Positions 1 through 64,000 of a stretch of DNA of 64,000 nt are shown one piece after another (position 1 is the first letter of the stretch; every line of letters begins with the position of its first letter). This stretch comes from Bacteroidota bacterium (lineage in GTDB: Bacteria > Bacteroidota > Bacteroidia > Bacteroidales > UBA12077). The DNA lies in contig JAHLLG010000001.1 of the NCBI GenBank assembly GCA_020444275.1, positions 771,773 to 835,772 of the forward strand, in the 5' to 3' direction. Under the pieces are notes generated by a model. That model did not search any database and was not told where the DNA came from. It saw only the letters and a list, made by a program, of their open reading frames with translations. A program made the position numbers and the translations under genes.

Positions 1-1494
1 GGTAATCAATTAATTGTTTGCGACCCGAAATGGACCCCATTGGTTAACTATGCCGATATTTGGTTACAACCCCGTTTGGGTACCGATGTTGCCTTATTAA
101 ATGGTATGATACGGGTAATTATTGAAGAAGATTTAATCGATCGGGAATTTATTGAGAAAAGAGTCGACCGGGGAATGGAAGCTTTTCAAGAACTCAAACA
201 ATTAGTTGCCAAGTATACACCAGAGAAAACAGAAGAAATTACCTCCATTCCGAAAGAAAAAATTATTGCAGCAGCAAGAATGTATGCCAACGCAGAAACA
301 GCAATGATAGCTACCGGAATGGGAATGAGTCAGCAGGTTACCGGTACGAATAATGTTTTCTCTCTGATTAATATGATGATGATAACCGGGCAAATAGGTA
401 AGGAGCGGGCAGGTATTGATCCACCACGTGGGCAGAATAATGTGCAGGGAGCTACCGATGTTGGATGCTCACCAATTATTTATCCAGGGTATATTCCAAT
501 TACCGATGAGGAAAACAGAAAACGTGTTGCTAAGTTGTGGAATGTTGATGTTGAAAGTTTATCAGGAAAACCAGGGTTAACAACAGTGGAAATAATGCAT
601 GCAGCATATGATCAAAAGGTAAAAGGAATGTATATCATGGGAGAAAACCCAATGGTTACCGATCCCGATTTGAATCATACAGAAGAAGCTTTGAAGAAAT
701 TGGATTTTCTGGTAATCCAGGATATTTTCCATACTGAAACAACACCTTATGCTGATGTTATTTTACCAGCAGCCTCTTTCGCTGAAAAAGAAGGAACTTT
801 CGTAAATAGCGATCGTAGAGTAATCAGAGTGAGAAAAGCGGTTGAATCACCTGGCGAAGCAAAAGACGATTGGAAAATCATTGTTGCTATAGCAGAAAAA
901 ATGGGATATGATCTTGGGAAATATAGTGCAGAATCTGAGATTTTTGATGAAATGGCTCAAGCTGCCCCAATTATGGCAGGTATCTCATACGATCGGATTG
1001 AGCATCAGGGTATTCAATGGCCTTGTCCGGATAAGAATCATCCTGGAACAAGTACACTATTCCTGGATAAATTTAATACACCGAATGGCAAAGGAATATT
1101 AAATCCTGTAGAATATGTTCCACAGAGTGAAAAGGCAACAAAAGAATTCCCGTTTATTATGAATAGTGGACGAATTCTTTATCACTATCATACAGCTACT
1201 ATGTCGCGAAAGAATAAATCATTAACTGATTTTATCAACGAATCTTATGTGCTGATGAATCCGGGAGATACCGTAAAGTTCGGATTTAACGACGGAGAAA
1301 AAGTAAAAGTAACATCCAAACAGGGCGAATTGGAAACAACCCTAAGAGCAAGTAACGAAGTAGCCGAAGGTGAACTGTTTATGCCTTGGCATTTCTCAGA
1401 ATCACCGGTAAATCGATTAACCCGAAGCGATCTGGATCCATTTTCCAAAATTGCAGCGTTTAAACTAACGGCTTGTAAAGTAGAAAAAGTTTAA
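1..1494 (+). CDS. fdhF: Formate dehydrogenase alpha subunit, molybdopterin type (3' part)
   Basis: The reading frame is open from base 1, so the start and the N-terminal [4Fe-4S] and Mo/Se-Cys regions lie outside the window. The visible 497 codons cover the central and C-terminal parts of a molybdopterin oxidoreductase. Recognisable segments include RGQNNVQGA, IMGENPMVTDPD, VIQDIFHTETT..ADVILPA, a DTPNG segment and a C-terminal molybdopterin dinucleotide-binding domain (NSGRILYHYHTATMSRK, then LMNPGD). These resemble E. coli FdhF and NAD-linked FdhA along their length. The family oxidises formate to CO2 or runs in reverse, passing electrons to NAD or hydrogenase partners. The partner subunits are not in the window. 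An ATG-free TTG at base 40 could be mistaken for a start, but the upstream codons (QLIVCDPKWT) already match the family. Another molybdopterin oxidoreductase of the same clade cannot be excluded. Confidence 0.88.
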   Translation, partial: GNQLIVCDPKWTPLVNYADIWLQPRLGTDVALLNGMIRVIIEEDLIDREFIEKRVDRGMEAFQELKQLVAKYTPEKTEEITSIPKEKIIAAARMYANAETAMIATGMGMSQQVTGTNNVFSLINMMMITGQIGKERAGIDPPRGQNNVQGATDVGCSPIIYPGYIPITDEENRKRVAKLWNVDVESLSGKPGLTTVEIMHAAYDQKVKGMYIMGENPMVTDPDLNHTEEALKKLDFLVIQDIFHTETTPYADVILPAASFAEKEGTFVNSDRRVIRVRKAVESPGEAKDDWKIIVAIAEKMGYDLGKYSAESEIFDEMAQAAPIMAGISYDRIEHQGIQWPCPDKNHPGTSTLFLDKFNTPNGKGILNPVEYVPQSEKATKEFPFIMNSGRILYHYHTATMSRKNKSLTDFINESYVLMNPGDTVKFGFNDGEKVKVTSKQGELETTLRASNEVAEGELFMPWHFSESPVNRLTRSDLDPFSKIAAFKLTACKVEKV

Positions 1495-1500
1495 CAATAT

Positions 1501-1527
1501 TGTCATTACCGCGCATGCGGAAATCAT
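1501..1527. repeat. Degenerate REP-like palindrome
   Basis: Just after the fdhF stop lies a short GC-rich element, CCGC-GCAT-GCGG, within TGTCATTACC..GGAAATCA. It resembles the dispersed GTCAT-CCCGC-GGCGG-AATC repeats common in Bacteroidota genomes. Only one copy is in the window, so repeat status is inferred from memory of the family. Confidence 0.35.
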
Positions 1528-1542
1528 TTTATAAAAAACATT

Positions 1543-1574
1543 AAAGCAGAAAAATAATTTTCTGCTTTTTTTAT
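1543..1574 (+). terminator. Rho-independent terminator of fdhF
   Basis: AAAGCAGAAA at 1543-1552 pairs with TTTCTGCTTT at 1559-1568 and is followed by a T run. It lies 50 bases after the fdhF stop. Confidence 0.8.
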
Positions 1575-1652
1575 TTCTAATTTGTAACATTTTAAAAAGC
1601 TTCACAACTAAATAATAAAATCTGTTAAATTAGCAGGTAAACTGAATAGAGA

Positions 1653-2165
1653 ATGGATAGTAAAGAAGTAAAGTTTCGAAAAATCATTGAAGAGAATGAG
1701 CAGCGAATTTCGAGTATTTGCAGGTATTACTCTTCCAATGATGAAGACCATAAAGATATGTATCAGGAAGTGCTCATAAATATTTGGAAAAGCCTGGATT
1801 CTTTTCGTGGCGATGCTCAGCTAAGCACATGGATTTATCGTGTTGCAGTGAACACGGCGATGGGTTTTGCCAATAAAGAGATAAGAAGGCAAAAGGTATT
1901 TCTTGAAAATAAAGAGTATGCCTTAACTAATCTGGTAGAACTAGACGAGAATGCAGCAAAAGATAAAGAAAAGCTATTTCAACAGCTCGAAAATCAGATT
2001 AACCAGCTGTCGGTAATTGATAAAGTTATCATGACATTAGTTATGGAGTCTGTTAATCACAAAGAAATTGCTTCGGTAATTGGAATTACAGAGCCCAATG
2101 TTAGAGTTAAAATTCATCGTATTAAGAATGAATTAAAAGATGCTCTAAAATCGGTAAACTTTTAA
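1653..2165 (+). CDS. ECF-type RNA polymerase sigma factor
   Basis: This 170-residue protein has the two-domain layout of ECF sigma factors. A sigma2 region covers about residues 20-90, including the helix around MYQEVLINIWKSLDSF that binds core polymerase and the -10 element. A C-terminal sigma4 helix-turn-helix covers about 120-165 (KEIASVIGITEPNVRVKIHR). It would redirect RNA polymerase to a small regulon. The next gene starts one base after its stop and encodes a four-helix membrane protein, so the pair is probably an operon with the membrane protein as regulator. No typical zinc anti-sigma gene is nearby. The target genes cannot be named from sequence. Confidence 0.9.
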   Translation: MDSKEVKFRKIIEENEQRISSICRYYSSNDEDHKDMYQEVLINIWKSLDSFRGDAQLSTWIYRVAVNTAMGFANKEIRRQKVFLENKEYALTNLVELDENAAKDKEKLFQQLENQINQLSVIDKVIMTLVMESVNHKEIASVIGITEPNVRVKIHRIKNELKDALKSVNF

Positions 2166-2166
2166 A

Positions 2167-2733
2167 ATGATGAAAATGAAAAAAGAAAATAAAAATCAAA
2201 TGGATATGAATTCGTTAGTTGGTGAGCTGGAAGCCAAGGATTCAAAATATAGGAAAATAATGAGACGATTTCAGATTATGTTCTTCGTATTTATTTTCCT
2301 GTATGCCGGATTATTTCTGATCAATCCAGATCCGGAATTAACCATAAACGATCGGATTGCAGGTGCCTGTTATGTGGTTGCTTTTACATTATTTGCACTA
2401 CAGTTCAGGACACTGTATAAAAGATATAAGCAAGTGAACTATTTCGATCCGGTTAAAAAAGTACTGGAAGATGCTGAGCGAAGATATCGATTATGGCAAA
2501 AAAGTACATTATTGGTTTTGGTTTCAATATTATGCATTGATGCAGCAACATTACTGATTTTATATGATCGCTTTGAGGACAGATGGACCTTCTGGCAGTT
2601 TTTTACAGGAGTTCAACTAGTCTTTATTCTGATAGTTGCCATTGGTTTTTCGATTGGTTATCTTCGTTGGAGAAAAGAAAGCCGACCCATTTGGCTATCA
2701 GCAAAAAAACTGTTAAAAGAATTAGAAGAATAA
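2167..2733 (+). CDS. Four-helix membrane protein, possible sigma-factor partner
   Basis: This 188-residue protein starts one base after the sigma factor stop. It has a polar, lysine-rich N-terminus of about 40 residues and four hydrophobic segments at about 38-55, 68-82, 115-132 and 142-162. A charged cytoplasmic stretch (about 85-112, with FDPVKKVLEDAERRY) and a basic C-terminus complete it. I recognise no catalytic motif. The cytoplasmic N-terminus, tight coupling and absence of any other partner suggest that it holds or senses for the ECF sigma factor, which is inference. Several ATGs sit close together at the start (2167, 2170, 2176), so the exact N-terminus is uncertain by a few residues. 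Confidence 0.75.
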   Translation: MMKMKKENKNQMDMNSLVGELEAKDSKYRKIMRRFQIMFFVFIFLYAGLFLINPDPELTINDRIAGACYVVAFTLFALQFRTLYKRYKQVNYFDPVKKVLEDAERRYRLWQKSTLLVLVSILCIDAATLLILYDRFEDRWTFWQFFTGVQLVFILIVAIGFSIGYLRWRKESRPIWLSAKKLLKELEE

Positions 2734-2737
2734 TTAA

Positions 2738-2765
2738 AAATCCCGAATCATTTGATTCGGGATTT
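2738..2765. terminator. Bidirectional hairpin terminator
   Basis: A perfect 13-bp stem, AAATCCCGAATCA / TGATTCGGGATTT, with a 2-base loop lies between two convergent genes. A and T runs on either side let it work in both directions. Confidence 0.8.
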
Positions 2766-2770
2766 AAAGT

Positions 2771-3742
2771 TTAATTAGCAGCTTTTTGCCTTTGTTTTAT
2801 TCTATTAATTAAAGAGTTGGTTTCTTTTATATCCGAAGCCATCATGGTGTATTTGGTCGCCTCCTCATAGTTTTCTAATAAGTAATAAGCAACCCCAAGA
2901 TTAAAATAAATATGTGGAATAATGGAATCAGAAATTCTCACTTTTCTTTCATTGGGCTGGTAATCTTCTAAGGCAGATAACCAAATTTCAATAGAATTGT
3001 TAAGCATGTTCTTGCAGTTTTCAGTGAGTCCTTTTTTTGAATATATTATGGATGCTTCTCTAAAACTTTTTAAGGCATTATCTAAATCATTATAATTAAA
3101 TTTTCGACCTTTTCCAGTTGCAATTTCAAATTCCAGCTCTTCCTTATAATAACCTAGTTGTTTATTTAATTGAATTTGAGTTTCTTTCATCACCTCATTT
3201 AACAATCGTTTTACTGCAGTTTCAGTTGCACTTCTAGCTTTAATTTTTAATTCATTCTCAGATCTAATATTAGTATTAAGAGAGCTAGATTCATAATTAA
3301 TTTCTCTAATGTCTTCATAATTTGGGTATTTTAACCTGTAAATTAACATGCTATCTTTACTTAGAATATTGCAAACAAAATTTGTTTTGGCATTAACTTC
3401 AAAAGTTCCTTCCATCCCCAGTTGTTTACCACTACTTGAAGAGGTCGTTTTTCTGGTCATTTTTGTGGTTGTTTTGGAATTCAATAGTATAAACTGAATA
3501 ATAAAGTCTGATTCACTGTCATGAGTTTTTGTAAATCCATCTATATGCAATAAATAGTCTTTTTGTAATTCAATATTTTGATCTTTACTTATATATTCGT
3601 TCGAGAATATTTTATAATGATCAGGAAGTTTAAATTGAGGTATATGATCTTGTAAAATTATTATCTTTTCTGTTTTTGCCCTTTGTGCATGAGCATCTAA
3701 AAAAAATGATAATATTGTGATTAAGAATATTACTTTTTTCAT
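2771..3742 (-). CDS. Exported protein of unknown function with TPR-like C-terminus
   Basis: This 323-residue protein begins with a clear signal peptide (about 20 residues, ending DAHAQ), so it is exported, probably to the periplasm or outer membrane. The middle part is mixed strand and helix, with a serine/threonine-rich run around 95-110. From about residue 215 helical pairs resemble tetratricopeptide repeats, for example LDNALKSFREASIIYSKKGL and IPHIYFNLGVAYYLLENYEEA. I do not recognise the family. It is a single-gene unit between two hairpin terminators. Confidence 0.7.
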   Translation of the reverse strand: MKKVIFLITILSFFLDAHAQRAKTEKIIILQDHIPQFKLPDHYKIFSNEYISKDQNIELQKDYLLHIDGFTKTHDSESDFIIQFILLNSKTTTKMTRKTTSSSSGKQLGMEGTFEVNAKTNFVCNILSKDSMLIYRLKYPNYEDIREINYESSSLNTNIRSENELKIKARSATETAVKRLLNEVMKETQIQLNKQLGYYKEELEFEIATGKGRKFNYNDLDNALKSFREASIIYSKKGLTENCKNMLNNSIEIWLSALEDYQPNERKVRISDSIIPHIYFNLGVAYYLLENYEEATKYTMMASDIKETNSLINRIKQRQKAAN

Positions 3743-3785
3743 TTTAGGTTTTATTTGAGTGTTAGTAGGATTTTAAAATTAAAAA

Positions 3786-3812
3786 AAATCCCGAAAATAT
3801 CAATCGGGATTT
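3786..3812 (-). terminator. Terminator downstream of proline dehydrogenase
   Basis: The stem AAATCCCG / CGGGATTT has an 11-base AT-rich loop. On the minus strand it follows the proline dehydrogenase stop by about 27 bases and ends in a T run. Confidence 0.7.
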
Positions 3813-3839
3813 CTAATTTTAAAACTAATTAGCAGTTTG

Positions 3840-4751
3840 TTATCCTTTAATAAAAATAGCCTTGATAATATGATTAGCCATTTTTGGATTTTCTTTTAAT
3901 CTACGTGTTGTATATCCGAACCATTGCTCTCCATAAGGAACATAAACTCTCATACGGTGTCCATCGTCAAGAATTGACTGACGTAAGTTTGGAGTAACAC
4001 CATACAACATCTGGAATTCGTATTTATCTTTTGGTACGTTATACTTTTCGATTAATTTGTAAGCACCTTCAACAACTGGTTTGTCATGCGTAGCGATACC
4101 AGGGTACACACCATTCTTGAAACAGAATTCGATATCTTCAATGAAATGCTCGTTTACTTCTTCGTACTTTTTATAAGCTATCTCTTCTGGTTCAACATAA
4201 ATACCTTTGCACAATCTGTAATTTAAAGGAGCTTCATCTGTATGAATATCCATCAAGTCTTGTAAATCTTGATAAGTTCTTCTCATATATGCTTGAAGTA
4301 CTAGACCAACATTTTTTGGAAATTCAGCTTTTAGTTTTCTGAAAAGTTCAATGGTCATATCCGTACACGGAGAATCTTCCATATCAACACGTATAAAGTT
4401 ATTGTATTCAGCAGCTTTAGCAACGATATCGCGAATGTGCTTATAACAAACTTCTTTGTCAATTAATAATCCAAACATGGTTGGTTTTACAGAATAGTTT
4501 CCATCGATATCTTCTTTTTCAACGCGTTCAATTAGCTCGATGTACTCTTTTTTGTTGGCTTCAGCTTCTTCTAAGGTTTTTATGAATTCACCTAAAATAT
4601 CAATAGTAACCATGCAACCTTGTGCATTAAGATCTTTTGATGCTTTAATTGCATCTTCAACTTTTTTACCTGAAACGTAAGGTTTGGCAAAAATCCACAC
4701 AAATCGTTTAGGAAAGTATGGTAAAATTGCAGCGATTAATTTATTAAACAT
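3840..4751 (-). CDS. Proline dehydrogenase, compact monofunctional form
   Basis: The enzyme oxidises L-proline to pyrroline-5-carboxylate with FAD, the first step of proline catabolism. The family TIM-barrel motifs are in order: RVDMEDS (121-127), CKGIYVEPEE (181-190), ATHDKP (220-225), EFQMLYGV (245-252) and RVYVPYGEQW...TTRRLKENP (268-289). The last motif carries the paired arginines that bind the substrate carboxylate. At 303 residues it is close to the short Gram-positive type and shorter than the roughly 390-residue proteins I know from many Flavobacteriia. No P5C dehydrogenase gene is adjacent. It is a single-gene unit. Confidence 0.92.
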   Translation of the reverse strand: MFNKLIAAILPYFPKRFVWIFAKPYVSGKKVEDAIKASKDLNAQGCMVTIDILGEFIKTLEEAEANKKEYIELIERVEKEDIDGNYSVKPTMFGLLIDKEVCYKHIRDIVAKAAEYNNFIRVDMEDSPCTDMTIELFRKLKAEFPKNVGLVLQAYMRRTYQDLQDLMDIHTDEAPLNYRLCKGIYVEPEEIAYKKYEEVNEHFIEDIEFCFKNGVYPGIATHDKPVVEGAYKLIEKYNVPKDKYEFQMLYGVTPNLRQSILDDGHRMRVYVPYGEQWFGYTTRRLKENPKMANHIIKAIFIKG

Positions 4752-4887
4752 ATCTTTTAATTATTAGTAATTTATTTTGTTAATATGATCTTTTATATCA
4801 ATCGCATAATTAGAAATATTTTTCACAAAAAAAAAGGAGAAATATCAGGTTTTGGAATATATAATTTAAGAGGCTAATAAATAAAGA

Positions 4888-4911
4888 AATCCTGCAAGTT
4901 CTTGCAGGATT
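4888..4911 (-). terminator. Terminator of the LemA-TPM operon
   Basis: The perfect stem AATCCTGCAAG / CTTGCAGGATT has a 2-base loop. It lies 25 bases after the last gene of the minus-strand operon. Confidence 0.75.
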
Positions 4912-4935
4912 AATATCTTAGGTCTTAATATTATT

Positions 4936-5733
4936 TTACCAGCTTCCACCGGCACCACCGCCCCCAAAGCTTCCACCTCCGAAACCTCCAAAGCCTCCGC
5001 CTCCGCCGAAGCTTCCGCCTCCGGATGAGAAGTTTCCGAAACTTCCACCATGACTTCGTCCTGAGCTCATCATGCCTAAAGCAATCCAGAATGGCACATT
5101 ATGACCAACCGCATAATGACGTGCTCGGCGCGCTCTGCCAATAATACTAAATATAATTACAATAAGGAAAAGGATAATAATAGGAATACTTGAACCTGCT
5201 GAACCACTGGTTGCTTGTCGGTATTCTTCGGCGGTATATTCGCCTCGGGTTAATTCCATTATCCTACTGGTAGCTTCATCCAACCCTTTATAATACATTC
5301 CTTGCTTAAAGTATGGAATAATTTCATTTTCTACGATTCTTTTGGTAATAGCATCGGGAACAGCTCCTTCAAGGCCATAGCCTGTAGCAATAAAAACTTC
5401 TCCTTTAGAATTTTGGTATTTTGGTTTTACCAGAATTAAAATTCCATTGTTTTTTTCTCCCTGTCCGATGCCCCATTCTTCAGCCAACCCAAATGCATAA
5501 GATGCTTTGTCGTAACCATCTAACGATTCTACAACGGCAATAACAATAGCAGAAGATGTTTCTCGTTCAAATTGTCTTAACTTTGATTCCAAAGCATTAG
5601 TTTCATTTCTACTTAGAAAGCTTCCTGTGAAATCACTCACCGCATTTCCTGTTGGTTTCGGGTAGTTTTGAGAAAATGAGCTGATCGAGAAGAAAATTAA
5701 TACTAAACTTACTATATATTTTATTTTTTGCAT
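4936..5733 (-). CDS. Exported TPM-domain (YgcG/DUF477) protein with Gly-rich tail
   Basis: I place the start at the ATG at 5733. It gives a clean signal peptide of about 22 residues (MQKIKYIVSLVLIFFSISSFSQ region) and avoids running back into the upstream gene. The mature protein has a TPM domain (about 30-150; NDFTG-like VSDFTGSFLS, FIATGYGLEGAVPD). A single membrane helix follows around residues 175-192, then a glycine/serine-rich C-terminus (GGGSFGGGGGFGG type). TPM domains with this layout are widespread in bacteria next to LemA. Some plant relatives act in photosystem II maintenance, and the bacterial role is not settled. It is the last gene of an operon with lemA and a second TPM gene. 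Confidence 0.85.
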   Translation of the reverse strand: MQKIKYIVSLVLIFFSISSFSQNYPKPTGNAVSDFTGSFLSRNETNALESKLRQFERETSSAIVIAVVESLDGYDKASYAFGLAEEWGIGQGEKNNGILILVKPKYQNSKGEVFIATGYGLEGAVPDAITKRIVENEIIPYFKQGMYYKGLDEATSRIMELTRGEYTAEEYRQATSGSAGSSIPIIILFLIVIIFSIIGRARRARHYAVGHNVPFWIALGMMSSGRSHGGSFGNFSSGGGSFGGGGGFGGFGGGSFGGGGAGGSW

Positions 5734-5740
5734 AACTCTT

Positions 5741-6181
5741 TTATTTGTCATTAAATGAAATATCATCGGAAAGTTCGTTCACATCATCTGTTTGATACGG
5801 GAAATGTTCTTTTAACGCATTTCCTGCCATTTCAATACCTTTGCTTAAACCTTTTGCAAATTCCTCTTTTTTGAACTGCGTAATAACGGTTTCTTTTATT
5901 TCATCCCAGAAATTATCCGGAGTAACGGCATTAATACCTGCATCGCCGAGAATAGCAAATTTACGGTCGGTTACCGATAAGTAGAAAAGTACACCATTGC
6001 GAAGTTCTGTCTTATGCATTGCCAGTTTCTCAAAAATATAAGCTGCTCTGTCTAAAACATCTGTTTTACAGTCAGACTCAATGTGTACGCGTATTTCTCC
6101 CGATGTATTCAGTTCTGCTTCTTTTATAGCATCGGTTATTTGTTTCTTTTGTTCTTCGTTAAAAAATTGTGATGGCCTCAT
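5741..6181 (-). CDS. Small TPM-domain protein
   Basis: This 146-residue protein is almost entirely one TPM (DUF477) domain. The recognisable core is SGEIRVHIE, ELRNGVLFYLSVTDRKFAILGDAGIN and FAKGLSKGIEMAGNALKEHFP. Unlike its neighbour it has no signal peptide or membrane helix, so it is probably cytoplasmic. It ends 7 bases before the start of the exported TPM protein, which supports an operon. The biochemical role is unknown. Confidence 0.85.
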   Translation of the reverse strand: MRPSQFFNEEQKKQITDAIKEAELNTSGEIRVHIESDCKTDVLDRAAYIFEKLAMHKTELRNGVLFYLSVTDRKFAILGDAGINAVTPDNFWDEIKETVITQFKKEEFAKGLSKGIEMAGNALKEHFPYQTDDVNELSDDISFNDK

Positions 6182-6343
6182 TAATTTTTTTTTAGTTTGT
6201 ATGATTCTGAATTTTATTTATTAACCTTTCCTGCAAATTTTCGTTTTTTGTTACTCGCACCCACTTTCCGTCTCACAACCTGCTCGTGAACATCCATGAT
6301 GAGTTTTCAGTTCTTATAATCTACAGTACTTGGATGTTTCATA

Positions 6344-6940
6344 TTAAAACTCTACTTTAGGTGCTTCACTTGCATTTTCTTGTGCTTTGAAATAGGCTTT
6401 TTCTTCAAAGCCAAACATATTGGCATAAATATTTTTCGGAAATTGTTTAATGAAGGTATTAAAAGCTTGTGCACTATTGTTAAATTTTTGCCGTTCAACC
6501 GTTATTCTGTTTTCAGTTCCTTCTAACTGCGCTTGCAATTCGAGAAAATTTTGGTTGGCTTTTAAATCGGGGTATCTTTCTACAACTACCATCAGTTTTG
6601 ATAATGCTGAACTTAATCCACTTTGTGCTTGTTGAAATGCTTGTATATTTTCAGCATTTAAATTTGTCGGATCAATAGTAGTAGAGGTTGCTTTTGCTCT
6701 TGCTTCTACAACTTCGGTTAACGTTTCTTTTTCATGTTCTGCATAACCTTTAACTGTATTTACCAGGTTAGGAATTAAATCTGCACGACGTTGATAAACA
6801 TTTTCTACTTGTGCCCACTGTGATTTTACACCTTCATCCATAGCAACCATCTTGTTGTAATTGCCTTTAATTGAAGAATAGAAGAATAATGCAATAACTG
6901 CAATAACAATAATTGTTACCCAAGATTTTTTCATTTTCAT
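6344..6940 (-). CDS. LemA family membrane protein
   Basis: This 198-residue protein has one N-terminal membrane helix (about 6-24) followed by the long helical LemA domain. Its signature segments are NKMVAMDEGVKSQWAQVENVYQRR, RADLIPNLVNTVKGYA and LSKLMVVVERYPDLKANQNFL. It is the first gene of a lemA-TPM-TPM unit, an arrangement common in bacteria. The function is unproven, although some relatives are linked to envelope or secretion stress. It is separated from the next operon gene by 162 bases, so an internal promoter is possible. Confidence 0.92.
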   Translation of the reverse strand: MKMKKSWVTIIVIAVIALFFYSSIKGNYNKMVAMDEGVKSQWAQVENVYQRRADLIPNLVNTVKGYAEHEKETLTEVVEARAKATSTTIDPTNLNAENIQAFQQAQSGLSSALSKLMVVVERYPDLKANQNFLELQAQLEGTENRITVERQKFNNSAQAFNTFIKQFPKNIYANMFGFEEKAYFKAQENASEAPKVEF

Positions 6941-7059
6941 ATTTTTAATATTTAGTGATTATTCAAATTTAAAGTATATATCCTGTTTCTTCAAATTACG
7001 TGCTATTTAATTAATTCAGCAAATTTGTCAGGCTATTTTGCCATATCATGATATTTATC

Positions 7060-7090
7060 TTTCGTAATAATCCCTTATTTTGTATTTTTG
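7060..7090 (+). promoter_or_regulatory. Candidate promoter for hutU
   Basis: TATTTTTG at 7083-7090 fits the Bacteroidota -7 box TAnnTTTG. A weak TTTC at 7060-7063 lies 19 bases upstream. It would give a 5' leader of about 165 bases that includes the palindrome at 7189. Confidence 0.3.
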
Positions 7091-7188
7091 GCAAAGTTAA
7101 TAGGTAACAAAAAATGATTATGATCTGGAAACAGTATTACCCTTTTTTAGCTGATAACAGAATGCGGATAAGATATCCATAGTTTATA

Positions 7189-7218
7189 AGACCTAACGGT
7201 TTTAAACCTGTCAGGTCT
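7189..7218. repeat. REP-like imperfect palindrome
   Basis: The element runs from AGACCTAACGGTTTT to AAACCTGTCAGGTCT and forms an imperfect 15-bp inverted repeat with three mismatches. Similar AGACCTGACAGGTTT palindromes are dispersed in many Bacteroidota genomes. It lies in the leader of hutU. Only one copy is visible here. Confidence 0.5.
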
Positions 7219-7262
7219 CCTATTATTCTAAAATCAAACGTAAAAATCAAAAAATAACTATA

Positions 7263-9269
7263 ATGACAAGAGAAGAATTTCACAAAACTATTTTGCAGGG
7301 AATTCCTGAGGAGTTGCCTTCTCCGAAAGTATACGATCCGGAAATTAATCACGCTCCAAAGCGAAAAGAGATTTTAACTGTAAAAGAGAAAAAATTAGCA
7401 GTAAAAAATGCACTGCGCTATTTCGACAAGAAACATCACGAAGAATTGGCGAAAGAATTTGCCGAAGAGCTTGAAAAATATGGTCGAATCTATATGTATC
7501 GTTTTCGTCCCGATTATAAAATTCATGCTCGATCTATTGAAGATTTCCCCGGAAAATCGCAGCAGGCAAGAGCCATTATGCTCATGCTAAGTAATAACCT
7601 GGATTATGCTGTGGCACAGCATCCGCATGAATTAATTACCTATGGTGGTAATGGCGCCGTTTTTCAAAATTGGGCACAGTACTTATTGACTATGAAATAT
7701 TTGGCTGAAATGACCGATGAACAAACACTTGTGTTGTACTCAGGCCACCCAATGGGAATATTCCCGTCGCATAAAGATGCGCCAAGAGTTGTAGTTACCA
7801 ATGGTATGATGATTCCAAATTACTCAAAACCTGACGATTGGGAGCGATTTAATGCATTAGGAGTTACGCAATATGGTCAGATGACAGCAGGTTCGTTTAT
7901 GTATATCGGGCCACAAGGTATTGTCCATGGAACTACTATTACTGTTTTAAATGCAAGCAGAAAAATAGCAAAAGAAGGTGAAGGATCTGAAGGTAAAATA
8001 TTCATTACTTCCGGATTAGGTGGTATGAGTGGTGCTCAACCAAAAGCAGGAAATATTGCGGGTGTTGTTAGTATAACTGCCGAAATAAATCCGAAAGCAG
8101 CCTATAAGAGACATGAGCAGGGTTGGGTTGATGAAGTTATAGAAGATGTTGATAAAGTATTGGATACTGCATTGGAATATAGCGAGAAGAAAGAAGCTCA
8201 TTCAATAGCATTTCTGGGAAATATTGTTGATTTATGGGAGAAAGTTGTTGAACGAGATGTATTTATTCATTTAGGATCTGATCAAACTTCATTGCATAAT
8301 CCTTGGGCAGGTGGATATTATCCGGTTGGTTTAAGTTACGAAGAGTCGAATAAGATGATGGCTGAAAATCCTGAAGAATTTAAAAAGTATGTTCAGGAAT
8401 CGTTAAAGAGACAAATTGCTGCCATTAATAAATTATCTGCAAAAGGAATGTACTTCTTCGATTATGGGAATGCATTCTTGTTAGAATCGAGCCGTGCAGG
8501 TGCAGATGTGATGAAAGAAGATGGAAGTTTTAAATATCCTTCGTATGTACAAGATATTATGGGGCCAATGTGTTTTGATTTTGGCTTTGGTCCGTTCCGT
8601 TGGGTTTGTACATCGAGCAAACCGGAAGATCTGGATTTAACAGATAAAATAGCTATGGATGTTTTAGAAGAAATTGCAGCCACAGCTCCACAAGAGATAT
8701 CGCAGCAAATGAAAGATAACATTCGTTGGATAAGTGAAGCCAAGAAAAACAAGCTGGTTGTAGGGTCACAAGCCAGAATATTATATGCCGACTGCGAAGG
8801 AAGAACAAAAATAGCAGCGGCATTTAATAAAGCGGTTAAAGATGGAAAACTATCAGCTCCGGTAGTTTTAGGCCGTGATCATCATGATGTTTCAGGAACA
8901 GATTCGCCGTTCCGTGAAACTTCAAATATTTATGACGGTTCCCAGTTTACGGCCGATATGGCGATTCAAAATGTAATAGGTGATTCATTCCGCGGTGCAA
9001 CCTGGGTATCCATCCACAATGGAGGTGGAGTAGGATGGGGCGAAGTAATTAACGGTGGTTTTGGAATGGTACTGGATGGTAGCGAAGAAGCCGACCGCAG
9101 ATTACGCATGATGCTACACTGGGATGTAAACAATGGAATAGCCCGAAGAAGCTGGGCCAGGAACGATGGCGCACTGTTTGCTATTCAACGAGAGATGGAA
9201 CGAACTCCTGATTTAAAAGTTACGGTTCCGAATATTGCAGACGATAAGTTATTGGATAAATTATTTTAA
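7263..9269 (+). CDS. hutU: Urocanate hydratase
   Basis: This enzyme converts urocanate to imidazolonepropionate with NAD as a tightly bound electrophile, step two of histidine degradation. The sequence carries the family hallmarks QMTAGSFMYIGPQGIVHGTT, GLGGMSGAQPKAGN, LGSDQTSLHNPWAGGYYP and FGFGPFRWVCTSS, with the conserved Cys at residue 449. IHNGGGVGWGEVINGGFGMV is also present. At 668 residues it is longer than the 550-560 residue Pseudomonas and Bacillus enzymes and matches a long form I associate with Bacteroidota. No other hut gene (hutH, hutI, hutG, ftcD) lies in the window. A hairpin terminator follows, so it is transcribed alone. Confidence 0.96.
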   Translation: MTREEFHKTILQGIPEELPSPKVYDPEINHAPKRKEILTVKEKKLAVKNALRYFDKKHHEELAKEFAEELEKYGRIYMYRFRPDYKIHARSIEDFPGKSQQARAIMLMLSNNLDYAVAQHPHELITYGGNGAVFQNWAQYLLTMKYLAEMTDEQTLVLYSGHPMGIFPSHKDAPRVVVTNGMMIPNYSKPDDWERFNALGVTQYGQMTAGSFMYIGPQGIVHGTTITVLNASRKIAKEGEGSEGKIFITSGLGGMSGAQPKAGNIAGVVSITAEINPKAAYKRHEQGWVDEVIEDVDKVLDTALEYSEKKEAHSIAFLGNIVDLWEKVVERDVFIHLGSDQTSLHNPWAGGYYPVGLSYEESNKMMAENPEEFKKYVQESLKRQIAAINKLSAKGMYFFDYGNAFLLESSRAGADVMKEDGSFKYPSYVQDIMGPMCFDFGFGPFRWVCTSSKPEDLDLTDKIAMDVLEEIAATAPQEISQQMKDNIRWISEAKKNKLVVGSQARILYADCEGRTKIAAAFNKAVKDGKLSAPVVLGRDHHDVSGTDSPFRETSNIYDGSQFTADMAIQNVIGDSFRGATWVSIHNGGGVGWGEVINGGFGMVLDGSEEADRRLRMMLHWDVNNGIARRSWARNDGALFAIQREMERTPDLKVTVPNIADDKLLDKLF

Positions 9270-9292
9270 TATAAGTGATAATCTATAATTTG

Positions 9293-9322
9293 AAAACGGG
9301 CTAGAATGCCCGTTTTATTTTT
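9293..9322 (+). terminator. Terminator of hutU
   Basis: The stem AAAACGGGC / GCCCGTTTT has a 6-base loop and is followed by ATTTTTT. It lies between the convergent hutU and mlaD genes and could serve both. Confidence 0.85.
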
Positions 9323-9376
9323 TACAACTTTTGCACAACATACATTCATGTGTATTGAAGAATTTTAACGTTCGTT

Positions 9377-10435
9377 TTACTTTTTGTCTTTCTTAGAAAA
9401 TAACCTAAGTAACCAGTTTCTTTTCACAACACCTGCGGCTTCGTCAACTTCTTTAGCTCCTTTGTTTACGTTTTTGACCGCAACTTCAACACTATCGGCA
9501 AATGCTGTGTCATAAATTAACTTTGATATCAATCCCTGGCCTTCATTTATTTCATTCGTAATTTTTACCAAATTATCTGCTAAAATCTTTGTTTTTTCGG
9601 TGGTGTAATCCAGGTTTTTACCTGTACGGCTTAAACCTGAGGTAAAACTGGTGTCGGCTAATATTTCTCCCAGCATACCTTTTCCTTCATTAATCTGATT
9701 GGTTAATACTGCAAGATTCTCTGTTGATTTTTGGAGATTGTCGCCAGCCATATAAATTTTATTTGCCAACGTAGTATCTGATAAGAGCATCCCAATGGTA
9801 CCTTGTTCTTTCGAAATTTTATCGGTAATGTCGGCAAAATTGTCTGTAAGAACAGCTGTTCTATCGGCTATTTTGCTTAAGTTCTCAGCCAACGATTCAT
9901 CAGCAAATATTTTCCCAAAGGCGCCTTCTCCCTGGTTAATTTTATCAGTGATATCGGCTACATTTTTCGTTATAATAGCTGTATTTTTACTCGATGTATG
10001 CAATTGGCGTAATATTTTATCAATTTGCACTGATTCAATGGTTGCAAGGGTATCTCCATCCTCAATTGCATCAGTTGTAGTGCTCCCGGTATAAATAGTA
10101 ACAACTTTTATTCCCATTAAACCATCGGGAACTATCTCAATTTTTGAGTCTTTGCGGATAAACTGTTTCACATCATCCTGAATTGAAAAATCAATTTTCA
10201 CCAATGAATCATTAACTATTTCAACTTTAGATACTGTTCCGACATTAATTCCCGAGAATCTTACATCATTCCCGATTTTTACTCCACTAATATCGGAAAA
10301 AATACCACTTATGGTGATGTTCTTACTAAACATACTTCCCTGGCTTCCAATGTAGTATATCCCAACAATAAAAATGATAATTCCTATACCTACAAAAAGG
10401 CCAAGTCTGATATTATTACTTCTGGTATTTCTCAT
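9377..10435 (-). CDS. mlaD: MCE-domain lipid-transport protein (MlaD-like)
   Basis: The protein has one N-terminal membrane helix (about 10-30). A single MCE domain follows (about 35-118; GIFSDISGVKIGNDVRFSGINVG) and then a long helical C-terminus. MCE proteins form periplasmic rings or tubes that pass lipids between membranes, driven here by the adjacent MlaE/MlaF-type ABC transporter. The helical tail contains about four repeats of 41-47 residues, each with an IN-x-G-x-G-x-x-x-K-L-x-x-DT-type turn (INQGEGAFGKIFAD, ISKEQGTIGMLLSD, INEGKGMLGEILAD, INEGQGLISKLIYD). I use the ATG at 10435 because the TTG two codons earlier is less likely. The order mlaE-mlaF-mlaD forms one minus-strand operon. 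Confidence 0.9.
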   Translation of the reverse strand: MRNTRSNNIRLGLFVGIGIIIFIVGIYYIGSQGSMFSKNITISGIFSDISGVKIGNDVRFSGINVGTVSKVEIVNDSLVKIDFSIQDDVKQFIRKDSKIEIVPDGLMGIKVVTIYTGSTTTDAIEDGDTLATIESVQIDKILRQLHTSSKNTAIITKNVADITDKINQGEGAFGKIFADESLAENLSKIADRTAVLTDNFADITDKISKEQGTIGMLLSDTTLANKIYMAGDNLQKSTENLAVLTNQINEGKGMLGEILADTSFTSGLSRTGKNLDYTTEKTKILADNLVKITNEINEGQGLISKLIYDTAFADSVEVAVKNVNKGAKEVDEAAGVVKRNWLLRLFSKKDKK

Positions 10436-10446
10436 AATCAATTGTT

Positions 10447-11211
10447 TTATACTGTTTCAAAAAAGGAACGAACCCAACTGTTTTCAGAATTTTTTAATTC
10501 ATCAAACGAACCTTTTGCTTTAAATACACCATCGTGTAAAATCATCAAACGATCCGAGGCTATTTTTGCACAGTTTAAATCATGTGTTATTATAATAGAT
10601 GTAGCTTTATATTTCTGTTGTATTTTAACAATCAAGTTACTAATTTCTCTTGCAGTAAGGGGATCGAGACCTGTGGTTGGTTCATCGTACAAAATAATTT
10701 CCGGTTTTAAAATAAGTGTTCTTGCTAATCCAATTCTTTTTTTCATTCCACCCGAAAGTTCCGAAGGCATTTTGTCAATAGCTTCGAGCAAGCCAACGCT
10801 ATCCAGAACATCTAAAATCAATTCGTTGATGAGCTTGGTATCTTTCATGATTTTATTTCTTCTAAGCGGAAATTCAAGATTTTCACGAACGGTCATCGAA
10901 TCGTATAGTGCATTGCCCTGAAATATAAAACCAACTCTGGTTCGTAGGTCATTTAATTCTTTCTGATTCATTTCAGTTACTTCTCGGCCAAAAACCTTAA
11001 GAACACCCGAATCGGGTTGTATTAACCCAACAATACATTTTATAAGCACTGATTTACCTATACCTGATTTGCCCAGTACTACAATGTTTTCGCTACGTTT
11101 AATTGTGAGATTGATATCTTTTAAAACCTGATTACCATTAAAGGCTTTTTGAAGATTTTTAATTTCAATTAAGGTTTCATTCTGATCAATATGTTCTGAA
11201 ATTTCGCTCAT
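10447..11211 (-). CDS. mlaF: ABC transporter ATPase (MlaF-like)
   Basis: This is a full-length ABC ATPase of 254 residues. It has Walker A GKSGIGKS (47-54), the signature LSGGM (152-156) and Walker B ILYDEP (173-178), followed by TTGLDP and an H-loop in ITHDLNC. It powers phospholipid movement by the MlaE permease and MlaD MCE protein. The gene lies 6 bases after mlaE and about 11 bases before mlaD, so the three are translated as one unit. Confidence 0.93.
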   Translation of the reverse strand: MSEISEHIDQNETLIEIKNLQKAFNGNQVLKDINLTIKRSENIVVLGKSGIGKSVLIKCIVGLIQPDSGVLKVFGREVTEMNQKELNDLRTRVGFIFQGNALYDSMTVRENLEFPLRRNKIMKDTKLINELILDVLDSVGLLEAIDKMPSELSGGMKKRIGLARTLILKPEIILYDEPTTGLDPLTAREISNLIVKIQQKYKATSIIITHDLNCAKIASDRLMILHDGVFKAKGSFDELKNSENSWVRSFFETV

Positions 11212-11217
11212 CGTTAT

Positions 11218-12003
11218 CTATCTCATGAAAACATTAAATAAATCTGCAAGCTGAACAGCAATTAAATCCATTATAAAAATAACCAGGGATGAAATTACAA
11301 CGGCAGAATTTGCAGCCTTACCAACGCCTTCGGTCCCTTTTTCCGAGTAATAACCTTTATAACAACCTATAATTCCGATGGCAAATCCAAAGAAGAATGT
11401 TTTAATGGTGGCCGGAATAAGGTCATAAAAATGCAAAGGATCGAATGCAAGATTCATAAATAGTGGCAATGAAATAAAATCGTGCAAATTTACTGCCAGG
11501 TATGATCCGTAGAATGACACGGCATCGGCATAAAAAACCAGGATCGGAATCATAAACGTGGTTGATAAGACACGGGTTACAACCAGATAATTCATTGGAT
11601 TTGTACCGGAAACCTCCATGGCATCAATTTGTTCGGTTACTCTCATTGATCCTAATTCTGCTCCGATTCCTGAACCAACTTTACCTGCACAAATTAAGGC
11701 TGTAATAACCGGACCAATTTCCCGAACAATAGAAACAGAAACCATTCCCGGAAGCCACGACTCTGCACCAAACTCTTCCAAAACAGGTTTTGATTGCAAT
11801 GTAAGTACCAGGCCCATGATAAATGCAGTAATTCCAATTAAAGGCAGTGTGTTTAATCCTATGCTATAGGCTTGTTTTAAAAACTCCTTGTGCTCATATG
11901 GCGGACGAAAAAGTTCGCGGAAAAACTGAACGGTAAATCGGCTTAAGCCGCCCAGTTCGGTTAAAAAGGTTTGAATACTATTGTTTTCTGAATAGCTTGA
12001 CAC
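11218..12003 (-). CDS. mlaE: Lipid-transport ABC permease (MlaE-like)
   Basis: This 261-residue MlaE/YrbE family permease has five to six hydrophobic segments. It contains the family block RVTEQIDAMEVSGTNPMNYLVVTRV (around residues 122-146) and the conserved VREIGPVITALICAGKVGSGIGAELG just before it. It forms the inner-membrane channel for the Mla-type lipid transporter with the next two genes. The start is a GTG at 12003. An in-frame stop lies two codons upstream, so no longer version exists. MlaB, MlaC and MlaA are not in the window, as is usual in Bacteroidota. Confidence 0.92.
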   Translation of the reverse strand: MSSYSENNSIQTFLTELGGLSRFTVQFFRELFRPPYEHKEFLKQAYSIGLNTLPLIGITAFIMGLVLTLQSKPVLEEFGAESWLPGMVSVSIVREIGPVITALICAGKVGSGIGAELGSMRVTEQIDAMEVSGTNPMNYLVVTRVLSTTFMIPILVFYADAVSFYGSYLAVNLHDFISLPLFMNLAFDPLHFYDLIPATIKTFFFGFAIGIIGCYKGYYSEKGTEGVGKAANSAVVISSLVIFIMDLIAVQLADLFNVFMR

Positions 12004-12128
12004 AGTTTATCAGATTTTTTGATCTATTTTTACAATAGATAATTTCGTAAATAAAAAGGTAATTTACAAAATATTGAAGGATTACAAGTTATTAAAACTT
12101 AAAATTTAAAGTTAAATTTAAGAATCAT

Positions 12129-12461
12129 TTAATCAAAGAAAATAGAGTAGGGGCGTTTTAATTCATTTCCAAGTTCATCAATTCCTATATTTCTGCTTCT
12201 TCTTAAAAATTCTTTTCCATCAAAAAATACCAGAATTGTAGGTACGGTAAATATTGAGTTTTGTCCGGCAATTTCAGGATAAAGCACGGTATCACAATAA
12301 AACATTTCTATTTTTGCGAACTCTGATTGCAACAAGTCATGAATTTTAGGTTTTAGAACCTTACATACATTACACTTTTCATGCGAGAAATAGAATAATA
12401 CTCCCGGCAGTTCAGAACGTGTTCTGTTAAACTTCTCTAAAGATTCAATAGTTTTGATCAT
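12129..12461 (-). CDS. Thioredoxin-like protein
   Basis: This 110-residue protein has a thioredoxin fold with active site CNVC (in HEKCNVCKVLKP, about residues 29-37) and the cis-proline segment TVPTILVF. It has no signal peptide, so it should act in the cytoplasm, reducing disulfides or acting in thiol transfer. CNVC differs from the classical CGPC, so its partner and redox potential probably differ from housekeeping thioredoxin. Its ATG directly abuts the stop of the upstream CoA-binding gene, so the two are cotranscribed. Confidence 0.82.
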   Translation of the reverse strand: MIKTIESLEKFNRTRSELPGVLFYFSHEKCNVCKVLKPKIHDLLQSEFAKIEMFYCDTVLYPEIAGQNSIFTVPTILVFFDGKEFLRRSRNIGIDELGNELKRPYSIFFD

Positions 12462-12821
12462 TTAGTATTTATTAGAATTTAGCATGATAAGTGTACATGC
12501 AATACTTACTTCGATATTGTTTTTCATGGCCAGTTCGATGAGCTCTTGATTTTCTGACCCCGGATTAAAAATAATTCTTTTGGGAGAAAGACCGATAATA
12601 TAATCGTAATACTCTTTTTGATTATTAGGATTGAGATATAATGTAACTGTATGAATATCTTTTAATTTAGGTTTCCCAATAATAATTTTCTGCCACATGA
12701 TATCACCTTCTTTGTTACCGATTGGTATAACTTCATGACCATGACGAACAAGACTTTTAACTGCTTTGTGTGAAAATCGTATTGGATTTGGACTGGCTCC
12801 TAAAACAAGCGTTTTTTTCAT
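12462..12821 (-). CDS. CoA-binding (Rossmann) domain protein
   Basis: This is a small Rossmann protein of about 119 residues. It has the glycine-rich loop LVLGASPNPIRFSHKAV and the segment EVIPIGNKEG, typical of the CoA_binding_2 (YccU-like) family. I start it at the ATG at 12821 (MKKTLVLGAS) because the 10 extra upstream residues have no counterpart in the family. It may bind CoA or another nucleotide cofactor, and its role is not established. It lies in a two-gene operon with the thioredoxin-like gene. Confidence 0.8.
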   Translation of the reverse strand: MKKTLVLGASPNPIRFSHKAVKSLVRHGHEVIPIGNKEGDIMWQKIIIGKPKLKDIHTVTLYLNPNNQKEYYDYIIGLSPKRIIFNPGSENQELIELAMKNNIEVSIACTLIMLNSNKY

Positions 12822-12941
12822 ACCAAAAATTTTAATGAATTGAAAATTCAAGAAATTGATTTATTGAAAGTTATGTATTAATTACACTAAATCAATTTAT
12901 GCTGAAAGATAGCAATTTTTTAGTAAGAATAAAAGAGCTAA

Positions 12942-13424
12942 TCAAACAAGTTTTTGAATTAAAACCACCGCATGTGCTGCAATTCCTTGTTCTTTTCCAA
13001 TAAATCCTAACTTTTCTGTTGTTGTGGCTTTTACAGAGATATTTTCTTTATCTGTTTTTAAAATTTCTGATAAAACGGTAATCATTTCAGGGATATAATC
13101 TTTTATTTTTGGTTTTTCCAGACAGACTGTAGAGTCAATATTTACAATTGAATAGCTCCTTTGCGAAATGATATCCAATGTTTTTCCCAGGAGAATTTTA
13201 CTGTCGATGTTTTTATATTCAGGATTAGTATCCGGAAAATGATATCCAATATCGTTCATGGCTGCTGCCCCAAGTATTGCATCGCAAATAGCATGAATAA
13301 GCACATCGCCATCGGAATGTGCTACGCAGCCTTTTTCGTGAGGTATTACTATACCACCAACGTGCAATTTTTTGCCTTCGGCCAGCTGATGTACATCATA
13401 ACCGTATCCAATCCTGAAATTCAT
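12942..13424 (-). CDS. ispF: 2-C-methyl-D-erythritol 2,4-cyclodiphosphate synthase
   Basis: IspF cyclises CDP-methylerythritol 2-phosphate in the non-mevalonate isoprenoid pathway. The 160-residue length and the motifs fit: GYGYDVH with metal ligands Asp10 and His12, HSDGD at 36-40 with His44, and DIGYHFPDT. A C-terminal TTTEKLGFIGKEQGIAAHAVV completes the trimer active site. The gene starts 2 bases after the porV stop, so it is cotranscribed with porU-porV despite the unrelated function. Confidence 0.97.
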   Translation of the reverse strand: MNFRIGYGYDVHQLAEGKKLHVGGIVIPHEKGCVAHSDGDVLIHAICDAILGAAAMNDIGYHFPDTNPEYKNIDSKILLGKTLDIISQRSYSIVNIDSTVCLEKPKIKDYIPEMITVLSEILKTDKENISVKATTTEKLGFIGKEQGIAAHAVVLIQKLV

Positions 13425-13426
13425 TT

Positions 13427-14602
13427 TTAACCTTCTTTATTCTGTGCCCTAAATGCCTGAAAGTCTAATCCCAGCGTAAACCTCATGGTATTTGCCAACG
13501 GATTATTTTGTTTTACCGGTACAAGGTATGAAAAATCGATGGTAAATACATTTAGTCGTAATCCGGCACCTAAGGTGAAATATTTACGATTACCTTTGGT
13601 TTCATGTTCGTGAAAATATCCTGCCCGCACGGCAAACTGATTGGCATACCAATATTCAGCACCTACAGAATATTTAATCTCGTTAAGTTCTTCTTCCCAT
13701 CCGCCCGGAGCATCTGAAAAGGATTGAATCATTCCTTCTGGAACCGAAACATCACTTGATTCTCCAAAGAAGGTAGAATCATTTACCTGATAGCTTGGTG
13801 TTGGAATTAATAACTTATTTAAATCAAGTGCTAGGGTTAATGAATTGTAATCATCTATGTTATATTTAAAAGCTGTTCCAATTTTTAAGTTGGTAGGGAT
13901 AAAGTCTTTTTGAATTTCAGTGTAAGAAATTTTTGAACCAATATTAGAAATATTCAATCCTAAAGAAAATTCATGTTTCTGATCATTTAGTTTAACTTCA
14001 TCGTTTAAATAATATAGCGAGACATCAGCTGCCACTGCATTACCAGCATTTGTTTCTGTGCTTTCTACAACAGCACCACCTGTAATATCAGACCGTATAT
14101 AACGAAATGCAATACCTCCTGAAATTCGCTCGGAAAAGGCTCTTGCATAAGCTACATCAATTGACATCTCGTATGGAAGATGCTGACCATTATACTCACC
14201 TTCGTTATTTGTAAATTGAATTTCACCTAAATCGAAATAAACTAATGAAGCAGCAACAGTCTGTTTTTTGTCAATTCGTTTATAGAACGATAAATTATAT
14301 AAGTTGATATCATCAACCAGATTTCGTAACCAGGGTGTTAATGAAACCGCAATACCCATATCGCTTTCAATAAAACCATATTTTGCAGGATTCCATTTCA
14401 TCGAATTGTAATCGGGAGAAGTAGCTGCTCCTACATCACCCATTGCTCCGGCTCTTGAATCGGGGGCTATTGTTAAAAACGAAGCCGAATATTCCAATGG
14501 ATTATTTGAACCCACAAGTTCGGATCGTGTGATGTCATCTTGACCTAAAACATTTAGGCTTAAGTAAATAAGTACTCCCAGCGCGCAAATCTTTTTCATC
14601 AT
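13427..14602 (-). CDS. porV: Type IX secretion outer-membrane shuttle protein PorV
   Basis: PorV is a FadL-like outer-membrane beta barrel. It collects cargo from the SprA translocon and delivers it to the PorU sortase. The 391-residue protein starts with a signal peptide (about 20 residues, ending VLGQ). It continues with the family opening FLTIAPDSRAGAMGDVGAAT and WNPAKYGF, then alternating strands to an aromatic C-terminus. It sits directly downstream of porU and upstream of ispF on the minus strand. The porV-porU-gldJ-murF neighbourhood matches the order I know from Flavobacterium johnsoniae. Confidence 0.95.
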   Translation of the reverse strand: MMKKICALGVLIYLSLNVLGQDDITRSELVGSNNPLEYSASFLTIAPDSRAGAMGDVGAATSPDYNSMKWNPAKYGFIESDMGIAVSLTPWLRNLVDDINLYNLSFYKRIDKKQTVAASLVYFDLGEIQFTNNEGEYNGQHLPYEMSIDVAYARAFSERISGGIAFRYIRSDITGGAVVESTETNAGNAVAADVSLYYLNDEVKLNDQKHEFSLGLNISNIGSKISYTEIQKDFIPTNLKIGTAFKYNIDDYNSLTLALDLNKLLIPTPSYQVNDSTFFGESSDVSVPEGMIQSFSDAPGGWEEELNEIKYSVGAEYWYANQFAVRAGYFHEHETKGNRKYFTLGAGLRLNVFTIDFSYLVPVKQNNPLANTMRFTLGLDFQAFRAQNKEG

Positions 14603-14661
14603 AGTATATAGTTAATAATAAGAGTTGCAAATATAGAATTATTTGCCAATTAATAATAAGT

Positions 14662-17600
14662 TTATTTTAGTATTACAAGTTTTTCAATTTCCGTAACTGT
14701 TTCACCTTCAGTTGTTCTAACTTTGATTTGATAAATATAAACACCTCTGCCAATTTTATCACCAAAATCATCAAGGCCATCCCAATTTATAGGTTCAGAA
14801 CGAAAAGCATTCGAATTTATTATGGTGTTAATTGTTTTTACCAATTTTCCGGATACGGTAAATATTTGTATTAAAACTTCAAGGTCTTCGTTTGGCCTGT
14901 TATGATCGAAATAAAATGCCGTTTGCTCGGTAAACGGATTTGGGTAGTTTAATAAATTCTTAATGGCTAGATTTTCTGATTCGGCAACGACAAAATCCAA
15001 ATCTTCTTCCGACGAATTGTTATATACATCCCATACTTTAATTTTTAGGTTGTGATCACCTTCTTCAAGTTCCGAGAAGAGGTATTCAATCTTCCCACTT
15101 TGATAATTATCAATATCCGACTCATAATAATCATTAAGAATAATCAGGTTATTTGTGTTATTATCAAGTGTTGCCGTAATATCGTGTCCGATTCCGTTGC
15201 CAACAGTGTTTATTCCGCTGCTATCTGTAAGTATAGCATATAACCTTGGATTCTCATCGGTTACACCTCCGCTAACGAAGTTTTCGTCGTTCATATATAA
15301 TTTCACCGAAGGACCTACCTCATCACTTGCTGCATTATTATTTGAGCCTCCAATTATAAAGTCATTGAAATATCCTTTCGCGTCGGTTTCGGAACTTAAA
15401 GAATAATAGGTTATTTTTCCATTATCGAAATTATACGAAATGTCTTTCGGAACTACAAAACTGAACTGGAATTTTCCATTGATTACACTTGCTTTTCCTT
15501 TATACAAAATATTGTTCTGAACCGTAAAATCCATTGTTGAGCCTCCGTCATTAGCCAGTGTGGTTATAGTCCTTTTTTTATCTAAAACTAACGGGTAAAC
15601 AATTCCATTATATGAGGAGGCTAAACTTCCCTGAGTATTTTCAATGTGGCCATGAAATGTAACTTTCGATAGCGCCTTTAATGTGTCGGTATAATTAGAA
15701 ATACTATTATGATTAATCGAGTCTGTTAGAACATTATATCTTGCTATCGGTATTTTCAGTGCCGGATCACCTAGTAGGGTAAAATTTCTTTTGTTGTTAT
15801 CTGTACCCGCATTATTCTTTGCTAAACGTATAATGTCTCCTAAAGTTCGCGTATTACCTTCCTTATCGTACGAAAAAACATGGTCGTAAAATTTATTATT
15901 TAAAATGTAATTTTGACCAGCATATACCAGACGGGTTGTTGAGAAAAGAGCAATTCCACCACCTTTGGGATTTAGTAGAACCAATTCGCCGGCTGAAATA
16001 TACTTATGATTATCAAAGCGACTGAACTCACAGGTGGCAGTCATAAAAATGGTTAACTTGTCAAAGTTTACCCAGGAGTTTATATTGTCAATAGATACAA
16101 TGCGCTCATGGGCCAACCCATTTTCTCCTCCATGTCCTGTGTAATTAAATATAAGAATTCCATTATTGATTTCGTCGTTTATTAATCGGTTAACTTCAGG
16201 GTAGCTTTCGTAAACTGCTGATGATTGCTGAGGATAAGCATCAAGATAAATCTTGTTAATAAAGTAGTATGGATAGGTTGTATCCACTTTAGTAGCTAAA
16301 CGGTCTGCATCACGCATGTGAATATTTAAATCCTCATCATCGCCAATAAAACAAAGTGAATTCATCCAATTCCCTCTATTTTCAGGGTTAAGAAACGATT
16401 TAATTTTATTTACTATGTTATCGGCTTCTTCTGTCGATTGAACCGGTAGTCTTCCAATGCCAATATCAACTAAACCGGAGTTTGAACTCTCCACATTATC
16501 AGTGGCGTCTAATAAACCAAAAAAATCATCGGTTACAAATGATTCTGTTGGCATCAAAGAATTTTCAGACTGATAGGTTGGGATATAATTAATATTACTT
16601 GCAGTAATTGATTTGTGATCGAAAGAGCCATCACCAATTAATAAAAGATATTTCAGGGTATCGGTGCTGGTAGGGCGATCATAAATCATTCGTACAAAAT
16701 TTCTTATGGCAGACACATCGGGTGTTCCCGATGAAAATTCATTATAAATTTGCTGTGGAGTAACAATCACGGATGAAAGATCATCCTGTTGCGTGTGTAT
16801 TTCAGCTATTTCATTAGCTTGGGTTAGAAAATCGGGATGACTAACAATAATCATATCCCGATGATTGATACCGTGTAAATTTTGATTACTAACAGTACCT
16901 GCAAGCTCAGGAATTAAGAATTTATCAGGATTGAATACGATAAATTCATTTAATCCTGGTTGCACTTCTACTTTTAAACTACCAGCTGACAAGTTTAAAC
17001 GAATCGGAATTGCTGGATTTGTAACATTCCAAACCTGTGTTTCATCATTGGTGTTAGAGATTGTGAAGCTTATAATTTTTGAATTTTCCTCCGTGTTGTA
17101 ATATCTGAATATCAGATTATCATTTGCAGACAATTGTCTTTCTGCATTTAAAGTGATGTAATCGAGCCATCCTTCAGACGATGGAGTTGGTTTAGTGTAA
17201 TTTATTGTTAAAGTAAAATTATCGTTTGCACTTGAAAAAGAGCTCATTGTTTCTGATCGCCTCGCAAAAGTAGAAGTATATGAACTCATATTAACTGAAC
17301 CCACTGTTATACTGGAAATGGTTTGAGAATCTTTGGAAATACTGAATGTTGAGCTTGCCGATGATCTGGCAGCTACAGCAGTTTTTAACCTGATATCAGT
17401 ACTTTTTACCAAACTGGGGAATTCAAAATCGAAATCGTAGCTTGTGGTAATATCAAAGTGTTCACCGAACCATAACTGTCCTGATTCTATTAAATTTTCT
17501 TTTTCAATCTCATGGTGTGCAACATCAGTAAATGTAGAATAAGTTTCTACTGCACTGCCAGTTGGGTTGGAAACTGAGCTAATGGTATTCATGGTTCCAA

Positions 17601-18462
17601 CATCGGTTGTTAAAAAGATATAATTATATTCAGAATAGATGTGCTTTTTTAACGAATAGAAATTATTAATGGTATCATAATAAACCTGGTCCGGACCTTT
17701 TGCATAAAATAACACATAATCACCTTCATTAAAAATGCCATCGCTTCCTTTTTCATAATACATGGCTTTTTGCGTAAGATCATCCTGGCAAGGTTCTGAG
17801 TTAGATAAAGGAAGCATTCCAGAGGAGTTACCATAAATTTTTATATTTCCAGGATTCGTAAAGCCAAAATCGGAAAGCTGAGAATAGGTTAATTTATAAA
17901 TACCATCTTCTTTAATCCGCAATTTAATCCAGGTTCCATTTCTAAGCACCGATTCTGAACTAAAATTGGGTGACTTTAGATTTAAGCCTATCTTTCGTTG
18001 CTTTTCAATAAGTTCTATAGAAAAAGAGATAACCTTTTCAACTTCTCCGGTTGATGGATTTTTCCTAAGAGGCAACATGGTGAACTGCAAGTAAGGCTGT
18101 TTTCTTTTATAAGAAATAGTTGTATTGTAAGTAAGGTTTTCAGCAATGCTTTTATTTTCCTTAATGATTTCTTTTTCGCGTAGAGTTAATTTTTCAAATT
18201 TTATATTGCTGATTTTTAGGTCGGTAATCAGATTGTTAATTCTTATTAATTCATAATAATGTGGTAGATAGTTATCATATTTATATATGGCATCTTGAAA
18301 AAACAGAAAATCAGTTTTGTTATAATTCTTTTGCTGCAATTCATAATAATGAGAAACCGATTTAGGTTGTTCCCAATTGATTTTTCGATTTAGTGATTTA
18401 TTCTGGCCAAATGTGTATAAAATGATGAAAAATAATAGACTTAGTATGAATGCTTTTTTCAT
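14662..18462 (-). CDS. porU: Type IX secretion sortase PorU
   Basis: PorU is the cysteine protease (gingipain C25 family) that removes T9SS C-terminal signals and attaches cargo to lipid or LPS anchors at the cell surface. I start it at the ATG at 18462, which gives a signal peptide MKKAFILSLLFFIILYTFGQ. The preceding 10 codons are not signal-like. The catalytic pair is visible: His777 in NYTGHGGENG and Cys811 in MTATCEFSRF, 34 residues apart, close to the spacing in P. gingivalis PorU. The C-terminal 90 residues (NYPNPFTEQT ... GRGVYIYQIKV) form a type A CTD-like Ig fold, as in known PorU proteins. At 1266 residues it is typical. Confidence 0.96.
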   Translation of the reverse strand: MKKAFILSLLFFIILYTFGQNKSLNRKINWEQPKSVSHYYELQQKNYNKTDFLFFQDAIYKYDNYLPHYYELIRINNLITDLKISNIKFEKLTLREKEIIKENKSIAENLTYNTTISYKRKQPYLQFTMLPLRKNPSTGEVEKVISFSIELIEKQRKIGLNLKSPNFSSESVLRNGTWIKLRIKEDGIYKLTYSQLSDFGFTNPGNIKIYGNSSGMLPLSNSEPCQDDLTQKAMYYEKGSDGIFNEGDYVLFYAKGPDQVYYDTINNFYSLKKHIYSEYNYIFLTTDVGTMNTISSVSNPTGSAVETYSTFTDVAHHEIEKENLIESGQLWFGEHFDITTSYDFDFEFPSLVKSTDIRLKTAVAARSSASSTFSISKDSQTISSITVGSVNMSSYTSTFARRSETMSSFSSANDNFTLTINYTKPTPSSEGWLDYITLNAERQLSANDNLIFRYYNTEENSKIISFTISNTNDETQVWNVTNPAIPIRLNLSAGSLKVEVQPGLNEFIVFNPDKFLIPELAGTVSNQNLHGINHRDMIIVSHPDFLTQANEIAEIHTQQDDLSSVIVTPQQIYNEFSSGTPDVSAIRNFVRMIYDRPTSTDTLKYLLLIGDGSFDHKSITASNINYIPTYQSENSLMPTESFVTDDFFGLLDATDNVESSNSGLVDIGIGRLPVQSTEEADNIVNKIKSFLNPENRGNWMNSLCFIGDDEDLNIHMRDADRLATKVDTTYPYYFINKIYLDAYPQQSSAVYESYPEVNRLINDEINNGILIFNYTGHGGENGLAHERIVSIDNINSWVNFDKLTIFMTATCEFSRFDNHKYISAGELVLLNPKGGGIALFSTTRLVYAGQNYILNNKFYDHVFSYDKEGNTRTLGDIIRLAKNNAGTDNNKRNFTLLGDPALKIPIARYNVLTDSINHNSISNYTDTLKALSKVTFHGHIENTQGSLASSYNGIVYPLVLDKKRTITTLANDGGSTMDFTVQNNILYKGKASVINGKFQFSFVVPKDISYNFDNGKITYYSLSSETDAKGYFNDFIIGGSNNNAASDEVGPSVKLYMNDENFVSGGVTDENPRLYAILTDSSGINTVGNGIGHDITATLDNNTNNLIILNDYYESDIDNYQSGKIEYLFSELEEGDHNLKIKVWDVYNNSSEEDLDFVVAESENLAIKNLLNYPNPFTEQTAFYFDHNRPNEDLEVLIQIFTVSGKLVKTINTIINSNAFRSEPINWDGLDDFGDKIGRGVYIYQIKVRTTEGETVTEIEKLVILK

Positions 18463-18600
18463 TAGGTTTGATAATTTTATGCAAAGAAACAAAACTTTAC
18501 TATGTGTAATAAAGAATGGATAAATTTCGTTATTTTTAGATTATAATCCATAAAACGCTAATTATTTACTAAATATTGTAAGATTAAGTTCGGATATTGC

Positions 18601-19575
18601 ATGAGAAAATCCTTTATCATAGTACTTGTATTAATTGTAAATCAATTGAGTGGTCAGGAAGTTGAATTTTCTCAGTACTATGCCAATCCTCTCTTTCTTA
18701 ATCCGGCATTTGCAGGTTCAGAAGAACATGCAAGATTAGCACTGAACTATAAAACTATTTTACCTACCTCATTTGGTGATTATAGTACATATAGCGCCTC
18801 AGTTGATAAGTATTATGATGAGTTAAGCGGAGGGGTAGGTTTTCAAATAATAAACGACAGACAGGCTCAAGGCGCAATTAACGACCTTGGCCTGAATTTG
18901 ATGTATTCGTATCATGCAAGATTACGAAAACGATGGGCTATTGCAACAGGTTTTAGAATAGGATATAATATTAAAAGTGTTAATACTGGCGATTTAATAT
19001 ATCCTGATATGATTGATCCGGTGAATGGAGTTAATAATTCAGGTATGGAGAGCGGATTACATCAACAATCCTTATATTTTGATTTTTCTGTAGGTATGCT
19101 TACCTGGTACGATAATTATTATTTTGGTTTAGCCGTTGATCACCTTACAAAGCCTCAAATATCGTTGGGTAGCGATGATCCCGGCCCCATTGCTAGAAAA
19201 TATACCTTTAATGCAGGAATGGAAATACCGTTTTATAATAGTCTGGAGCGAGTCCATATGACTATGTCTCCTAATCTAATTTTTCAAATGCAAGGAGCTT
19301 CATCAAAATTAAATTTAGGACTATATTTAAATAAAAATTACTTAACCACCGGTGTTTGGGTTAAAACAAACACACAATTTAACCTTACCGGATGCGTTTT
19401 AATGTTAGGATATGTAACTGATTATGCCACATTTGCATATAGTTATGATGTGCCATTTTATCTGGGTGGAATAAGTGGTGTAATTTCCGGGGGACATGAA
19501 GTAACCTTTTTGTATAAATTCATGTATAAAAGGAAGAGAAAAAAAATTAAGGCAATAAAATGTCCTAAAATTTAG
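18601..19575 (+). CDS. PorP/SprF family outer-membrane protein
   Basis: This 324-residue protein has a signal peptide of about 18 residues and then the family opening VEFSQYYANPLFLNPAFAGS, the first strand of a PorP/SprF barrel. Family members are 14-strand-like outer-membrane proteins linked to T9SS. PorP itself is a core component, and SprF-type paralogs hold type B CTD cargo. The gene is divergent from porU and 72 bases upstream of gldJ. In F. johnsoniae, as I recall, porU and gldJ are direct neighbours, so this paralog is an insertion into a conserved block. Whether it is the core PorP or a cargo-specific paralog cannot be decided here. Confidence 0.92.
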   Translation: MRKSFIIVLVLIVNQLSGQEVEFSQYYANPLFLNPAFAGSEEHARLALNYKTILPTSFGDYSTYSASVDKYYDELSGGVGFQIINDRQAQGAINDLGLNLMYSYHARLRKRWAIATGFRIGYNIKSVNTGDLIYPDMIDPVNGVNNSGMESGLHQQSLYFDFSVGMLTWYDNYYFGLAVDHLTKPQISLGSDDPGPIARKYTFNAGMEIPFYNSLERVHMTMSPNLIFQMQGASSKLNLGLYLNKNYLTTGVWVKTNTQFNLTGCVLMLGYVTDYATFAYSYDVPFYLGGISGVISGGHEVTFLYKFMYKRKRKKIKAIKCPKI

Positions 19576-19595
19576 TTATATTTGTGTGTTAAATC

Positions 19596-19627
19596 TTGTT
19601 TATAGAAGTTAAAAATTACTATATTTG
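19596..19627 (+). promoter_or_regulatory. Candidate promoter for gldJ
   Basis: TATATTTG at 19620-19627 matches the -7 box TAnnTTTG and has a TTG 21 bases upstream at 19596-19598. It lies 20 bases before the gldJ ATG. A second TATATTTG at 19577-19584 could be an alternative start site. Confidence 0.5.
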
Positions 19628-19647
19628 AAATAAAAAATAACATTACC

Positions 19648-21168
19648 ATGAACGTAAAGTTAAACATTTTCCCTTTAGTATTTCTAAGTTTAGTCATTGT
19701 GACAGGTTGTAGTTTATTTGGTGGAGGCGGAGGCGCTGGTGGAAATGCACAAACTGGAAGTACTTCCCAAACTACAGGTTGGGATTATAACAATCCAGAT
19801 AATGGAGGTTTTGAAGTTAAAACAAATTATGAGCAGGAACCAGGTCCGGGCTTAGTGTTGATTGAAGGTGGTACCTATACTATGGGACAAACCGAACAAG
19901 ATGTTACATTCGATTGGAATAATGTACCAAGAAGAGTAACAGTTGCATCATTTTACATGGATCAAACAGAAGTAAGAAATGTAGATTATCGTGAATACTT
20001 ACATTGGTTAAAAAGAGTATTTGTTGATTATCCGGAAGTACACGATAATGCATTACCAGACACTTTGGTTTGGAGAAGCCCATTAGCTTATAATGAACCC
20101 TATGTAGATTACTATTTCAGACATCCTTCATATAACGAATACCCAGTAGTTGGAGTTGATTGGTTACAAGCAAATGATTATTGTGTTTGGAGAACAGATC
20201 GTGTAAATGAAATGAGGCTAATTGAAGAAGGAATTCTTGATTTGGATCCAAATCAAATTGGTCGTGAAAATTTCAATACAGGTGCATACCTTGCAGGACA
20301 ATATGAAGGACTTGTTGTTGAAAACTTACCTTCTTTAGATCCAAACCAGGAGAGCAGAAGAGTTACAATGCAAGATGGAATATTGCTTCCTAAATACAGA
20401 CTTCCAACTGAAGCTGAGTGGGAATATGCAGCAGTAGCTTTACTCGGAAATACGTTTGATGAAAGATTATATGAACGAAGAATATATCCTTGGGATGGTC
20501 ATAATGTTCGTAAACCGCCTCCAGGAAAAGACATGGGTTTTATGATGGCTAACTTCAAACGTGGACGTGGTGATATGATGGGTATGGCTGGAGATCTTAA
20601 TGATAATGGTGCCATTACAGTTCCTGTAACTTCTTACTGGCCAAATGATTTTGGATTGTACTGTATGGCAGGTAATGTGAACGAATGGGTATTAGATGTT
20701 TATCGTCCATTATCATACGAAGACGTTAGTGATTTTAGACCTTTCCGTGGTAATGTTTTTGAAACATTGGTTAGAAACGAAGATGGAAGTATTGCTGCAA
20801 AAGATAGCTTAGGAAGACTAAAAACTAGGCCAATTACAGACGAAGAGGCTGCCGGACGTACCAATTACCAAAAGGCTGATTACAGAAATTACCGTGATGG
20901 TGATTTAATGTCGGGTATTAATTTTGAAAATCAGGATGCGGCAAAAGGAACAGCTGCTACTGGTGAAATGTATGCTCAGGATGTTCAGGGAGATGATATG
21001 ACATCATTGATAAGCGATAAAGTAAGAGTTTATAAGGGAGGCTCTTGGAAAGACAGAGCATATTGGTTAAATCCTGCTACACGAAGATTCCTGGATCAGG
21101 ATGAAGCCAGAGACGACCTTGGCTTTAGATGCGCTATGATTAGTGTGGGAAGCCCCAGTGGAAAATAA
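19648..21168 (+). CDS. gldJ: Gliding/T9SS lipoprotein GldJ
   Basis: This 506-residue lipoprotein has a lipobox ending VTGC, with Cys21 as the lipidation site, followed by a flexible Gly/Ser/Thr-rich linker. The rest is a formylglycine-generating-enzyme-like (FGE-sulfatase) domain: LVLIEGGTYTMGQT, ASFYMDQTEVRN, YRLPTEAEWEYAA, CMAGNVNEWVLDV and the C-terminal RVYKGGSWKDRA...LGFRCAM. GldJ and GldK are catalytically dead FGE relatives of the T9SS and gliding apparatus at the periplasmic face of the outer membrane. I call GldJ rather than GldK because the next gene is murF and porU/porV are close, the known gldJ neighbourhood. Confidence 0.92.
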   Translation: MNVKLNIFPLVFLSLVIVTGCSLFGGGGGAGGNAQTGSTSQTTGWDYNNPDNGGFEVKTNYEQEPGPGLVLIEGGTYTMGQTEQDVTFDWNNVPRRVTVASFYMDQTEVRNVDYREYLHWLKRVFVDYPEVHDNALPDTLVWRSPLAYNEPYVDYYFRHPSYNEYPVVGVDWLQANDYCVWRTDRVNEMRLIEEGILDLDPNQIGRENFNTGAYLAGQYEGLVVENLPSLDPNQESRRVTMQDGILLPKYRLPTEAEWEYAAVALLGNTFDERLYERRIYPWDGHNVRKPPPGKDMGFMMANFKRGRGDMMGMAGDLNDNGAITVPVTSYWPNDFGLYCMAGNVNEWVLDVYRPLSYEDVSDFRPFRGNVFETLVRNEDGSIAAKDSLGRLKTRPITDEEAAGRTNYQKADYRNYRDGDLMSGINFENQDAAKGTAATGEMYAQDVQGDDMTSLISDKVRVYKGGSWKDRAYWLNPATRRFLDQDEARDDLGFRCAMISVGSPSGK

Positions 21169-21190
21169 TTACTTAATATTATATATCTTT

Positions 21191-21220
21191 AAAAACCTCA
21201 TTCATTATGAGGTTTTTTTA
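21191..21220 (+). terminator. Terminator of gldJ
   Basis: The stem AAAAACCTCAT / ATGAGGTTTTT has a 5-base loop and a T run. Its position makes the upstream ATG at 21207 an unlikely murF start. Confidence 0.8.
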
Positions 21221-21233
21221 TTTACACAACAAT

Positions 21234-22526
21234 ATGAAATTAGAGCAATTATACGAGCTATTTCTTACAAATAGAAATATAACAACGGATAGCAGAATAG
21301 TTAAAAAGAATGACCTGTTTTTTGCTTTAAAGGGTGATCATTTTGATGGTAATCAGTTCGCAGAAAAAGCAATTACTAATGGATGTGCATATGCCATTAT
21401 CGATAATCCTGAATATAAAAAAGACGAAAGGTATATCTTAGTTGATGATGTACTGGAAACTCTCCAAAAACTGGGAAATTGCCATCGTAAAAAATTGAAT
21501 ATACCGATTCTGGCGATTACAGGAACTAATGGAAAAACAACCACTAAAGAATTAATAGCAGCAGTTTTAAACAAGAAGTTTAAATTGTGTTATACGCAAG
21601 GGAATTTAAATAACCACATTGGGGTTCCGCTAACTTTACTCGCCATGGATGAGAAAACCAATTTTGGAGTTGTCGAGATGGGAGCTAATCATATGTTTGA
21701 GATTAAAAAGCTTTGCGAAATAGCAGAACCAGATTTTGGTATTATTACAAATATAGGGAAAGCACACCTGGAAGGATTCGGATCCGTAGAAAATATAAGA
21801 AAAACAAAGAAGGAACTATACGATTATTTATCTGAGCATTCAGGTAAAGTTTTTTATAATAAAAGTAATCCAATATTAACAGATATAGTTGAGGAACTGG
21901 CTGTACAGTCAGTATCATTCGCCGGAGATTATTCTAAGGTTAGTGGTGAGGTGCAATTATCCGAACAGTTTTTGTCAGTAACAGTGAAGATAAATAATAC
22001 TCCTGTAGATATTCAAACACAATTAGTAGGAGCCTATAATTTAGAGAATATCCTGGCCGCAGTGGCTGTAGGTGAATATTTTAATGTTCCTGTGAAAAGC
22101 ATTAAAGAAGCCATCGAGGCTTATGTGCCTAAAAATAATAGATCGCAGTTTATAAAATCAAACTCAAATAATATATACCTTGATGCGTATAATGCTAACC
22201 CAACCAGTGTTGAACTTTCTTTAAAGAACTTTGTATCTTTAAAAAAGCCAAATGCTTGTTTAATTCTGGGAGATATGCTTGAATTAGGTGAAGAGGCTGC
22301 AGAAGAGCATAAAAAAGTATTACGTTTAATTGATAACTATTCGTTTGACAAGATTATTTTAGTTGGCAGTATTTATAGCTCAATTTATGTTAAGGATGAT
22401 GTATTGCAGTTTGAAAACGTAAATGAATTTAAAAAATGGTTCACTAAAAATGAAATAAAAGATTCTCATATTTTAATAAAAGGTTCGCGGGGAATTCAAT
22501 TAGAGACAATTGTAGAATATTTATAA
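21234..22526 (+). CDS. murF: UDP-MurNAc-tripeptide--D-Ala-D-Ala ligase
   Basis: MurF adds D-Ala-D-Ala to UDP-MurNAc-tripeptide, the last cytoplasmic step of peptidoglycan precursor synthesis. It has the Mur ligase ATP loop GTNGKTT (residues 97-103), a central block GVVEMGANHMFEI, the LDAYNANPTSVELS segment and the conserved ILGDMLELGEEAAEEH in the C-terminal domain. I use the ATG at 21234 (MKLEQLYELF). The ATG at 21207 lies inside the gldJ terminator stem. The protein has 430 residues. Its place after gldJ is conserved in the phylum. Confidence 0.95.
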   Translation: MKLEQLYELFLTNRNITTDSRIVKKNDLFFALKGDHFDGNQFAEKAITNGCAYAIIDNPEYKKDERYILVDDVLETLQKLGNCHRKKLNIPILAITGTNGKTTTKELIAAVLNKKFKLCYTQGNLNNHIGVPLTLLAMDEKTNFGVVEMGANHMFEIKKLCEIAEPDFGIITNIGKAHLEGFGSVENIRKTKKELYDYLSEHSGKVFYNKSNPILTDIVEELAVQSVSFAGDYSKVSGEVQLSEQFLSVTVKINNTPVDIQTQLVGAYNLENILAAVAVGEYFNVPVKSIKEAIEAYVPKNNRSQFIKSNSNNIYLDAYNANPTSVELSLKNFVSLKKPNACLILGDMLELGEEAAEEHKKVLRLIDNYSFDKIILVGSIYSSIYVKDDVLQFENVNEFKKWFTKNEIKDSHILIKGSRGIQLETIVEYL

Positions 22527-22537
22527 ATAGTAAGGTT

Positions 22538-23209
22538 ATGGGAAATAAAATAATGGACCCAATTGTAGGGAAATTAATGGGATTAAGATACAAATCACAT
22601 CCCTGGCATGGCGTAGAATTAGGTAATGAGGCACCAAAGGTACTCATAAGTTATATTGAGATGGTTCCTACCGACACAGTAAAATACGAAGTTGATAAGG
22701 TTAGTGGTTATTTGAGGTTGGACCGACCCCAAAAATACTCGAATGTAGTACCTGCACTGTATGGTTTTATACCGCAAACGCTAAGTGGAGAAAGAGTAGG
22801 TAAATATTGCGAAGAGAAAACAGGTAGAAAAGGAATACAAGGAGATAACGACCCGATTGATATTTGTATTCTAACGGAGAAAGAAATAACCCACGGAGAT
22901 ATTTTGGTTAGATCACGTCCTATTGGCGGTTTCAGAATGATTGACGGGAACGAATCGGACGATAAGATCATTGCTGTTTTAAATAATGATGCGGTATATG
23001 GAAACTATAAAGATATTAAAGATTGTCCGAATTTAGTTTTAGATCGATTGAAACACTACTTCTTAACGTATAAAGACTTGCCTGGCAATAAGGCAAATAC
23101 GGAGATCACACATACTTTTGGAATTGAGGAGGCGCATGAAATTATTAGGCTTTCGATGGAAGATTACAACGAACGATTTAATAATTTGCAAAATATGTTG
23201 TCTATTTAA
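22538..23209 (+). CDS. ppa: Inorganic pyrophosphatase, family I
   Basis: This soluble enzyme hydrolyses pyrophosphate to two phosphates and drives biosynthetic reactions forward. The signature GDNDPIDI (Asp103, Asp105, Asp108 bind metal) and the LDRPQKYSNVVPALYGFIPQT block identify family I. It has 223 residues, longer than the roughly 175-residue E. coli enzyme because of N- and C-terminal extensions, similar to other Bacteroidota versions. It starts 11 bases after murF, so the two are likely cotranscribed. Its 3' end overlaps the convergent glycosyltransferase gene by 8 bases. Confidence 0.93.
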   Translation: MGNKIMDPIVGKLMGLRYKSHPWHGVELGNEAPKVLISYIEMVPTDTVKYEVDKVSGYLRLDRPQKYSNVVPALYGFIPQTLSGERVGKYCEEKTGRKGIQGDNDPIDICILTEKEITHGDILVRSRPIGGFRMIDGNESDDKIIAVLNNDAVYGNYKDIKDCPNLVLDRLKHYFLTYKDLPGNKANTEITHTFGIEEAHEIIRLSMEDYNERFNNLQNMLSI

Positions 23210-24227
23210 AATCTAATGAAGTAAAGTTGTTTTTCTTTTGAACAAAGTGATTCCATACAATACTTTTAGGATATATTTCCTGATGATGATTAACTACTTT
23301 GTTAGAAAGTAGTTTTTTTCTTTTAGCACGAAGTTTTTTGATACTCTTATAAAATTGAAAGTGTGCTTTTAACACAGCATCAAAGCTTTTGAAAGAAAAT
23401 CGTAATAAAAAAATTAATCCTGATAATCCATCAAAGAGCATTCGTAAGAATAAAACAGGAAATAGTTTTCCTTTAGGCAAGTTTTTATAAAGCAAAAAGA
23501 GGTTATTTCTATAATTTAGATATAACTTGAACGGGCTGTTATTTGGAAGTGTGCCACCACCAACATGATATACGGTTGATTCGGGACTGTATACAATTCT
23601 GAGCCCCAGGTTCTTTAATCGCCAGCAAAGGTCAATTTCTTCCATGTGTGCAAAGAAATCATCATCTAAACCACCACTGTTTTTATATAAATCAGCACGA
23701 ATAACCATACAAGCTCCCGTTGCCCAGAAAATATCCATGATATCATCATACTGACCATTGTCTTCTTCAATAACGTCTAAAATTCTTCCTCGGCAGAACG
23801 GGTAGCCATATTTGTCTATAAATCCTCCGGCTGCACCGGCATATTCGAAATACTCTTTTTGATGGTATGATTTAATTTTGGGTTGGCAAGCTGCGATTGA
23901 CTTATCGGAATCAAGCAGTTCGATCAAAGGATTTAACCAGTTATTTGTTACCTGGATGTCACTATTTAAAAGCACAAAATACTGAGCATCTATCTGATTC
24001 AGTGCTTTGTTATACCCACCTGTAAAACCGTAATTTTTATCTAATTGTATGAATCGAAGCTTCGGATAGTTTGTGTTAAGAAACTCAATGGAATCATCTG
24101 TCGAATTATTGTCAGCAATAATAATTTCAGTGTTTTTATCCTGAGTATTTTTAATCAATTCAGGCAAAAACAATTGAAGATATTTTTTACCATTCCAGTT
24201 TAATATGACTACGGCAGTTTTCAACAT
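23202..24227 (-). CDS. Family 2 glycosyltransferase
   Basis: This 341-residue GT2 enzyme has a GT-A nucleotide-binding N-terminus (VVILNWNGKKYLQLFLPEL, then EIIIADNNSTDDS), a metal-binding segment LLNSDIQ and an acceptor motif EEIDLCWRLKNLG. These resemble rhamnosyl- and other surface-polysaccharide transferases. Hydrophobic stretches after residue 240 may associate it with the membrane. Substrates cannot be assigned. It is followed by an LpxL-type acyltransferase, which suggests a role in the cell envelope. Confidence 0.9.
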   Translation of the reverse strand: MLKTAVVILNWNGKKYLQLFLPELIKNTQDKNTEIIIADNNSTDDSIEFLNTNYPKLRFIQLDKNYGFTGGYNKALNQIDAQYFVLLNSDIQVTNNWLNPLIELLDSDKSIAACQPKIKSYHQKEYFEYAGAAGGFIDKYGYPFCRGRILDVIEEDNGQYDDIMDIFWATGACMVIRADLYKNSGGLDDDFFAHMEEIDLCWRLKNLGLRIVYSPESTVYHVGGGTLPNNSPFKLYLNYRNNLFLLYKNLPKGKLFPVLFLRMLFDGLSGLIFLLRFSFKSFDAVLKAHFQFYKSIKKLRAKRKKLLSNKVVNHHQEIYPKSIVWNHFVQKKNNFTSLDFK

Positions 24228-24235
24228 GAAAATGA

Positions 24236-25129
24236 TTATTCGTGAATGGGTGTTTCAGGATCTCGTTTGTGTTTCCATCGTTTATGCGACCATAACCAGT
24301 ATTCTGGTTTCTCTTTTATGTAGTTCTCCAATAAACGCAAATGTGTTCTGGTTATTTCATACTCATCACAATTTGCAGCCTCCTCAAAAAGTAGTGTTGC
24401 CTTTAATACGTATTTCCCTCTTTTGACTTTATCTACATGAGTGTAAATAACAGATGCATTTAATTTTCTAGCAATTTTTTCAGGCCCCAAAAAAACCGGT
24501 GTTTCCTGATTTAAAAACATGGTCCAGTAATTTCCGCTAATACGAGGAGGGCGCTGATCAGCAATCAGACCTAGGATAGTTAGCTGGTTATCCCTATTGT
24601 ATTTTAAAACTGTTCTGTAGGCATCTCTCATGGTTACAGGAACTTCACCTAACTTAGCACGCATTTTATAAAATTCTCTGTCGAAAAATTTGCTATTTAA
24701 GGGTTTATATACGCACAAAGTTAAGTGCTGTGTAAAAAATGGTAATGCAATAAAAATCTCCCAATTCCCGTAATGTCCTGTAATCCCAACAATACTTTTA
24801 TTTTTTTTGTATAAATCAGTTATAATTTCGGGATTCTCAAATTCAACCATTTTTCGAATTCTATCTGGTTTCATCTTTATTAAAGCAATGTTCTCGATAA
24901 AAATGTCGCTTAAATGGTGAAAGAATTTTCTTTGTATTGATTTAATTTCTTTTTCAGTTTTTTCAGGGAAAGAATTCTTAAGGTTTTGGTAAACAACTTT
25001 TTTCCGATATCCTAAAATATAATAAAGTACAATAAAAACAATATCAGCTAACCCATATAAAACAAATCTTGGGGCTATACTTAATAACCAACTAAACGAT
25101 TTGAATATGAGAACTCCAATTTTTTTCAC
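24236..25129 (-). CDS. LpxL/HtrB-type lysophospholipid or lipid A acyltransferase
   Basis: This 297-residue protein has an N-terminal membrane anchor and the acyltransferase HX4E catalytic motif (GHYGNWE, His119 and Glu124). An IADQRPPRISGNYWTMFLNQ segment and the usual C-terminal EYWLWSHKRWKHKR of the LpxL family follow. These enzymes add secondary acyl chains to lipid A at the inner membrane. It lies 8 bases downstream of the glycosyltransferase start region, in a minus-strand run with an IMPase gene upstream. Confidence 0.92.
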   Translation of the reverse strand: MKKIGVLIFKSFSWLLSIAPRFVLYGLADIVFIVLYYILGYRKKVVYQNLKNSFPEKTEKEIKSIQRKFFHHLSDIFIENIALIKMKPDRIRKMVEFENPEIITDLYKKNKSIVGITGHYGNWEIFIALPFFTQHLTLCVYKPLNSKFFDREFYKMRAKLGEVPVTMRDAYRTVLKYNRDNQLTILGLIADQRPPRISGNYWTMFLNQETPVFLGPEKIARKLNASVIYTHVDKVKRGKYVLKATLLFEEAANCDEYEITRTHLRLLENYIKEKPEYWLWSHKRWKHKRDPETPIHE

Positions 25130-25142
25130 AGATTAGATAGGC

Positions 25143-25937
25143 TTATTTATTCATGATTTCGTTAATGCTACCAAAAAACTCTTTATACACCTTAGTATTC
25201 GTTGCGATAATTTCTTTACCAAATATATAATTATTTTTTCCATTAAAATCAGAAACTTTTCCTCCGGCTTGTTGCACTATAAATGCACCAGCGGCAACAT
25301 CCCAAGGGCTTAAACTATATTCATAAAACGATTCGAACCTGCCACAGGCTACATAAACTAAATCGGTAGCCGCAGAACCTAATCTTCGAACTCCTCGCGA
25401 ATGTTGCATAAAATATTCGAGTGTTTCCATAAAAGGCTTAATTCGATCATAATCGTAGTATGGAAAACCTGTTGCTATTAAACTACCTTCAACGGTTTTA
25501 TTACTAGAAACTTTGATTTCTTTACCATTTAAAAACGCAGGATTATCTTTCCAGGCATAAAAGCATTCGTTTAATCCCAATTCGTGAACAACACCTAATA
25601 CAATTTTATCATCTTCCATTAGCGCTATACTTATAGCAAAAGGAGTTATGCCATGAATAAAATTCGTGGTACCATCCAGCGGATCTATAATCCAGTTGTA
25701 TTTATCTCCTTTTTGTGTAGCAGTACCTTCTTCAGCTATGAAACCTGCTTCGGGAAGTATTTCTGATAATTTACGAACAAGTTGTTCTTCCGATGATTTA
25801 TCTACATAGGTAACGAAATCATGTAATCCTTTGGTCTCTATATTTTTCTCTTTAATATTATTTTTTTCGGCAAGAATAAAATTTCCAACATTTTTGGTTA
25901 ATTCTATAACTTGCATACATATTTTTTCCAGGTTCAT
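25143..25937 (-). CDS. Inositol monophosphatase family protein
   Basis: This 264-residue IMPase/SuhB family enzyme has metal ligands Glu69-Glu70 (FIAEEG), Asp85 and Asp88 in DPLDGTTNF, and the C-terminal SPWDVAAGAFIVQQAGG. It dephosphorylates inositol phosphate or related sugar phosphates. In some bacteria SuhB also has a role in rRNA transcription. It ends 13 bases before the acyltransferase start and is probably in the same operon. Confidence 0.94.
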   Translation of the reverse strand: MNLEKICMQVIELTKNVGNFILAEKNNIKEKNIETKGLHDFVTYVDKSSEEQLVRKLSEILPEAGFIAEEGTATQKGDKYNWIIDPLDGTTNFIHGITPFAISIALMEDDKIVLGVVHELGLNECFYAWKDNPAFLNGKEIKVSSNKTVEGSLIATGFPYYDYDRIKPFMETLEYFMQHSRGVRRLGSAATDLVYVACGRFESFYEYSLSPWDVAAGAFIVQQAGGKVSDFNGKNNYIFGKEIIATNTKVYKEFFGSINEIMNK

Positions 25938-26000
25938 AGGCTGATTTTAGTTTTCAAATATACTAAACTAGGAATGTTAATTGATATCAAGATTTATGTT

Positions 26001-27311
26001 TTAACGCATTTTAACAATTAAGTTCCCCGATTCTGATATTTCCTCTAATTTAACAGTTTTTATCTGCCCAACCAATGATTTATCGTATTCGGCTTCCACT
26101 TTAATGTAATTTCCTGTAAAGCCAAACATATTATTATTTCTTTTATAAGCTTCGAATAATACTTTTTCCTCCTGACCTATGTGTTGCTTATAAAATGTTG
26201 TCTGTTTTTCATTAGCAAGTTTTTGAAGCTTTTTACTTCGTTCCGTGATAATTTTTCTGGGCACTTTGTCCTCAAAGTTTGCCGACTTTGTGTTCGGACG
26301 TTCAGAATAAGAAAACACATGGAAAAATGAAGCATCAAGGTTATATAAAAACTTGTATGTTTCTTCGAAATCCTCGTTAGTTTCTCCTGGGAATCCAACA
26401 ATTACATCAACACCTATAAATGCATGCGGAATTAGTGATTTAATTTTATCGACTCTCGATTGAAAGACTTCTCGCTTGTATCTTCGTTGCATTTTAGCAA
26501 GAATCTTATTACAACCCGATTGCAACGGGATGTGAAAATGGGGCTGAATTTTTTCTGATTTAGCTACAAACTCAATAATCTCATCTTTAAGTAAATTCGG
26601 TTCAATAGAAGAGATCCGTATTCGTTCTATTCCTTCTACTTTTTCAAGTGCCTTAAGAAGATCATAGAATGACTCATTGGTTGATTTTCCAAAATCACCA
26701 ATATTAACACCGGTAAGAATTATCTCTTTTATGTTTGATTGAGCAATTTTATGCGCTTCATTAACCAGTTCATCGATTTTTTTATTGCGACTTTTTCCTC
26801 TTGCAAGGGGTATGGTACAGTAGGAGCAGGAATAATCGCAGCCATCCTGTACTTTTAAAAATGAACGGGTTCTATCGGCTTCCGAATGCGATGAATCGAA
26901 CTGATCAACTTCTTGTATTGCACAAGAATAAATCTCAGGAGTTTCTTTTTTTTGTAGATTATCTAAATGCTCTAGAATGTTAAATTTTTCCTGGGTTCCC
27001 AAAACTAAATCAACGCCTAGATTTGATGCTATTTCTTCGGGTTTTAACTGTGCATAACAGCCTACCACTGCAATAAAGGCATCTGGATTATTATTCTGGA
27101 TTTTTTTTATGGCTTGCCTGCATTTTTTATCTGCCTGTTCGGTTACAGAACAGGTATTTATCACATACATATCGGCTTCGGAATTAAAACTTACCACCTC
27201 GAAACCATTGTTTTTAAAGTTTCTCGAAATGGTTGATGTCTCAGAAAAGTTTAGTTTACAACCTAATGTATGAAAAGCTACTTTTTTCTTTTTGTCCCCT
27301 GATATTGCCAT
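26001..27311 (-). CDS. mtaB: tRNA-t6A37 methylthiotransferase
   Basis: MtaB converts t6A37 to ms2t6A37 in tRNAs that read ANN codons. The protein has the two-cluster methylthiotransferase design. The N-terminal domain has cluster cysteines Cys18, Cys54 and Cys85 (TLGCKLN, NTCSVT, VVGCYAQ). The radical-SAM motif is Cys158, Cys162 and Cys165 (DGCDYSCSYCTIP), and a C-terminal TRAM domain carries FTGNYIKVEAE. The opening HTLGCKLNFSE and 436-residue length favour MtaB over MiaB or RimO. Confidence 0.93.
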   Translation of the reverse strand: MAISGDKKKKVAFHTLGCKLNFSETSTISRNFKNNGFEVVSFNSEADMYVINTCSVTEQADKKCRQAIKKIQNNNPDAFIAVVGCYAQLKPEEIASNLGVDLVLGTQEKFNILEHLDNLQKKETPEIYSCAIQEVDQFDSSHSEADRTRSFLKVQDGCDYSCSYCTIPLARGKSRNKKIDELVNEAHKIAQSNIKEIILTGVNIGDFGKSTNESFYDLLKALEKVEGIERIRISSIEPNLLKDEIIEFVAKSEKIQPHFHIPLQSGCNKILAKMQRRYKREVFQSRVDKIKSLIPHAFIGVDVIVGFPGETNEDFEETYKFLYNLDASFFHVFSYSERPNTKSANFEDKVPRKIITERSKKLQKLANEKQTTFYKQHIGQEEKVLFEAYKRNNNMFGFTGNYIKVEAEYDKSLVGQIKTVKLEEISESGNLIVKMR

Positions 27312-27347
27312 GTTTACACCCTTCTTAATTCAGGGTACAAAGGTATA

Positions 27348-28262
27348 TTAATTTGTTTGATTTTTGCGATCTGTTTTTTTAAGATAATCAAAGTATAATT
27401 GTCTTACAACTCCATCGGCAACACCTACCTTGGGTACAATAATTTCATTTGCTCCCGACCACTTTGTGATTTTAAATAGAAGATCGGATGCCGGTATAAT
27501 AACATCGGCACGATCGGGATTTAATCCCAGAACTTTAATGCGATCTTCATAATTATAGGTTTTAATAAAGTTATAAACTCGCTTGAGTGATTTTACCGGC
27601 AGAACTTTCCCTTCTTTTTTTCGCGACATTTTTAATAATTTATTTACGTTACCACCGGAACCAATAACAATTAAGTTGGGATATTCTTCTTTTATTTCTT
27701 TAAGCCATGATTTGAGTAAGACAAAATTCTTCTTTTCTACTAATTCGTTCAGTAACCTTACGGTGCCTATATTAAAAGATTTGGAGGTAACGGCGATTGA
27801 ATTTGAGAATAATGTTATTTCTGTACTACCGCCACCAATATCAACATAAAGGTAAGAATGGTCAGCATCTAAAAAATCAACAATTCGGTTATTATAAATT
27901 ATTTCAGCTTCTGTTTTACCATCAATAATTTCAATATCTATATCCGCCTGTTTCTTAATTAAGTTTACTACTTCTTTTCCGTTCAAAGCTTCTCGCATGG
28001 CCGATGTAGCGCATGCTCTGTAATCGGTAATGTCATGTACCAGCATAAGGTGTTTAAATGCTATCATGGCATCAAGTAGTTTTTGCTTCTTTTCTTTGCC
28101 AATTTTTCCTTTTGTAAACACATCACCTCCAAGTCGAATAGGTACACGCGTAATGGATGATTTCTTAAAAATGGCATCACCCTCGTTTTCAATTACATTT
28201 ACAAAGAGTAATCGAATGGCATTAGAGCCTATATCAATAGCTGCAAATTTTAGTAATTTCAA
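27348..28262 (-). CDS. Ppx/GppA family phosphatase
   Basis: This 304-residue protein has one ASKHA-fold Ppx/GppA unit: AAIDIGSNAIRLLF (phosphate loop 1), ATSAMREALNG, YVDIGGGSTEI and VIGSGGNVNKLL. The family hydrolyses polyphosphate or pppGpp. It lacks the C-terminal HD-like domain of E. coli Ppx, as usual for short Bacteroidota versions. It lies 4 bases downstream of a SixA-type phosphatase, so phosphate or signalling metabolism is a plausible shared theme. Confidence 0.9.
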   Translation of the reverse strand: MKLLKFAAIDIGSNAIRLLFVNVIENEGDAIFKKSSITRVPIRLGGDVFTKGKIGKEKKQKLLDAMIAFKHLMLVHDITDYRACATSAMREALNGKEVVNLIKKQADIDIEIIDGKTEAEIIYNNRIVDFLDADHSYLYVDIGGGSTEITLFSNSIAVTSKSFNIGTVRLLNELVEKKNFVLLKSWLKEIKEEYPNLIVIGSGGNVNKLLKMSRKKEGKVLPVKSLKRVYNFIKTYNYEDRIKVLGLNPDRADVIIPASDLLFKITKWSGANEIIVPKVGVADGVVRQLYFDYLKKTDRKNQTN

Positions 28263-28265
28263 ATC

Positions 28266-28760
28266 TTATTTTGTTTTTTTAGGATAATCGAAATCCCAGT
28301 TTACAATTGCTGATTTGTTAAATTCTGACCACAAATTGGTTTCTGCCTGAATATGAACAACTCCCGTTGTAGGCATATTATCGATTTTATTACCTGTAAA
28401 AGAATTGGCAAGATCGGTAAACGTGGGATTATGTCCAAAGATCATTAAGGTATTAATATCATCATCAACATGGTTAATTAGTTCTAAAACTTGCTGAATA
28501 CCAGAAAAATATATTTTTTCCTGGATTAGGATATCTTCATACGGATACTCTAAAACCCTTGAAAAAATGGTAGCAGAGTGCAAAGCTCTAATCGCAGGAC
28601 TTGAAATGATTAAATCCGGCTTGGTGTTTTTTTCTAACACACGTTTAGCCATTGTATATCCATCATGTATACCTCTTTCTTTTAAGGGCCTGTCCATATC
28701 GGACAAGCCTTCGATATTCCAGCTCGATTTTCCATGTCGGACAATAAATAGTTCTTTCAT
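28266..28760 (-). CDS. SixA-like histidine phosphatase
   Basis: This 164-residue member of the histidine phosphatase branch has the catalytic RHG at 8-10 (FIVRHGKSSW) and a second histidine in MIFGHNPTFTDL. E. coli SixA removes phosphate from histidine in phosphorelay HPt domains, but similar short proteins act on other substrates. It ends 3 bases before the Ppx/GppA start and follows PhoH by 15 bases, so the three genes are probably one unit. Confidence 0.9.
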   Translation of the reverse strand: MKELFIVRHGKSSWNIEGLSDMDRPLKERGIHDGYTMAKRVLEKNTKPDLIISSPAIRALHSATIFSRVLEYPYEDILIQEKIYFSGIQQVLELINHVDDDINTLMIFGHNPTFTDLANSFTGNKIDNMPTTGVVHIQAETNLWSEFNKSAIVNWDFDYPKKTK

Positions 28761-28775
28761 TCTTTTGTATACGTT

Positions 28776-30098
28776 TTAGAGTAAATCACTAGCCAGTTCT
28801 GCAAGATAACTTCGCTCTCCCTTTATTAAATTAACATGGGCAAAAATATCCTGACCTTTCATCCGATCGGCTAAATAACTTAACCCGTTTGATTTTAAGT
28901 CCAGGTATGGAGAGTCAATTTGATGAATATCGCCGGTAAAAATCATTTTTGTTCCTTCACCTGCTCGTGTAATAATTGTTTTTACCTCGTGTGGTGTTAA
29001 ATTTTGTGCCTCGTCAACAATAAAAAATACATTCGACAAACTTCGTCCACGAATATAGGCAAGTGGACTAATAATTAGCTTTTCTGATTTTTGCATCTCT
29101 TCAATATGCATATATTCTTTACTTTGTGCTTTAAACTGATTTTTAATTACCGATAAATTATCAAATAGGGGTTGCATATAAGGGCCAATTTTCTCATTTA
29201 CATCACCCGGAAGAAAACCAATATCTCTATTAGCTAAAGGAACAATGGGCCTTGCTAATAAAATCTGGTTAAACTTTTTTTCCTGATGAAGGGCAGCCGC
29301 TAAGGCAAGTAATGTTTTTCCTGTACCAGCTTTTCCGGTAAGTGCAATAAGTTGAATATCAGAATTTGTTAAAGCATCTAAAGAAAAAGTTTGCTCTGCA
29401 TTTCGTGGGTCAATACCATAGGTTCTGTGTTTTTCTACACGCTGCAATACCTTTTTTATAGGATCATAATGCGCTAATGCTGATGATTTTTGTCCTTTTA
29501 AAATAAAATACTGATGAGGTAAAGGTTTTAATTTAAATTCATCTACTGGAATTCCTTCGTGGGTCTCGTAAAATTTTGAGATTAACTGATCATCAATATT
29601 ATCAACGGTTTCAATATCCTTATGAATCTTTTCCAAATCCTGTATCTGATCATTCTTGTAATCCTGGGCAAGTATCCCCAGCGATTTGGCTTTCATGCGT
29701 AAGTTAATATCTTTACTTACAAGAATTACCTCATGCGTTTTCTTTTTCGCTTTAACATCTTCTGCAATGGCTAGAATTCGGTGATCAGGGGTTGGTTCCG
29801 GGAACGATTCTTTTAATTTCTCTGAATATGGTTTTCCAGTCTCTATTGATAGTTTTCCTAAACCTTTACCTAAAGTTATTCCTCCATTAAATAAATTATC
29901 ACCAGATAATTTGTCTAACTCTCTTGTAAATTCGCGGGCATGGAAGTTTATTTGGTTATCACCCTTCTTTAAATGATCTAGCTCTTCTAAAACGACAATA
30001 GGTAAAACAATATCATTTTCTTGAAACTTGTATAAGCAATTAAAATCGTGAAGAATAACATTGGTATCAATCACGAATACTTTTTTCTTTTTTTTCAT
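28776..30098 (-). CDS. PIN-PhoH family ATPase (YlaK-like)
   Basis: This 440-residue fusion has an N-terminal PIN ribonuclease domain (about 5-150; FVIDTNVILHDF with catalytic Asp11, and VILVSKDINLRMKA). A C-terminal PhoH ATPase (about 230-440) follows, with Walker A GKAGTGKT (255-262) and Walker B FFIVDEAQNL. PIN-PhoH proteins of actinobacteria have RNA helicase and RNase activity. The cellular role in Bacteroidota is not defined. It is the first gene of a minus-strand run with sixA and ppx downstream. Confidence 0.94.
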   Translation of the reverse strand: MKKKKKVFVIDTNVILHDFNCLYKFQENDIVLPIVVLEELDHLKKGDNQINFHAREFTRELDKLSGDNLFNGGITLGKGLGKLSIETGKPYSEKLKESFPEPTPDHRILAIAEDVKAKKKTHEVILVSKDINLRMKAKSLGILAQDYKNDQIQDLEKIHKDIETVDNIDDQLISKFYETHEGIPVDEFKLKPLPHQYFILKGQKSSALAHYDPIKKVLQRVEKHRTYGIDPRNAEQTFSLDALTNSDIQLIALTGKAGTGKTLLALAAALHQEKKFNQILLARPIVPLANRDIGFLPGDVNEKIGPYMQPLFDNLSVIKNQFKAQSKEYMHIEEMQKSEKLIISPLAYIRGRSLSNVFFIVDEAQNLTPHEVKTIITRAGEGTKMIFTGDIHQIDSPYLDLKSNGLSYLADRMKGQDIFAHVNLIKGERSYLAELASDLL

Positions 30099-30194
30099 GG
30101 AATATATTTTTTAATCGGGTGTTTACACTGTATTTTTATTACTACTAAATTAACATATTTATTTTTGAATAAACTAAAGAAACAGTGAAATATT

Positions 30195-30704
30195 ATGGAA
30201 TTATTAGATGGTATTTTTACACGGCGGAGTATTAGAAAATATACTGCTCAAGAAGTATCGAAAGGTCAAATAGAAACTCTAATTAAAGCTGGAATGTATG
30301 CTCCTTCAGCTCGTAATCAGCAACCCTGGCATTTTATTGTAATTACAGATAGAGAACTTTTAAATAGGGTAAAAGATGTGCATCCTTACGCTAAAATGCT
30401 TAATGATGCTCAGTTAGCAATTTTGGTTTGTGGCGATGAAACATTAGAGTTGAGTAATGGATATTGGGTAGTTGATTGCTCGGCTGCTACACAAAATATT
30501 CTGCTGGCAGCACATGGATTAGGGCTTGGAGCAGTATGGTTAGGTTTGCATCCGCGTAAAGAAAGAAAGAGCGATATTCGTAAATTATTTAGTTTGCCAG
30601 ATCATATACAGCCTTTATCCTTAATATCTGTGGGATATCCGGATGAAGAAAAAGATAAACCTGAGAGATTTAAACCAGACAGAATTCACTACAATGCATG
30701 GTAA
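30195..30704 (+). CDS. Nitroreductase family protein
   Basis: This short FMN-dependent nitroreductase fold protein has 169 residues. It has the opening FTRRSIRKYTAQEVSKGQIE, the FMN-binding APSARNQQPWHFIVI segment and the C-terminal GLGAVWLGLHPR...PLSLISVGYP. Homologues use NAD(P)H to reduce nitro compounds, quinones or flavin substrates. The length matches the small subgroup lacking the extended central helices. It is divergent from the PIN-PhoH gene, with folC 33 bases downstream. Confidence 0.92.
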   Translation: MELLDGIFTRRSIRKYTAQEVSKGQIETLIKAGMYAPSARNQQPWHFIVITDRELLNRVKDVHPYAKMLNDAQLAILVCGDETLELSNGYWVVDCSAATQNILLAAHGLGLGAVWLGLHPRKERKSDIRKLFSLPDHIQPLSLISVGYPDEEKDKPERFKPDRIHYNAW

Positions 30705-30737
30705 TTTTTCGTAGTTTTGATTGCTTAAATAAACAAT

Positions 30738-32027
30738 ATGAATTATCAGGAAACTATACAATGGCTGTTTAATCAATTGCCTATGTATCAGCGACAAGGG
30801 AAAGCTGCATACAAAGCCGATTTGGAAAATACGTTAAATCTGGATAAATACTTTAATCATCCGCATAAAAATTATAGGAGTATTCATGTGGCAGGAACCA
30901 ATGGCAAAGGTTCAGTTTCACATATGCTGGCTTCCATATTGCAAGAAGCCGGGTATAAGGTTGGTTTATATACTTCGCCGCATTTAAAGGATTTTAAAGA
31001 ACGTATTCGAATTAATGGCCATATGATTCCAGAGGATTTTGTAGTTGAATTTGTACAACAACACAAAGGTATATTTGAAGAAATCAAACCATCTTTTTTT
31101 GAAATGACCGTGGCCATGGCATTTGAATATTTTGCACAAGAGAAGATCGATGTGGCTGTAGTTGAGGTGGGAATGGGAGGTAGACTGGATTCTACAAATA
31201 TTATTCATCCTGATTTATCAATAATTACAAATATTGGGTTAGATCATACTGTATTCCTGGGCGATAGTTTAGAGAAGATTGCAACAGAAAAAGCAGGTAT
31301 AATAAAAGAAAATGTGCCTGTAATCATTGGAGAAACTCAGAAAGAAACCAAGCAGGTATTTTTAGATAAGGCAATAGAAAAGCAAACAGCAATTTCTTTT
31401 GCAGATCAATATTATGATGTTGATTACGCGTTGCTATCTGCAGAGAATAAACAGGTATTCAATGTAAAGCATGATAATAAAGTTGTTTATGGTAATCTGA
31501 AGCTGGATCTGCTGGGTAGTTATCAGCAAAACAATATGGTTACTGTACTAAAAGCGGTTGATGTATTAAATATGAATAATTATAACCTGGATTTGAGTTG
31601 TATTTATAATGGTTTGTTCGATGTAGCAAAAAATACAGGATTAAAAGGACGTTGGCAGATTTTAGACCATAATCCGCTTACGGTATGCGATACGGCCCAT
31701 AACCTGGAGGGTTTGAAATATGTTGTTGAACAAATAAAACAAACAGCGTATAAGAAACTTCATATGGTTTTTGGCGTTGTAGATGACAAAAACATTGAGC
31801 ATATATTAAAAATATTACCTCAGAATGCGGAGTATTATTTTACTAAAGCTTCTATTCCGAGGGCGTTAGACGAAAAAATATTGTATCAGAAAGCAAATCA
31901 AGAAGGATTAAAAGGTCATTATTATGATCAGGTTGCACTGGCTTTAAAAAAAGCAAAAAAAAATGCAACGTCTAATGATTTGATTTTCATTGGTGGAAGC
32001 ACCTTTGTTGTGGCTGAGGTAGTATGA
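30738..32027 (+). CDS. folC: Dihydrofolate/folylpolyglutamate synthase
   Basis: FolC adds glutamate to dihydropteroate and to folates. This 429-residue Mur-like ligase has the ATP loop GTNGKGS (53-59), the folate-type motif TSPHLKDFKERIRING, the conserved VEVGMGGRLDSTNI and ITNIGLDHTVFLG blocks, and a C-terminal CDTAHNLEGL segment. It is probably the second gene of a short operon with the nitroreductase. Confidence 0.95.
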   Translation: MNYQETIQWLFNQLPMYQRQGKAAYKADLENTLNLDKYFNHPHKNYRSIHVAGTNGKGSVSHMLASILQEAGYKVGLYTSPHLKDFKERIRINGHMIPEDFVVEFVQQHKGIFEEIKPSFFEMTVAMAFEYFAQEKIDVAVVEVGMGGRLDSTNIIHPDLSIITNIGLDHTVFLGDSLEKIATEKAGIIKENVPVIIGETQKETKQVFLDKAIEKQTAISFADQYYDVDYALLSAENKQVFNVKHDNKVVYGNLKLDLLGSYQQNNMVTVLKAVDVLNMNNYNLDLSCIYNGLFDVAKNTGLKGRWQILDHNPLTVCDTAHNLEGLKYVVEQIKQTAYKKLHMVFGVVDDKNIEHILKILPQNAEYYFTKASIPRALDEKILYQKANQEGLKGHYYDQVALALKKAKKNATSNDLIFIGGSTFVVAEVV

Positions 32028-32050
32028 TTTTTCAAAAAAAGTAAAAATTA

Positions 32051-32082
32051 TTTTTGTAGAATAAAAAAGCTGATTATATTTG
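32051..32082 (+). promoter_or_regulatory. Promoter for tRNA-Val
   Basis: The TATATTTG box at 32075-32082 fits TAnnTTTG exactly. TTTTTG at 32051-32056 is the -33 element, with an 18-base spacer. The tRNA starts 34 bases downstream. Confidence 0.7.
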
Positions 32083-32115
32083 CATCGCTTTTGACAACAA
32101 AAGCACATGCAAAAA

Positions 32116-32558
<443 letters not shown>

Positions 32559-32562
32559 TAGA

Positions 32563-32590
32563 AGAGACTTCAGAAAAGGAGTCTCTTTTT
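32563..32590 (+). terminator. Terminator after the GIY-YIG/tRNA-like segment
   Basis: AGAGACT at 32563-32569 pairs with AGTCTCT at 32580-32586, followed by a T run. It separates this segment from the convergent membrane protein gene. Confidence 0.75.
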
Positions 32591-32618
32591 ATATGATTGA
32601 AAGTTAGGTATTTGTGGA

Positions 32619-33149
32619 TTAAATATTTAAGTCTTTTTCTTCTTTTTCTTCTACTTCATCTACTTCATCTTCTTCATAATGATATTCAGCTACTTCAACA
32701 TTTATCCCCTTTTCATCGCAAATAGCCTGAATATTGTTTTTGATCTCTTTCACGATGTTATAAGGTAACCAGCCTACATTAATAACTTTACTTCTGCCTG
32801 TTAGTTTAAAGAAAGTAATTGAAGTAAACCCTAATTTTACTTTTTTTACAGTTTCCCACATGATCTTTTCTGGTACTTTCTTAAAAAAGCCAAATTGGTA
32901 TTCTAAGGCAAAATCATCACTGTTAATAAACATTTTTGTATTATACCCCACATAACCGAAGTATATAAACAGAAAAAAATAAATTCCTAATCCAAGAAAA
33001 ATCCATTCTACAGGATTATCTTTCTTGTAAAAAATCCAAAAGATAATCAAAGCTGTTACTAAAAAGATTAAAGCAAGAATGATAACCAGCTTTTTATGAC
33101 GGCTGCCTTTGCTGGCTGTTTGATTTAAGTTAATCGAAAAAGGTTCCAT
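32619..33149 (-). CDS. Two-helix membrane protein with PH-like domain
   Basis: This 176-residue protein has two adjacent membrane helices (about 21-43 and 48-70). A roughly 80-residue beta-rich region follows (FALEYQFGFFKKVPEKIMWETVKKVKLGFTS in pieces, then SKVINVGWLPYN) and resembles bacterial PH (YdbT-type) domains. The C-terminal tail is strongly acidic (EEDEVDEVEEKEEKD). The function is not known. It is a single-gene unit. Confidence 0.7.
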   Translation of the reverse strand: MEPFSINLNQTASKGSRHKKLVIILALIFLVTALIIFWIFYKKDNPVEWIFLGLGIYFFLFIYFGYVGYNTKMFINSDDFALEYQFGFFKKVPEKIMWETVKKVKLGFTSITFFKLTGRSKVINVGWLPYNIVKEIKNNIQAICDEKGINVEVAEYHYEEDEVDEVEEKEEKDLNI

Positions 33150-33671
33150 AATAGTAAAATTGATCTTTACTCAAAGGTAGTTATTTTCAATATTTTATTG
33201 GTTATTTTATTCCTAAAATATAAATGTTTTGCTTTATAAATATTATGATTAAGAGATTTATTTAAACCTTGCTAGAAGATTTTAGTTATATTTTATTTCA
33301 GATTCAAAGGCTTATTCTGTTTAGCAATATTTGTTATTCATGTTAGCTAATTTATTTTTTTACCAGGTTGAAAAGGAATAATGGACTGATTACAATGCAA
33401 AACTAGTAATAATTACCTGTTATAATCTGGTTATATATTTTAATTAATACGTAAAATTACTCATTTAAATTAGCATAAAATAATGTAATATAGTAACTTG
33501 AATTACTGAATTGAAATATAGATTGATCATTAATTCTATAGCTTTCATCAAAAATATTGTAACAGTAATAAATTTAACTCATTTAGTATGTAACTTTTAA
33601 CGTTTTATATTGTACACAATTAAGGTTAAGTGTAGCTTGTAGAGATTTAATAATTAATGACCATAATTATT
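33150..33671. other. Intergenic region upstream of the giant surface gene
   Basis: These 520 very AT-rich bases contain no ORF with coding character. The only structure I note is a short palindrome, ATTGT-AC-ACAAT (33609-33620), 52 bases before the start codon. No convincing TAnnTTTG box was found. The long leader may carry the promoter and regulation of the giant gene. Confidence 0.5.
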
Positions 33672-36600
33672 ATGAAAAAATATAACAAAATTTTAAGGAA
33701 AATAATACCTGTCTTTATATTGGCAAGTACTATATCAGTTAATTTAAATGCACAAACTGGCCCAGGTGGTGTTGGGAATAGAGATGGATCCAATGCCCAA
33801 CCTGAAGTTTTATTTTGGCTTAGTGCTGATTCGTTAGGTTTAAGCAATGGAAGCCCGGTAACTTTATGGAATGATATATCCGGTAACAATAGAGATTTTG
33901 CGCAGGGTACCGTAGGAAACCAACCAGCATATGTAAGCAGTGGAATAAATTCCATACCAACGGTTAGTTTTGATGGTACAGATGATTTTTTGGAAGACGA
34001 CGATGCAGAGAATTATATCAATGGCTTATCAGGAGTATCGGTTATTGCTGTTGTTCAATCCAACGAGATAGGAAGTGATGCAGGATTTTTCGATACTGAA
34101 GACCCGGATGGACAAGATGATTTATTAGCTATTCGATATGATGAAGATGGAGCTAGTAGTACTTTTGGAGAAGATGTTATAAAAATTGGTCTTGAAACAT
34201 CTTCCGGAAATATTCAAATGGAAAGTTCTGAATTTATTCAATCTACAAGCCCCCAAATGTTTACTTTACAATGGAATTCAGGAGGAACATTAAATCTTTA
34301 TGAAGATGGAACATTAGATACACCAACATATCTAGGACCAACTCTAAATATAGGAGGTACGATACAAAATACTACTAAAGCGATAATAGGAAGAGGCCCA
34401 AAAGATGCAGCCGATGGATGGAATGGATATGTTTCTGAAGTGATCTTAGTTGGAGAAAATCTTAGTCAGGCTCGAAGAAATATTATTGAAAATTATTTAT
34501 CTGAGAAATATAATATTGCCATATCCAATGATTTGTTAACCTCTTTAGATGCTGCATATAATAACAATATTGCAGGTATTGGTGAAGAAGCAGATGGCCA
34601 GCATACCACAGCTGCCAGTGCTGGAATGTATCTTACTGCTTTAAGTGGTTTAGGAGTGGGTGATTATGTTTTTGCTTCACATAATAATTTAACGAATAAT
34701 ATTGCAAGTTTCAGAACTAGTTCTGACGCCGAAATAGCTGCAGCAGGAGCTATTGAAGCATATAACAGAACCTGGTATGTTGAAAAAGTCAACACACCTA
34801 CAGCAAGGATAGGCTTTGACTTTAGTGAAGCGCTGGAGGATGGTTTATTTCCAACGAATTATTCAAATTATGTATTGTTATACAGGGCTGGAACTTCAGG
34901 AAATTTCTCGAAAGTAAAAAATGCAGATGGTATTGAGAATGGTGATCAGGTTTATTTTGATTTAAACGATGCACAATTGCAAACAGGTTACTATACTTTA
35001 GCTACCGAAGATGATGCTATTTCTCCATTAGAAGGTATTCCTGGGCGTACATGGTATACCTTAATTGGTGGCGATTGGGACAATTGGGAAATCTGGACAT
35101 TAGACCCATCGGGAGCATTACCTAATAATCCTAACAGTTATACTCCCTCCACATCGCCTACAAATACAGCGGATAAAGTTGTGATTAAAACAGGTAGGAC
35201 AGTAACCGTTTCAAGTGACAGTTTAGATAATGCAAGTTTAGTTATAGAGGGCCGGTTGGATTTACAAACTACAACAGGTCATAATTTTGGTGAGATTAGG
35301 GGAACAGGCCGGGTTTTACTTGCAGCGGATAATTTTCCAGATGGTGATGCCTCGCACTTTTATACTAAAGGCCAGGGAGAAGGAACTGTTGAATATTATG
35401 GAGGAAGTTATAAATTATCTACTGCCAGAGAGTTTTACAATGTAGAAATTGAACTGGATAATCCCGCGAATATTATAAAAATGGCTGCAGATTATAACAT
35501 TAATGGTAATCTGTATGTTACAAATGGTATTCTTCAAATAAATGATGAAACAAATACAACTCCGCTCCAAATAGATGTAGCTGGTGATGTTAATGTTGAT
35601 AAAGAAACAGCTTTAAGTACAGAGGGTAAAATAACTGTTGGTGCTGTTGATGCATACGATAGTGGTGCTCAAACAGGATATGGAAATTACCATAAAGGTT
35701 TTCATGTTTTTAGGATAGGAGGTAACTTTACAAATAATAATAGCGTTCGCTTTACGAAACAAACTAATCCCGATTATGATAGCAGGGCTACTAATGGTGC
35801 AGTTTCATTAGTTTTTTACGGAGCTGCTAATAAAACGTTTTCTTGCTATGGTACAACAGATTTATATAATCTTGTAATTGATAAAGGAACCGATCGAACA
35901 TATGAGTTACAAATATATGCTGATGATAAGGCAGATTTCACTTTGTTTGGACAAAATAATCTGAATTGGGATGTTACAGATCCAGCTAATCCTGAAATGC
36001 GCAAAGCTTTATGGATTAAAAATGGTACACTAACATTAAAAGGCAGTGTATATATTCCTAGTTTATCGGAGGGAACTGTAGATTTTACCATTGGGCAAAA
36101 TGCTAGGTTAAAATTAGATGGAGACAATGTATTTGTTGGTAATACAGCCAATGAAGCAACTACATGGACAGGCTATTCTCATCCTGGCACACCAGATGGT
36201 ATTGATATTAATGGTGCGAATCAGGGGTTATATGTTTTAGGTAAGCTGCAGGTGGACAATGGTCATTACTATTTAGGTGAAGCAGAAGCAATTAACTTTA
36301 GGGATGAAGCATCCGGGATAATTGAGGTAAATGGTGGGTTATTGGAAACGAATCAAATTGCCATAAGTAGTTCGGCAACACTAGGAAATTTCTCTTTCCT
36401 TGTTAATGGTGGTGAAGTCAGAATCACAAGAGAATATGGAGGAGATGATAACCGGGCAATGCTTAATCTGGATACCGAAGATATGGTATTCTCTATGTCA
36501 GGGGGTGAACTTTATATTGAAGATGTAACAGGTCATGATCCAAATTGCATCCATATTGCAAGCCTGGAAGGTAATTATAATGTTACAGGGGGTACTGTTT

Positions 36601-39600
36601 ATATTGATGTAAATGATAATGCAACAGTGAGATCAACGGCTCCTTTTTATAATTTACAGATTAATAATGGATCGACGCTAACGCTGCAAGAAGATCTTAC
36701 TGTTTTAGGCGATTTAACCATTGAGAATGGTGCTACATTAACAACAGCTGGTTTTGATGTATATGTTGGTGGCGATTTTGACCTTCAGAATGGAGGAACC
36801 TATACCCATGGTGGTAATACAACGCATTTTATTGGAAATGGAAGAAGTAATATTTATGTGCGTAATACATTAAATTCCGGAGAATTACTGTTTAATAATG
36901 TAACCCTATCCAAAGATCAAAGATACAATACTTCTTTATTTCATAGAGTTGAGGTAAATAGTCCGGGACGTAATTCTGATGTGCATCCGGTTGAAATTCA
37001 GGGTAATCTTTATATTGAGCGAGGTGAATTTGATGTAGATGAGTGGGAAGTAGATGTTCACGGTAATATCGAAATTGTGGACGGTCAAATTATTTCATCA
37101 GAAACTGTAAATCCTGAAGGTTGGATTGTGTTAAATGGTTCTGTTCAACAAACCATTAAAGGGTCTGATACTAAAGAACAGGAATTTGGCTCGTTTGAAC
37201 TAGATAATGCAAATGGCGTATTGTTATTAAGTGATATCAATGTTAACGACTTTATCTTAACACCTAATGGAGGAAATGCATTAATTGACTTGGATATATA
37301 CAATATGGATATCTCCGGTGATGTAACTTTAACCACCGGAGCATATGGAAATTCAATAATGTTTCAAACAGCAGGAAATGCTTCTGATGGAGGATTAGGG
37401 TTGGCTGTTAGTCTTGAAGATCGAAATTATTCCAATGAAACAGTTGCTGAATTTCCAATAGGGTCTTCCGGGGTTTATAATCCGGCATATGTTTATATTG
37501 ATGGTAATCCTAATGCTACTTCAGGTACTTTATCTATAAATGGTGTTGACGGATTGCATCCTGCAGGAACATCAGGAAATGCTCTTGAATACTATTGGGT
37601 TACAGATGCTGATGGTTTTAGTGGTATAAATAGTACTGCAATAAATTATGTTTTTACCTATCCGGCAGGATTTGATAATGGCTGGCAGTGTTATTATTTA
37701 GAAGAAGGAGAAACAGATTGGATTAAAGATAATTCTGATGCTTCCCCAAATGCTTACTTTTATGATGTTGGAATGATTAGCGGAGATTTTGCAGTTGGTA
37801 ATAACTCAGGATTTAATAACCTAACTATTTTTTATAGTAGGCAGGATGGAAATTGGTCTAATAAAAATTCATGGTCAAAAGATTCTTATGGTGGTGCAGC
37901 TTCAAATAAGACACCGGAAATGTATGATATTGTAAAGATTGGTTATAGTGGCTCTCCAGGTTCATACACAAGACATAGAATTACTTTAGATGTGGGTACA
38001 GCAGCAGTACCTACAGAAATAGCTCAGCTGGTTCTGGAACAAAATCCAGAGGCCGGTGCCATAGAAACCAATATGTCTAGATTAATAATTCTGCCAACAA
38101 CAGGATTAAAAATAAATGGAACAGTATCTGGTGATGGAGAAATTCAATTCCAAATGGATGGGGCAAATATTCCTACTCTGGAGGGTGATTTCGGAGATTT
38201 TGTAAATACAGAAGGTGCCAGCTTTATTATGCGATCAAATAATGGAAATGTTATGGCACCAACTAATCTTACTCGTTTTCCTAGATTAAGTGTACCAGGT
38301 TCAGATGTAACTTATGATGATACAAGATCTGTAACATTTACAACAGATATTTATTGTCATAACCTGAATGTAAGATATGGAGGAACACTACTGCTAAATA
38401 ATGGAGCCAAGGGTGATATTGAAGTTAGGGATTCTTTAAGAATTGGTGGAATAGGTACCGATAATGAAGGACGAATTATTTACCAAAATAATGGAACTGC
38501 CAGAACAATTAAGGTCGGAGGAGATCTGGTTTTTGATACGGATGGAACAACAAACGATCATAATCAATTATATGTAGAAACGGGAGGTACTGATAATCTT
38601 GAACATTATTTGCAAGTTTATGGAGATATAATATTGCGTAATCCCAACTCATATATGGATTTATGGACAGCAAATGATGGAGCACAGAGTAATGTAATAT
38701 TAGAACTTCTTGGTGAGGATAATGCAGAATTTAGTGATGTAAATAATACAGGACCAGAGTTATATCGAATTGTAATGAATAAAGGTGGTTCAGGTTCGGC
38801 GACATTTGATTTTAATGATGCTTTTATACTCAATGGCCCTACTGATGGAAATGAAAAAGCTATTGAACTTATTAGCGGAAGGCTGGGGTTGCATGATTCA
38901 GGTATAGATGAGACTCTTACATCGGGAGGCGCTGATTTCAAAATACCATCGGGCAGTGAACTTTGGCTGGGAAACAGCTCTACAGTTCGTGTGAGTGGAA
39001 ACAATACGGGTATTTGGCTTGATGGAACCCTTACAGTTGGATATGGAGTAGAAGCTTTATTTAATGAAGGTACGAATAATTACATCCAATATACTTCCTC
39101 TGGAAACTCTGAAATTATTATTAATAGCGGAAGCAATAAATTTTATGTGGGTTCGCAAATACGTCGTGCAACAACTACCGAGGAAGGTATTTTAAATTTT
39201 AATTTATCCACTGCTACAGCTGATGTAGTAATTGGAACCAATGCCGATCAAGGAGGTGAAACTACACGAGGAATTTTTGAACTGGTAAATACCGGGTGTA
39301 ATTTTACTCAAGTGGCTGGTTCGAAAATATCGATAGCAAATGGTGTTACAAATGCATCAGCCCCTTCACTATACATCGATTTAGATCCTTCAGAGGTTAG
39401 TTTGGGAAATGGTTCTGTCATTGCATTTGGAAGTTCAGATACTAAAGCAGGTCAGAGTATGAGTATTTATTCTTCAGTTGATCTTAAAAATGTTGAAGTG
39501 GATAATAGTTCAACGAACGATCCGCAATTAACCATGTCTACTGTATCATTAACATTAGATACTTTAACTATTGATGCCCTCACGACATTTGATGCCAATG

Positions 39601-42600
39601 GACTTGATCTTAACCTAAACGGAGATTTAATAGCAAACGGGGCATTTACTGCAAATCAGAATAATACATACTTTTTAGGAACCAATAATCAGCAAATTGT
39701 TGGTAGTCCAACATTCTGGAATTTGTATAAAACAACTTCAAATCAATTACTATTAAATAATGATATCGATGTTGATAACGAACTTGGATTAAATGCTGGT
39801 ACGTTTAATGATGGAGATAACACCTTAAGTGTTCAGGGTAGTGTGAATATGGATATAACAACAACCTGGGGAGCATCCAGCGATGGTATTTTAATGAATG
39901 GAAATACCGAACAGGTCTTGACCGGAAATGGTACTTTTGGTAAGCTATCAATAAATAATTCCGCTGGAATATCCTTACCACAGGGTAATGAGTTTACCAT
40001 AAGCGGTGAGCTTCAATTGGAAAATGGTGTATTGGATATAGGTAAGAATTTACTTGTTTTAGATGAGAATGCGATCATAAGAGAAGAGAATGCATTTTCT
40101 GAAAACAATATGATACAGACTAACATTTCATTTACCGATGCGGGAGTAAAGAAATTATTTCCTGCTATTATACCGGCCGATAATTATGATTTTATATTTC
40201 CAATTGGTTCAGAGGGTAAATATACACCTGTTGAAATGGATATAGATAATGTTGATGCAAATGGATCAATTCGGGTGAAAGGTGCCAATGAAATGCACCC
40301 AACCATAACAGATGATACAGAACCCTGCAATGAACTGGATGATGTTTTAAATGTATTGAAGTATCACTGGGTATTAGAAGCAAGTGGAATCTCTGGTTTT
40401 AATGCAGATGTAAGTATGCAATATTATTCCGAGGATTATCAATTAAATTCTACAGATTACAATGTAGATGATTATATTGCAGCAAGATTGTTATTTGGAA
40501 GTACGTTGTGGAATAAATATGGTGAGACAAGTTTTGATGAACTTAATAACTTATTGAAATTCACTTTCAGTAATGCAGATGATAATGGAATAAGTGGAGA
40601 CTATACTGCGGGTGTAGAAGATCAAGGAGGAGGCTGCGAAGGTGCAATCCCAGATGAAGTGCCAATGTATATTAGTAAACAAGATGGTAATTGGACTGAT
40701 GCTTCTACCTGGGAAACGTATCCTGATCCTACTGGAACAGTTCCATCTGGTGGACCAAGAGGTGCTATTGTTATTGTAAAAGACGAAGTGACTGTACCAA
40801 CCCCTTATATTGTGAGTTACAAGACAATCATACAAAGCACAGGAACGGTTGATGTTGGTACAACATTTGGACATCGTTTAGGTATTGTTGAAGGTACAGG
40901 AACTTTGCGGTTAGAGAGAGGTAATTTACCGGCAGGTGTTTACGATGATTTCTTTAGTCGAAGTGGAGGTACTATTGAATTTACTGGCTCAGACGACTAT
41001 GATGTATTAAGTGAGGTGAATAATGTTCGTAATATAATATTTTCGGGTACTGGAGAACGAAGACTACCTAATCTAGATTTTGAAGTATATGGCGAATTTA
41101 CCATTGATGGTTCTGATGGAAACCTTTGGGTAATTAATGAGCATGATAGAGATATGACTTTAGATAGTAATATAATCTTTAATCAAGGTAAATTTGATGC
41201 TGGTTTGGATCCTTCTACAGTTACTTTTGGAGGTACAGATCAACAAATAATATCTGGCACAGGAAGTTTTACCAGTTCTAATGCATTTAGAAATGTTATT
41301 GTTAATAATTCAAATGGAGTAACACTTTCAAGTCCTGCAGAGATTAAAGGAACGTTAGCATTTACAACAGGTGTTATTACTACTGATGCAACCAATATAT
41401 TAACGATTAATAACACATCAGAAACGGCTGTTTCAAGAGTTCCTAGCACTATTAGTAATTATGTTGATGGGCCAATGCGTAAATTAATACAAAATGGTGG
41501 TAATTTTGATTTCCCTGCGGGAGATGCTGGAAGATATGGCCCGGTATCAATTTATAATACTACCAATGGTAGTTCTGCTTATTGGATAGCTGAATATTTC
41601 AATACAGGACACACAAGCAGCAGTGTAATAGGTGCTCTCGTTGATGTAAGTACTGATGAATATTGGGCCATTGATAATCCTGCAGCTGGAGATGCTGCGG
41701 AGATTGAATTGCGTTGGGATTCTAATAGTACTATAACACCACTTACAACTGGAGATATTAATGAAATCGTAGTTGCTGAATATGCTGGTTCCGATTGGAT
41801 TGATAAAGCATCTGATAATCCTTCTGGAGATAATTATGATGGTACAGTAAAAACATCAGCAGCTATTAATACGGATCCAATCTATTATACATTGGGTTCA
41901 ACTACAACTATTCTGGCGCAGGCTTACTTTACGAATCCAGATGATGTATGCGAAGGTGTAGGTATTCCTGTTTCATTCGCTGGGGTTGATGGAACAAATC
42001 TGAGCTATACATTAGATTATGATTATTTTGATGGTTCAACGACAACATCAAATTCAGTAACAGTAGATGCATTGCCTTATAGCTTGCCAACAACAGATGG
42101 AGCTGGCACATATGAGTTAACAGGTTTTGAATATAATAGTGGAGGAAATACAGGTACTGTCAATAGTACAGTGGTTACAGCAAATGCAGCACCAGCTCAA
42201 CCTACCATTTCGGCAGTAGGAGAGCCAGGATCATTAACATTCTGTAATGGTGGAAGTGTAATTTTAACATCTAGTGCTGGTACAGATTACTTATGGTCGA
42301 CAGGAGCAACAACACAAAATATTAACGTTACAACATCGGGTAATTATACAGTTCAGGTATCTAATGCAACAGGCTGTTACAGTGTAGCATCCGACCCAAA
42401 AACAGTTACGGTAAATCCATTGCCATCTGTAACCGTAAGTGCAGTACCGGCAACGATATGTTTTGGTGAAACATCTGTATTAACTGCTACAGGGGGTGGA
42501 ACCTATTTGTGGAGCCCTGATGCAGATCTTGATTCTAATACTAGTCCTAACCCTACATTCGACCCTAGCATAACGGGTACTAATCCAACAAGTCCGACAC

Positions 42601-42731
42601 AAGTAACCACAACATTTACGGTTACGGTTACAAATGCTGGATGTTCTGATACTGGAACGGTAGATGTAGTTGTAGTGAGAAAACCCGAAACCGGTCCCCA
42701 GTATCATATTAAAAACGATTGGGGAAATTAA
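33672..42731 (+). CDS. Giant secreted repeat protein 1 with PxTGPxYH tail
   Basis: This 3019-residue protein starts at the ATG at 33672, which gives signal peptide MKKYNKILRKII...LNAQ. Next is a LamG/concanavalin-like domain (about 38-285; FWLSADSLG, WNDISGNNRDF, VSFDGTDDFL, NYLSEKYNI). Then come three large modules, each opening with a G-x-W-x(5)-W motif, near residues 459, 1387 and 2332 (GGDWDNWEIW, QDGNWSNKNSW, QDGNWTDASTW). Each module continues with long beta-solenoid-like repeats and contains a FPxG-x-x-G-x-Y-x-P element. Ig-like domains follow from about 2755. The last 15 residues (42684-42731) are PETGPQYHIKNDWGN. No type A or B T9SS sorting domain is visible. Likely a cell-surface adhesin or matrix protein. 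Repeat-domain paralog of the gene at 44952. Confidence 0.85.
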   Translation: MKKYNKILRKIIPVFILASTISVNLNAQTGPGGVGNRDGSNAQPEVLFWLSADSLGLSNGSPVTLWNDISGNNRDFAQGTVGNQPAYVSSGINSIPTVSFDGTDDFLEDDDAENYINGLSGVSVIAVVQSNEIGSDAGFFDTEDPDGQDDLLAIRYDEDGASSTFGEDVIKIGLETSSGNIQMESSEFIQSTSPQMFTLQWNSGGTLNLYEDGTLDTPTYLGPTLNIGGTIQNTTKAIIGRGPKDAADGWNGYVSEVILVGENLSQARRNIIENYLSEKYNIAISNDLLTSLDAAYNNNIAGIGEEADGQHTTAASAGMYLTALSGLGVGDYVFASHNNLTNNIASFRTSSDAEIAAAGAIEAYNRTWYVEKVNTPTARIGFDFSEALEDGLFPTNYSNYVLLYRAGTSGNFSKVKNADGIENGDQVYFDLNDAQLQTGYYTLATEDDAISPLEGIPGRTWYTLIGGDWDNWEIWTLDPSGALPNNPNSYTPSTSPTNTADKVVIKTGRTVTVSSDSLDNASLVIEGRLDLQTTTGHNFGEIRGTGRVLLAADNFPDGDASHFYTKGQGEGTVEYYGGSYKLSTAREFYNVEIELDNPANIIKMAADYNINGNLYVTNGILQINDETNTTPLQIDVAGDVNVDKETALSTEGKITVGAVDAYDSGAQTGYGNYHKGFHVFRIGGNFTNNNSVRFTKQTNPDYDSRATNGAVSLVFYGAANKTFSCYGTTDLYNLVIDKGTDRTYELQIYADDKADFTLFGQNNLNWDVTDPANPEMRKALWIKNGTLTLKGSVYIPSLSEGTVDFTIGQNARLKLDGDNVFVGNTANEATTWTGYSHPGTPDGIDINGANQGLYVLGKLQVDNGHYYLGEAEAINFRDEASGIIEVNGGLLETNQIAISSSATLGNFSFLVNGGEVRITREYGGDDNRAMLNLDTEDMVFSMSGGELYIEDVTGHDPNCIHIASLEGNYNVTGGTVYIDVNDNATVRSTAPFYNLQINNGSTLTLQEDLTVLGDLTIENGATLTTAGFDVYVGGDFDLQNGGTYTHGGNTTHFIGNGRSNIYVRNTLNSGELLFNNVTLSKDQRYNTSLFHRVEVNSPGRNSDVHPVEIQGNLYIERGEFDVDEWEVDVHGNIEIVDGQIISSETVNPEGWIVLNGSVQQTIKGSDTKEQEFGSFELDNANGVLLLSDINVNDFILTPNGGNALIDLDIYNMDISGDVTLTTGAYGNSIMFQTAGNASDGGLGLAVSLEDRNYSNETVAEFPIGSSGVYNPAYVYIDGNPNATSGTLSINGVDGLHPAGTSGNALEYYWVTDADGFSGINSTAINYVFTYPAGFDNGWQCYYLEEGETDWIKDNSDASPNAYFYDVGMISGDFAVGNNSGFNNLTIFYSRQDGNWSNKNSWSKDSYGGAASNKTPEMYDIVKIGYSGSPGSYTRHRITLDVGTAAVPTEIAQLVLEQNPEAGAIETNMSRLIILPTTGLKINGTVSGDGEIQFQMDGANIPTLEGDFGDFVNTEGASFIMRSNNGNVMAPTNLTRFPRLSVPGSDVTYDDTRSVTFTTDIYCHNLNVRYGGTLLLNNGAKGDIEVRDSLRIGGIGTDNEGRIIYQNNGTARTIKVGGDLVFDTDGTTNDHNQLYVETGGTDNLEHYLQVYGDIILRNPNSYMDLWTANDGAQSNVILELLGEDNAEFSDVNNTGPELYRIVMNKGGSGSATFDFNDAFILNGPTDGNEKAIELISGRLGLHDSGIDETLTSGGADFKIPSGSELWLGNSSTVRVSGNNTGIWLDGTLTVGYGVEALFNEGTNNYIQYTSSGNSEIIINSGSNKFYVGSQIRRATTTEEGILNFNLSTATADVVIGTNADQGGETTRGIFELVNTGCNFTQVAGSKISIANGVTNASAPSLYIDLDPSEVSLGNGSVIAFGSSDTKAGQSMSIYSSVDLKNVEVDNSSTNDPQLTMSTVSLTLDTLTIDALTTFDANGLDLNLNGDLIANGAFTANQNNTYFLGTNNQQIVGSPTFWNLYKTTSNQLLLNNDIDVDNELGLNAGTFNDGDNTLSVQGSVNMDITTTWGASSDGILMNGNTEQVLTGNGTFGKLSINNSAGISLPQGNEFTISGELQLENGVLDIGKNLLVLDENAIIREENAFSENNMIQTNISFTDAGVKKLFPAIIPADNYDFIFPIGSEGKYTPVEMDIDNVDANGSIRVKGANEMHPTITDDTEPCNELDDVLNVLKYHWVLEASGISGFNADVSMQYYSEDYQLNSTDYNVDDYIAARLLFGSTLWNKYGETSFDELNNLLKFTFSNADDNGISGDYTAGVEDQGGGCEGAIPDEVPMYISKQDGNWTDASTWETYPDPTGTVPSGGPRGAIVIVKDEVTVPTPYIVSYKTIIQSTGTVDVGTTFGHRLGIVEGTGTLRLERGNLPAGVYDDFFSRSGGTIEFTGSDDYDVLSEVNNVRNIIFSGTGERRLPNLDFEVYGEFTIDGSDGNLWVINEHDRDMTLDSNIIFNQGKFDAGLDPSTVTFGGTDQQIISGTGSFTSSNAFRNVIVNNSNGVTLSSPAEIKGTLAFTTGVITTDATNILTINNTSETAVSRVPSTISNYVDGPMRKLIQNGGNFDFPAGDAGRYGPVSIYNTTNGSSAYWIAEYFNTGHTSSSVIGALVDVSTDEYWAIDNPAAGDAAEIELRWDSNSTITPLTTGDINEIVVAEYAGSDWIDKASDNPSGDNYDGTVKTSAAINTDPIYYTLGSTTTILAQAYFTNPDDVCEGVGIPVSFAGVDGTNLSYTLDYDYFDGSTTTSNSVTVDALPYSLPTTDGAGTYELTGFEYNSGGNTGTVNSTVVTANAAPAQPTISAVGEPGSLTFCNGGSVILTSSAGTDYLWSTGATTQNINVTTSGNYTVQVSNATGCYSVASDPKTVTVNPLPSVTVSAVPATICFGETSVLTATGGGTYLWSPDADLDSNTSPNPTFDPSITGTNPTSPTQVTTTFTVTVTNAGCSDTGTVDVVVVRKPETGPQYHIKNDWGN
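42684..42731 (+). other. C-terminal tail motif, copy 1
   Basis: Codes for PETGPQYHIKNDWGN and stop, preceded by a basic residue pair (RK). Confidence 0.85.
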
Positions 42732-42862
42732 AATACGGTTTTAAATGGTTTGTGAAATACAATATGTTTACACATATGAAACTTTATACCTAAAAATAAG
42801 TAAAAGCAATATTAATTGTTAATAAGGATGATTTTTAAAGTATTTAATAAATGTATTTTGCA

Positions 42863-44485
42863 ATGAAAAAATATAAAATATATTTAAAAAAGATTGTTTT
42901 GCTATTTCTTGCAACTGCATTATCAATTTTTACTGTTACAGCTCAAGATCATGAATCAAAAGATAACTATACAGGGAATTGGGAAGATGCTGGCACATGG
43001 ACTGTGGGTGATGGTAATATATCAAACGGAGATATTATAAATATTTATGGACAGGTAAATAGGAACTCCGATATATTTATTGATAATCTTGCTGAGTTGA
43101 ATGTATTTGATACTTTAATCATTTATGGAAATCTATCTGTTGGTAATAACGGAATACTAAATATTAAGACCGGTGCAATTCTTATTGTATATGGTAATGC
43201 TTTGATGAATAATAGAGTAGAAGTTGATCTTGATTCATATTTTGTTGTATTTGGTGATTACGATCAAGAAAATAATTCTGAAATAGACGCACCTGTGAAT
43301 GATACACTTTTGTATGTTTCAGGAGGTACTAGTTGTGGTAATGGCGCAACTTGTGTAGATGGTGATCTTGTTGGTGATGAGGATGATATGTATGATAATC
43401 CTGATATTGATGAGATTATTGAAGCAACGAGTAACTTTATAACTCCACGATCTCCAACACTATGCTCTGGAGGTTCTCTAGTACTAAGTATTAGAGATGA
43501 TGGAGTTAATTATGAGTGGTTTAAAACATCTGACCCTACTACTATTTTAAGCACTGAATCAACACTTACTATTACAGCAACGGGGACATATGATGTAGAT
43601 TTTGAGATTGGAGGAGTACCACAATCTGTTGATCCGGTTACGGTAACTAGTAGTGGAACGGTATCATTTAGTGTTTCTGCTGTGGTTACCAATGCTTCTG
43701 GTGTTGGCTTGAGTGATGGTGAAATTGATTTAACAGTTACTCCTTCCGGTACTTATACTTATGATTGGAGTAATGGTGAAAGAACAGAGGATCTTAGCGG
43801 ATTAGCAGCAGGTGATTATATTGTTGAAGTTGAAGATGACAATTGCCGGGTTACAGAAACTTTCTCGGTTACAGATGTGGCTTGTACAGACCCGGATTTA
43901 AGTACTGTAACTACACCTGAAATTTGCAATGGCTCTAGTTATGACATAAGCAATATTGTTGTGGTTGATGCTAATGCTACCAACCCAACGTACACATATC
44001 ATAGTGCTAGCCCTGCACTACCGGGCAATGAACTCCCCAGCACTACGGTTAGTCCAGCAGCAACAACAACATATTATATTTTAGGAACAAATGGTAGTTG
44101 TACCGATGAATTGCCAGTTGAAGTTATAGTAAATTCTCTTCCAACAGTAACCGATCAAACACCTGAAGCCATTTGTTCCGAAGCAGAAGCAGAAATGGTT
44201 CAGATAACAGGCTTGGATCTAACAGCAAATGAGGCAGCTATAAATGGAGGAGCAGGAATGTCATATGCATGGTACAACGACTTAGGTTTAACTAGTGATA
44301 TTGGAACACCAACAGCAGTTGATATAAACGATGTGTTCGGAGGTGCTACAACCTACAACATTACTTATTATTGTAAAGTTACTAATGCAAATAATTGCTC
44401 AGATGTAGCATCGGTTACCTATACAATATACAGAATCCCCGAAACGGGTCCACAATATCACCTTGATAATAGTTGGGGTAATTAA
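42863..44485 (+). CDS. Secreted protein with SprB-like repeat and PxTGPxYH tail
   Basis: This 540-residue protein starts at the ATG at 42863 with signal peptide MKKYKIYLKKIVLLFLATAL...TAQ. One short GNW-x(5)-W module follows (YTGNWEDAGTWTVGDG) with parallel beta-like repeats to about residue 140. An Ig-like domain is at about 195-270. A SprB-type repeat (about 278-335; GLSDGEIDLTV, YDWSNGERTEDLSGL) matches the repeat named after the F. johnsoniae gliding adhesin. A further Ig-like domain and a roughly 95-residue domain (PTVTDQTPEAICSE...VTYTIYRI) follow. The protein ends PETGPQYHLDNSWGN. That last domain and tail closely match the end of the 3173-residue protein. It follows giant gene 1 without an obvious terminator, so cotranscription is possible. 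Confidence 0.83.
   Translation: MKKYKIYLKKIVLLFLATALSIFTVTAQDHESKDNYTGNWEDAGTWTVGDGNISNGDIINIYGQVNRNSDIFIDNLAELNVFDTLIIYGNLSVGNNGILNIKTGAILIVYGNALMNNRVEVDLDSYFVVFGDYDQENNSEIDAPVNDTLLYVSGGTSCGNGATCVDGDLVGDEDDMYDNPDIDEIIEATSNFITPRSPTLCSGGSLVLSIRDDGVNYEWFKTSDPTTILSTESTLTITATGTYDVDFEIGGVPQSVDPVTVTSSGTVSFSVSAVVTNASGVGLSDGEIDLTVTPSGTYTYDWSNGERTEDLSGLAAGDYIVEVEDDNCRVTETFSVTDVACTDPDLSTVTTPEICNGSSYDISNIVVVDANATNPTYTYHSASPALPGNELPSTTVSPAATTTYYILGTNGSCTDELPVEVIVNSLPTVTDQTPEAICSEAEAEMVQITGLDLTANEAAINGGAGMSYAWYNDLGLTSDIGTPTAVDINDVFGGATTYNITYYCKVTNANNCSDVASVTYTIYRIPETGPQYHLDNSWGN
44438..44485 (+). other. C-terminal tail motif, copy 2
   Basis: Codes for PETGPQYHLDNSWGN and stop, preceded by TIYRI. Confidence 0.85.
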
Positions 44486-44512
44486 AATAGTAAACATCTT
44501 TAATTTATATTA

Positions 44513-44550
44513 ATAATCCTTAACATGCATTAGTTAAGGATTATTTTTTA
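44513..44550 (+). terminator. Terminator after the 540-residue protein gene
   Basis: TAATCCTTAAC (44514-44524) pairs with GTTAAGGATTA (44533-44543), with an 8-base loop and a T run. Confidence 0.8.
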
Positions 44551-44696
44551 GATATGCACAAAATACAAAAACATACAACATTTGCACTAACGAGATGTTG
44601 ATAAAGTTCATAACCCTAAGATAAATAATCGATTAATGTTATATTATCCCTTCACCATTATATCGGTTATACCGAATAGATGTTATTATCCTGTCC

Positions 44697-44712
44697 CCCG
44701 ATAGCTATCGGG
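44697..44712. repeat. REP-like perfect palindrome
   Basis: CCCGATAGCTATCGGG is a perfect 16-base palindrome of a type I recall as dispersed in Bacteroidota genomes. A second CGGGATCC follows closely. Confidence 0.5.
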
Positions 44713-44784
44713 AATCGGGATCCTAAGAAGTAATAAAGTTCAATTGCGTTATATATTAAAGCGTTAGTTCTAAATATAAAATTT

Positions 44785-44792
44785 TATATTTG
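44785..44792 (+). promoter_or_regulatory. Candidate promoter box for giant gene 2
   Basis: TATATTTG matches TAnnTTTG. No clear -33 element is present (only TTAG 17 bases upstream). It would give a leader of about 150 bases. Confidence 0.4.
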
Positions 44793-44951
44793 TAATGTGG
44801 AATGGGTTTTTATCAATAAAATTGGACGATTGATAAAACATTGTATAGTATTAATAAAAAAAAACCTGATTTAATAACCTGAATCGCAACTATTTAACTT
44901 TTTTCTAGTAAAAATATGTATATTCGCGTTTTCCGTAAAATTCCCTTAATT

Positions 44952-47900
44952 ATGAAATTTTTACCATATAGACTATTTATTTTGCTAGTTATTCTGTCTT
45001 TAGCATCTCAAAGTGTTTTCTCTCAAACGATTATATTTTCGGATGATTTTGAAACAGATAAAGGATGGACTTATTCTGCATGGATTAGAGATAATACTTC
45101 TTTTTCAGGAAGTGATGGAAATCATTGTCACATAACTCCGTTCAATAACTACACAAATTATTTGAGTGCTATTGTAACTAGTCCAATTATTGATTTTACT
45201 GGTTATACGACTTTAAACTTAAGTTTAGATGTGAGATATAATACAGAAGCAGATTGGGATGGATTTAGAGTGGAATATTCTGATAATGGAGGAAGTACCT
45301 GGAATGTTTTAGGAGCCGTTGGAGATGGTGCAAATTGGTATAATGATAATGATGTGAATGCTATAGGAAATAATGAGCATGGTTGGTCTGGCGATAATGC
45401 TGCATGGGAAACTGCATCTATATCATTGCCAGCTTCATTAATTAACACATCAAATGTGCAAATACGAGTGCGCTTTGAGTCAGATGCCTTTGTTGTAGAT
45501 GAAGGCATTGCTTTTGATAATTTTGAAATTACAGGAGTAGAAATTCCAATTGGCAATAGTGCCGATATGGTTTATTGGCTGCGTGGCGATCTAGGAGTAA
45601 CAGAAACTTCTGGTACTGTTACAAACTGGGCCGATCAATCAGGTAATGGTAATGATGCAACAGATGCGAATGGTCCTACCCAAATTACTTTCGCTGCTAT
45701 GAATAATCAAGAGGTAATGTCATTTGATGGAACAAATGATGCTCTGGGAATAGGAGATGATGCTAGGATTAATACATCTGAGGCTTTTGAAAGAACAATG
45801 TTTATTGCATTTACAACTGGGGCTAACGTTTCTACAACGCAATATTTATATGAAGAAGGTGGAAACACTAATGGAATAGGAGTTTTTATAAAAGGCGGTA
45901 AACTATATGTAATATTTTATAATGATGGAAACACTACAATCAAGTCTAATATCGTTTATGAATCAGTAAATACAAATACTGCTTACATTTTGTCATTTAA
46001 TTGGGACAGTGGAAATTTAACAGCTTTATTAAATAATTCAGCGTTCTCGAATCAAACGATCACTGGAACAATGACATCTTTAAAAGCTCATGGCGCAGAC
46101 ATTTCTATCGGACATACAGGTGGAAATACAAGAAATGAAACAGGTGGAGTACACTCTGGGCCGGATTATTTTTCAGGTCAAATTGCAGAATTAATATACT
46201 ATGATGCAGCACTATCAGAAGTGGATGAAGTAGAAATTAATAATTATTTAGGCGACAGGTATGGTGTAGATGTTAGTGTTGATTTCGATATTTACTATTC
46301 ATATCAAACAGGTAACTGGAATCAATCATCTACCTGGACTCATGATCCGGGTGGTACAACACAAACAGCTACAGATATTCCTAACTCAGGGGATAAGGTA
46401 GTAATCTTAAATGGTAGAACGGTTAGTCTGGCAGCTGATGTTGATTCGACAAACTTGGATGTTACCATTCGCGAAGGTGGTTTTATTAATCAGTCAACAT
46501 TTCAGTTTAGTGCTGGTTTAAGTGCACTGCGAGGTGCGGGTACATTTAAACTGGCATCGGTGAATTACCCAACAGTTACTACAAACGATTTTGTAAATAC
46601 AGATGGAGGAACCACAGAATACAATAATGCAGCCGATTTTACTTTGCCTGCAAGTCAGTCTAACTATTATCATTTAAGAATCAATGCTCCAGGTGTGGTG
46701 GCAACACAGTTAAGCGATATTACCTTAAATGGTGATTTACACATTAAACAAGGGACTTATCGAATTAATGATAATACAGCTGCACGCAGAAAATTAACGA
46801 TTCAGGGTGATGTGCTGGTTGATAATGGTGCTTCGCTTACAGTAGGAACCGGAGTTACAAATACAACAACAGATCCTCTCGGAATTATTGGCGGCACTGC
46901 TCCATTTATTGATTATTATGATACACAATCGCACAGAGTTGTTCTTAAAGGTGATTTTACAAATAATGGTAATGTAAGATTTACTAATTTAAATTATCCG
47001 GTATTTAACAGTTTTCCTCCTACAACAGTAGGAGCAACAACTGGATTTGCAACAGTATATTTCATGGGAGCTACAAATAATACCTTAACCTGTAATGGAA
47101 CAACCGATTTTTATAATTTGGTACTAGACAAAGGCATTGATCAAACCTATAAGCTAACAGTATACTCAACTGATTATCAAAACTTCAGGCTTTTTGGTGC
47201 TAATACTGCTGGAGGTGATGGAGGTGGTGCAAACCCAAACCTAAAAAAAGCATTATGGTTAAGAACAGGTTCGTTGGTATTAAAGGGACTAACAATTATA
47301 CCTTCACTATCAGAAGGTACCTGCGAGGAAGATGGAACTCCTTATCCGGTAGCGAATCCCAATTCGGATTTTTATATCCCTTCAAACGCTGCATTGATAT
47401 TAGATGGTTCAGAAGTTATTGTATTATCAACAGCCGACGATTATCGAGAAATTAATTTAGGATATGGTGTTTCGGGTGGTTCTGGCACTGTAAATGGAGT
47501 TGGACGAGGAGGGTGTAGTTCATTCTCCATTCTTGGTAAACTTCAGATTAATAATGGTTATTTCTCAACCAGAGAATCAGGTGGGTTTATTACCTGGGAC
47601 GATGCTTCGGGACAATTTGAAATTAATGGCGGTATAGTTGATGCTAAGCAGTATCGATCTGCTGGTAGTTCTGGTGGTTTAGCTTCGTTTATTCAAACAG
47701 GAGGTACATTCTTATTACGAGGGCAGTTCCAGCGCACACCGACAGCTTATGCTAGCATTAATGACCTTAAAGATTTTTCAACAAATACATTAAACACTAC
47801 ACGATCCTCAAGTGGCTTAAATGGTGCATTGGGAACGTTTAATATTAATGAAGCTGCTAACGTATTTAGTATGAGTGGTGGTACAATAAGTATATATGAT

Positions 47901-50900
47901 GTTTGTGGAACAGCAGCTGGGCAAAATGGTGCTTTCGAAGTTTTTTCAGATGTAGCAAATAATAGTGTTACAGGTGGTACTGTTGAAATCATACCTACTG
48001 CTGGAGCTTCTGGAACGGATGCAACTCAGTATATTATTGAGACAACGGCAGAGTTGGGAAATCTTACAATTAATAGAACAAGTGGAACAGCAACAGTTGA
48101 TATTAACACCTATGATATAACAATTCTTGAAGATTTAACAATTACTTCAGGTGAGTTAGATGCCAATGATTTAGATGTTTCAATTGGTGGTGATTTTATC
48201 ATTGAAAATGGAACTTCTTATACACCAGGTGCAAACTGGACGATATTTAATGGCTCAGGAGCTCAAAGCTTTGAAATGAATACAGGTGCTGCATTAAATA
48301 TAAATAAATTTAAAGTTGATAAACCGTCCAGTACTGTTTTAACCCTGGCAGGCACCCAGAATACACTAAATGTTGCCGATTCAATGATGATTATAACTGG
48401 AACATTGGCTGATGGAGGTAAAACTGTTAATTTGGCAGGATCCATTGCAACCTCATACTTATACAATTCTGGTGTACATACCGGATCGGGTTCAATAGTG
48501 CTAAATGATGATGATCCTCAGATTATTACCGGTGATGGTAATGGAATATTTGAAAATATAGAATTAAATAATACAGATGGAAGTACTGCACCTGTATCAT
48601 TAGGGGCAAATACTGCAATTAATGGAGTACTAACATTTTCTCAAGATAACTTATTCGATATATCAACCTACAAGTTAAATTTAGGTGAAGACGCAGCTAT
48701 TATAAATGCAGGTACTAATCGATTTATACAAAGTGCAGGGAATGCTGGCGACGGTGGTTTAACCAAAACTTATTCAGCGAGCTCTAACACATTTACATTT
48801 CCTATAGGAGCTCCATCATCTAGTCATGTAGCAGCAGAATATACACCCGCTACTTTATCATTTAGTTCTGCACCGACAGTTTATGGTTCGATAACAGTTG
48901 TGCCGGTAGGATATGAACATCCCAATACTACAAATAAAAATCGTAGTTTAACCTATTTCTGGCGAACCAAATCCGAAGGGTTTACATTAGGTTCAGCTGT
49001 TATAAATCATGCATATACTTATTCTGATAACGATGTTATTGATAATGGAACAACTATTACAGAAGATGAATATGTTGCAGCCACGTATGATAATGCATCC
49101 TATACATGGACTAAGTATAATGTAACAGATGTGGTGGATGGAACGAATACAATAGGAGGAACAGGAACAGCGTTGGCTTCACTTAATTACATTGATTGTG
49201 AATTTACTGCTGGTGATGATACACCGATCGCTGATGATCCTTTTGGAACACCTGTGGTTTATTATAGTCGTCAAACAGGTTTATGGACTGATACAGATAC
49301 CTGGACCTTTAATGACACGCATTCAGGTGCTAGTGCAGGGAGTATACCTGGAGCCTCAGATATTGTGATCATAGGCGGACAGGATTCTGTTTATTTAGCA
49401 ACTAACTTAACAACACCAAATACAGGTGTTCAAAATGCAGCTACGCTAAAAATAGAACAAGGCTCTGCATTAGATATTGGTTATAATTATGATTGTAACT
49501 TTGGAATTGTATTAAGTCATGAAAATGGGAACGGTAACTTCAGAATAACAACCGACTTTACCGACAGAAGTGATTTTATCTTCCCCAATGGAGATTTTTC
49601 TGATTATAATGTGAACAAAGGGACTACAGAGTTTTATTCTGTCAATCCAAATACAAATACCTATTTTGTATTACCAAGCAATACTAATTCTTACGGAACA
49701 GTAATTCTTTCACCTCTTGACCAATCTAATATTGTGTTTCCTAATATATCAGAAGTTACATTTTATGGCGATTTAATTACAAGAGGGACGAATTGGGAAT
49801 CATGGTTTGGTTTAACCTGGCTTACAACTGCTGGTTATCCGGCTATTATTCCGAAAACCGTTACTGTTAAGGGTGATTTATTATTAGAGCGTGGTTCCTT
49901 AGTTTACATAGGTAACAATGCAATTCAACAAACTGTCGTTGTTGAGGGTGATGTGATCATATTCCCTACTTCAGGGATAGATGTTTATGCTGGTGGAGGG
50001 CAAAACTCATTTGCAAATACTCTATCCATTGCTGGAGATTTGATAAATAATTCTAATAATACACCTGCACCTTCTGGTGGACATGCAGGAAGCAATGCTA
50101 GATTTTATGTGAATGCAAACAGAAAAATAGATTTAGTTTTCACAGGTAATTCTAATAGTTCAATAACGAATACAGGAACTACTCCTGCTACAGGTAGTGC
50201 ACCAAATACTATTTTGGGGTACGTTTCTGTAAATAAAGGAAATTCCCAGGCAACAACCCTTACAGTGGATATTGGAGGAACTCTTTCTACAGGACTACAA
50301 GATGATTGGTTAACACTTGAAAATGGAACATTCCGTTACGAACATGACGGTGATTTAAGGATTACGGAAGACAGTCAATTTACTATTCCATCAACCGCTG
50401 GATTATATATTAATGCTCCAGGCAATACGGTTTATTTGGCCAATGATAATGTGGATAACAATGATGTATATCTAAATGGTAAATTAACAATTATTGATGG
50501 TGATGTTTATATTGGAGAAACAGGTGCGCCAAATAACAATAACGATATTGAATATTCCGGTGGAGGTAATTCGGAGATCGATATCCGGGGAGGTAGTTTA
50601 ACAGTGAATGGTCAAATTCGTCGTAATCCTTCAACTTCGGCAGGTATATTAAAATACAATCAGTCCGGAGGTGATGTAACCATTAATGGCCGCGATGTAC
50701 TTGCTGAAAATGCAAAACTTGAAATCCTGAATGCCGGTAGTGAGTTTAATATGTCTGGAGGTACACTAACAATTGTGCGCGGTGGTGGTGACGGAACATT
50801 TGGTGATTTGTATCTCCGACCGGAAACTTCAACAGTAACAGGTGGTGAAATTATTTTTAACCCTACAAGTGCACAAAATTTTATTTTTGATGCCAATGTC

Positions 50901-53900
50901 CCGATTTGGGATCTCACGATAAGTGCTAATGCTAATGTTGAACTTCTAGTTAGTCCGTTAACTGTGAAGAACGACCTTACTATTGCTAGTGGTGGAACGC
51001 TGGATGCAAACATAGATTTTGATATTCCGGTAACCATCAATGGCGACTTTGATAACTCCGGGATATACGAACACCGAAATAATGTTACTACATTTAATGG
51101 CGGTACACAGCAAATACTGGGTAGTGCTGCAATTGATTTTTACGATTTAACAGTAAATTCTTTAACTAAACTTACGTTAAATAGGGATGCAAATGTAGAT
51201 AATGATTTAATTTTGAGTAGCGGAATATTAGAGTGCGCTGCAAACACAGTGTATGTTCAGGGCGATGTAACCAATAATGCAAACTATACCGATACTAATG
51301 CAGGTTTGGTGTTAAATGGAAAAGCACAACAATATTTATATGGTACCGGAACATGGGGACAACTAGAGTTAGATAATAATCAGGGAGCTAGAGTAGAAGA
51401 TGATATTACTTTGCAAAAAGATTTAATATTAACAAAGGGTATTTTAGACATCAATGATCAATTGTTTACATTGCAAGCAACCAGTGATATTTTAGGTGCA
51501 CCGTTCGACGAAACTAAAATGATTACCTCAGATGGTGTATTTAGTAATGTTGGATTGCGTAAATATTTTAGTATCTATTCAGGTGCCGACCAAACATTTT
51601 TATTCCCTATTGGTACTTCCGGAAAGTATACTCCTGCCGAACTTACTTATTCTGATATTGGAAGTGTTGGTTATATTCGTATTAATAATATTAACAAATT
51701 CCATCCTGGAGTTTTAGATAATGCAAATGTGTTAGATTACTACTGGGAGATTGAAAGTGATGGTATAACAGGGTTTAACGGATCGGTTGTTCTTAACTAT
51801 TTAGATGGCGATGTGCAGGTAACTGGAGCGAATACAGAAGCAGACTATATAGCAGCAGCGCTATTATTACCAGGAACAAGCTGGTCGAAGGCTTCACCAG
51901 GTGCTGCTACCGATAGAGTTGATGAAACAAACGATTTAATCACGTTTAATTTCTCTGGCACAAGTTCTTTATCAGGAGAATATACAGCGGGTATAGATAA
52001 CGCACTACCTGATCTTGTCCCCGAATATACTAGTATAAATGATGGCGATTGGTCTGATGAAACGAACTGGGCCAATACGGGGGGGGATACATATCCTTGT
52101 CCTGTTGGTGGTCCTAATGGTTTTATTATTCATATTGACTCCGATGATGTTATAACTACAGATGCGCTTTATGCATCGGCATATCGGTTAACTATTGATG
52201 GGGAACTAAGAATAGATAATGCTACATACGGTCATAATTTGGGTACTGTTTCCGGAGCAGGAACATTATACCTGGAGAATGGTACGTTTCCTGCTGGCCG
52301 ATTTGGCGACTTCTTGGATTGTGCAAATAATGCAACACTGGAATATGGTGGTAGTACAAATTATACCATAATTGCCGATCTGTATTCATCAGTTCCGAAT
52401 CTCCACTTTACTGGAACAGGAACCAGGACATTACCAAATAATGATCTTACTATTTGTAATCAACTATTGATTGATGGTCCTACATTAGATAATAGTGCAA
52501 ATAATAGTAAACTAACAATTCAAGGTACAATGGAACGTTATAATACGGGTAAATTTGTTAGTGGTACAGGTTCAAATGCTACGGTTAGTTTTGCAGGTTC
52601 AGCTGCACAAACTATTGGAGGAGCTCTGGGAGACTTTACAGGAGTAAATGCATTTAATAACTTTGAAATTAATAATAGTGCAGGATTAACCATTAATACA
52701 AGTGGTGATATCGAAGTAAGCGGCGATTTGATATTAACCAATGGAAACATTGTTACAACGTCCACCAATACTTTAACCATTACGAATACTGATATGAATT
52801 GTGTTTCTCCAGCTGGAGGTAGCTCTTCATCTTATATAGATGGTCCTCTAACGAAATATATTAATCAGGGGGATGATTTTCTATATCCAATAGGTAAAGG
52901 TTCTGTGTTAGGAAATAAAATAACACTTTCTTCTGTAAGAACTGGAACCATAGCTTGGACTGCAGAGTTCTTTACACCCAATGCAACGTATACAGACTTT
53001 GGAGCTCCATTAACTTATGTAAATTCAAAAGAATATTGGACCATAAGTGCTAGTTCTGGTGATCAAGCTAAGGTTGGTTTAGATTGGGATCCAGCAAGTG
53101 ACCTCACTCCATTAATGACACAGAACGGAACAAGCGATATGCGTGTTGCAAATTATAACGCAGGATCAACGCAATGGGAAGAAGTGTCTTCAACACCTTC
53201 TGGAGATAATAACAATGGAACAGTTACAACAACATCCGAAGTAACATTACCTGCGAGTGGAACAGCCGATTATACTACATCATGTATTAATGTTACCAAA
53301 CCAAGGGCACGTTTAAATCCATCAGGAGCAGTTTGTGGTACTGATGGTATTCCGATTACATTTACAGGATCAGCATTAGCATACGATTATATTTTAACCT
53401 ATGAAAAGGGCGGTATTTTACAAGCACCTGTTACTATAACATCTGCTGATGTGCCTTACACGCTGCTAACAGATGCTGCAGGTACAACGTATCAGTTAAT
53501 TAGCTTTATATATGACGAACCGGGTAATTCTACAACCGGGGTAGTTGATCCTTCAATCATTACAACATTCACGGTTCCAACGACTGCTGACATTGGAAAT
53601 GATGGAGGACTGGACGATGATGATATATCAGATTGTGGAGGGACTTCAGTAGCAAATTTACCAGGAAATGATCCGGCGCCATACACTGGTTTATGGACTG
53701 TAGTTTCTGGAAGTGGTGGTTCTTTTGTTGATCCTACGGACTTCGACACAGAGTTTAATGGTACCAATGGTACTACATATGAACTTCAGTGGACCATAAC
53801 AAATGGAGGTTGCTCATCGAGCGACAATATTACGATTGCTTTTCCTGTTAGTAATAGTATAACATTAACATCGGCAGTTAACACAGATAATCAGACTGTT

Positions 53901-54473
53901 TGTATCAATTCAGCAATTGTTGATATTACTTATTCCACTGTAGGTGCTACAGGAGCTACCTTTTCAGGATTGCCAACAGGTGTTACAGGTTCATGGGTTG
54001 CAGGTGTAGTAACAATTAGTGGAACCCCTACGGTTAGTGCAGGAAGTCCATACAATTATACCATAACGCTGACTGGTGGATGCAGTGTGCCAGCTGTAAC
54101 TGAAATAGGTACGATCACCGTTAATGCTTTACCTACAGCAATTGACCAAACACCTGCACCTATATGCTCTGAAGTAGCAGGTGAAACGGTTCAGATAACA
54201 GGTTTAAATTTAAGAGATAATGATGATTTGATAACGGCTAGCTCTGGAGATGCAGTTACCTGGTATAATGACGCAGCATTAACCAGTCCAGTAGCAGATG
54301 CAACCGATGTGGATATTAATGATGTTTTTGGTGGAGGAACAAATATTACAGAAGTATTTTATGCTGAGGTAGATAACAGTAATTGTAAGGCTGTAGCCAC
54401 GGTTACTTATACTATATATAGGATTCCCGAGACGGGTCCGCAGTATCATATTGATAATAGCTGGGGTAATTAA
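44952..54473 (+). CDS. Giant secreted repeat protein 2 with PxTGPxYH tail
   Basis: This 3173-residue protein starts at the ATG at 44952. The signal peptide ends near SVFSQ. An N-terminal jelly-roll/MAM-like domain (about 28-195; DDFETDKGWTYSAW, WDGFRVEYSDNGGSTW) precedes a LamG-like domain (about 200-435; MVYWLRGDLG, WADQSGNGNDATD, FDGTNDAL). Three large GxW-headed modules begin near 447, 1436 and 2358 (QTGNWNQSSTW, QTGLWTDTDTW, NDGDWSDETNW), each ending in an FPIG-type element. Several Ig/PKD-like domains follow from about 2796. The last is a roughly 95-residue domain shared with the 540-residue protein, and the protein ends PETGPQYHIDNSWGN. It has no canonical T9SS CTD. Likely a cell-surface structural or adhesive protein. 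The architecture parallels giant protein 1, so the two arose by duplication. Confidence 0.85.
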   Translation: MKFLPYRLFILLVILSLASQSVFSQTIIFSDDFETDKGWTYSAWIRDNTSFSGSDGNHCHITPFNNYTNYLSAIVTSPIIDFTGYTTLNLSLDVRYNTEADWDGFRVEYSDNGGSTWNVLGAVGDGANWYNDNDVNAIGNNEHGWSGDNAAWETASISLPASLINTSNVQIRVRFESDAFVVDEGIAFDNFEITGVEIPIGNSADMVYWLRGDLGVTETSGTVTNWADQSGNGNDATDANGPTQITFAAMNNQEVMSFDGTNDALGIGDDARINTSEAFERTMFIAFTTGANVSTTQYLYEEGGNTNGIGVFIKGGKLYVIFYNDGNTTIKSNIVYESVNTNTAYILSFNWDSGNLTALLNNSAFSNQTITGTMTSLKAHGADISIGHTGGNTRNETGGVHSGPDYFSGQIAELIYYDAALSEVDEVEINNYLGDRYGVDVSVDFDIYYSYQTGNWNQSSTWTHDPGGTTQTATDIPNSGDKVVILNGRTVSLAADVDSTNLDVTIREGGFINQSTFQFSAGLSALRGAGTFKLASVNYPTVTTNDFVNTDGGTTEYNNAADFTLPASQSNYYHLRINAPGVVATQLSDITLNGDLHIKQGTYRINDNTAARRKLTIQGDVLVDNGASLTVGTGVTNTTTDPLGIIGGTAPFIDYYDTQSHRVVLKGDFTNNGNVRFTNLNYPVFNSFPPTTVGATTGFATVYFMGATNNTLTCNGTTDFYNLVLDKGIDQTYKLTVYSTDYQNFRLFGANTAGGDGGGANPNLKKALWLRTGSLVLKGLTIIPSLSEGTCEEDGTPYPVANPNSDFYIPSNAALILDGSEVIVLSTADDYREINLGYGVSGGSGTVNGVGRGGCSSFSILGKLQINNGYFSTRESGGFITWDDASGQFEINGGIVDAKQYRSAGSSGGLASFIQTGGTFLLRGQFQRTPTAYASINDLKDFSTNTLNTTRSSSGLNGALGTFNINEAANVFSMSGGTISIYDVCGTAAGQNGAFEVFSDVANNSVTGGTVEIIPTAGASGTDATQYIIETTAELGNLTINRTSGTATVDINTYDITILEDLTITSGELDANDLDVSIGGDFIIENGTSYTPGANWTIFNGSGAQSFEMNTGAALNINKFKVDKPSSTVLTLAGTQNTLNVADSMMIITGTLADGGKTVNLAGSIATSYLYNSGVHTGSGSIVLNDDDPQIITGDGNGIFENIELNNTDGSTAPVSLGANTAINGVLTFSQDNLFDISTYKLNLGEDAAIINAGTNRFIQSAGNAGDGGLTKTYSASSNTFTFPIGAPSSSHVAAEYTPATLSFSSAPTVYGSITVVPVGYEHPNTTNKNRSLTYFWRTKSEGFTLGSAVINHAYTYSDNDVIDNGTTITEDEYVAATYDNASYTWTKYNVTDVVDGTNTIGGTGTALASLNYIDCEFTAGDDTPIADDPFGTPVVYYSRQTGLWTDTDTWTFNDTHSGASAGSIPGASDIVIIGGQDSVYLATNLTTPNTGVQNAATLKIEQGSALDIGYNYDCNFGIVLSHENGNGNFRITTDFTDRSDFIFPNGDFSDYNVNKGTTEFYSVNPNTNTYFVLPSNTNSYGTVILSPLDQSNIVFPNISEVTFYGDLITRGTNWESWFGLTWLTTAGYPAIIPKTVTVKGDLLLERGSLVYIGNNAIQQTVVVEGDVIIFPTSGIDVYAGGGQNSFANTLSIAGDLINNSNNTPAPSGGHAGSNARFYVNANRKIDLVFTGNSNSSITNTGTTPATGSAPNTILGYVSVNKGNSQATTLTVDIGGTLSTGLQDDWLTLENGTFRYEHDGDLRITEDSQFTIPSTAGLYINAPGNTVYLANDNVDNNDVYLNGKLTIIDGDVYIGETGAPNNNNDIEYSGGGNSEIDIRGGSLTVNGQIRRNPSTSAGILKYNQSGGDVTINGRDVLAENAKLEILNAGSEFNMSGGTLTIVRGGGDGTFGDLYLRPETSTVTGGEIIFNPTSAQNFIFDANVPIWDLTISANANVELLVSPLTVKNDLTIASGGTLDANIDFDIPVTINGDFDNSGIYEHRNNVTTFNGGTQQILGSAAIDFYDLTVNSLTKLTLNRDANVDNDLILSSGILECAANTVYVQGDVTNNANYTDTNAGLVLNGKAQQYLYGTGTWGQLELDNNQGARVEDDITLQKDLILTKGILDINDQLFTLQATSDILGAPFDETKMITSDGVFSNVGLRKYFSIYSGADQTFLFPIGTSGKYTPAELTYSDIGSVGYIRINNINKFHPGVLDNANVLDYYWEIESDGITGFNGSVVLNYLDGDVQVTGANTEADYIAAALLLPGTSWSKASPGAATDRVDETNDLITFNFSGTSSLSGEYTAGIDNALPDLVPEYTSINDGDWSDETNWANTGGDTYPCPVGGPNGFIIHIDSDDVITTDALYASAYRLTIDGELRIDNATYGHNLGTVSGAGTLYLENGTFPAGRFGDFLDCANNATLEYGGSTNYTIIADLYSSVPNLHFTGTGTRTLPNNDLTICNQLLIDGPTLDNSANNSKLTIQGTMERYNTGKFVSGTGSNATVSFAGSAAQTIGGALGDFTGVNAFNNFEINNSAGLTINTSGDIEVSGDLILTNGNIVTTSTNTLTITNTDMNCVSPAGGSSSSYIDGPLTKYINQGDDFLYPIGKGSVLGNKITLSSVRTGTIAWTAEFFTPNATYTDFGAPLTYVNSKEYWTISASSGDQAKVGLDWDPASDLTPLMTQNGTSDMRVANYNAGSTQWEEVSSTPSGDNNNGTVTTTSEVTLPASGTADYTTSCINVTKPRARLNPSGAVCGTDGIPITFTGSALAYDYILTYEKGGILQAPVTITSADVPYTLLTDAAGTTYQLISFIYDEPGNSTTGVVDPSIITTFTVPTTADIGNDGGLDDDDISDCGGTSVANLPGNDPAPYTGLWTVVSGSGGSFVDPTDFDTEFNGTNGTTYELQWTITNGGCSSSDNITIAFPVSNSITLTSAVNTDNQTVCINSAIVDITYSTVGATGATFSGLPTGVTGSWVAGVVTISGTPTVSAGSPYNYTITLTGGCSVPAVTEIGTITVNALPTAIDQTPAPICSEVAGETVQITGLNLRDNDDLITASSGDAVTWYNDAALTSPVADATDVDINDVFGGGTNITEVFYAEVDNSNCKAVATVTYTIYRIPETGPQYHIDNSWGN
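54426..54473 (+). other. C-terminal tail motif, copy 3
   Basis: Codes for PETGPQYHIDNSWGN and stop, preceded by TIYRI as in copy 2. Confidence 0.85.
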
Positions 54474-54889
54474 GTTTTTAACAATTGTTGATTATACTTA
54501 TAAAATTGAAAATGGAGATGTTAATAAATAGGTATTTATACCTAAAATGATAAGGATAAATAATTGTATATTAGCTTTATTATTTATAAAAATATAATAC
54601 TTAATTAAAAGAACTATTATAGGGGGAGGTGTAAATCATCAAAGAATAAGTTGGTTTTATCTATAAAAGTGATGCATTAACAAAATGACATTTGGCATTA
54701 ATCATTAAATATGATACTTTTACACGCTTTAAGAACAGATTGATCAAACTCAAAAATAATATTGCAACCATATACGCGAATCAACGTTAAACTCTATAAA
54801 ACGAAAAAACTGTATTAATTACAACAACAAACACAATGGCTTAATACAGAAAAATTGAAAAAATAAATATTAACTTAAACTTTTAGATC
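54474..54889. other. Intergenic region before the 317-residue protein
   Basis: These 416 AT-rich bases have no ORF. TTTATACCTAAAA at 54535-54547 repeats exactly a 13-base string found at 42783-42795 behind giant gene 1. A purine-rich GGGGGAGG lies near 54622. No clear terminator was found. The promoter of the next gene must lie here, but I could not locate it with confidence. Confidence 0.5.
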
Positions 54890-55843
54890 ATGAAAAAAAC
54901 AAACTTTTTAAAAATTGTAATGACGCTGGTTATGGCGTTTGTTATTACTGGAGCGTTTGCTCAAACAGCAGTTCCTGGAACATCTACAACTGATTATGAT
55001 GCTGCTGGAACAGTAACTGTAATGGAAGGAACAACAGTGCCGTTATATGCACTTCCAGATGGAAACTATCATCCATCTTATGATGCCGATGCTGGAACTG
55101 GATTAACTGCAGGATTTACTTGGTATTGGACAGAAGCACAAGGTGATATTAGTTTTAGTAACAACAACACTGATGCAACAACTTATGACAATTTTGATAA
55201 TTATACTACAATGTCTGGCTTCACTGTTGCGAATTCACCTTATACTGTTAATGTAAAAGAGATTGCTCCAGAAGCTTGGGGTGCTTGTACAGATGCAGGT
55301 GAAAATCTTACTGTTAATGTTGTTGCACAACCTACTGCAACATTAGCTTCAACAACTGCAATAGATGTTTGTGAAGGGAATGGTCCAACTGATGTAGTTG
55401 TTACAACTGCAGATGGATGGCAAAATTATCGTTTGGTGTGGACTTTAGAAATTGCTACTTTAGATGCAGTAGGTGGATCTAAGGATGAATATTTTGATGA
55501 TGAAGATGGTAATGGAGCTGCTGCTGGACAAAAATATGTACCAGAATCTGCATCAGAATCAGCTCCATTAGCTATTGGTGGAGCAGCAGGAGGAACAGCA
55601 GATATTATGACTGTAGCTGACTTTTTGGTAATCAATTCAAAACCAACAGTTTATACATATACTTTAGTGAGTATAAACGATCAGGCATCTCGTTTTGGTG
55701 ATTTTATTACTGTAGATGGTGATGATACTGTACCAGAAGATTTCACTTATTATGCTATCGCTGGTCAAGAACTGGTAATAACTGTAAATCCTGCTCCTAA
55801 TACAGGACCAATTTACCATATTATAAATACATGGGCGCAATAA
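54890..55843 (+). CDS. Secreted 317-residue protein with PxTGPxYH tail
   Basis: The signal peptide (MKKTNFLKIVMTLVMAFVITGAFAQ in two parts, cleavage after about 25 residues) is followed by two Ig/PKD-like regions. The first runs about 40-150 (FTWYWTEAQGDISFS, SPYTVNVKEIAPEAWG) and the second about 150-300 (VCEGNGPTDVVV, YRLVWTLEI). The protein is acidic and alanine/threonine rich, and it ends PAPNTGPIYHIINTWAQ. I know no family name. Its small size and place directly before the type B CTD protein suggest an abundant subunit or adaptor of the same surface assembly. A strong terminator follows it, so it is probably transcribed separately from the CHU_C gene. Confidence 0.85.
   Translation: MKKTNFLKIVMTLVMAFVITGAFAQTAVPGTSTTDYDAAGTVTVMEGTTVPLYALPDGNYHPSYDADAGTGLTAGFTWYWTEAQGDISFSNNNTDATTYDNFDNYTTMSGFTVANSPYTVNVKEIAPEAWGACTDAGENLTVNVVAQPTATLASTTAIDVCEGNGPTDVVVTTADGWQNYRLVWTLEIATLDAVGGSKDEYFDDEDGNGAAAGQKYVPESASESAPLAIGGAAGGTADIMTVADFLVINSKPTVYTYTLVSINDQASRFGDFITVDGDDTVPEDFTYYAIAGQELVITVNPAPNTGPIYHIINTWAQ
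55796..55843 (+). other. C-terminal tail motif, copy 4 (divergent)
   Basis: Codes for PNTGPIYHIINTWAQ and stop. It shares P-x-T-G-P-x-Y-H-I-x-N-x-W with the other three tails. Confidence 0.8.
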
Positions 55844-55867
55844 ATTTTTGATAAAATAAATGCACTT

Positions 55868-55902
55868 AAACTGGTTCAGGTAAAACCTGAACCGGTTTTT
55901 AA
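55868..55902 (+). terminator. Strong terminator between the 317-residue and CHU_C genes
   Basis: AAACTGGTTCAGGT (55868-55881) pairs with ACCTGAACCGGTTT (55885-55898; one T-G pair), with a 3-base loop and a T run. Confidence 0.85.
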
Positions 55903-55941
55903 AAATCGTAACAGAAAAGGCATAACTTAAAATAATTTCAA

Positions 55942-56952
55942 TTGAAAAAACATCTTAACATATTATTTTTATTTATTCTAATAAGTTTAGGGTGGAGTAG
56001 TTATGCACAAAAAAGCACTTTACCTGTTGCATGTGGTGGTAGTTTTGCTACCTATGGAGTTTATGGTGATAATGGAAACTCATTTTTTGAATGGGAAGTA
56101 ACAGGGGGTGATATTATTAGAAATTATAATGATTCCATTGTGGTACAGTGGAATAATGTGGGCGGACCGCATTTTTTAACGGTAACAGAAACCAATATTT
56201 ATGGTTGTGTTGGAGAACCTTACCAGGATACGGTTATCATAACCATACCTTTTGTTGATTTAGGTTTAGATGGTGAGGTTTGCGAAGGAGAATCGTACGA
56301 ATTTATTGCTTCTGCCGATGATGTTACATCGTATTTATGGCAGGATGATTCTGATGGCGAAACATTTATTGCTACCGAATCGGGCGATTATTGGGTAAAA
56401 GTTACTGATGAGTACGGTTGTGTAGCTGCTGATACGGCTGCATTAATAGTGCATGAATTACCTGATGTAGATTTGGGTCCGGACACTACACTTTGTGGTG
56501 AAGAAGGACTTTTCTTTGATGTTTCGGAATATGGAGTGAGTTACGATTGGTTTAATGGAGATATTGCACCAACCTTTACTGCATATACGCAAACCAGAGA
56601 TCAGGAGATTTGGGTAGATGTTACCGATGAGTATGGTTGTGTTGGATCAGATACCGTTGTTGTTCGTTTCTGTGGAGAGCTCGAAATACCTTCTGCATTT
56701 ACACCAAACGATGGTGATAATATTAACCCAACATGGGCAATTGAAGCACTGTTTGCTTTCCCGGATGCTACGGTTGATATTTATAATCGTTGGGGAGACC
56801 GTGTATTTCATTCAACCGGATATTCATCTGATCAGTACTGGGATGGTAAAGATCAAAAAGGTAAAAAGTTACCAATGGATTCGTACTATTATGTTATTGA
56901 CCTGAAAAATGGTGAAGACCCGATAGTTGGAACCGTTACAATTATTAGATAG
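55942..56952 (+). CDS. Type B CTD (CHU_C, gliding-motility type) secreted protein
   Basis: This 336-residue protein has a signal peptide (MKKHLNILFLFILISLGW..YAQ) and a PKD-like domain (about 28-108; FFEWEVTGGDIIRNYNDSIV, VQWNNVGG). Two Ig-like repeats follow (about 110-170 and 172-243; VDLGLDGEVCEGE, VDLGPDTTLCGEE). From about 246 it has a full type B T9SS C-terminal domain: IPSAFTPNDGDNINPTW, VDIYNRWGDRVFHS, YWDGKDQKGKKLPMDSYYYVIDL, TVTIIR. Such domains direct T9SS export and need a SprF-type PorP protein, usually encoded next door, as here. The start is TTG at 55942. An in-frame stop three codons upstream rules out an earlier one. Confidence 0.92.
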   Translation: MKKHLNILFLFILISLGWSSYAQKSTLPVACGGSFATYGVYGDNGNSFFEWEVTGGDIIRNYNDSIVVQWNNVGGPHFLTVTETNIYGCVGEPYQDTVIITIPFVDLGLDGEVCEGESYEFIASADDVTSYLWQDDSDGETFIATESGDYWVKVTDEYGCVAADTAALIVHELPDVDLGPDTTLCGEEGLFFDVSEYGVSYDWFNGDIAPTFTAYTQTRDQEIWVDVTDEYGCVGSDTVVVRFCGELEIPSAFTPNDGDNINPTWAIEALFAFPDATVDIYNRWGDRVFHSTGYSSDQYWDGKDQKGKKLPMDSYYYVIDLKNGEDPIVGTVTIIR

Positions 56953-56992
56953 ATTTGGAAATTAAAGATAGATTGATTTGTTTTGTGGAGTA

Positions 56993-57970
56993 ATGAAGAG
57001 AATATTAATTATACTGTGTATCTTGACGTTGACTGGGTTTTATGCAAAAAGTCAGCAGGAACCTATCTTCAGTCAATATACAATGAACCAATACCTCATT
57101 AACCCGGCTTACGCGGGTAGTGAAGGTTACACCTCATTTAATCTTACAGCACGTCAGCAGTGGCTTGGATTTGAAGATGCACCTATGACGCAGGCTATTA
57201 GTGGGCAAACACGTATTCTCAAAACAAGTTATGTATCAAAATCAAGATCGGTTAGAAAACGAATTAAGAGACGACGTCCAAGTGGTAAAGTAGGTATAGG
57301 CGGGTATTTATATAATGATCAGAATGGCCCGATTGGTAGAACAGGTCTTGAGGTTTCATACGCTTATCATCTTTTCATTAACGACGGACAACTTTCTTTA
57401 GGATTATCATTATCTGCATATCAGTTTAGAGTAAATACAAATGATTTGAGTACCTCGGAAGGTTACGATCCTCTAATTGATGAAGCACGAGAAAGCATGT
57501 TTATTCCCGATGGTAGTGTAGGAATATACTATACATATCAACCATTTTATATAGGTGTATCCTCACGAAATTTATTTCAGGCATCTGTAAAATTTGGTGG
57601 TGATAATAGTTTCTCCGATTATCAGCAGGTTAGGCACTATTATTTAATGACTGGCTACCGATATGATATGGATAATGACTTTGAAATTGAACCTTCCATA
57701 CTAATAAAAACTACTGAAAATTTTAATCTGCAGGCAGATGTATCATTAAGAGGATATTATAAAAGAGATTACTGGTTAGGTTTTTCGTATAGAACTGGAA
57801 ATGCATTTATAACTAATGTGGGAATTAAGGTAGACCGACTATATTTTGGCTATGCCTTTGATTATTCGTTAAACGATATTCAAAGAATTAGTTATGGTTC
57901 ACATGAGATTATGATTGGGTTGAAACTTGGTGATAACACAAGACGTTACAGATGGTTGAACCGATTCTAA
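56993..57970 (+). CDS. PorP/SprF family outer-membrane protein (cargo partner)
   Basis: This 325-residue PorP/SprF barrel starts at the ATG at 56993. The signal peptide ends near YAKSQ and the family opening is EPIFSQYTMNQYLINPAYAGS. An arginine/lysine-rich insertion (about 80-95; SKSRSVRKRIKRRRPS) lies in an early loop. SprF-type members bind and retain type B CTD proteins at the outer membrane. The gene lies 40 bases after the CHU_C gene, so the two form the standard secreted-protein/PorP pair. It is distinct in sequence from the PorP paralog at 18601. Confidence 0.93.
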   Translation: MKRILIILCILTLTGFYAKSQQEPIFSQYTMNQYLINPAYAGSEGYTSFNLTARQQWLGFEDAPMTQAISGQTRILKTSYVSKSRSVRKRIKRRRPSGKVGIGGYLYNDQNGPIGRTGLEVSYAYHLFINDGQLSLGLSLSAYQFRVNTNDLSTSEGYDPLIDEARESMFIPDGSVGIYYTYQPFYIGVSSRNLFQASVKFGGDNSFSDYQQVRHYYLMTGYRYDMDNDFEIEPSILIKTTENFNLQADVSLRGYYKRDYWLGFSYRTGNAFITNVGIKVDRLYFGYAFDYSLNDIQRISYGSHEIMIGLKLGDNTRRYRWLNRF

Positions 57971-57994
57971 GCAAATCAAATGATATCATTAATG

Positions 57995-58024
57995 ATGCTT
58001 TGCAAATGCAAAGCATTTTTTTTG
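57995..58024 (+). terminator. Terminator after the PorP/SprF gene
   Basis: ATGCTTTGCA pairs with TGCAAAGCAT around a 2-base loop, followed by eight T. It ends the CHU_C-porP unit. Confidence 0.85.
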
Positions 58025-58123
58025 CATCTTTTCACTATATTTACGTAATTTAAATCTACATTAATGCAACGTAATAGATAGTAGTTCGTAATAAATTGTA
58101 TAATATGATATTAAAATGCTGTT

Positions 58124-59461
58124 ATGAAAAAGTATATTTCAATATTAGTTAGTGTAGCGGTAATTGTTGTCGCTTTTTTTATTTTGAAACCCAAGTTATC
58201 TGATTCCTATCTGCAAAAAGGAAATGAGCAGTTAGATTCAGCTAACTATGAGTTGGCTGTAGAATATTATAGTAAAGCCTTAAAATTCCATAAGAAAAAT
58301 ACCACAGCTTTGCTTAATAGAGCAAAATCTTATTATCAGTTAGAGCAGTTGGAAAGTTCGCTGAACGATTTTACTGAGCTTCTGGCCGCTGATTCTGCAA
58401 ATTTTCAAGGATATTTTGGAAGAGCACTAATCTATATTAAACAGGAACAGTGGAAAGATGCGTTAAATGATCTGGTAATGGCACAATCAAATGATAATAA
58501 AGTATCTGATGTCCCTTATTTTATTGGATTTTCATATGTAAAGTTAAATGAGTATGAAAAAGCGATAGATGCTTTAAATAATGCCATTGCAATAGATCCG
58601 GGTTATGCAGAGGCCTATTATCAGCGTGGTATTGCAAAAGCTAATTTAGGAGATTTGGAAGGTTCAGCAGCTGATTTTAATAAATCGTTAGAACTGGATA
58701 AAAATAACCTGGATGCTTATGAACGAAGAGTAAAATATAAAATCGATAAAGAAGATTTTAAGGGAGCAATTAGTGATTATGATGCAATCATCGCGTTAGA
58801 TAAAGATAACCAGGATGCTTACTTTCAGAGAGGGTATTTTAAGTTACGAATAAGAGATTTTCAGGGAGCAATTTCTGATTTTGATAAGTCCATAGAGATT
58901 AACCCTAAGCATATAAAATCATATAAAAAGCGAGGCAACGCGAAAGCTGGATTAGGAAAATTTGATGAAGCATTATCTGATTATGATCAGGCATTAGCAT
59001 TAGATAAAGGCGACTTTGAGAGCTACTTTATGAAAGGAAGAATATATTTAAGCAAATCAGATATTAAGAATGCTTCAATACAATTCAGTAAAGCAATACA
59101 GCTTAAAAATGATTACGCAGAAGCATATTATATGAGGGGCGTAACCAAGGCTATGCAGCAGAAATATGAAGAATCTATTCAAGATTTTAATCAAGCAATA
59201 AAATATAATAAAAACTATTTCGAAGCATATTTGGGAAGAGCTACATCTCTTGGAATGCTCGAGCGTCATAATGAAGCTTTAGTTGATTATGATTATTATT
59301 TAAAGCATGTTAAAAATAATGGCAGTGCATTTTTAAATAGGGCTGTTTCAAGAATAAATGTTGATAATACCAAAGGAGGGTGCGAAGATTTAAAAAAAGC
59401 CTTGGAATTAGGCGTTGAGAAAGCGCAGGAAATGTTAAATATGTATTGTTCTAACAATTAA
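58124..59461 (+). CDS. Membrane-anchored tetratricopeptide repeat protein
   Basis: This 445-residue protein has an N-terminal membrane anchor (about 5-22) and then about eleven TPR units of 34 residues to the end. Examples are LAVEYYSKALKFHKKNTTAL, AYYQRGIAKANLGDLEGSAA and AYYMRGVTKAMQQKYEESI. It is probably tethered in the inner membrane with the repeats in the periplasm, serving as a protein-binding scaffold. The partner is unknown. Position after the surface cluster may be coincidence, since a terminator separates them. The next gene starts 3 bases after its stop. Confidence 0.88.
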   Translation: MKKYISILVSVAVIVVAFFILKPKLSDSYLQKGNEQLDSANYELAVEYYSKALKFHKKNTTALLNRAKSYYQLEQLESSLNDFTELLAADSANFQGYFGRALIYIKQEQWKDALNDLVMAQSNDNKVSDVPYFIGFSYVKLNEYEKAIDALNNAIAIDPGYAEAYYQRGIAKANLGDLEGSAADFNKSLELDKNNLDAYERRVKYKIDKEDFKGAISDYDAIIALDKDNQDAYFQRGYFKLRIRDFQGAISDFDKSIEINPKHIKSYKKRGNAKAGLGKFDEALSDYDQALALDKGDFESYFMKGRIYLSKSDIKNASIQFSKAIQLKNDYAEAYYMRGVTKAMQQKYEESIQDFNQAIKYNKNYFEAYLGRATSLGMLERHNEALVDYDYYLKHVKNNGSAFLNRAVSRINVDNTKGGCEDLKKALELGVEKAQEMLNMYCSNN

Positions 59462-59464
59462 GAT

Positions 59465-60526
59465 ATGATTAAGGTTAAAATTTTACTTGCAGGTTTAATT
59501 TTGGTTTGTAGTACGTTTACTTTTGCTCAGAAATCAAATGATCCTGAAGAGAGCATTGATAAATATTTGAAATATTTTTCTGATGAGAACCCTGGAGCAG
59601 TTGTTGCGGTTTATAAAAAAGGAGAAATACTTTTTAACAAAGCATACGGCCTGGCTAATGTGGAGCAGAAACAAAAAATGCAAGCAAATCAATTATTTAA
59701 TTTGCAGGAACTTTCAAAAGCATTTACATCATTAGCCATAATGAAATTGGTTGAAAAAAATAAATTAGAACTTGAAGATGACTTAGTTGATATTTTTAAT
59801 GGATTTCCTGATTATGGAAGAAAAGTTCAAGTGAAATATTTACTGAATCACACATCGGGATTAAACCCTTTTAATGAGCAAGACGTTCAGACAGGTGATC
59901 AGTTGATTAATTACCTATCGAAGCAAGACTCGGTCTTATTTAAACCTGGTTCTAAGTCAAACTATTCAAATTCCGATTATGCATTGTTGGCTAAAATTAT
60001 TGAAGTTAAATCAGGAATGACTTATCCAGAATTTATAAGGAAAAATATTCTTAGAAAATTGAAAATGAATAATACCTATTTTGCTCATGAATTGGATAAA
60101 TCATACCATGTTGCCGCAGGACATTTTAAAAATGAAGAAAAGGAATATTATCCGGATATAGTGTTAAGTGGTTTTTATGGAGAACAGGGGATATACACAA
60201 CATCGCAGGATTTTGCAAAATGGGATTATGCCTTGTATACCAACAAGTTATTAAAGTGTGAAAACCTACAGAAAATATTTACCGTAGTTCCTTTACCCGA
60301 AGAAAAGAGAAAGCATTATTACGGCGGAGGCTGGGCCTTAATGAAAAGAAATGAGACGCGTTACTACTGGCAAGGAGGAATGGGGGGTGGTTATACAAAC
60401 CTGATTCTTCATTTACCAGACACGCAAACTACAGTTCTGATATTAACCAATCGAAATGACGGGTATGATTTTTTGAAAATGGCAATTTATATTGCAAAAC
60501 AATTTGATAAAAGCTTGAAACTATAG
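59465..60526 (+). CDS. Beta-lactamase-fold serine hydrolase relative lacking the serine
   Basis: This 353-residue protein has a signal peptide (about 22 residues, ending FTFAQ) and a class C beta-lactamase/PBP-like fold: PGAVVAVYKKGEILFNKAYG, LLNHTSGLNPF, YSNSDYALLAKIIE and GYTNLILHLPDTQTTVLILTNR. The SxxK active-site motif should lie in FNLQELSKAFTSLAI. The position of the nucleophilic serine is Glu82 (codon 59708-59710), giving ExxK with Lys85 kept. The tyrosine motif (YSN) is present. The third box (usually HxG or KTG) reads QGG. It is probably a non-catalytic binding protein. It forms an operon with the TPR gene. Confidence 0.85.
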   Translation: MIKVKILLAGLILVCSTFTFAQKSNDPEESIDKYLKYFSDENPGAVVAVYKKGEILFNKAYGLANVEQKQKMQANQLFNLQELSKAFTSLAIMKLVEKNKLELEDDLVDIFNGFPDYGRKVQVKYLLNHTSGLNPFNEQDVQTGDQLINYLSKQDSVLFKPGSKSNYSNSDYALLAKIIEVKSGMTYPEFIRKNILRKLKMNNTYFAHELDKSYHVAAGHFKNEEKEYYPDIVLSGFYGEQGIYTTSQDFAKWDYALYTNKLLKCENLQKIFTVVPLPEEKRKHYYGGGWALMKRNETRYYWQGGMGGGYTNLILHLPDTQTTVLILTNRNDGYDFLKMAIYIAKQFDKSLKL

Positions 60527-61870
60527 TTAAAAAGTCAGCGTAAACGTAGTTCCTTTTTCAATTTCCGAGTTGGCGGTAATTGAACCTCCATGCAATCGCA
60601 TAATTTGTTTCGATAAGCTTAAGCCAATTCCTGAACCTTTGGGTTTGGTTGTGAAAAAAGGAATAAAAATTTTATCCAGAACTTCTTTAAGAATTCCCTG
60701 CCCGTTGTCTGTTACCTGAATAGTAACTCTTCCTCTTTTATTGTAATAGGCTTTTACCTGTATGGTTGGATTTTCCCTGTTTTCAAGGGCATGAATGGCA
60801 TTTTTTATTAAGTTAATCAATACCTGTTCTATGAGCTTGGTATCAGCATAAAATTCAATGGATTCGGGTTCTGTAGATACAACATAGTTAATGTTGTTTT
60901 CATTTATTTCTTCTTGCACCAATAGCTTAATATCATCCAAAACATCTTTAACCAAAGCTAACTTAAAATTAGGTTTAGGAATTTTAGTTAAGTTTCTATA
61001 GGTGTTTACAAAGTGCAATAATCCATTACTTCGTTTGTTAATGGTTTTAATGGCCATATGAGCCTCTTCAATTGATTCTTCATCCGGAGGCTGATCGGTA
61101 CCTTTGGCAGCTTTAAACATTAAATCTAATGATGAGGTTATTGAAGAAATAGGGGTGATGGAATTCATAATTTCATGCGTAAGCACCCGGATAAGTTTTT
61201 GCCAGCTTTCAGTTTCCTGATCTTCCAGAACACTTTGAATGTTCTTGATTGTAGCCAGAATAACAACCTTATCGTGCATCTTAAATTCAGTTCCTGATAT
61301 TGCCAATTGCAAAATATCGTCTTCTTCCTGTATTTTAACCAAACAGCTTTTTCCCGGTTCCAACTTAATTAATGTTTGAACAAGCTCGGGACTAATAGAT
61401 TCAAGATCATGAATGTTTTTAACAGAATTAATCTGGAATAATTTTTTAAAAGCATTATTTACCATATCAACTGCACCATTGCGCTGATAGGTAATTATAC
61501 TTACATCAATATTTCGCACCAAAGTTTGCAGATACTGATATTGTTCCTCTTTTTCAGACCTAACCTTCTGAAAATCTTGTATCACATCATTAAACGCCAT
61601 ATTAAGTTCATCAAAAGATGAACCCATGCCTTCAATTTTAAATGATCGGGTAAACTCTGAAAAACGGATAGATTCGAGAAAACTGGCCAGGTCACGATTT
61701 GTTTTATCGATATATTTAAAAATAAGATAAATCTGGAAAATGATGATTAACCCAATTAAAAATGGAGTTATAAAATACTCTAATGTTAGGGTGTAGAAAA
61801 AAAGAAATATTGTTGCTGTTAACAACAATATTCTGAATATAGCTACAAATCGAAAATTTCTAAAGACCAT
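60527..61870 (-). CDS. NtrB-like sensor histidine kinase
   Basis: This 447-residue kinase has two N-terminal membrane helices (about 8-50), almost no periplasmic loop, and a short cytoplasmic linker. A PAS-like region (about 105-210; YQYLQTLVRNIDVSIITYQR, VDMVNNAFKKLF) precedes a DHp helix with the phosphoacceptor His232 (VLTHEIMNSITPI). An HATPase domain follows with N box INLIKNAIHALE, G1 DNGQGI and G2 GSGIGLSLSK. The lack of an outside sensor loop suggests sensing in the membrane or cytoplasm. Its ATG overlaps the end of the response regulator gene by 11 bases, so the two are translationally coupled. Confidence 0.93.
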   Translation of the reverse strand: MVFRNFRFVAIFRILLLTATIFLFFYTLTLEYFITPFLIGLIIIFQIYLIFKYIDKTNRDLASFLESIRFSEFTRSFKIEGMGSSFDELNMAFNDVIQDFQKVRSEKEEQYQYLQTLVRNIDVSIITYQRNGAVDMVNNAFKKLFQINSVKNIHDLESISPELVQTLIKLEPGKSCLVKIQEEDDILQLAISGTEFKMHDKVVILATIKNIQSVLEDQETESWQKLIRVLTHEIMNSITPISSITSSLDLMFKAAKGTDQPPDEESIEEAHMAIKTINKRSNGLLHFVNTYRNLTKIPKPNFKLALVKDVLDDIKLLVQEEINENNINYVVSTEPESIEFYADTKLIEQVLINLIKNAIHALENRENPTIQVKAYYNKRGRVTIQVTDNGQGILKEVLDKIFIPFFTTKPKGSGIGLSLSKQIMRLHGGSITANSEIEKGTTFTLTF

Positions 61871-63236
61871 ATTTTTCCATTCTTCTGTAAAGAGACGTTC
61901 TTGTTAAACCCAGAACTGTAGCTGCTTGAGTTACATTGCCCTGATTTTGTTTGAGTACTTTTACAATAATGTTTTTTTCAACTTCTTCCAAATTATAGGT
62001 GTCAATTTCAATTTCGGCAACTTTCTCACTCCGTGTTGAAAGTAGAAAATCGTCGGGTTGTAATGTATCCGAATCACTCATAATTATTGCTCTTTCTAAG
62101 GCATGCTGTAATTCGCGAACATTACCCGGCCATTGATATTGGTTTAGTTTTTTAAGAGCATCAGCACTTATACCTTTTATCTTTTTCCTGTATTTTTTAG
62201 TGTATATTCCCAGGAAATGGTCAGCAAGTAATGGAATATCACTTACTCTTTCTCGTAATGGAGGCAGATGAATTTCAACCGTATTAATTCTGTATAATAA
62301 ATCTTGCCTGAACGATTCATCTTGTATCATCTGGTGAATATCGTTATTTGTTGCGCAAATCAATCGTACATCTATAGGTGTTTGTTTGTTTGCCCCAACT
62401 CTGGTGATTTCACGCCTTTCCAGAACAGTTAGTAATTTGGCCTGCATAGGTAACGAAAGGTTTCCAATTTCGTCAAGAAATAATGTTCCTCCCGAGGCAA
62501 TTTCAAATCTTCCCGGTTTATCTTTTTTAGCATCCGTAAACGAACCTTTCATATGACCAAATAGCTCACTTTCAAATAAGGTCTCTGCTATTGATCCTAA
62601 ATCTACACTAATAAATACTTCATCTTTTCGTAATGAGTTTCTGTGGAGCGCTCTGGCAACAAGTTCTTTTCCTGTTCCGTTTTCACCCAGTATTAAAACA
62701 TTCGCATCAGTTTTTGCTACTTTATTTATGGTAGAAAAAACTTGTTGCATCTCTGGCGAATTACCAATAAACTCATGAAATGGCTGATCCTGAATAGCGC
62801 TTATCTCTTTCTGTTTTTTTCTTAAGTCGGTAGCTTCACTCTTCGATCGACGAAGTTTAATGGCTGACGATATGGTAGCTAATAGTTTCTCATTTTGCCA
62901 GGGTTTGAGCACAAAATCTGTTGCTCCCAGTTTAATAGCCTTTACTGCCTTTTCTGCATCTCCATAAGCGGTTATAAACACAACAACCGAGTCAGGATCA
63001 ATTTCCATGATCTTGTTTAGCCAGTCGAATCCTTCCTGGCCACTTATGGCATCTTTGGTAAAATTCATGTCTAGCAAAATAACATCATACGCGTCATTAT
63101 GCAGATAATCAGGAATTTTTTCAGGATTCGTTTCTGTCTGAATCAGTTCTACATGATTTTTAAGTAATAGTTTTAGCGCAAATAAGATATCTTCATTATC
63201 GTCTATTGCCAGTATTTTGCCAATCTTTTCACTCAT
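61860..63236 (-). CDS. NtrC-family sigma54-dependent response regulator
   Basis: This 458-residue regulator has three domains. A receiver (about 5-125) has acidic Asp12/Asp13, phosphoacceptor Asp56 (ILLDMNF) and Lys111. An AAA+ sigma54-activation domain (about 155-380) has Walker A GENGTGKE (184-191). A C-terminal Fis-type helix-turn-helix runs about 415-458 (NVTQAATVLGLTRTSLYRRM). The sigma54-contact loop, normally GAFTGA, reads GSFTDA (231-236). The gene is divergent from an efflux adaptor, and in Bacteroidota such pairs often control the neighbouring efflux genes. It is the first gene of the operon with the kinase. Confidence 0.94.
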   Translation of the reverse strand: MSEKIGKILAIDDNEDILFALKLLLKNHVELIQTETNPEKIPDYLHNDAYDVILLDMNFTKDAISGQEGFDWLNKIMEIDPDSVVVFITAYGDAEKAVKAIKLGATDFVLKPWQNEKLLATISSAIKLRRSKSEATDLRKKQKEISAIQDQPFHEFIGNSPEMQQVFSTINKVAKTDANVLILGENGTGKELVARALHRNSLRKDEVFISVDLGSIAETLFESELFGHMKGSFTDAKKDKPGRFEIASGGTLFLDEIGNLSLPMQAKLLTVLERREITRVGANKQTPIDVRLICATNNDIHQMIQDESFRQDLLYRINTVEIHLPPLRERVSDIPLLADHFLGIYTKKYRKKIKGISADALKKLNQYQWPGNVRELQHALERAIIMSDSDTLQPDDFLLSTRSEKVAEIEIDTYNLEEVEKNIIVKVLKQNQGNVTQAATVLGLTRTSLYRRMEKYGL

Positions 63237-63267
63237 AATTACTAAGTTCTAAATAGTTTGTTTAATA

Positions 63268-63432
63268 CGATTACGAATTCAATGTAAATATACAATATAA
63301 TGTTTAAATACAAATGTACGAATTCGTACTCTCCCTGTTTCGTAATCGAACAGTTTAGGTAACGATAAATTATTTGACATATTCGTAACGATCAATGAAA
63401 CAACAAAATAGGTGTTTTGGCATAGTAAATGA
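63268..63432. promoter_or_regulatory. Divergent control region with repeated TTCGTAAYGA palindromic boxes
   Basis: Between the regulator gene and the efflux adaptor lie related boxes: CGATTACGAATTC (63268-63280), the perfect palindrome GTACGAATTCGTAC (63316-63329), TTCGTAATCG (63339-63348), GTAACGAT (63359-63366) and ATTCGTAACGAT (63381-63392). A candidate sigma54 promoter TTGGCA-N8-ATGA at 63417-63432 has GG and G at the right spacing but lacks the C of the -12 GC. The boxes look like binding sites for the adjacent NtrC-type regulator. Confidence 0.5.
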
Positions 63433-63475
63433 TAAATGATTGGCAGAACTAATAAATCTTACAAAATTTTTAACA

Positions 63476-64000
63476 ATGGATAGAGTAATAGAAAAAAAGC
63501 ATAAATGGCTAAACAAAAAAACAATTTGGATTACAGTAGGAAGTATCCTTGTTTTACTGGTCGCTTACAATATCTTTTTTGGCGACAAAAGCTCAAAGCT
63601 TAACGTAGAAAGAGAAAAAATTACTATAGAGTCAATAACCCAGAGTGAGTTTAAAGATTATATTGCTCAAATTGGTACTGTTGAACCTATTAAAACAATT
63701 TATCTCGATGCTATTGAGGGCGGAAGAGTTGAGGAAATACTAATCGACGAAGGAAATATGGTTAAAAAAGGCGATGTAATATTGCGTTTAAGTAATACAA
63801 ACCTGATCCTCGAAATCTCTAATAATGAAGCTGGTGTTTCAAGAGCTATAAATGAGTTTGAGAACACTAAAATTAATCTGGAACTCCAACGAATAAACAG
63901 AAGACAAACTCTTATTGAAACCGAACGTTTGTTAAAACAACAAAGAAGACAGTATGAGTATAATAAGAAGTTGTTTGAAGATGAGCATATTTCAAAAGAA
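63476..64000 (+). CDS. HlyD/MacA-type efflux periplasmic adaptor (5' part)
   Basis: The frame is open from the ATG at 63476 to the window end (175 codons). A membrane anchor at about 18-35 (WITVGSILVLLVAYNIFFG) is followed by the first half of a lipoyl/barrel-sandwich domain (DYIAQIGTVEP, AIEGGRVEEILIDEGNMVKKGDVILRL). The start of a long helical hairpin rich in Q, R, E and K follows. This is the membrane-fusion subunit of a tripartite exporter of MacA or RND type. The permease and TolC-like genes should follow outside the window. It is likely controlled by the divergent NtrB/NtrC pair. Confidence 0.9.
   Translation, partial: MDRVIEKKHKWLNKKTIWITVGSILVLLVAYNIFFGDKSSKLNVEREKITIESITQSEFKDYIAQIGTVEPIKTIYLDAIEGGRVEEILIDEGNMVKKGDVILRLSNTNLILEISNNEAGVSRAINEFENTKINLELQRINRRQTLIETERLLKQQRRQYEYNKKLFEDEHISKE

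What the first reader, a model, noticed from the sequence alone, without database searches (positions are those of the whole stretch)
33672..55843. Four clustered surface proteins share a short C-terminal tail, P-x-T-G-P-x-Y-H-[IL]-x-N-x-W-[GA]-x
Seen directly: the proteins of 3019, 540, 3173 and 317 residues all end exactly at this tail (42684, 44438, 54426, 55796). Three copies read PETGPQYH[IL]xNxWGN and the fourth PNTGPIYHIINTWAQ. All four have signal peptides and none shows a type A or type B T9SS sorting domain, so how they cross or stay on the outer membrane is unexplained. I know of no named sorting signal with this sequence. The tail is far too short to be a folded CTD, so a peptide that docks into a partner protein is more likely. 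This is my main candidate for an undescribed attachment or export signal.
Basis: partly seen in the sequence, partly recalled or inferred. Interest (0 to 1): 0.88.

Follow-up and report, generated by a model that had tools for sequence, protein, structure and literature searches.

The report
Short tail replacing bacterial export domain
In one large group of bacteria, giant surface proteins and some quite different proteins end in the same 12-15 residue tail, which seems to stand in for the usual much longer export domain and to work through a dedicated carrier protein encoded beside it.

Summary
Observation confirmed: four window proteins end exactly in P-x-T-G-P-x-Y-H-[IL]-x-N..., the only four in their genome. 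A tail profile hits 42 of 393 genomes of the order (37 confirmed C-terminal) and, in a phylum sample of 395, only the own genome. At E<1e-3 it is C-terminal in 92 of 93 ORFs. It sits on giant proteins, ~300 aa proteins and a GG-repeat protein.

Beside it lies a conserved set: small tail protein, ~340 aa T9SS type B CTD protein ('adapter'), PorP/SprF barrel. Of 45 loci fetched by the adapter alone, 43 have a tail gene within 1.5 kb upstream and one has a variant.

Key result, a natural swap: GG-repeat homologues end in the tail in four genomes, all with the adapter, and in a type A T9SS CTD in three without it (an eighth end is masked; no adapter there). In three further loci a long Ig-type protein is fused directly to the whole adapter, with no tail. 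So the tail behaves as a sorting signal read through the adapter and PorP. T9SS export and docking on the adapter are inferred; the fold evidence is weak. No Pfam or NCBIfam model, and no held paper found, describes the tail.

The parts
33657..42731 (+). giant surface protein 1 (3024 aa), tail-bearing cargo
   Evidence: Pfam: G8 over its cut-off, Ig_7 below it
42684..42728 (+). tail 1: PETGPQYHIKNDWGN
42851..44485 (+). 544 aa Ig-domain protein, tail-bearing cargo
   Evidence: Ig_7 over its cut-off, SprB repeat below it; last ~139 aa homologous to giant 2
44438..44482 (+). tail 2: PETGPQYHLDNSWGN
44916..54473 (+). giant surface protein 2 (3185 aa), homologous to giant 1
54426..54470 (+). tail 3: PETGPQYHIDNSWGN
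54890..55843 (+). small tail protein (317 aa), no Pfam match; its counterpart lies upstream of the adapter in nearly all related loci
55796..55840 (+). tail 4: PNTGPIYHIINTWAQ
55942..56952 (+). adapter: 336 aa protein with signal peptide, N-terminal PKD-like domain (by eye, no Pfam match), two Ig-like domains and T9SS type B CTD (TIGR04131, 56.6 bits)
   Evidence: [LM]PMD[SA]Y subfamily
56011..56250 (+). N-terminal domain of the adapter (residues 24-103), proposed tail receptor
   Evidence: inferred; the profile matches from its start only in genomes whose GG-repeat protein has the tail; highest tail correlation of the adapter parts tested, Ig2 close behind
56978..57970 (+). PorP/SprF family outer-membrane barrel
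   Evidence: TIGR03519, 272.9 bits; PF11751
58124..59461 (+). TPR protein, similar neighbour downstream in genus relatives; role unknown

Best explanation
The tail is a short, modular C-terminal sorting and attachment signal that stands in for a T9SS C-terminal domain. The cargo (giant adhesin-like proteins, ~300 aa proteins, GG-repeat proteins) enters the periplasm with a Sec signal peptide and has no CTD of its own. Its tail is read by a dedicated adapter, a ~340 aa protein whose C-terminus is a type B CTD and which is encoded next to its PorP/SprF shuttle. Most likely the PxTGPxYHIxN peptide binds the adapter's N-terminal domain by adding a beta strand. The adapter's CTD then takes the complex through SprA, and PorP holds it at the surface. 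In effect this is a two-partner version of type B secretion in which signal and cargo are separate proteins. Shown by sequence: C-terminal anchoring, modularity, gene linkage, swap with the type A CTD, tracking with the adapter, and one-chain relatives. Inferred: T9SS export, direct binding, binding site and surface anchoring.
For: (1) Position: tail profile at the C-terminus in 92 of 93 ORFs at E<1e-3 in loci taken around tails, and in 63 of 63 at E<0.01 among 1193 ORFs in the 80 loci fetched by the adapter. (2) Modularity: it is the only meaningful similarity between the 317 aa protein and giant 2, and it ends an unlinked GG-repeat protein. (3) Linkage: of 45 adapter loci with upstream sequence, 43 have a tail gene within 1.5 kb upstream on the same strand, 1 has a variant tail (L193), 1 has none (L189). 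PorP usually follows. In the other direction, the adapter lies in the stretches I fetched in 35 of the 37 tail genomes (my tally). (4) Action in trans: in G333, one chromosome contig, the giants lie ~160 kb from the small tail gene and adapter. (5) Swap: GG-repeat homologues in 8 of 386 genomes. Four end in the tail (G396, G265, G088, G218), three in TIGR04183 type A CTDs (G289, G036, G078), one end is masked (G285). The full-length adapter is found in the first four and in none of the other four. (6) Co-variation: residues after YH resemble each other between small and large tail proteins of one genome (2.28 vs 1.36 between groups; 7 of 5000 derangements as high); the 7 residues before the tail do not (0.16 vs 0.43). 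(7) One-chain relatives: in L186, L187 and L202 a longer Ig-rich protein runs straight into the whole adapter, N-terminal domain included, after an Ig strand ending Y/F-P-x-P, where a tail would begin. In 26 loci (L218-L243) only the later adapter part matches, as the end of a longer or cut protein, and no tail was found there; at least seven of these loci hold the gene's start.
Against: No experiment. The co-fold is weak: pTM 0.46, no coordinates or PAE returned, tail-block pLDDT 72 with partners vs 66 alone; a strand at residues 293-296 appears only with partners. The tail's partner (adapter or PorP) is not resolved. The adapter's Ig2 region correlates with the tail nearly as well as its N-terminal domain (0.332 vs 0.353), and no significance test was made. 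The swap rests on 7 readable proteins with repeats (E from 8e-39 to 2e-10); a similar gene precedes 7 of the 8, not G036. The four genomes without the full adapter do have other type B proteins, two of them of 430-435 aa matching from position 47-50; their C-termini differ and no tail gene precedes them. G265 is not among the 42 hits: its tails are variants that the profile missed. L189 has an adapter but no tail gene upstream. Some ~300 aa proteins have a variant tail lacking the Y. All 14 tail or adapter genomes tested also match the type A CTD model (7 to 96 times), so the tail is an extra route, not a replacement of type A.
Confidence: 0.62

Rival explanations
1. The tail is a minimal T9SS signal read directly by the neighbouring PorP/SprF barrel (or the translocon), and the small type B protein is only another cargo of the same barrel.
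For: PorP proteins read type B CTDs with high specificity (PMC12618676, abstract and passages); PorP usually follows the adapter gene. The co-fold cannot tell adapter from PorP.
Against: Tail variation follows PorP less (r 0.241) than the adapter's N-terminal domain (0.353), and the CTD least (0.119) (weak test). Loci where the same CTD type ends long proteins show no tail. The fusions of long proteins to the whole adapter put the adapter where the tail would lead.
Confidence: 0.2
2. The tail is a subunit-subunit joint: the tail of one tail protein completes a fold of another (donor-strand style), building a multi-protein fibre whose base is the adapter.
For: Several tail proteins per locus, in some a second ~300 aa one with a variant tail; strand propensity of IYHI in the co-fold; Ig-type domains in many parts.
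Against: The GG-repeat protein and the giants carry the same tail from unlinked places. The swap with a type A CTD fits a sorting signal better than a polymer joint.
Confidence: 0.12
3. PxTG is a sortase-like cleavage site: the tail is cut and the cargo is joined covalently to the surface.
For: x-P-x-T-G resembles LPXTG (recalled, no call).
Against: No sortase (PF04203) in the own genome; the same search rings in 3 of 14 control genomes. Other proteases, such as PorU, were not tested. No hydrophobic span or basic end follows (sequence). T-G is not kept in all (TTQPIYHI), and conservation continues past the would-be cut to YH..N.
Confidence: 0.05
4. The tail is just the last strand of a shared C-terminal Ig domain, kept by descent.
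For: The two giants and the 544 aa protein share C-terminal parts.
Against: The 317 aa protein shares only the tail with giant 2; the GG-repeat protein has no Ig match; residues before the tail show no within-genome resemblance.
Confidence: 0.02

Closest known systems
T9SS type B CTD cargo with its PorP/SprF shuttle (SprB-SprF, PG1035-PorP; PMC9143113 abstract, PMC12618676 abstract and passages)
   Same: The adapter is a type B CTD protein encoded next to a PorP/SprF barrel; the proposed role (export, then retention at the surface) is the same.
   Different: The big cargo has no CTD; a 12-15 residue tail and a separate CTD protein take its place.
T9SS type A and type C (ChiA) CTDs (TIGR04183, NF033708; PMC10202324, passages)
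   Same: C-terminal sorting signals on Sec-exported proteins; type A swaps with the tail on one protein family.
   Different: Those are domains (models of 72 and 55 positions; a 100-residue region for ChiA); no such model matches the tail proteins of the window.
PEP-CTERM and LPXTG sorting signals (recalled)
   Same: Short shared C-terminal signal on unlike proteins; P-x-T-G letters.
   Different: No membrane span, no basic end; no sortase PF04203 in the own genome.

Membership tests
T9SS type B CTD / PorP system (adapter and barrel) | TIGR04131 / CHU_C domain at the C-terminus | tested here: met
   56.6 bits against a cut-off of 35; CHU_C 73 bits
T9SS type B CTD / PorP system (adapter and barrel) | PorP/SprF barrel encoded next to it | tested here: met
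   TIGR03519, 272.9 bits
T9SS type B CTD / PorP system (adapter and barrel) | SprA translocon in the genome | tested here: met
   TIGR04189, 2720.5 bits
T9SS CTD cargo types A, B, C (the tail proteins themselves) | A match to TIGR04183, TIGR04131 or NF033708 | tested here: not met
   0 NCBIfam families for all four window proteins; the last 60 aa give one sub-cut-off match in NCBIfam and four in Pfam, all for protein 1 and none a sorting domain
LPXTG / sortase | Sortase PF04203 in the genome | tested here: not met
   0 matches, control positive
LPXTG / sortase | Hydrophobic span and basic residues after the motif | tested here: not met
   sequence
PEP-CTERM / exosortase | PEP motif followed by a membrane helix | tested here: not met
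   sequence and NCBIfam
Two-partner adapter secretion (proposed) | Physical binding of tail and adapter | not testable with these tools
   co-fold suggestive only
Two-partner adapter secretion (proposed) | Surface location of the cargo | not testable with these tools
   needs cells

The most novel reading that the evidence does not exclude
A new class of bacterial outer-membrane sorting signal: a short unfolded C-terminal peptide, interchangeable in evolution with a folded T9SS CTD, that recruits cargo of very different size and fold, in trans and from distant places in the genome, to a secreted adapter held by a PorP barrel. It is a docking code in which each lineage has its own tail variant shared by its cargo.
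Probability: 0.45. Interest if true: 0.9.

Novelty: new variant of a known kind. Interest (0 to 1): 0.8.

Why it matters
T9SS cargo is recognised today by its CTD, so proteins without one are not counted as cargo. If the tail is a sorting signal, a set of giant surface proteins across an order of bacteria gains a predicted route and a predicted anchor. A short portable tail would also be far easier to study and to use for surface display than a folded domain. And it would be a clear case of a secretion signal split off its cargo and turned into a shared adapter.

Tried and rejected
Rejected: (a) sortase reading, no PF04203; (b) known CTD or other named family for the tail; (c) a purely local repeat: the two giants and the 544 aa protein are partly related, but the 317 aa protein shares only the tail with giant 2; (d) spread over the whole phylum: 1 of 395 sampled genomes, the own one, at E<=0.01. 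Only 20 of the 394 genomes without a match were listed, all of the same order or class, so I did not see the make-up of the rest; diverged tails may be missed.

Led nowhere or weak: alignment A4 of 123 sequences was misaligned (adapter rows scored ~15% where 77% is known) and was not used; A5 with 50 rows replaced it, and A6 was not used further. Foldseek of the co-fold found only Ig, cadherin and similar chains in most of the 50 rows shown, and nothing that names a partner for the tail. The mirror-tree test separates the adapter parts only weakly. A first run of the co-variation test held duplicated and mis-sorted genomes. The rerun used 30 genomes of 9 groups. It added G000, dropped G401, a 68 aa fragment and all six loci labelled X (four of which were not known duplicates), merged f43b/f43c into f43 and f39b into f39, and kept the sister genus (G004) as its own group. 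Some large proteins in it are contig fragments.

Of the 42 genomes, 5 are not confirmed as C-terminal tails: G111 and G323 are internal, and in G130, G199 and G349 none was found at an ORF end. Of the other 37, the adapter was not seen in G352 (contig ends close by) and G339 (only the giant's locus was fetched).

Of the 80 loci, 45 entered the linkage count, 4 (L168, L179, L188, L195) had no upstream sequence, and 31 had no adapter ORF of 310-420 aa: L177 is broken by Ns (tail genes are present), the other 30 hold longer or cut ORFs.

Literature: no paper holds the letters of the tail; the listings showed no description of it. Subscription journals and preprints are not held.
Full report
What is there. 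The window holds, on the plus strand, two giant proteins (3024 and 3185 aa), a 544 aa Ig protein and a 317 aa protein. All end in P-x-T-G-P-x-Y-H-[IL]-x-N-x-W-x-x exactly at the stop. Directly after them come a 336 aa protein with a T9SS type B CTD and a PorP/SprF barrel. The pattern P.TGP.YH occurs nowhere else in the genome, and a reversed-pattern control gives 0. The two giants are homologous and the 544 aa protein shares its C-terminal part with one of them. The 317 aa protein and giant 2 share only the tail in any meaningful way.

Conservation. In the family the pattern gives 26 matches in 14 of 25 genomes, control 0; all 26 tails are closed by a stop 10-17 codons after the P. In the sister genus the same gene order has diverged tails such as PSTGTIYHVPNTYER and PTTQPIYHIGNQQSWQ. 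A profile of 30 tails finds matches in 42 of 393 genomes of the order. After reading the loci, 37 carry C-terminal tails and 5 do not or are unconfirmed. Most proteins not cut at their start are of ~260-440 aa or of ~2900-5100 aa. At E<1e-3, 92 matches are C-terminal and 1 is internal among 1025 ORFs. A wider profile (72 tails) finds nothing in a phylum sample beyond the own genome, 1 of 395. The tail was thus seen only in this order, whose nearest named records are mostly called Bacteroidales.

The partner genes. One scan of genome contigs with an alignment of the adapter (A2) found 142 candidate stretches and 125 relatives, of which 80 were returned. This retrieval did not use the tail. Of 45 loci with a 310-420 aa adapter and upstream sequence, 43 have a tail gene within 1.5 kb upstream on the same strand, 1 (L193) has only a variant tail, and 1 (L189) has none. 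PorP usually follows. In some loci a second ~300 aa protein with a variant tail such as PTPTTSPIQHLKNL stands between. In several genomes the giants lie elsewhere: in G333, a single 3.2 Mb contig, the two giant tails are at 83 and 93 kb and the small tail gene with the adapter at 253 kb. So if one signal serves all, it works in trans.

The swap. In G396 an unlinked 467 aa protein made of GG-x3-GY-type repeats ends in PKTGPLYHIPNTFAP. A search of 386 genomes of the order at E<=1e-8 finds homologues in 8. Seven of the eight (not G036) lie next to a gene of similar sequence; the five of these that I tested, in G396, G265, G289, G088 and G078, match FGE-sulfatase, PF03781. Four end in a tail: G396, G265 (PKTGRIYRKPNNSGL), G088 (PATGPIYRLPNN) and G218 (PKTGAVYHIANNIAK). 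Three end in a type A CTD: G289 (44.2 bits), G036 (49.1) and G078 (34.3), cut-off 23. The end of the eighth (G285) is masked. The full-length adapter (positions 1-3 to 333-334, E 2e-104 to 1e-119, ORFs of 335-379 aa) is found in the first four genomes. The other four give only matches that start at position 45 or later, E no better than 3e-47, most of them in longer proteins. Two of these are 430-435 aa type B proteins (G078, G285); I read them, their C-termini differ from the adapter's and the genes before them do not end in a tail. In G265 the gene before the adapter ends in the variant tail PTPVTQPVRHIKN and PorP follows. None of the four genomes without the adapter is among the 42 tail hits; G265 is not either, because its tails are variants. 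This is the strongest evidence: the same kind of protein uses a known T9SS signal where the adapter is absent and the tail where it is present. The numbers are small, and G285 counts only for the adapter.

One-chain relatives. In L186, L187 and L202 the whole adapter, N-terminal domain included, forms the C-terminal part of a longer protein (at least 1018, 955 and 536 aa, cut at the locus start). The stretch before it is Ig-rich by eye and ends YPEPAPAF, YPVPDPQF or FPVPAPVF, that is, with the same kind of last strand and proline that precede the tail in separate cargo. In 26 other loci (L218-L243) only the later part of the adapter matches, as the end of a longer or cut protein (for example 2184 aa in L228 and 2107 aa in L237), and no tail was found in them. 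I read the tail system as the two-component form of the same machine: the CTD split off as an adapter, the cargo re-linked by a tail. The direction of that change is a guess; no tree was made.

Co-variation. Residues after YH differ between lineages (WGN in this genus, NN[IV]AK in one family, PNN or PNQ in others). In 30 genomes of 9 groups, tails of small and large proteins of the same genome resemble each other more (mean score 2.28) than across groups (1.36); 7 of 5000 derangements reach the observed value. The seven residues before the tail show no such effect (0.16 vs 0.43). This fits one shared reader per lineage. Part of it is shared descent: other genomes of the same family score 1.96 and the same genome 2.36.

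Where the tail binds. Over 39 loci, tail similarity correlates best with the adapter's N-terminal domain (r 0.353; partial 0.394 given the CTD), then Ig2 (0.332), the small protein's own body (0.269), PorP (0.241), Ig1 (0.207) and CTD (0.119). No significance test was made. In L164 the small tail gene, the adapter and PorP are in one frame, so I folded them as one tethered chain with stops read as serine. The best model has mean pLDDT 72.3 and pTM 0.46; tail residues IYHI form a strand in a block of pLDDT 72. The small protein alone, with the same 15 sequences for that part, shows no strand there and a block value of 66. The tool returns no coordinates, so the strand's partner is unknown. I read this as weak support for docking.

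Mechanism. Known: type B CTD proteins are carried and held by PorP/SprF proteins (PMC9143113 abstract; PMC12618676 abstract and passages; PMC12635249 passages). The genome has SprA, 9 type B CTDs over the cut-off (10 matches at E<=0.001) and 44 type A matches. Each step from binding to export and retention is inference.

Novelty. No Pfam or NCBIfam family covers the tail. No paper in the held library has its letters, and the listings show no short T9SS tail with an adapter. The described signals are CTD types A, B and C (PMC10202324, passages). I call it a new variant of a known kind because the machine is the T9SS. If docking is proved, the signal itself would be a new class.

Noticed in passing
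window 60527-63236 (minus strand): A histidine kinase and sigma-54 response regulator pair lies just beyond the cluster; similar-looking pairs (by eye) follow PorP in distant loci L241 and L242 and flank the cluster in L074, so it may regulate these surface systems.
   Followed up: no
window 59465-60526: A serine beta-lactamase/AmpH-like hydrolase sits directly after the TPR protein in the window; similar-looking genes (by eye) follow in genus relatives L064, L065, L067, L069, L070, L074 and L075.
   Followed up: no
L170:8665-9899: A fragment of the adapter (first ~96 aa) and two small genes that look, by eye, like a HEPN/MNT-type module lie between the small tail gene and the intact adapter, as if something had inserted there.
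   Followed up: no
L180, L182, L185, L197, L149, L154, L155: A second ~270-330 aa protein with a variant tail P-x-T-x-x-I-x-H-[IL]-x-N (the Y is lost) lies between the main small tail gene and the adapter.
   Followed up: partly
L263:6832-9999 (minus strand): A further large protein in G088 ends in PVTGPAYRLPNN; the two large proteins seen in this genome have YR instead of YH.
   Followed up: no
L200: A contig labelled Acidobacteriota (4720 bases) carries the small tail gene, adapter and PorP; it is probably a binning error.
   Followed up: no
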